The position numbers were made by a program, and so were the translations under genes. The notes beneath the pieces were generated by a model. The model saw only the letters and a program-made list of their open reading frames with translations, did no database searches and was not told where the DNA came from. This document shows positions 1 to 21,443 of a stretch of DNA of 21,443 nucleotides, piece after piece. Positions within the stretch are counted from its first letter, which is position 1; the number at the start of each line of letters is the position of its first letter. Where the stretch lies: positions 1 through 21,443 of IMG/VR virus record IMGVR_UViG_3300023174_006352. One strand, 5' to 3'. The DNA is from a virus.

Positions 1-870
1 AGTTACTACGTCCCACAATCCTTTTCAGTGTCATGCGGAACTTTGTACAGTGGCGCTGGCAACAACTCCATTGAATGCACAGTCAATGTCAATGACAAGA
101 CAGCCAATGCTGGTGAAATTGCAGTCATATCATCTGCAATCAGAGAAGCCATTCAAAGATATGGGCAACCAGTGGAGTATTACATCAACCAATACAATAC
201 ACTGTCTGCCAACAACTTGTATGGTGAAGATCCTACCAAATCTTACTATCCACCAGTTCAAATCATCATGTACATTCAGTTGACTGAAAATTCAGCCACC
301 TTGCGCAGGTTTGGATTTGATCCTGATGACGAAATTACAGCATATGTGCACATCAGTGCATATGCTGCAACATTCAATGCACTATCCAGTGTATATCAAG
401 ACAACAATCAAGCTATTCAACCCAAATCAGGTGATGTATTTCAGCTCAAACAGTATGGCAGCACTCGTCCAGGCAACAGAGAAGGCAAGTTCTTTGAAGT
501 GACAACCATTGATGACCAAGACATTGCTGAAATGAACTACTTGGGTGCTCACTACATGTGGAGATTGCGTGCTCGTAGATTGGATTACAGCTTTGAACCA
601 GGATTACCACTCATCAGAGGCAATGATCAAGTGTTTGACAATGCTCGTTCTGGTGTAATTACTCAAGAAACAATTAACAATGCATTGACTCTCAATGACT
701 CTGCAACAGAGGTTGGATTAAATGATTCTGCATCATTCTTGTCATTGTTCAGTCAGTTGTCTACAACATATCCTACCAAGGCATATGAACAAGACATCAA
801 TGTAACCAGTGAACAAATGGTTTTTGATCAACGCATCAACAACACTGACATTTATGGATTGTACGGGTAA
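1..870 (+). CDS. 14: Neck protein gp14-like (5' end outside window)
   Basis: T4 gp14 family neck protein, which with gp13 closes the filled head and forms the platform for the tail. The frame is open from base 1 to the TAA at 868-870, giving 289 visible residues; T4 gp14 is 256. The first in-frame candidate start is a GTG at 28, but frame-1 codons continue upstream of it and no ribosome site precedes it, so the gene most likely begins just outside the window. Family features seen: the stretch ending in VEYYINQY followed by LYGEDPTKSYY, the FGFDPDDEIT segment, a KSGDVFQL segment, and NYLGAHYMWRLRARRLDYS, which parallel the GED, FG..DE.T, P.EGD and LGQNA..K...... blocks recalled from T4 gp14. 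The 3' end overlaps the convergent sulfotransferase gene by 19 bases. The assignment is fairly firm; the start is unknown. Confidence 0.8.
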   Translation, partial: SYYVPQSFSVSCGTLYSGAGNNSIECTVNVNDKTANAGEIAVISSAIREAIQRYGQPVEYYINQYNTLSANNLYGEDPTKSYYPPVQIIMYIQLTENSATLRRFGFDPDDEITAYVHISAYAATFNALSSVYQDNNQAIQPKSGDVFQLKQYGSTRPGNREGKFFEVTTIDDQDIAEMNYLGAHYMWRLRARRLDYSFEPGLPLIRGNDQVFDNARSGVITQETINNALTLNDSATEVGLNDSASFLSLFSQLSTTYPTKAYEQDINVTSEQMVFDQRINNTDIYGLYG

Positions 871-1511
871 TTGAGATCATCAAAGTCTTGTTTATAAAAA
901 TTATATACCATTTGCATGAGTTCAGGCGTATAATATTCTTGCCAATGCTTGCGATTGTCAGATTGTCTCAGATGCACTGGTTCAATACCAAGCCAGTCAA
1001 AGACCTTTGCAATTTCTTCAAATCTAAACACCATAAATTTTTTGCTTGGCTTGAACGACTTGATAAATTCCATTTGTGGTGTAAAATGGTTATCAAATAA
1101 AATATGCCGCGCCATATTTGGTAAATAGAAACATTGTTTTACAAATTGAGTAAAGTTTAAATCTTGATACTGAGTAAAGTGTGGATTAACAGTTTGTTTT
1201 ATATAACAATATTCACTCACCAACCTGTCAAATGGATTGCGAACAATGGCAAATTTTTTATATTTGTTGAATACAGTATCTCCTAGCACTGTTTTGAGCT
1301 GCAAAGCAGTCAAATGTTGAGGTGTAGTGTATTTTACTTTGTTACGTTCTGCAACGCTGAAATTTTCCAATATTTTTGGCATGCATACACCACATCTCTG
1401 ATAACAAAACAGCTTTTCAGTTGTTTGCATTTCAAGAGCATTCTCAATAGAAGTACCACCTGTTTTCGGAATGTGAATAAAGATAAGCTCTTTACTGTGT
1501 GATATAGGCAT
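852..1511 (-). CDS. Sulfotransferase family protein
   Basis: Probable PAPS-dependent sulfotransferase of the family-2/carbohydrate type, 219 residues, which would move a sulfuryl group from PAPS to a hydroxyl, typically on a sugar. Residues 11-21 (FIHIPKTGGTS) are the 5'-phosphosulfate loop near the N-terminus. Residues 91-101 (RNPFDRLVSEY) are the 3'-phosphate-binding motif. H66 in a PQHLT context is a candidate catalytic base. There is no signal peptide or membrane segment, so it should act in the host cytoplasm. Cysteines cluster at 36-43. The ATG at 1511 lies 20 bases inside the 3' end of the glycosyltransferase gene, which implies translational coupling and one transcript with fibre 1. 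Its end overlaps gp14 convergently by 19 bases. The acceptor is unknown; a glycan made or modified by the neighbouring glycosyltransferase is the natural guess. Confidence 0.82.
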   Translation of the reverse strand: MPISHSKELIFIHIPKTGGTSIENALEMQTTEKLFCYQRCGVCMPKILENFSVAERNKVKYTTPQHLTALQLKTVLGDTVFNKYKKFAIVRNPFDRLVSEYCYIKQTVNPHFTQYQDLNFTQFVKQCFYLPNMARHILFDNHFTPQMEFIKSFKPSKKFMVFRFEEIAKVFDWLGIEPVHLRQSDNRKHWQEYYTPELMQMVYNFYKQDFDDLNYPYNP

Positions 1512-2670
1512 TGATGTAGTTGTCTATAAAGTCAAGCTTTGTATCACTTTGCAATGAAGAACCTGCAAAATGAATCATACATGCATCATCATTATGGAGT
1601 TTTTTATTTTTTTCTGCAGTTGCAATGGTGCAAACGAAAATATGCTGCTGCATGACGTCGGCAATGGTAAGCAAATTACGGCAGAAATATTCTACCATGT
1701 ATGACTGTTCAAAAAAGAAATAACCAGGCCAATTTTCCATAAACCAGTTAACATTTTTGAAATGCTCTTGCATCTTATATGAGTTTATCATCAAAAATTG
1801 ACCAGCGTTGAACGGCATCTGATTATGAAGTTTCAATGTTTCAAGATGTTCATTTGCAATTGGTGAAATGCTGTGATATATATTTTTGTGAGCAATCATC
1901 TTATCTTTACCAACTTTACTTGCATTGTAACATGTATAAAGTTTATTAGATTGTGTTGCTAAGTCAAACAGATAGCTTACATCTTTTATTGCTATGATAT
2001 CACAATCCAAAAATAAAATTTTATTGTAATCATTTATTCCTTGCCATTGAAAAACTTTGCATTTGTTCTTGGAAGCTTCAATGCCATCAGCAGGCTTATT
2101 AACAATCATATAGTGTACATTGAATGGTAATACATAATCAGAAATTTCTAACTCAGATTTTATTTCAGCAGTGCAAATGAATAAAATATCAAAATTTATA
2201 TTTGTTGTTGTTTTGATGATAGCTTCAAGAGACAATTTTAATAGTTTGAGATAACCAGCACCGTGCACTGAAAAATAAATTAAATTTTTAGTTCCATGTT
2301 GTGTATCTACAATGCTATGTTCTGTATCTTGATACATGGCTTGTAAAACATCCAAAACCATACCACAATCTTCAGGAGTATATTTATAAGGCGAATTGGT
2401 ATTGATACTAACTAAATTGTTTGTAGCAACACTACCCATTGTTTGATATTTGGTTCTTTCAAATGTTGCAGTTTCACCATTTTTGTATACAACAGATACA
2501 GAGTAAGAAGAACATTTATTATATAATTCTTCTGGTAAACACAAGTGATGTGGTCTTAACTGCAATGGTGTAATTGGTATAGATAACGTTATACCATCTT
2601 GCATGCATACATTTATAGTTGCACTCTCAACATCGTCAATCTCAACAGGTATTGGTGTTAATTTAATCAT
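1492..2670 (-). CDS. GT8-like glycosyltransferase with extra N-terminal domain
   Basis: 392 residues. The C-terminal two thirds look like a GT-A fold, family-8 (glycogenin/LPS galactosyltransferase-like) enzyme. A strand FDILFICTA (160-168) is followed by KILFLDCDIIAI, with the metal-binding DxD at D222-C-D224. The acceptor-side motif FNAGQFLMIN and the C-terminal metal-site motif MIHFAG also fit. The first ~100 residues form a separate, probably beta-rich domain that I do not recognise. The ATG at 2670 comes 6 bases after the fibre 1 stop codon, and no Shine-Dalgarno or late box precedes it, so expression probably depends on the fibre transcript. The sulfotransferase begins within its 3' end. 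Sugar donor and acceptor cannot be read from the sequence. GT8 is the best family by motif; a related GT-A family is the alternative. Confidence 0.78.
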   Translation of the reverse strand: MIKLTPIPVEIDDVESATINVCMQDGITLSIPITPLQLRPHHLCLPEELYNKCSSYSVSVVYKNGETATFERTKYQTMGSVATNNLVSINTNSPYKYTPEDCGMVLDVLQAMYQDTEHSIVDTQHGTKNLIYFSVHGAGYLKLLKLSLEAIIKTTTNINFDILFICTAEIKSELEISDYVLPFNVHYMIVNKPADGIEASKNKCKVFQWQGINDYNKILFLDCDIIAIKDVSYLFDLATQSNKLYTCYNASKVGKDKMIAHKNIYHSISPIANEHLETLKLHNQMPFNAGQFLMINSYKMQEHFKNVNWFMENWPGYFFFEQSYMVEYFCRNLLTIADVMQQHIFVCTIATAEKNKKLHNDDACMIHFAGSSLQSDTKLDFIDNYINAYITQ

Positions 2671-2676
2671 AAAATA

Positions 2677-4203
2677 TTAAGGATATACTGGTGGTTGATA
2701 TACCCATGTACCAGATACATGTGCAACCCATCTCGTTTGATTGTCACCAAAAGAGCCGCCTACCACAGTAAATACGTGTGCAGGTGTAGTGTTTGTATTT
2801 ATTGCAAATGTAATTGTACCTGCAGCTGTTCCGTCTGTACCTATTGTTGTATTTACCAACAATTCTTCATTGTAGCTATTGGCTGCTAATTTTCTAACAA
2901 CCAATTTCGTTAATGAGTGTGAACAGTTACCTGAATCATCAAATCCAATGACTTGTATTGTTAATATTGCGGCCATGTCTTGACCAGGTACAAATAGTGA
3001 TGGTATAGATGAATTGCTAGTTGTGTAATTTACATGGTTGGGTGATAATACAACTTGGTTGCCATTTAAAGCAGTGCCGTACAACACATATTGAAAGTGT
3101 TGACCATCACCATTTGTAGTAAAATAATGACTAGCATATGAATACTGACCGTGCAAACGTGTACGTGCACCATAACCACCTGGAATTGTGGAGTAAGGAC
3201 CTGCAGCAATATTGGCATAACCGCCACCTATTGAAGCGAAGCCATCATTTGCAGTATTAGCATACCCACCAGCAATTGTTGCATACTGACTATTTACAGT
3301 ATTAACAAAACCACCTCCTACTGCAGCGCCGGTATTGAATGCATTATTTTGAAATCCTCCAGCTACAGTTGTGTAAAATGCACTTGCTGCATTTAGATAT
3401 CCACCACCTATTGAAGCGTATTGACCATTTGCAGTGTTTTGATACCCACCTGCTATTGTGGAATATTGACTACTTGAAGTATTACCTCCACCACCTCCTA
3501 CTGTACTATATTCATTTGATACTGTATTAGCTGCACCACCACCTATTGTACTATAATTACCAGATGCAACTTGAGTTGCAATATTTCTTATTTTTTGCCA
3601 GTCTGTTGCATATAGACCTCTCTTGTTGCCACCTGATACACCACTGTTTGGAATCTGTGCCAAGGTTGCACCAGTGCCTTTTGATACGATTGCAAAATCA
3701 GCATCATTTAATGGTGATATAATTGATAACGCATGTACACTAGTTGTGTTGTTGGGTGAAACTGTGGATGATAACTGCCTAAAAATGGTGAAACCATTGT
3801 TCCACACTGCAGAATTAGCACTGACTGTGGAATATGTACTCCGCCAGTTGGCACTTTGTGAGCTTACAGTAGTATATGTACTCTGCCAGTTGCCAGTCAA
3901 TGCTCTGACGCCTGTATCAATACCAGCGCCGCCAGATGCTGCACTCAATGCTGATAAACTAATGGTATTGCCATTGGAAATGGACAGTTGAGCATTGCTA
4001 GCATTGAAAGATAATGTTTGTGTCCAGTTGGCAGAGTTGGTTTGAACTGTAGAATAAACACCCAAACTCTTGTTCATTGCTGCAGTTGTAACTCTGCCAA
4101 ATCCATCAGCGCCAGACAATCCATTGTTCAAGGACACCAAAAATTGGTCTGTATTACCAACACTAGTTAAAGATTGCAATGCTGCAAAGTTTGTAAAAGA
4201 CAT
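2677..4203 (-). CDS. Tail fibre 1, YadA-like repeat adhesin
   Basis: Long Ser/Thr/Asn/Gly-rich protein of 508 residues from the ATG at 4203; another in-frame ATG lies two codons earlier at 4209. The inner start is preferred because it gives the N-terminus MSFTNF, matching MSANF of the paralogous fibre at 14509-16731, and because it leaves seven bases after the late box. Order (numbered from 4209): conserved attachment end (1-40, with SLNNGLSGADGFGRV); shaft repeats of the type YSTVxxxSAxW (about 51-136); collar KGTGATLAQIP to ATQVASG (177-217); about nine 15-residue YSTIGGG-type repeats (219-350), the YadA/hemagglutinin-head beta-roll pattern; then a globular tip ending in RWVAHVSGTWV. Probably trimeric and receptor-binding. 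It heads a transcript with the glycosyltransferase and sulfotransferase. The fibre call is firm; its position on the virion is not. Confidence 0.8.
   Translation of the reverse strand: MSFTNFAALQSLTSVGNTDQFLVSLNNGLSGADGFGRVTTAAMNKSLGVYSTVQTNSANWTQTLSFNASNAQLSISNGNTISLSALSAASGGAGIDTGVRALTGNWQSTYTTVSSQSANWRSTYSTVSANSAVWNNGFTIFRQLSSTVSPNNTTSVHALSIISPLNDADFAIVSKGTGATLAQIPNSGVSGGNKRGLYATDWQKIRNIATQVASGNYSTIGGGAANTVSNEYSTVGGGGGNTSSSQYSTIAGGYQNTANGQYASIGGGYLNAASAFYTTVAGGFQNNAFNTGAAVGGGFVNTVNSQYATIAGGYANTANDGFASIGGGYANIAAGPYSTIPGGYGARTRLHGQYSYASHYFTTNGDGQHFQYVLYGTALNGNQVVLSPNHVNYTTSNSSIPSLFVPGQDMAAILTIQVIGFDDSGNCSHSLTKLVVRKLAANSYNEELLVNTTIGTDGTAAGTITFAINTNTTPAHVFTVVGGSFGDNQTRWVAHVSGTWVYQPPVYP
3160..3555 (-). 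repeat. YadA-head-type 15-codon repeats in fibre 1
   Basis: About nine tandem 15-residue units, consensus Y(S/A)(T/S)(I/V)(G/A)GG-x-x-N-(T/A)-x-x-x-x. Central triplets often alternate GGG and AGG from unit to unit. This is the collagen-binding-head beta-roll pattern (Hep_Hag/YadA head) common in trimeric adhesins and phage fibres. Each unit would form one coil of a left-handed roll. The nucleotide copies are diverged, so the array is old or under selection rather than freshly expanded. Confidence 0.8.
3802..4059 (-). repeat. Shaft repeats YSTVxxxSAxW in fibre 1
   Basis: Three dispersed copies of a 12-residue motif (VYSTVQTNSANW, TYTTVSSQSANW, TYSTVSANSAVW), two of them closely spaced. The same motif recurs in fibre 2 at 15514-15684. 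It may form a trimeric stalk between the attachment end and the beta-roll. That role is inferred from position only. Confidence 0.6.
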
Positions 4204-4210
4204 ATGCATT

Positions 4211-4218
4211 TATTTATG
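4211..4218 (-). promoter_or_regulatory. T4-late-type promoter for fibre 1
   Basis: CATAAATA on the minus strand, 7 bases before the ATG at 4203. It matches the T4 gp55 late box TATAAATA at seven of eight positions. It is also flanked by a short inverted repeat (TGCAT/ATGCA). The predicted transcript would start within about two bases of the start codon. Confidence 0.65.
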
Positions 4219-4228
4219 CAATGGGCAG

Positions 4229-4256
4229 TTGAAAAACATTATTCATCAGCTATATT
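4229..4256 (+). promoter_or_regulatory. Sigma70-like promoter candidate for the nuclease gene
   Basis: TTGAAA at 4229-4234, a 16-base spacer, and TATATT at 4251-4256. No late box precedes this gene, which would fit early or middle expression from the host sigma factor. A start about 7 bases downstream would fall on the ATG at 4263. The match is moderate in A+T-rich DNA, so this is tentative. Confidence 0.35.
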
Positions 4257-4262
4257 GCATCA

Positions 4263-4979
4263 ATGCAACCAGAGATTACATTTGATGCTGAAAAGCACAA
4301 ATACTACAACAAGTTTGGAACAGAGTACATCAGCACGACTACTCTGCTCAATGAATATGTCAAACCCTTTGATACAGACAAGCATGCTGCACGCATTGCA
4401 GAAAAAAATGATACAACTCCTGAAGCCATCAAAAATATGTGGCAAGACATCACCAAACAAGCATGTGACAAAGGCACTGATATTCATGGCGTCATGGAAC
4501 AGTACATCAAAGATGGTACACATGCATCACATCATTTCAGCATGGTCAACAGCTTCAACAAAGCTGCAGAGTTCTTCAAACACTCCAAAATAAGCAGTGA
4601 AAAGCTGTTGTACAATCATGATGCAAGAATTGCAGGTACAACAGATGTGTGCTTGGAAGGTGCAGATGAATTTGCATTGATGGATTTCAAAACCAACAAG
4701 AAATTCACATATACCAGCAGTTTCAAAGAATTTTTGTTGCCACCACTGGATTTCTTGCATCACAGCAAGTATAATATATACACACTGCAGTTGAGCATAT
4801 ATGCATACATGTATGAACAACTCAGCAACAAAAAATGCGCCGGACTCAAAATTTTATATCTCAAAACCAATGCAGCCAACAGTAAATACTGGCAAGAAAT
4901 TCCTGCTGTCTACATGCGAGACACAGTTGAAAAGATTTTTACTCTCAGAAAACAACAAATACTAACACACAATGACTGA
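4263..4979 (+). CDS. PD-(D/E)XK nuclease (Cas4/RecB-like)
   Basis: 238 residues with a RecB/Cas4-type PD-(D/E)XK signature. There is an N-terminal GTDIH motif (H75), then E113 and the segment AGTTDV with D128. D141-F-K143 (LMDFKT) supplies the metal-binding acid and the catalytic lysine, and YTLQLSIYAY (Q176, Y180) is the family's QxxxY motif. Family members are exonucleases or end-processing enzymes; in T4-like phages such genes are usually assigned to DNA metabolism or host DNA breakdown. It starts divergently from fibre 1 and overlaps the next gene by 8 bases (ATG inside its last codons), suggesting coupled translation. Unlike its structural neighbours it has no late box. The fold is confident; substrate and polarity cannot be read. 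Confidence 0.8.
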   Translation: MQPEITFDAEKHKYYNKFGTEYISTTTLLNEYVKPFDTDKHAARIAEKNDTTPEAIKNMWQDITKQACDKGTDIHGVMEQYIKDGTHASHHFSMVNSFNKAAEFFKHSKISSEKLLYNHDARIAGTTDVCLEGADEFALMDFKTNKKFTYTSSFKEFLLPPLDFLHHSKYNIYTLQLSIYAYMYEQLSNKKCAGLKILYLKTNAANSKYWQEIPAVYMRDTVEKIFTLRKQQILTHND

Positions 4980-5376
4980 AATGAAAACTCAATTCAGATA
5001 TGAGGCTGATATGCCTGATTTCTGGAGACTTGTTGACAGCATCAACTGGACCAAGCGAGACAGTGCCACCATAGTCAAGGATGACTTGATGAAGCAATTG
5101 TCGCCAACTGCAGCACAAAAATACCACAGAATACTTTATGACTTGGCACAACACTTGTGTCATAAATTCATAGAGTACGCTATTGACAACAAGGAATCAT
5201 ACAATGCAGCTGATGCTTACTTTGCAGCATGCAACGTTGTAGGAGGTGGCAAGAGCAACTACTATGAATTTGATAAAGAAATCAAATATCTAGCCAGTGA
5301 AATTGAAAATCTCAACATGGATTGCTGCTTTGCGCACGCCATCCCAACTGACGACGACTACTTTTACGCAAACTGA
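4972..5376 (+). CDS. Unknown protein, weakly DUF4240-like
   Basis: 134 residues. The ATG at 4972 overlaps the end of the nuclease gene; a second ATG at 4981 is possible. It is mostly helical by composition. The pattern PDFWRLVDSINW near the N-terminus, LSPTAAQKYHRILYDLA in the middle and a later YFAACNVVGGG resemble the layout I recall for DUF4240 proteins (FW.LID, then L...L....F, then A..II.GG). That resemblance is weak and gives no biochemical function. Coupling to the nuclease suggests a joint role. The bidirectional terminator at 5401-5432 follows. Confidence 0.7.
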   Translation: MTEMKTQFRYEADMPDFWRLVDSINWTKRDSATIVKDDLMKQLSPTAAQKYHRILYDLAQHLCHKFIEYAIDNKESYNAADAYFAACNVVGGGKSNYYEFDKEIKYLASEIENLNMDCCFAHAIPTDDDYFYAN

Positions 5377-5400
5377 TTGAACATCATTGTTTTCTGAACA

Positions 5401-5432
5401 AAAAAAAAGGCGCTCTTAAGAGCGCCTTTTTT
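5401..5432. terminator. Bidirectional rho-independent terminator
   Basis: A perfect 18-base palindrome (5409-5426, GGCGCTC/TTAA/GAGCGCC) flanked by eight A on the left and six T on the right, so it works on either strand. It separates the convergent genes ending at 5376 (+) and 5452 (-). Confidence 0.92.
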
Positions 5433-5451
5433 ATTTCATTGTTAGTTGTTG

Positions 5452-6207
5452 TTAAGCAAACAAGTCTTCACCTGGTCTGTTGGTCTTGTTGCCTGGAGCT
5501 TTCATGTCTTGACCTGGCTTGCCCTTTTTGAGACCGCCACCTACACCAGCGTGACCATAGTCGCCATCATTGCCGACTTTGTCTGTTGCACCTGTAGCAG
5601 ATGCTTTGCCGCCGCGTGGTTGCAATTTAGCACCAACTTTGATGTTGCCTTTGCTGGTTGCAGCTCTTACTGCTGGCTCAGGATTCATTTCCTTGATGTC
5701 AATGCCTTCAAAAGCAAAGAGCTCTTCGTCTTCATCTTCAGGAATTTCTTCCTCAGAATCCATGTCAAAGTCTTCATCTTCTCCACCCAAGTCTTCATCT
5801 TCAATTTCCAAATCAACATCGCCACCACCCATGGCTGCCATGAGAATGTCGTGTAGTTTTTCGGCTACATCACGTGGAATGGAAATGGTAACTTCGTCAC
5901 CTCCCATGTCATCATCCATGCCGCCCATGTCATCACCAAGTTCAAGTGTGTCTTGGGGTCCCATGTCTCCACCCATTGGGGAAGCTGGGTCATTCATTAC
6001 GTCTTCAAACAGTTTATCAAAAAGAGATTTGTTGCTCATACGGTTATTTAGGAAGCCTGCATCTGTTTTTTCAGCGTAGGTTAGATTTTTTTCTGCTGTT
6101 GCAGGCTTTTTTGCATCTTGAGGTCCACCTTTGATGAGTTTGTTGGTTCCAAACTGTCTGAGTTTGATGGCTTTGCCAGATTTGAAGTTTTTAAATTTTT
6201 TGTTCAT
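5452..6207 (-). CDS. Acid-rich protein, possible prohead core/scaffold component
   Basis: 251 residues in three zones. Zone 1 (1-60) is basic (KFKNFKSGKAIKLRQFG). A short amphipathic segment follows (SLFDKLFEDVMND, 61-73). Zone 2 (about 80-170) is extremely acidic and Gly/Met/Asp-rich, with an embedded helix (VTISIPRDVAEKLHDILMAAM, around 106-126). Zone 3 (180-251) is basic and Gly/Lys-rich and probably disordered. T4-like prohead core proteins such as gp67 are similarly acidic and highly charged, and the gene has a perfect late box, so a capsid-assembly role is plausible. I do not recognise a family with confidence; a chaperone for a basic virion protein is an alternative. It is a single-gene unit between a late promoter and the terminator at 5401-5432. 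Confidence 0.75.
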   Translation of the reverse strand: MNKKFKNFKSGKAIKLRQFGTNKLIKGGPQDAKKPATAEKNLTYAEKTDAGFLNNRMSNKSLFDKLFEDVMNDPASPMGGDMGPQDTLELGDDMGGMDDDMGGDEVTISIPRDVAEKLHDILMAAMGGGDVDLEIEDEDLGGEDEDFDMDSEEEIPEDEDEELFAFEGIDIKEMNPEPAVRAATSKGNIKVGAKLQPRGGKASATGATDKVGNDGDYGHAGVGGGLKKGKPGQDMKAPGNKTNRPGEDLFA

Positions 6208-6213
6208 TTCAGA

Positions 6214-6221
6214 TATTTATA
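6214..6221 (-). promoter_or_regulatory. Perfect T4-type late promoter (acid-rich gene)
   Basis: TATAAATA on the minus strand, identical to the T4 late consensus, 6 bases before the ATG at 6207. It is back to back with a rightward box at 6230-6237. There is no Shine-Dalgarno sequence in the gap. Confidence 0.75.
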
Positions 6222-6229
6222 GTGTTGCA

Positions 6230-6237
6230 TGTAAATA
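6230..6237 (+). promoter_or_regulatory. Late-type promoter upstream of 6293 gene
   Basis: TGTAAATA, 8 bases to the right of the opposing box at 6214-6221, so the pair forms a compact divergent promoter. The predicted start, 5-6 bases downstream, falls on an ATG (6243) that opens a 9-codon reading frame. The first sizeable gene lies 55 bases away with its own ribosome site. Confidence 0.55.
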
Positions 6238-6242
6238 ATACA

Positions 6243-6272
6243 ATGCACAATCAAACAACTTTTAATAGTTGA
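6243..6272 (+). CDS. Possible 9-residue leader peptide
   Basis: The ATG sits exactly 5 bases after a late box, the same offset as at the sheath and GH19 genes. It encodes MHNQTTFNS and stops at TGA 6270-6272, 20 bases before the start of the 6293 gene. It may be a leaderless mini-ORF whose translation affects the downstream gene, or a chance ATG. No regulatory run of one amino acid is seen. Confidence 0.25.
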   Translation: MHNQTTFNS

Positions 6273-6280
6273 CAAGCAAC

Positions 6281-6286
6281 AAAGGA
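6281..6286 (+). promoter_or_regulatory. Shine-Dalgarno site deciding the 6293 start
   Basis: AAAGGA, 6 bases before ATG 6293. It is notable because almost every other gene here lacks a recognisable ribosome-binding site. Confidence 0.65.
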
Positions 6287-6292
6287 AATAAT

Positions 6293-6487
6293 ATGCCCAG
6301 ACTCACAACATATAGACTCAATGAAATTCTTGATGTAGGTGCACGCAATATACTAACAATATCAAGATTTGAAACTGCAACTGCTCATAGAATTTTAGAA
6401 GATGTGCAAATATTGGTTGATAGATTTCAGATGTATGTGTTTAATACCAAACCAATGTCCAGACAATACAAAGTTGTTAATAAATAA
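6293..6487 (+). CDS. Small unknown protein, 64 residues
   Basis: The start is the ATG at 6293, preceded by AAAGGA (6281-6286) with a 6-base gap. This is the only clear Shine-Dalgarno sequence in the window. An upstream in-frame TTG (6269) is possible but lies before that site and is rejected. The sequence is a helical, slightly basic protein (MPRLTTYRLNEILDVGAR...), soluble, with no recognised motif. Its last codons, AAT AAA TAA, contain the late box of the next gene. The position just upstream of tube and sheath suggests a small structural or assembly role, but nothing in the sequence shows it. Confidence 0.65.
   Translation: MPRLTTYRLNEILDVGARNILTISRFETATAHRILEDVQILVDRFQMYVFNTKPMSRQYKVVNK
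6479..6486 (+). promoter_or_regulatory. Late-type promoter overlapping a stop codon
   Basis: AATAAATA built from the final AAT AAA TAA of the 6293 gene, 7 bases before the ATG at 6494. It would drive the 57-residue gene, tube and sheath. Confidence 0.55.
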
Positions 6488-6493
6488 ATTGAT

Positions 6494-6667
6494 ATGAGAC
6501 CTTTTTCACGAAAAATATTGATGTGTGCACACTATGCTAGTCATGCTGCCAAGACTTTCAAGTTCATGGCAGAGTTACAACTGAATGCCAATTCTCCACT
6601 GAGCACATGGACTTATGATACCAACCAAATTGTAAAGTACATCTTGAAAGCAATCAAAAGAAAATAA
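6494..6667 (+). CDS. Small unknown basic protein, 57 residues
   Basis: Short frame beginning MRPFSRKILMCAHYASHAAK and ending KYILKAIKRK, TAA at 6665-6667. It is supported by the late box 7 bases before its ATG, by the tight packing between the 6293 gene and the tube gene (the tube ATG follows its stop by one base), and by a biased composition: Lys/Arg-rich ends, with TWTYD in the middle. It appears helical, with no signal or membrane segment. I recognise no family. Confidence 0.6.
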   Translation: MRPFSRKILMCAHYASHAAKTFKFMAELQLNANSPLSTWTYDTNQIVKYILKAIKRK

Positions 6668-6668
6668 T

Positions 6669-7244
6669 ATGCAGTCACATCTCAACAAAGCCCGTACAGA
6701 CAAGTTTACGCTGGTCATCAACATTCCTGATGCACTCAAAAACATCAACAGCAAATATGCACGCAGCAACAAGACCGTGCAATTGGATAGTTTGCAGTTT
6801 TCCATTTTTGGTGCTGTGGTGCCTGATACACAGGTACCAGCCATTGAAACCAAATGGGCTGGCAGCAACATCTACATCTCTTCTCATGCCAGACCACCTT
6901 ATCCACCCAGCACAGTAAATTTTACTGTAGACAATGAATTCAACAACTACTGGATTTTGTATCAATGGCTGAATCTCATGAGAGATGATAGAGAAGGAGC
7001 ATTTGGCGGCATCACTGATGCTCGTGATTTGATTTCACAAAAAGACATCATCAGTGTTGGCAAATACAGCACTACCTTTAATGTTTTTGGTAAAGATGAA
7101 TTTAACAATGATGTAATAAAATTTGAGTACTTCAATGCATTTCCTGTGCAATTGGGTGGTATCAATTACAATTATCAAGGCTCTGATCTCATCAATTGCT
7201 CATTTCAATTTGTTTATTCCAATATAAATGTGACGCTGCTTTAA
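6669..7244 (+). CDS. 19: Tail tube protein, gp19-like
   Basis: 191 residues; T4 gp19 is 163. Probable tail tube subunit, stacking as hexamers inside the sheath to carry DNA. The fold signs are a beta-rich N-terminal half, a central helix with the pattern FNNYWILYQWLNLMRDD (compare the HDARQKFVDW helix recalled in T4 gp19), and a C-terminal block YFNAFPVQLGGINYNYQGSDLI followed by CSFQFVYSNI, matching the family's G.WP..+G.L..D......TF.V.....Y ending. It lies immediately upstream of the sheath gene, one base after the 57-residue gene, without its own late box or ribosome site. The related tube-initiator gp54 shares the fold and is the main alternative, but its larger size and usual context argue for gp19. 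Confidence 0.75.
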   Translation: MQSHLNKARTDKFTLVINIPDALKNINSKYARSNKTVQLDSLQFSIFGAVVPDTQVPAIETKWAGSNIYISSHARPPYPPSTVNFTVDNEFNNYWILYQWLNLMRDDREGAFGGITDARDLISQKDIISVGKYSTTFNVFGKDEFNNDVIKFEYFNAFPVQLGGINYNYQGSDLINCSFQFVYSNINVTLL

Positions 7245-7261
7245 ATCTGCAGTTTGCATTC

Positions 7262-7269
7262 CATAAATA
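7262..7269 (+). promoter_or_regulatory. Late-type promoter of the sheath gene
   Basis: CATAAATA, 5 bases before ATG 7275. With T4 geometry the first transcribed base would be the A of the start codon. There is no ribosome site in the 30 bases before the start. Confidence 0.7.
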
Positions 7270-7274
7270 AATGC

Positions 7275-9764
7275 ATGGCACGTATTATTAACTCTCCAGG
7301 TGTTCAAATCACCGAAATTGACGAAGCAGGACGCAGAGCAGATGTCTTTGGAACAGACATCTTTGTAGCAGGTTTTGCACCCAAAGGTCCCATTGATGAA
7401 ATCATTTCTCCATCAACAATTGGTGAATTTGAACAAATTTATGGTACACCAACCAATGCAGCAGAACGCTACTTCTTTTACAGCGTAGCGCCATTGTTCA
7501 ACACAGGCGCAAACTTGTTGCTGTCTCGTCTTCCATATGGTTCTGAAAGAGGTCAAGGCTTTGGCTCACAATTCAGCGCACTGGTTTATCCAGTTGTTGG
7601 TCTGACTGAAGTTGCAACTAATTCTAGTTTCAGAGCTTCATTATCTGCTTTCGCTTTATCTGCTTCAGCTCCTGCATTGTCAGCACAAGTTGCAACAAGA
7701 CTTTCAGAGGCTACTTCTTACACATTTGGTCAACCAACACACTTCAGCTTGACACAACAGCAATATGATCAGTGCATCAAAGGAGAAGCTTTTACATGGG
7801 CTAATTTTAGTTCTTCAAATTTAACTTCTGCAGGTACAGTATCAAGTTACAATGCAGTAACTACATCTTTCAACAGCTTATCATCCATTGGCAATGCTGG
7901 CATGGTTGTATTCAACAAAGCACAAACAACCATCAACGACAAGTATGAAGGTTATTATGTAGCAGTCATTGACAACACCAGTGTTAACCCTGCAACTGAT
8001 TACAACAGTGTTCTCAATGCATTTACCATTACCAGCAGTGGAACAAGTGGCAGAACAACCTTTGCTGCACAAATTCCAAAACAACGTCTCAACTTCTCAT
8101 TGTCTGGTATAACAGGCACAGCGGGTTCTGTGTCGGAAGTCATGGAAAACCTTGAGTCATTTAATCTCAATAACCCTGTATACAATGATACACTGTCATT
8201 GGGTATTTTCAAACTGCGTCAAAGCATTTTTGCACCTGATACCATTGTTCTTGATTATGTCCTGGAAGAAAGACTAGTAGGCAGTTTGGATTTCCACAGC
8301 TTGATCAATGATCCAAATGGTGGACCTTCAAGATCATTCTTCCTTGAAACACGTGCCAGTGATTCTCGCAATGTTACAGTCATGGTCAATGACTTTATCT
8401 CCAACAGAAACAGTTTGACATGGCTCGGCAGTGCAGGACTTCCAACGAAATCTGCCCGTGTTGCAAGCAATCAATTAGAGTCACAAACTAACATTGACTT
8501 CAACTCTTCACAACTGAACTCAACTACACTTTCAGCTACATATATCACACAACTTGCTTCACAACTTGCTACATATGCATCTGTGTCTGCAACCATTGGT
8601 TACCCTGTAGATGGCATTTCAGTTGCAAGCGTTACCAAAGCAGATAACCTTTATGCATTGGGTACATATGCAACATTGCTGCCAGCTGACAAACAAATTG
8701 GCAGCGTACCACTGAAACTTGAAAGAGTTTTGCAATTGTTAGAAAATGATGAAGTGTATGACCTGGACTTGACAGTTGAAGCTGGTTTAGGAACAATTCA
8801 TGCAATCAGCAAAATTTTATCAGCCAGTGGTACTTATGATGACTTGTCAAATTCAGCAAGCTTATCAGCAGCAATTGCTAGCATGTGCACAACTGGTGCA
8901 TATCAAGTTCCAAGTGATACTAATCTTGATTTGCGTGGCAATTATACTACAGTCTTCAATATATTTGATAACTTTGCTTCAAACGTTCGCAGAGACCATA
9001 TGTTCATCTCTGACCCAATTCGCCAATTGTTGGTGCTGGGCAGAAACAGCAAAATCTTGCCACAAGCTGACAAGAACTGGTCTCAACATGTATTCTCTCC
9101 ACTGCGCCACCAATTTGAATTGACCAACACCAGTTATGCTGCAATGTATGCCAACTGGGTGAGAGTCAATGACCGTTACAGCAATGAAAACGTCTGGATG
9201 CCAAGCTCTGGCTTTGTAGCATCAGAATATGCTAAGACTGATAGAGATCGCAATGTATGGTGGGCACCTGCTGGCTTTACACGTGGTGTATTGAGTGTTG
9301 ATGACATTGTCTTGACACCAAATCAAAAACAACGTGACGACCTGTACAAGTTCAATCTCAACCCTGTAACATTCTTTGCACGTGATGGCATTGTCATCTT
9401 TGGTCAGAAGACCTTGCAAAAAGCACCAGGTGTATTTGATCGCGTCAATGTACGCCGCTTGTTCTTGCTGTTGGAAAAACAAACCAAGGCTGTTGCAAAA
9501 TATTATGTGTTTGAACCCAACACATTGTACACTCGCACACGCTTGGTAGATGACTTGCGCCCTTACTTTGAGCAAGCTAAAAATGATCAAGGGTTGTATG
9601 ATTACCTCATTGTTTGTGATGAGCGTAACAATACACCTGATGTCATTGATGCCAATGAATTGGTAGTTGATATTTACATCAAGCCAGTTCGTGTTGCAGA
9701 ATTCATCTTGGTCAACTTCAGAGCAACCAGAACATCAACCAACTTTGCTGAGTTGGTAAGATAA
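7275..9764 (+). CDS. 18: Tail sheath protein gp18
   Basis: 829 residues from ATG 7275; T4 gp18 is 659. Contractile sheath subunit. The N-terminus MARIINSPGVQITEIDEA and the following FVAGFAPKGPIDE are the classic sheath opening that binds the neighbouring subunit. The last ~200 residues (from VFSPLRHQFELTN on) carry the conserved core: WWAPAGFTRGVL, LNPVTFFARDGIVIFGQKTL, VNVRRLFLLLEKQ and a terminal IKPVRVAEFILVNFRATR block. The extra length is in the middle, where Ser/Ala/Thr-rich stretches (about 110-230 and 400-450) probably form surface domains of the assembled sheath. An earlier in-frame TTG at 7254 is rejected because the late box lies between it and the ATG. A terminator follows at 9784-9811. 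Confidence 0.95.
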   Translation: MARIINSPGVQITEIDEAGRRADVFGTDIFVAGFAPKGPIDEIISPSTIGEFEQIYGTPTNAAERYFFYSVAPLFNTGANLLLSRLPYGSERGQGFGSQFSALVYPVVGLTEVATNSSFRASLSAFALSASAPALSAQVATRLSEATSYTFGQPTHFSLTQQQYDQCIKGEAFTWANFSSSNLTSAGTVSSYNAVTTSFNSLSSIGNAGMVVFNKAQTTINDKYEGYYVAVIDNTSVNPATDYNSVLNAFTITSSGTSGRTTFAAQIPKQRLNFSLSGITGTAGSVSEVMENLESFNLNNPVYNDTLSLGIFKLRQSIFAPDTIVLDYVLEERLVGSLDFHSLINDPNGGPSRSFFLETRASDSRNVTVMVNDFISNRNSLTWLGSAGLPTKSARVASNQLESQTNIDFNSSQLNSTTLSATYITQLASQLATYASVSATIGYPVDGISVASVTKADNLYALGTYATLLPADKQIGSVPLKLERVLQLLENDEVYDLDLTVEAGLGTIHAISKILSASGTYDDLSNSASLSAAIASMCTTGAYQVPSDTNLDLRGNYTTVFNIFDNFASNVRRDHMFISDPIRQLLVLGRNSKILPQADKNWSQHVFSPLRHQFELTNTSYAAMYANWVRVNDRYSNENVWMPSSGFVASEYAKTDRDRNVWWAPAGFTRGVLSVDDIVLTPNQKQRDDLYKFNLNPVTFFARDGIVIFGQKTLQKAPGVFDRVNVRRLFLLLEKQTKAVAKYYVFEPNTLYTRTRLVDDLRPYFEQAKNDQGLYDYLIVCDERNNTPDVIDANELVVDIYIKPVRVAEFILVNFRATRTSTNFAELVR

Positions 9765-9780
9765 AAAGACAACAAATTGA

Positions 9781-9788
9781 ATTAAATA
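9781..9788 (+). promoter_or_regulatory. Late-type box inside the sheath terminator
   Basis: ATTAAATA, with the TAAATA at 9783-9788 overlapping the left arm of the hairpin at 9784-9807. A start near 9794 would give gp4 a leader of about 23 bases and would omit the left arm, so the new transcript could not form the terminator. The offset to the start codon differs from the other boxes, so this is uncertain. Confidence 0.35.
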
Positions 9789-9811
9789 GCGGGGCAACCC
9801 GCTATTTTTTT
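9784..9811 (+). terminator. Rho-independent terminator after gp18
   Basis: Perfect 10-bp stem AAATAGCGGG/CCCGCTATTT closed by a GCAA (GNRA) tetraloop at 9794-9797 and followed by further T residues to 9811. It lies 19 bases after the sheath stop codon. Confidence 0.9.
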
Positions 9812-9816
9812 GTACC

Positions 9817-10263
9817 ATGAGCAAGCACGCCCCATACAAGCAAGGACTTTACAAGCCAGTCAATGCACAGAAATACGTTGGCAATGGCATTCCAACATAC
9901 AGATCCAGCATGGAATTGCGACTGTTCAGATGGATGGATAAAAACGACAATGTAATCAAATGGAGCTCAGAGAGCATCATTATTCCTTATGTTAGTCCAG
10001 TGGATCACAAAGTTCATAGATACTTTGTGGACTGTGCCATTGTAATCAAGGAAGGTGAAAACATCAGGCATTACTTGGTGGAAGTCAAACCTTATAAACA
10101 AACACTCAAGCCTACTACACATGGCAACAAAAAGAAATCCACACTCATTTATGAGCAAGCAACTTATGACATCAACTTGGCCAAATGGGCTGCAGCAAGA
10201 GAGTGGTGCAGTAAAAAAGGTTGGGAGTTTTTGATACTGACAGAAAAAGAATTGCCTAAATAA
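9817..10263 (+). CDS. 4: Head completion protein gp4 (TnsA-like nuclease fold)
   Basis: 148 residues, very close to the 150 of T4 gp4. This family acts late in head maturation, after packaging. Recognisable are YKPVNAQKYVGNG near the start, YRSSMELRLFRWMDKN (E33), WSSESIIIPY, HRYFVDCAI (D72) and LVEVKPYKQT (E89-V-K91). E33, D72 and E89xK91 match the PD-(D/E)XK/TnsA-type catalytic layout. The C-terminal part has NLAKWAAAREWCSKKGWEF, typical of the family. It lies between the sheath terminator and the GH19 gene. No Shine-Dalgarno sequence precedes the ATG. Its final CCT AAA TAA forms the next gene's late box. Confidence 0.9.
   Translation: MSKHAPYKQGLYKPVNAQKYVGNGIPTYRSSMELRLFRWMDKNDNVIKWSSESIIIPYVSPVDHKVHRYFVDCAIVIKEGENIRHYLVEVKPYKQTLKPTTHGNKKKSTLIYEQATYDINLAKWAAAREWCSKKGWEFLILTEKELPK
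10255..10262 (+). promoter_or_regulatory. Late-type promoter overlapping the gp4 stop codon
   Basis: CCTAAATA from the last Pro-Lys-stop codons of gp4, 5 bases before ATG 10268. The 14 bases TAAATAACAACATG are identical to those at 14105-14118. Confidence 0.6.
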
Positions 10264-10267
10264 CAAC

Positions 10268-11287
10268 ATGCAGAATTTTAATGAGTTTTACAGCAGCCAG
10301 CAAGTTTTAAAAGAATCATTGATGAAAGAGCTGGGCATTGTAGCAGTTGCTGTAGCTCTTGCAACAATTACAGGTTCAGTGTTGATGGACAGTAGTCTCA
10401 TGAAAGACAAACAACATGTCAAGCAAGAGTTGATTCAAGCAAAGCAACAAGGTTATGATGTTCAAGAAATCATTGATAAATCAAAGCAGCCAGAAATTAA
10501 ACAACAAGCTCTTCAAATAATCAAACAGGATGCAAAGCAACAACCAGCTGTACAGCAGAAAAAACAAGATACTGTCAACAAAGTTGCAACAATGCTTGTA
10601 AATCCAAAGCTATCTCAGCCTGTACATCCTCCACTAGCACCTGCAAAACAAATGCAGCCGATGCAGACACCAGTGCAAAACAAAGACATCAAGCAAATAG
10701 TTGCAGATGTACTCAAAGAACTCAAAGTGTATTCTCCACAAGCTCAAGCTGTGATGCTTGCCAACATCAGAGGAGAGGCTGGTCCAGAAATGAAACCTCG
10801 TTCTGAAAATCTCAACTACAGTGCCAATGGACTGCTCAAAACATTCTCCAAATACTTTACACCCAAGACTGCCAAAATTTATGCACGCAATCCAGAGAAG
10901 ATTGGCAACAAAGTATATGGCAACAGACTTGGCAATGATGCAGATGAAGGATACAAATACAGAGGTCGTGGATACTTTCAGATTACTGGTAAAGAAAACT
11001 ATGAGCGCATGAGCAAATTAATAAATGTTGATTTGGTCAAAAATCCAGATTTGGTCAATGATCCACAAATCAGTGAGAAAATTCTCAAAGCACAAATAGC
11101 CGCAATGATAAAGAGAGGCGTTGATCTCAAAAATGTAAAATCTGTAACTAAATTCATTGGACCTGCTAAACTCTCAGAGAGAGTCAAGCAAAGAACAGAG
11201 TGGTACAAGTTAATATTGCCAAGTTTGAAAGATAAACAAGAAGATTTACCTCTGATCAATCCAGTGTATCAGACAGTGATACCTTGA
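10268..11287 (+). CDS. Membrane-anchored GH19 (chitinase-like) lysin
   Basis: 339 residues in three parts. Residues 20-40 (KELGIVAVAVALATITGSVL) form one hydrophobic helix, a likely signal anchor. Residues 45-145 are a Gln/Lys/Pro-rich spacer. Residues 146-320 are a glycoside hydrolase 19-type domain that would cut peptidoglycan (lysozyme-like). Hallmarks are NIRGEAGPEMKPRSENLNYS with the likely catalytic acid E170 and the family's ENLNYS (180-185), YARNPEKIGNKVYGNRLGN, and YRGRGYFQITGKENY (231-245). The gene sits between virion genes, with no holin or spanin visible next to it. It could therefore be either a signal-anchor endolysin for lysis or a virion-associated wall-degrading enzyme. A late box overlapping the gp4 stop codon precedes it. 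Confidence 0.85.
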   Translation: MQNFNEFYSSQQVLKESLMKELGIVAVAVALATITGSVLMDSSLMKDKQHVKQELIQAKQQGYDVQEIIDKSKQPEIKQQALQIIKQDAKQQPAVQQKKQDTVNKVATMLVNPKLSQPVHPPLAPAKQMQPMQTPVQNKDIKQIVADVLKELKVYSPQAQAVMLANIRGEAGPEMKPRSENLNYSANGLLKTFSKYFTPKTAKIYARNPEKIGNKVYGNRLGNDADEGYKYRGRGYFQITGKENYERMSKLINVDLVKNPDLVNDPQISEKILKAQIAAMIKRGVDLKNVKSVTKFIGPAKLSERVKQRTEWYKLILPSLKDKQEDLPLINPVYQTVIP

Positions 11288-11302
11288 CTTTTGCAATGAT
11301 TT

Positions 11303-11310
11303 TGTAAATA
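11303..11310 (+). promoter_or_regulatory. Late-type promoter of the rhamnose cassette
   Basis: TGTAAATA, 5 bases before ATG 11316. There is no ribosome site in the interval. Because the following genes overlap by ATGA, this one box could serve at least four genes. Confidence 0.6.
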
Positions 11311-11315
11311 GTTGC

Positions 11316-12215
11316 ATGATTCTATTATTGGGTGCACATGGATATGTTGGCAATGCAATGGCGCATGATTTGCGCAGCAAAGACATTGAGTACTTGACTT
11401 ACCAAGCAAGATATCCATTGAATGAACAAGATTTTACTCGATTTTTATTGATTAACAAAGTCAGCTGCATCATCAACTGTGCAGGATTTGTGGGATTGCC
11501 CAATGTTGATTCATGCGAACAAGCAGACAACAAAATCCCATGCATGCTTGCCAATGCACTGCTGCCAGCACAGATTTTAGGCATTTGTAACAAACACAAC
11601 ATCACCTTCAATCATGTCTCTTCTGGATGCATTTATACTGATGCAGCATGTGACAGAGCACTGGACCCAACAGTGGTTTTTCAAGAAAAACATGTACCCA
11701 ATTTTGATTTTGATAGCAACAAAGCAAGTTGGTACAGCGCTACCAAAGCACTGGGCGAAACATTGTTGAACAACAAAGCAACAGAAGTGAGCTGCAACAT
11801 CTTCAGATTGAGAATTCCATTTGATGGCGTCATCAATGATAGAAACTATTTGACAAAGTTGTGCAAGTATTCTGTTTTGCTCAATGCAACCAACAGCCTG
11901 TCCAACTTGAAAGAATTTACCAACGCAGTTGTTGAAATATCACAACAAGTAGATTATGGTTATAACACATACAATGTTACACAGCCTGGATACATCAAGA
12001 CCATGGAAGTTGTTGACATGCTGCAGAAAAAGAATCTAGTCAAAGATAAACAATGGTTCAAAAGCATTGAAGACTTCAATGCAACAGTCAGTGCACCACG
12101 CAGCAATTGTACATTGGACAGTACCAAAATTATGCGTCAAGGCATTCGTCTGACACCAGTACATGACTCATTGATGCAGGCCATTGATGAATACAAATTT
12201 AACTCACAATTATGA
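11316..12215 (+). CDS. dTDP-4-keto-6-deoxyglucose epimerase/reductase (RmlD/NRS-ER-like)
   Basis: 299-residue short-chain dehydrogenase of the RmlD branch. GAHGYVG (6-12) is the NAD(P)-binding loop and Y140-SAT-K144 the catalytic pair. Several stretches resemble the plant bifunctional nucleotide-rhamnose synthase/epimerase-reductase (NRS/ER, UER1) rather than bacterial RmlD: NCAGFVGLPNVDSCEQ, SSGCIYTD, FQEKHVPNFDF and the RNYLTKLCKY region. NRS/ER performs both the 3,5-epimerisation and the 4-reduction. From memory, the Arabidopsis enzyme's epimerase step needs Cys115 and Lys183; C105 and K181 here sit in corresponding places, whereas RmlD usually has Thr-Asp-Tyr at the cysteine site. Its stop overlaps the RmlB start (ATGA). 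The family is secure; bifunctionality is inferred. Product: dTDP-L-rhamnose or a related sugar. Confidence 0.82.
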   Translation: MILLLGAHGYVGNAMAHDLRSKDIEYLTYQARYPLNEQDFTRFLLINKVSCIINCAGFVGLPNVDSCEQADNKIPCMLANALLPAQILGICNKHNITFNHVSSGCIYTDAACDRALDPTVVFQEKHVPNFDFDSNKASWYSATKALGETLLNNKATEVSCNIFRLRIPFDGVINDRNYLTKLCKYSVLLNATNSLSNLKEFTNAVVEISQQVDYGYNTYNVTQPGYIKTMEVVDMLQKKNLVKDKQWFKSIEDFNATVSAPRSNCTLDSTKIMRQGIRLTPVHDSLMQAIDEYKFNSQL

Positions 12216-13195
12216 ATATACTTGTAACAGGCGGATATGGTTTCATTGGATGGCAGTTCATTCAACTGGCTAAAAAACACAACAAAGTCAACAAAATAGT
12301 AAATGCAGACAAGCTTACATATGCTGCAGTCAATGCACCATTGAGTGTGCGTAAAAATAATTTGTTTCACAGCAGTGAAGAATATGGTGAGTTTGTCAAG
12401 ACATGCATTACAGATGCCTTCAATGTCCAATGGATCATCAAATATTTCAACATAGATACCATCATCAACTTTGCAGCTGAGACACATGTAGACAACAGCA
12501 TCAACAGCAATTTGCCATTTGTTGATGCCAACATTGTTGGAACATCTTGCTTGCTGGATGCAGCCAAGCAATACAATTGCAGATTCATTCAAGTTTCAAC
12601 TGATGAGGTATATGGACATCTTGCACCTGATGATGCAGCTTTTAGTGAAAACACACCTTATAATCCAAGAAATCCATATTCAGCAACCAAAGCAGCAGCT
12701 GATCATTTGACTATGGCGTATGGCAATACATACAATTTGCCTGTATCCATTACACATTGCAGCAACAACTACGGTCCAGGACAACACACTGAAAAGCTGA
12801 TTCCTAAAACCATTTACAATGCCATCAACAACAAACCTATTCCAGTGTATGGAGATGGATTACAAGTGCGTGATTGGATTTATGTAGAAGACCATGCGCG
12901 TGCCATTTTACAAATCGCTACCAGTGAACACATTAGCAATCAGCATTACTGCATTGGAGCAAGCAATGAAATCACAAATTTGCAATTGGTTCATACCATT
13001 TGTGAACGTCTGGATGTTTTGCGTCCTCGCATTCAAGGATCATACAAAGATTTAATTGAGCATGTGCAAGACAGGCCTGGGCACGACCGCAGATACGCCA
13101 TCAACAGCAGCAAAATGCAACAACAGTTCAATTGGCAGCCTCAAACAACTTTTGAACAAGGCATTGAAAAAACCATTGAATATTATTTGAAATGA
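12212..13195 (+). CDS. rmlB: dTDP-glucose 4,6-dehydratase RmlB
   Basis: 327 residues, near the usual ~330-360. It makes dTDP-4-keto-6-deoxyglucose from dTDP-glucose, the second step to dTDP-rhamnose and other deoxysugars. Seen: the NAD loop GGYGFIG (7-13), AETHVDNSI (89-97), the catalytic T130-D131-E132 (VSTDEVYG), Y156-SAT-K160, CSNNYGPGQHTEKLIP, GDGLQVRDWIYVEDH, and RPGHDRRYAI toward the C-terminus. All are characteristic of true dehydratases rather than generic epimerases. It starts within the previous gene's stop codon and ends within the next gene's start codon (both ATGA), with no ribosome site, so translation is probably coupled along the cassette. UDP-glucose as substrate cannot be excluded. 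Confidence 0.93.
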   Translation: MNILVTGGYGFIGWQFIQLAKKHNKVNKIVNADKLTYAAVNAPLSVRKNNLFHSSEEYGEFVKTCITDAFNVQWIIKYFNIDTIINFAAETHVDNSINSNLPFVDANIVGTSCLLDAAKQYNCRFIQVSTDEVYGHLAPDDAAFSENTPYNPRNPYSATKAAADHLTMAYGNTYNLPVSITHCSNNYGPGQHTEKLIPKTIYNAINNKPIPVYGDGLQVRDWIYVEDHARAILQIATSEHISNQHYCIGASNEITNLQLVHTICERLDVLRPRIQGSYKDLIEHVQDRPGHDRRYAINSSKMQQQFNWQPQTTFEQGIEKTIEYYLK

Positions 13196-13908
13196 AAGGC
13201 ATTGTTTTAGCAGGTGGCAAAGGCACCAGATTGTATCCTTTGACTCATGCAGTCAGCAAGCAGTTGCTGCCTGTTTACAAGAATCCCATGATTTATTATC
13301 CCATCATGACATTGCGTGACATGGGCATATCAGACATCATGATCATTACTACTCCAGAGCAATTGCCATTATTCAAACAAGCACTTGCTCATGTGACTCA
13401 AGTCAATTTGACATTTGAAGTTCAGCCAGAGCCTGCAGGATTGCCACAAGCATTCATCATTGCAGAGCAGTGGTTGGATGGAGATGATGTTGCATTGGTT
13501 TTGGGCGACAACATCATCATCAACAATGCAAAAATCAAAGCTAAAGTCAACAGCATTTATACTTTTGAAGTGACGCATCCAGAACGCTATGGTGTTGTCA
13601 AATGCAAACAAGGTTGTATTGATACCATTGTTGAAAAGCCACAGACATTTGTCAGCAATGATGCAGTCATTGGATTATATGTTTTCGACAATGCTGCATG
13701 CTACTGGGCCAAGCAATTGAAACCATCTGCACGTGGAGAGTTAGAAATAGTTGATTTAATCAAGACTATCAATGATATTAATGGTGTGTATGTACAAAAG
13801 CTAGACGGATTTTGGTTTGATGCTGGCAATCATGATGATTTGTTGGATTGTGCCAACTTGGTGAGAGCCATTGAACAACGCAGCAGCAAGAAATTTATAT
13901 TGCAATGA
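13192..13908 (+). CDS. rmlA: Glucose-1-phosphate thymidylyltransferase RmlA, short form
   Basis: 238 residues; the usual bacterial enzyme is about 290. It makes dTDP-glucose from dTTP and glucose-1-phosphate. The N-terminal signature is intact: LAGGKGTRLYPLT (6-18), SKQLLPVYKNPMIYYPI (22-38) with K23, and GDN (105-107). So are THPERYGVV, VEKP (147-150), RGELEI (181-186) and FWFDAGNHDDLL (207-218). Two contractions are seen: about a dozen residues are missing after GDN, and the chain ends just after AIEQRSSKKF. The ~40-50 residue C-terminal segment that in standard RmlA contributes to the oligomer interface and dTDP-rhamnose feedback site is therefore absent. The catalytic core looks complete. 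It overlaps both neighbours by ATGA. Confidence 0.92.
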   Translation: MKGIVLAGGKGTRLYPLTHAVSKQLLPVYKNPMIYYPIMTLRDMGISDIMIITTPEQLPLFKQALAHVTQVNLTFEVQPEPAGLPQAFIIAEQWLDGDDVALVLGDNIIINNAKIKAKVNSIYTFEVTHPERYGVVKCKQGCIDTIVEKPQTFVSNDAVIGLYVFDNAACYWAKQLKPSARGELEIVDLIKTINDINGVYVQKLDGFWFDAGNHDDLLDCANLVRAIEQRSSKKFILQ

Positions 13909-14111
13909 CACAAGTTCAAATATCATTTGGAGATGTAGAAATGTGGGCAGAATATGCTGCAAATCCAATCAAGTTCAAAAATGCACATGCACAAGAGCTC
14001 AAGTGCATGAAATCACCTCGCAAAGTTACTGAAGAACACATTGCAGAGTTCAACAAGAGATACAAGATAGTGTGGTACAGTGATGATTCAATACTTGTTG
14101 AGAATAAATAA
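13905..14111 (+). CDS. Small unknown protein, 68 residues
   Basis: It begins with an ATGA overlap on the rmlA stop codon and ends with AAT AAA TAA, which contains the late box of the next gene. The protein is a compact charged chain (VQISFGDVEMWAEYAANP... YKIVWYSDDSILVENK), probably helix plus a C-terminal beta hairpin. It has no signal peptide, membrane segment or recognised motif. Position makes it part of the rhamnose transcript, but nothing in it suggests a sugar enzyme. Confidence 0.65.
   Translation: MTQVQISFGDVEMWAEYAANPIKFKNAHAQELKCMKSPRKVTEEHIAEFNKRYKIVWYSDDSILVENK
14103..14110 (+). promoter_or_regulatory. Late-type promoter overlapping a stop codon
   Basis: AATAAATA from the last codons of the 13905 gene, 5 bases before ATG 14116. 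The following ACAAC spacer is identical to that at the GH19 gene. Confidence 0.6.
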
Positions 14112-14115
14112 CAAC

Positions 14116-14508
14116 ATGGACTACACACTACAGGCAATTTATGAGAACATGAACGTCATGGACCGCATTGAAACTCTCAATGATCAAGGCGATGTCAATA
14201 CCATGGGTACATATGGAGCCCCAGAAGAAGCATGTGAATCAGAACATGACCAGCATTTTGAACAAGAAGCCAACATGGCTGATTCAGCACTCATGGCCAT
14301 CCAAAAGCATGCACAATGCATTGCTACTGATATTCAACACATGCCACGCATTCCTGGTTGGGTTCAAGCCAAGCTTACCATTTGCTCTGAATACTTGAGT
14401 GATGTTGCAGACTTCGTAGATTATGAAGCACAAAAAATGCAGAACCAACAGTGTAGCATCAAAGCAGTTGTTATGACTGCTCCAGATGCTGCAGGTGTGT
14501 ATATGTAA
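14116..14508 (+). CDS. Unknown acidic helical protein, 130 residues
   Basis: It starts MDYTLQAIYENMNVMDR at ATG 14116, chosen over the in-frame ATG at 14080 because the late box lies 5 bases before 14116 and the longer version would overlap the previous gene. The first half is acidic and Met/Glu-rich. The second half contains RIPGWVQAKLTICSEYLSDVADFVDYE, a helical pattern (I/LPxWVQxKLTxAxxYLxxVADY) that I recall from small uncharacterised proteins of aquatic tailed phages. I know no function. A late promoter suggests a virion or assembly role. Its stop codon abuts the convergent fibre 2 stop codon with no bases between. Confidence 0.7.
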   Translation: MDYTLQAIYENMNVMDRIETLNDQGDVNTMGTYGAPEEACESEHDQHFEQEANMADSALMAIQKHAQCIATDIQHMPRIPGWVQAKLTICSEYLSDVADFVDYEAQKMQNQQCSIKAVVMTAPDAAGVYM

Positions 14509-16731
14509 TCAGAATTGCAAGAATTCAGCTTGAACACGAGCTGTCCAATAATGTGTTACAGTAGTTGGCGAATAAACAACAATACGTAATTTATCACCTG
14601 TAGCACTCATACTAGCATTCAATGTAGCTGGAATTCTCTGCGTTAAATCAGATGTTGTAGGGTAGACTGTAACAACACTAGAGCCATTGCATTTTGCAAA
14701 ACCGCGTAGAATGTAATGCAAACCAGATGAATTACTGTGTGATGATAGTCCTACAATGGTTGCTGTGTATGCATATGTTGAGTTTGGTGGTAAAGTGATT
14801 TCTTCTGTATTAGTAAGTCCATCTAAATATGCAACTGCACTACCAGCAGCATTTGTTGTTCTTCTAAACAGAAGTGTTGAACTTTTGTTATCACCATATG
14901 AACTAAAACTTCCACTACTAACAGCTAATTCACCGTAGTTGGTAGCATAAGCAGCAACACCAATGCTTGTTGAAAAGACACCACTTGCAACATTGTATTT
15001 ACCACCAACTACTGTTGAGTAAATACCACTAGATGCATTATTAGAACCACCACCAACTGTTGAATAATTTCCAGATGCAGTATTATCATATCCTCCTGCA
15101 ATTGTAGCAGAATTAGCAGATGCATCGTTACTGTATCCACCACCAACAGCTGCAAGATAAACTGCACTATTTGCAAAACCGCCTGCAATAGTAGATGTAA
15201 CACCAGATGCATTGTTAGCTGTTCCTCCGCCTACTGCTGCTGACTCTCCAGATGCTATGTTTTGAGTCCCACCAACTATCGTAGAATACTGTCCACTTGC
15301 AACCTGACTTGCATCTGATCTATACTTCTGTAAATCAGTTGCATATGCGCCTCTTGCATTGCCTCCTGCAATTGCATTGTCTGGAAATTGTGCAAGTGTA
15401 GCGCCGGTTCCTTTGGCTATCAGTGCAGCATCAATATTAGCATCAATGCCAATAGCTGATAATGCGTTTGTGTTAATTGCAGTGACAACATTAAAAGCTG
15501 TACTCAATCTGCTCCATGTTGCAGAGTTGGTTCTAGTTGTTGAATACACACTTGCATTGGATGCACTTTGCGTATTGAAGCTGCTGTAAACACTTGCATT
15601 GTTAGCACTCTGAGTACTCACTGTGCTAAACAATGGCAAAAGAGCTGCACTCTGGGTATTGACTGTTGCATAAGTACTATTCCAATCGGATGATGTTTTG
15701 CCACCAGCTGCAACTGAGTTTGCTGCAACTGTATTTGAAGTTACTGCATTTGCAGCAATGTTACCTGCTGTTGATAAATTTTGAACATACGTATAGTTGG
15801 CAGCAGGTGCTGTGATGTTGCTGCCAAAAATATTTACATTGGCTAGATTGCTATCATTGTTGCTGGTGCCCAGTATATATGATGTTGCATTTAATGCTGT
15901 ATTACTAGCACCTGCAATGATTCTTCCAGAACCAGACAAATTGCTAAATCCAGTAATGTCACCATTGTAAGCAAATGTAGTAGTTGCAATATCACTTCTG
16001 AGCACTGTAACAGGTTGGGCACCAGTTTGTCTCACAAAAAGTGCAGGTCCAATTCCATTATTGGTCACAGAGAGCGCACTAGTATTAGTAACAACAGAAT
16101 TGATAATTGTTGCTGACAATGCAGAGAGAGAGCCATTGACAAACAAGTCACCATTGACGGTCAGTGCATTGCCTCCTGTTCCATCAATGCGTTGATTACC
16201 ATTTACATACAAAACTTCACCAGCTGCAAAATTGTAATTTTGATTTATGTTGATGCCAACACTGCCTGCAGTTGTAATTCTGAACATGCTGGTCGTATTA
16301 ACTGGTTGAACTTGCACCATATCAGCCGTAGTAGTTGGATTTCTTTTGACTATGAACACTGGCAAATTGATACGAGTTGAGTCAAAAGGACCATTGATGG
16401 TCACATAATCAAACTCTTTAATACCAAAGTTAAAACCCTGACCTGTAACTGCAGTATATGCTGCATCCCACTGAGCACTATTGGAATTAGTCAGTGTAAA
16501 TACACCACTGTTGGCATTGACCTGTGAATATGCATTATCCCACTGTGCGCTCATTTGTTTGACCTTTGCATCAGATGCAGTCAAATTGGATGTAAAGACG
16601 CTGTTGAGATCAGAGATTTCTATGCGTGCAAAACCATCTGGCCCAGTTGCACCATTGTTTAAACGCAACATCATTTGATCAGCACCGTTGGCTGTATCAA
16701 CACTTTGTAAATCCGAAAAATTAGCAGACAT
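14509..16731 (-). CDS. Tail fibre 2, YadA-like repeat adhesin
   Basis: 740 residues, paralogue of fibre 1. The N-terminal attachment end (MSANFSDLQ... LRLNNGATGPDGFARI, 1-40) and the collar (AKGTGATLAQFP, then GAYATDLQKYRSDASQVASG, 439-480) match. Between them is a longer shaft with a segment VNGDLFVNGSLSALSA (192-207, typical of trimeric phage fibres) and YSTVxxQSA repeats (350-406). About seven or eight YadA-head repeats (482-590) follow, then a distinct tip of about 150 residues ending HYWTARVQAEFLQF. The tip differs from that of fibre 1, so the receptor may differ. It has its own late box 6 bases before the ATG. It follows the baseplate genes gp25, gp6 and the PKD protein, the usual place for tail-tip adhesins. 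Confidence 0.82.
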   Translation of the reverse strand: MSANFSDLQSVDTANGADQMMLRLNNGATGPDGFARIEISDLNSVFTSNLTASDAKVKQMSAQWDNAYSQVNANSGVFTLTNSNSAQWDAAYTAVTGQGFNFGIKEFDYVTINGPFDSTRINLPVFIVKRNPTTTADMVQVQPVNTTSMFRITTAGSVGININQNYNFAAGEVLYVNGNQRIDGTGGNALTVNGDLFVNGSLSALSATIINSVVTNTSALSVTNNGIGPALFVRQTGAQPVTVLRSDIATTTFAYNGDITGFSNLSGSGRIIAGASNTALNATSYILGTSNNDSNLANVNIFGSNITAPAANYTYVQNLSTAGNIAANAVTSNTVAANSVAAGGKTSSDWNSTYATVNTQSAALLPLFSTVSTQSANNASVYSSFNTQSASNASVYSTTRTNSATWSRLSTAFNVVTAINTNALSAIGIDANIDAALIAKGTGATLAQFPDNAIAGGNARGAYATDLQKYRSDASQVASGQYSTIVGGTQNIASGESAAVGGGTANNASGVTSTIAGGFANSAVYLAAVGGGYSNDASANSATIAGGYDNTASGNYSTVGGGSNNASSGIYSTVVGGKYNVASGVFSTSIGVAAYATNYGELAVSSGSFSSYGDNKSSTLLFRRTTNAAGSAVAYLDGLTNTEEITLPPNSTYAYTATIVGLSSHSNSSGLHYILRGFAKCNGSSVVTVYPTTSDLTQRIPATLNASMSATGDKLRIVVYSPTTVTHYWTARVQAEFLQF
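14962..15288 (-). repeat. YadA-head-type repeats in fibre 2
   Basis: Tandem 14-15-residue units of the type YSTIVGGxxNxASGx, the same beta-roll pattern as in fibre 1. Unit lengths are less regular (14 mixed with 15), closer to the classical 14-residue YadA head repeat. Confidence 0.75.
15514..15684 (-). repeat. Shaft repeats in fibre 2
   Basis: Successive units TYATVNTQSA, LFSTVSTQSANNA, VYSSFNTQSASNA and VYSTTRTNSATW. They share the YSTVxTxSA core with the shaft repeats of fibre 1, but are contiguous and four in number. Confidence 0.65.
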
Positions 16732-16737
16732 ATGAAT

Positions 16738-16745
16738 TATTTATC
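16738..16745 (-). promoter_or_regulatory. Late-type promoter of fibre 2
   Basis: GATAAATA on the minus strand, 6 bases before the ATG at 16731, in the 52-base gap after the PKD-protein gene. No other signal is seen in that gap. Confidence 0.65.
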
Positions 16746-16783
16746 AGCTGGCACTGATTAACAATTGCAAGTTTACATTAAAG

Positions 16784-19048
16784 TCAGATTAATGCTAAAT
16801 CTGCACTCAAAGTATTCATTAGCAATGTAGATGCACCATCATCCAAGTAGAAAAATCCTAGTGTTGCATAACCAGGTAGAGCATCAATGGATTCATCATC
16901 AAACAACTGCAAACCTGCAGCAATCTTGTATTGCAACATGTTGTCCATGATGCCACCATTGCTGGTCCACTGTGCAAAGCTGCTCTGTGTTTCACTTAAA
17001 GTATTGTTGTTGTTACTCCAATCAATGATGCCTTCCAACTGAGCATTTTGTGCTGTAGTTTTGTATGAATAAAAAATGTAATAATCCTCTACATTGATGT
17101 TGGTCTTGTCTTGTGGTAAAACCAAAGGCCATCCCCACTGATCTAAATAGTTCACAACATCACTAAGCAGATATGTTTGATAACTTGGAAGGTATGATGC
17201 TGGAACCCAAAGACCATCACTGCCTCTATACACAGGAATATTGGTATTGCACAACACATATTTGCCACTGAATCGTTCATATGCAACAATGTATGCTGCG
17301 TCACCTGTACCAAATGCACTGAGGCTAGCTGTTGCAAAGTCAAGTTTTTGTCCTAGATTTCTGCCGTAATATTCATTGTTTACATAACCTAAACTTTCAA
17401 AGTTTTGTTTGTAAATGTTGCGAGATCCCCACAATTTGCTGTGCTTGATGCTGCATAAATCCATTTGTGTTCTCAAATCAGAAGGTGCAGCAAATTTCAG
17501 TGAGTCAAAATGTTGCAAGCTCTCTCCAGCCATCTGATACATGCTATCCAATGCATCAATGTTGCATTCATCAATGCTGACATTGTTGGCTACAAAGTTA
17601 GCAGTTTTTTCATATATTCTTTTGCCCAATGCATTGTTGTCTGCAGATGCATCACCCAAAATTGGACCCAAAACAACATCAAAGAATTGATCTGTATTCT
17701 GCAATGATTCTTGGAATCTGTAGCTTTTGATGGTTGATAAGTAGTCAAAATCTTCATTGAATTTGTTGGCTACATAAACACCAGCATTGCTGTAAACATT
17801 GAATTCATTGGATGTTCCTTGAATTGTTGCAACAGTGCCTTGTGTTGTAGTCATATTACCATATGCACTCAAATACAAATTGTTTGCTACAAATGGAACT
17901 GTAACATAGCCTCTGAAGAAGCCACCACGAGGATAAAATTGCAAATTGCCAAAATCACTGCGAACAATGCATTGAGCAACAGCTTCAGAGCCACTCATGA
18001 CTGCAACAAATACTGTGTTGTTGACTATGCTGCTGATAGCAGCAACTTGTGAAAGCTTGTAACCATTTTTAACAGCATCATTGTTGCTGTTGGTTGCACG
18101 CACAACAAATGGTATTTTGGCATCTACATAGTTGTTGCTGTTGATGGTGAATGCAGAACCAATGTGGTCAATGCCATTGCTGGAAAATGTCAGCTTTTGT
18201 GCAGCATTGGATGATACAGTGTAGTACATGGTATCTGCAGCCATTTGCAATACACTGTATTGAGGATACAGTTTGCTGCTCAATTGAGCAGTTTGCAAAT
18301 CAACAAATTTGCTGGTATCAAATTTGACAGATACAATGGGATGGCCTGGCAAATCATCTACATAGTAAATGGTTGCAATGCCACTGGATCCAGCAAAAAT
18401 GCTGCCTGCATCTGTTTCAAGACAGTTGATGATGTTAGTACCGCTGAGTTTAACATAAATGCTCTCATCTGTTGTAGTGATGCTGTCAACGCAATTGTAA
18501 TCAACTGCACCAGTTGGCAATGTCACAGGCTGTAAAAATTTACTGACTGTTTGCAAGTGTACATCTGCATCTTGCAAAAATGATGCTGCATCAACAAAAC
18601 TGCTTGCTGACTCATCAACACGCAACTGAATAACTGGCTCAGTTGGTTGATTTTGCCATGTGTTGTATCTGGTGATGATCAGTGGATTTGCAATTGTGGA
18701 TGCAGTCAACTGTGTGCTGGTTGCTGATAAAACAATGTTGTCTGCAACGTAATTGAATACGCTCAATGTTTGTATGTTGCTGCTGTAAACTGCATTGGCA
18801 CTGCTGTACATGTACAGAGTTGCATTGTAGTTGCCAGGCATGCTGTAACTGTGTTGTGCAGTCAGTGCAGTTGAAGTAGCACCATCGCCAAAGCTCCACA
18901 AAATTCTGGTATCAGACAAAAATGCAAATGCACTGTTGTTGAATGTGAATGTAAAAGGACAAATGCTGAGAGAGTAACCAGTCAGTGCTGCAATGCCAGC
19001 AAAGTTGGTTACAGCAAAGTCAAATGGAATGGGTGTTATATAACTCAT
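16784..19048 (-). CDS. Baseplate-type structural protein with N-terminal PKD domain
   Basis: 754 residues. Residues 45-85 carry a PKD-domain signature: ILWSFGDG (W51, FGDG 53-56), then HSYSMPGNY (66-74) closing the Ig-like fold. PKD domains commonly bind carbohydrate or other surface proteins. The rest (beta-rich to about 420, then mixed) is unfamiliar. Features include FNEDFDYLSTIKSYRFQESLQ at about 430-450, CSIKHSKLWGSRNIYKQNF in the C-terminal half, and LDQWGWPLVLPQDK. It starts with an ATGA overlap on the gp6 gene and is read after gp25 and gp6. In T4, gp6 is followed by gp7, a large wedge protein, so a gp7-like role is the best guess from position. I could not align it to gp7 from memory. 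Confidence 0.75.
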   Translation of the reverse strand: MSYITPIPFDFAVTNFAGIAALTGYSLSICPFTFTFNNSAFAFLSDTRILWSFGDGATSTALTAQHSYSMPGNYNATLYMYSSANAVYSSNIQTLSVFNYVADNIVLSATSTQLTASTIANPLIITRYNTWQNQPTEPVIQLRVDESASSFVDAASFLQDADVHLQTVSKFLQPVTLPTGAVDYNCVDSITTTDESIYVKLSGTNIINCLETDAGSIFAGSSGIATIYYVDDLPGHPIVSVKFDTSKFVDLQTAQLSSKLYPQYSVLQMAADTMYYTVSSNAAQKLTFSSNGIDHIGSAFTINSNNYVDAKIPFVVRATNSNNDAVKNGYKLSQVAAISSIVNNTVFVAVMSGSEAVAQCIVRSDFGNLQFYPRGGFFRGYVTVPFVANNLYLSAYGNMTTTQGTVATIQGTSNEFNVYSNAGVYVANKFNEDFDYLSTIKSYRFQESLQNTDQFFDVVLGPILGDASADNNALGKRIYEKTANFVANNVSIDECNIDALDSMYQMAGESLQHFDSLKFAAPSDLRTQMDLCSIKHSKLWGSRNIYKQNFESLGYVNNEYYGRNLGQKLDFATASLSAFGTGDAAYIVAYERFSGKYVLCNTNIPVYRGSDGLWVPASYLPSYQTYLLSDVVNYLDQWGWPLVLPQDKTNINVEDYYIFYSYKTTAQNAQLEGIIDWSNNNNTLSETQSSFAQWTSNGGIMDNMLQYKIAAGLQLFDDESIDALPGYATLGFFYLDDGASTLLMNTLSADLALI

Positions 19049-20874
19049 GCAGCGTCTATTACTTTGATTTGAGAATCCAACAATTCAGGTTGATACAAAT
19101 ATGGATACATGAAATACTGCAGTTGTTTGTTTTGTGTTTGCAAAGCAACGTCATTGTTTGGATACAATGGATTCCAAGTCAAAAAGCTGATGCCTGGAGT
19201 TGATATTTCAGTACCATCTACTGTACGCACAGTGTTGATGGCACTGACGCCACCAATGTTGAGCAATGTCAAGGAAAGTTGTGTCAAATTGATGGATTGA
19301 CCCAATGCATTGTTGCTGCTGGCAAAAAAGTCTACAATGGCATTTTTGACTGCTGACTTGATTTGATTGGTACTGGTCTTTAGTGCAGCATCTCTGGTAA
19401 CAACCAAAGAACTCTGAGCCAATAAATCTGTGGACAAGGTCTCACCAGGCAGTGCAGTTGCAACAGCATATGCTCTATAAACAGGATCACTGGGTATTAC
19501 TTCTACATTGGCCAAGCTCTGATTGCCCAATTGATTGATCATCAACTGTTTGAGAGATGCAGACAACAATTGTGGCTCAGCATTGTTGAGCAAATACAAG
19601 TTGGGTACAACAAAGCAGTAGACATTGTTGAAATCACATGCATCGTAGAAGTTGACTTGATTCAACAAGATGCCAGCATCATCATTAGGTTGATTGAGTC
19701 CAATGTCATAAAAATATTTGACATACTCTTCAACATACAGTTTGTTGTTAACAGTTTTGCTGGATATAATGATGTTGGCAAAATTCTTCGCAACAAACAA
19801 ATCAAAATCATTGGTTGTTACAATTCTGTTCTGAGAAGCAAACAATCTAGGTGCATTGGTTCTGATGTCTTGCACACTTTCCATGAGTTTGGGTTGAGTG
19901 GATTGAGCAGTGTTGATGATGGTCAAATATGCCAATTGCTGTGGTGTCAAATAGTTGGAATCAACAGAAGTTGTATCTGCATTGATGGCTCTCAACTTGC
20001 TGGTGTTGAGTTCAACAAAATTGCCTTGCAGTGTACTGCTTTCTATGATGCCATTGCGACCATTGCTGACCAAATAGTAGATGGCAATTTCTTCATTGGC
20101 TAACAGTTGACGTCCAAATATACCATCCCCAAATTTGATTTCATATCGGCCGTTCTCATTGAATCTGCGTTCAAAAGCTTTAGTATTGGCTTGTGACAAA
20201 TACAAGGAAGATGTTTCCAAGTACTGATACCATTTGTTGTCTGTATTCTCTTTGACATATACAAAAATATTGTTGTTGTCAATGAATCTTTCTTGAGTTG
20301 GCTGCGCATCTGTGTTTTCATCCACAATGGTGAATGTTTCAAATGGTTGTCCAATGGCAAACAGTGCATCATATTCTGCAAACTGTCCTTGATACAACAA
20401 ACTCTGACTACCAATGCTGTCAATGGTTTCAGAGCCAGCAGAAGTCTTTTCAAAGTAAATATCATTGGCAATGGAGTAAATGGTACCGCCGCTGTTGATG
20501 AAAGAAAACTGTCGCAATGCATAGTTGCCCATGGACAAATCTGGAGATGCAACAGCACTCATGGATACAATGCTGGTTTGTGGGCCAGTGGGCTTGTAGC
20601 CAATGAGATTCACAATCTTGTTCATGTTCTCATAAATTTCAGCTTGACTGAAGTAACTCTCTGCACTTTGTTTGTTGAGGTAAAACAACAATGTATGGTA
20701 TGAATATGCAAGAATATCAATGAGTGAACTCAAGTTGCTGCCTTCAAAAAACTGGTCTGTAAATTGACCAGAATTGCGCAGCCTTTGCAACATAAATGCT
20801 TTCATGCTCTGAGCATCAAAAGATGCATAAGCATTTTGTGGCAAGTTGAATTCTGTGAGTGTAGAGTTAGACAT
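19045..20874 (-). CDS. 6: Baseplate wedge protein gp6
   Basis: 609 residues; T4 gp6 is 660. It is the core wedge subunit that dimerises to form the inner ring of the baseplate and belongs to the baseplate-J-like family. The N-terminal block is characteristic: MKAFMLQRLRNSGQFTD, then SLIDILAYSYHTLLFYLNKQSAESYFSQA and NMNKIVNLIGYKPTGPQTS. The middle has RYEIKFGDGIFGRQL, the FGDG.+G turn of the family, and RLFASQNRIVTTNDFDLFVAKNF, the (A)..R.VT..D+ motif. It starts 3 bases after the gp25 stop codon and overlaps the PKD-protein gene by ATGA, so the three are one translational unit. There is no ribosome site of its own. Confidence 0.9.
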   Translation of the reverse strand: MSNSTLTEFNLPQNAYASFDAQSMKAFMLQRLRNSGQFTDQFFEGSNLSSLIDILAYSYHTLLFYLNKQSAESYFSQAEIYENMNKIVNLIGYKPTGPQTSIVSMSAVASPDLSMGNYALRQFSFINSGGTIYSIANDIYFEKTSAGSETIDSIGSQSLLYQGQFAEYDALFAIGQPFETFTIVDENTDAQPTQERFIDNNNIFVYVKENTDNKWYQYLETSSLYLSQANTKAFERRFNENGRYEIKFGDGIFGRQLLANEEIAIYYLVSNGRNGIIESSTLQGNFVELNTSKLRAINADTTSVDSNYLTPQQLAYLTIINTAQSTQPKLMESVQDIRTNAPRLFASQNRIVTTNDFDLFVAKNFANIIISSKTVNNKLYVEEYVKYFYDIGLNQPNDDAGILLNQVNFYDACDFNNVYCFVVPNLYLLNNAEPQLLSASLKQLMINQLGNQSLANVEVIPSDPVYRAYAVATALPGETLSTDLLAQSSLVVTRDAALKTSTNQIKSAVKNAIVDFFASSNNALGQSINLTQLSLTLLNIGGVSAINTVRTVDGTEISTPGISFLTWNPLYPNNDVALQTQNKQLQYFMYPYLYQPELLDSQIKVIDAA

Positions 20875-20876
20875 AA

Positions 20877-21380
20877 TTAGACAAAATAGTATCCATTGGC
20901 ATTGAGATAGGTTTTGATGATGTATTCATCAACTCCAATGAATGGGATAGCAACATCGATATTTATCTCATATTGACTGTTATCATAATCAGGAATCACA
21001 GTGACTTCATTGACAATGATGCGAGGTTCAAAAATAGTGAGATTGTTGAGCACTTGATTTTGAATGATAGTTGCAATGCCATCTGATACTGCTTCAAACA
21101 AATAATCACGCAAATCAATTCCAAATTCAGGATTCAAAATCTTTTCACCTGGTGATGTTAAAAACATATTAACGATGCTGTTGCGAATGGCACCTACATC
21201 ATAATTAGCTTTGAGGTCAGTTATCTGGCTGGGCTTGAAAAGCTCAATGTCATTGAGTTGTGCAAAATTATCAGACAAGTCCAAATCAACAAAAATAAAC
21301 TGCTCATCCTGTCTGGTTTGTGGTGCAGGAACGCGCAGAATAGGCTTTACTTGTTGAAAATTTACATTAATATTGGCCAC
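20877..21380 (-). CDS. 25: Baseplate wedge protein gp25 (lysozyme-like wedge family)
   Basis: 167 residues; T4 gp25 is 132. Wedge protein that joins the central hub to the wedge beside gp6 and gp53 and nucleates sheath assembly. DVGAIRNSIVNMFLTSPGEKILNPEFG (61-87), with its LNPEFG motif, is diagnostic of the GPW/gp25 family. The following DLRDYLFEA and C-terminal ..YEINIDVAIPF fit as well. The start is a GTG at 21380: the next in-frame Met is at residue 72, inside the conserved block, and a late box lies exactly 5 bases before the GTG. About 35 extra N-terminal residues distinguish it from T4. It heads the gp25-gp6-PKD transcript. Confidence 0.9.
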   Translation of the reverse strand: MANINVNFQQVKPILRVPAPQTRQDEQFIFVDLDLSDNFAQLNDIELFKPSQITDLKANYDVGAIRNSIVNMFLTSPGEKILNPEFGIDLRDYLFEAVSDGIATIIQNQVLNNLTIFEPRIIVNEVTVIPDYDNSQYEINIDVAIPFIGVDEYIIKTYLNANGYYFV

Positions 21381-21385
21381 ACTCT

Positions 21386-21393
21386 TATTTAAG
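21386..21393 (-). promoter_or_regulatory. Late-type promoter of the gp25-gp6 operon
   Basis: CTTAAATA on the minus strand, 5 bases before the GTG at 21380. It faces away from a second box at 21404-21411. AAGAG lies in the gap but is too close to the GTG to serve as a normal ribosome site. Confidence 0.65.
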
Positions 21394-21403
21394 CACCAGG
21401 ATG

Positions 21404-21411
21404 CATAAATA
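21404..21411 (+). promoter_or_regulatory. Late-type promoter of the rightward gene at the window edge
   Basis: CATAAATA, 7 bases before ATG 21419. It is divergent from the gp25 promoter with only 10 bases between the two boxes, like the pair at 6214-6237. Confidence 0.5.
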
Positions 21412-21418
21412 ATCTGTA

Positions 21419-21443
21419 ATGAATCACAAGTTTTTACCTATAG
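21419..21443 (+). CDS. Start of a rightward gene (cut by window end)
   Basis: ATG followed by codons for MNHKFLPI, open to the window end. It is called only because a late box sits at the same distance as at the fibre 1 and 6494 genes and because leftward gp25 begins 39 bases away. Product unknown. Confidence 0.4.

Follow-up and report, generated by a model that had tools for sequence, protein, structure and literature searches.

The window and its relatives

The window analyzed here is the whole of a 21,443-base virus record, with no larger genome behind it. Matches to PHROGs families across the record include a tail sheath, a tail tube, a gp4-type head closure protein, an exonuclease, an endolysin, sugar-nucleotide genes, and baseplate wedges of the gp6 and gp25 types, and based on these matches we take the window to be one piece of the genome of an uncultured phage in the T4 superfamily. 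An Rfam search of the window returned no matches. Three near relatives (L001, L003, and L009) have about 90% DNA identity to the window. In a head-closure tree, the window clusters, with 95/93 support, with L001, L003, L013 to L016, L020, L021, and two large relatives, G001 (126.8 kb) and G002 (148.8 kb), which served for the genome-wide test. The cultured SAR11 phage HTVC008M lies outside this clade, and no cultured phage in the collection has more than 60% identity to the clade's head closure, sheath, gp6, or gp55 protein.

Late boxes at ten start codons

The hexamer TAAATA precedes ten start codons in the window, with spacers of 5 bases in five cases, 6 bases in two, and 7 bases in three (Table 1). 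Every one of these positions, first listed in the initial annotation, was verified. The full TATAAATA is found at only one of the ten boxes (6214-6221). Wherever L001, L003, and L009 cover these sites, all boxes and their spacing are kept, and some spacer letters are changed.

Table 1. Promoter-like and Shine-Dalgarno-like features in the window
Feature	Position	Strand	Context
Late box TAAATA	4211..4216	-	7 bases before start 4203, tail-fibre-like gene 2677-4203
Late box, core of TATAAATA	6214..6219	-	6 bases before start 6207
Late box, core of TGTAAATA	6232..6237	+	55 bases before start 6293; 5 bases before 9-codon mini-ORF 6243-6272
Shine-Dalgarno-like AAGGA	6282..6286	+	Before start 6293; only clear one in the window
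Late box	6481..6486	+	7 bases before start 6494, 57-aa ORF
Late box	7264..7269	+	5 bases before start 7275, tail sheath gene
Late box	10257..10262	+	5 bases before start 10268, endolysin gene; kept in L001 and L003
Late box	11305..11310	+	5 bases before start 11316, nucleotide-sugar epimerase; box and spacing kept in L003, spacer letters changed
Late box	14105..14110	+	5 bases before start 14116, 130-aa ORF; kept in L003
Late box	16738..16743	-	6 bases before start 16731; same in L003 and L009, one spacer letter differing
Late box	21386..21391	-	5 bases before GTG start 21380, gp25-like baseplate wedge gene
Late box	21406..21411	+	7 bases before start 21419; L009 gene ~206 aa, function unknown
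Sigma70-like promoter TTGAAA-N16-TATATT	4229..4256	+	10/12 consensus letters; -10 ends 6 bases before start 4263, exonuclease gene

The window contains 29 copies of TAAATA, versus an expectation of 13 ± 3. At offsets of 5 to 7 bases, the hexamer precedes 10 of the 22 called starts; among the 1,140 other ATGs, it does so at only 4. In 20,000 dinucleotide shuffles of the 60 bases ahead of each of the 22 starts, the count averaged 0.075 and never exceeded 3, which bears out the earlier claim that an exact hexamer at so fixed an offset should be rare by chance. When the most enriched hexamer 5 to 7 bases before ATG was determined without prompting, it was TAAATA in the window and in each relative group tested. 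The 22 starts are a curated list; a simple gene caller recovers 7 of the window's near boxes, as it discards genes that are short or truncated and places the start of the 4203 gene at a different ATG. An in-frame ATG at 4209, two codons upstream of 4203, precedes the predicted +1, and 4203 would therefore be the start that is usable by such a transcript.

The same geometry in relatives

TAAATA lies 4 to 7 bases before the start of 30 of 135 genes in G001 and 37 of 135 in G002 (1.1 and 1.7, respectively, in shuffles). By the same gene-based count, no gene of T4, S-PM2, or Cr30 has the hexamer at 4 to 7, and the geometry is thus unlike that of T4, as had been proposed. Gene-based counts are preferred here, since counts of TAAATA-N5/6-ATG patterns made blind to ORFs were noisy. 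A search with the clade's gp55 yielded 80 loci, 77 of which were counted, contigs used earlier being left out. Near-box starts make up 87 of 477 in group A (42 loci), with 16, 26, 26, and 19 at offsets 4, 5, 6, and 7, and 48 of 242 in group B (35 loci), with 0, 40, 8, and 0 at the same offsets. Genome-wide enrichment of the box, set beforehand as a test of the reading, is therefore present in both large relatives and in 77 further contigs, and the reading survives.

HTVC008M has near boxes in about 15 genes, 12 of them at exactly 5 bases. Mosig and Melnitz have 4 and 2 near boxes, which is inside the shuffled range. The box of the gp25 gene is at offset 5 in G001, G002, and HTVC008M, as it is in the window. 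Cyanophage-like contigs have a peak at offset 21, which was rejected as a genome-wide property: it comes mostly from one orthologous gene, in contigs that were all chosen by the same locus.

Predicted transcription starts and early promoters

The late box of T4 extends from -13 to -6 (PMC1524935), which makes +1 the sixth base after the box. This base is a purine after 77% of the long-leader boxes in T4, after 79% and 87% in two cyanophage-like contig sets, and after 77% in SAR11/OM43 phages. Among genes of the clade with a box at offset 5, T occupies base 5 in 71%, and base 6 coincides with the A or G that opens the start codon. A purine initiator at base 6 would set +1 on the A of ATG wherever the spacer is 5 bases long, and the initiator register thus gives indirect support to the earlier proposal that the box places +1 on the start codon itself. 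Longer ORFs with a box at offset 5 open with ATG (109), GTG (18), CTG (4), or TTG (2), so that GTG accounts for about 14% of offset-5 starts. GTG is a weak start on leaderless mRNA in Escherichia coli (PMC9031893), and its share counts against the leaderless reading.

Genes that lack a late box often have TTGA...TATAAT near their start. Defining a sigma70-like site as TTGxxx-N16-18-TAxxxT matching the consensus at 8 or more of its 12 letters, we found such sites in G001 and G002 together at spacings of 5, 6, 7, and 8 bases in 4, 18, 6, and 3 genes (0.23 expected per position), the SSB gene being among these cases in both. Group A has 41 sites at spacing 6, versus 0.47 expected, and group B has 6, 8, and 8 at spacings 6 to 8, versus 0.22 expected, with smaller peaks elsewhere. 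The same scan of T4 and S-PM2 gave no comparable peak. The canonical sigma70 -10 hexamer occupies -12 to -7. It needs 6 bases to reach +1 where the gp55 box needs 5, and these values match the two modes that were found. TANNNT with its first T at -12, the mark of leaderless TA-led sigma70 genes, is found in the relatives and before window gene 4263. The initial annotation had envisaged a distinct late-expression design. This part is not supported, because sigma70-type early promoters have a matching geometry, with the -10 ending 6 bases before ATG; with early promoters so spaced, leaderless mRNA looks general in these phages and not confined to late genes.

Nature of the boxes

A hexamer this close to the start codon could be a translation-initiation signal, that is, an A/T-rich element contacted by the ribosome in a host without Shine-Dalgarno-based initiation, and no promoter at all. 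It would suit this explanation that Shine-Dalgarno sequences are lacking at the near-box genes and at most of the remaining genes in these phages, and that some of the near-box genes lie tight against the gene upstream. However, the near boxes are confined to late orthologues: in G001 and G002, they precede 12 of 20 late orthologues, among them portal, terminase, sheath, tube, protease, gp25, gp13, and gp15, but 0 of 20 early orthologues (p=2e-5; the early set includes one gene split in two). The identical hexamer, further upstream, is a known late promoter in T4, the relatives encode gp55, and early genes have a two-part sigma70 pattern with a different spacing of its own. We consider a purely translational role improbable.

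The TAAATA core (mostly preceded by A or C), the late-gene bias, and the presence of a gp55 homologue in relatives argue instead for gp55-type late promoters, the identity first given to the boxes. The search for T4 late factors that had been suggested with that identification succeeded in part. A homologue of the gp55 sigma factor (phrog_234), diverged from T4 gp55, is encoded by both G001 (1.7e-26) and G002 (7.7e-27). The gp45 clamp was found in G001 (3.9e-13) and not in G002, and the gp33 family in neither, although diverged small proteins can escape detection. No gp55 gene is present in the 21-kb window, which is itself a fragment; the gene lies outside it. With gp33 undetected and a clamp found in G001 only, gp55 may act differently in this clade than it does in T4.

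Shine-Dalgarno sequences and the question of leaders

Of the near-box genes, 0 of 67 in the two large relatives, 1 of 87 in group A, and 0 of 48 in group B have a Shine-Dalgarno sequence. This confirms the reported absence of such sequences at near-box starts, and it is what the absence of a leader would require. In HTVC008M, a Shine-Dalgarno sequence is present at 1 of 15 near-box genes, compared with 11 of 16 distant-box genes and 60 of 134 genes without a box. The window offers the same contrast once: 6293, rightly described as its sole start with a clear Shine-Dalgarno sequence, is also a start with a distant box, 55 bases away.

The boxes could nevertheless be late promoters that give ordinary leaders, either because translation truly begins further into the ORFs or because the transcripts come mainly from other promoters upstream. 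The start codons are predicted, after all, and 4203 has an alternative ATG; some near-box genes may also own another promoter further upstream that yields a leader. Against later starts, the next in-frame ATG has a Shine-Dalgarno sequence in 2 of 78 cases, compared with 9 of 169 for an out-of-frame control, and the constraint on coding sequence sets in at the predicted ATG, the synonymous share of changed codons being 46% in codons 2 to 6 and 41% in codons 7 to 15. Together these values make Shine-Dalgarno-led starts hidden downstream of the near-box starts unlikely. In addition, all 15 near-box starts of HTVC008M that were found with the gene caller match the public annotation when compared by eye. 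We rate ordinary leaders marginally below a translational role in probability. Chance or A+T-rich base composition, for which one could cite the 61% A+T of the window and how common TAAATA is within it, is refuted by the shuffles, by replication in independent contigs, and by absence from T4, S-PM2, and Cr30, which are of similar composition, and has a negligible probability.

Leaderless messages as the probable usual mode of the clade

The explanation that best fits these observations, to which we assign a probability of about 0.87, is that the head genes of late transcripts are leaderless, that early sigma70 promoters are placed alike, and that this is the usual mode of the clade. We infer the +1 position and leaderless translation from the identity, spacing, and conservation of the boxes, the gp55 of the relatives, the missing Shine-Dalgarno sequences, and the register of the initiator. 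In the proposed mechanism, the head gene of every late transcript would be carried on a leaderless mRNA, with a 70S ribosome binding the 5'-terminal AUG, and the genes behind it would mostly be translated through overlap or coupling. A few genes, such as gp23 in relatives, would retain a Shine-Dalgarno sequence. The host sigma70-type early promoters of the relatives, having the same placement, would make the first genes of both early and late transcripts leaderless. More broadly, it is likely that a widespread uncultured branch of T4-like phages uses leaderless initiation by default, for early (host sigma70) and late (gp55) transcripts, each promoter type standing at precisely the distance that would bring +1 onto the AUG, and has largely abandoned the Shine-Dalgarno sequence, presumably as an adaptation to its host.

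In G001, G002, L013, and L015, the gene for the major capsid protein lacks a near box and is preceded by an AAGGAG- or GGAAAGG-type sequence, which suggests that host ribosomes are probably able to use Shine-Dalgarno sequences. The host is presumably one with efficient leaderless initiation. Attempts to identify it through the dTDP-sugar gene gave only matches of about 50%, spread over phyla. WhiB is an actinophage marker, and it is absent from the 24 records searched. A gene for ribosomal protein bS21 occurs in HTVC008M, Mosig, and Melnitz and not in G001 or G002, a distribution that does not fit bS21 as an explanation of the leaderless trait.

Leaderless mRNAs in phages are usually regarded as exceptions, while here an entire phage clade seems to be built on them. 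We found no earlier report of leaderless T4-like late genes in a search that was thin on subscription journals and so supports novelty weakly. A swap from Shine-Dalgarno leaders to leaderless messages appears to be visible among relatives that share the same late promoter, which would offer a clean comparative system for the joint evolution of promoter position and translation initiation. Phage sequence by itself predicts a trait of the host, efficient leaderless initiation, and the calling of start codons in phages from metagenomes would improve.

Comparison with known systems

The clade resembles T4 and S-PM2 (whose late promoters are NATAAATA) in the TAAATA core, in its use before late structural genes, and in the purine at the sixth base, and its relatives have a homologue of gp55, as in the T4 late system. 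In contrast, the boxes of T4 and S-PM2 are mostly 9 to 39 bases upstream, with none at 4 to 7, and their distant-box genes have Shine-Dalgarno sequences in 21 of 30 (T4) and 8 of 33 (S-PM2) cases, whereas almost none of the clade's near-box genes do. HTVC008M is like the clade in having 12 genes with a box-to-ATG distance of exactly 5, including gp25, gp2, gp4, and gp3. It is unlike the clade in that many of its genes are still Shine-Dalgarno led, so that late genes of the leaderless type and Shine-Dalgarno-led late genes are mixed. Mosig and the Methylophilales phage Melnitz, which are grouped with HTVC008M, have only the few near boxes counted above. In cultured T4-like phages, leaderless messages are thus predicted to be absent or limited to a minority of genes.

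Leaderless bacterial genes have previously been called from such a -10-to-start geometry (PMC3160421). The TA-led genes of Actinobacteria and Deinococcus (PMC3160421) and of Caulobacter (PMC4117421) likewise have a -10 about 12 bases before the start and no Shine-Dalgarno sequence. Those genes use the cell's own sigma factors, whereas in the clade the phage late sigma factor would share the geometry. The late promoters of phiKZ have the motif TATG, with +1 at its last base, G, and are read by a phage multisubunit polymerase (PMC4666361). As in the clade, the promoter motif overlaps the transcription start and resembles a start codon; unlike in the clade, the polymerase is a multisubunit phage enzyme, and because +1 falls on the last base of TATG, the AUG is lost from the mRNA.

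Gene starts in the window and in its relatives

Near late boxes (TAAATA 4 to 7 bases before the start codon) head both fibre-like genes of the window (see table below), and the two genes have the same type of repeat, which resembles the heads of trimeric adhesins. The mini-ORF stops 20 bases ahead of gene 6293, which is Shine-Dalgarno led, and its product is possibly a leaderless leader peptide. The terminator-like hairpin overlaps a TTAAATA box and finishes a few bases upstream of the gp4 start at 9817. The major capsid gene, gp23, is an exception among the late genes of this clade: in the relatives' contigs L091, L100, L013, and L015, it has a Shine-Dalgarno-like sequence and no near box.

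Features of the window and of its relatives
Feature	Location	Strand	Details
Mini-ORF	window 6243-6272	+	9 codons; box at offset 5 ahead
Fibre-like gene	window 2677-4203	-	YSTIGGG/VASGxYST repeats
Fibre-like gene	window 14509-16731	-	YSTIGGG/VASGxYST repeats
Terminator-like hairpin	window 9782-9816	+	AATAGCGGG/CCCGCTATT + T run
One-piece tmRNA	L286:596-1050	-	Rfam RF00023, E 2e-41
One-piece tmRNA	L288:2242-2682	-	Rfam RF00023, E 2e-46
tRNA	L097:793-868		anticodon CAT; relative G001

Translation-related genes of the relatives

The tag peptides of the relatives' two tmRNAs are unusual. In our reading, the CAT tRNA of the large relative G001 is mismatched at 1:72 (C x C) and pairs purine 11 with pyrimidine 24. 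These two features are typical of initiator tRNAs, but the anticodon stem has an incomplete set of the three G-C pairs. Additional initiator tRNA reportedly raises leaderless translation (PMC9031893). Unlike the two relatives examined, G001 and G002, neither of which encodes ribosomal protein bS21, the SAR11/OM43 phages HTVC008M (NC_020484), Mosig (MT647606), and Melnitz (MZ577097) all carry a bS21 gene.
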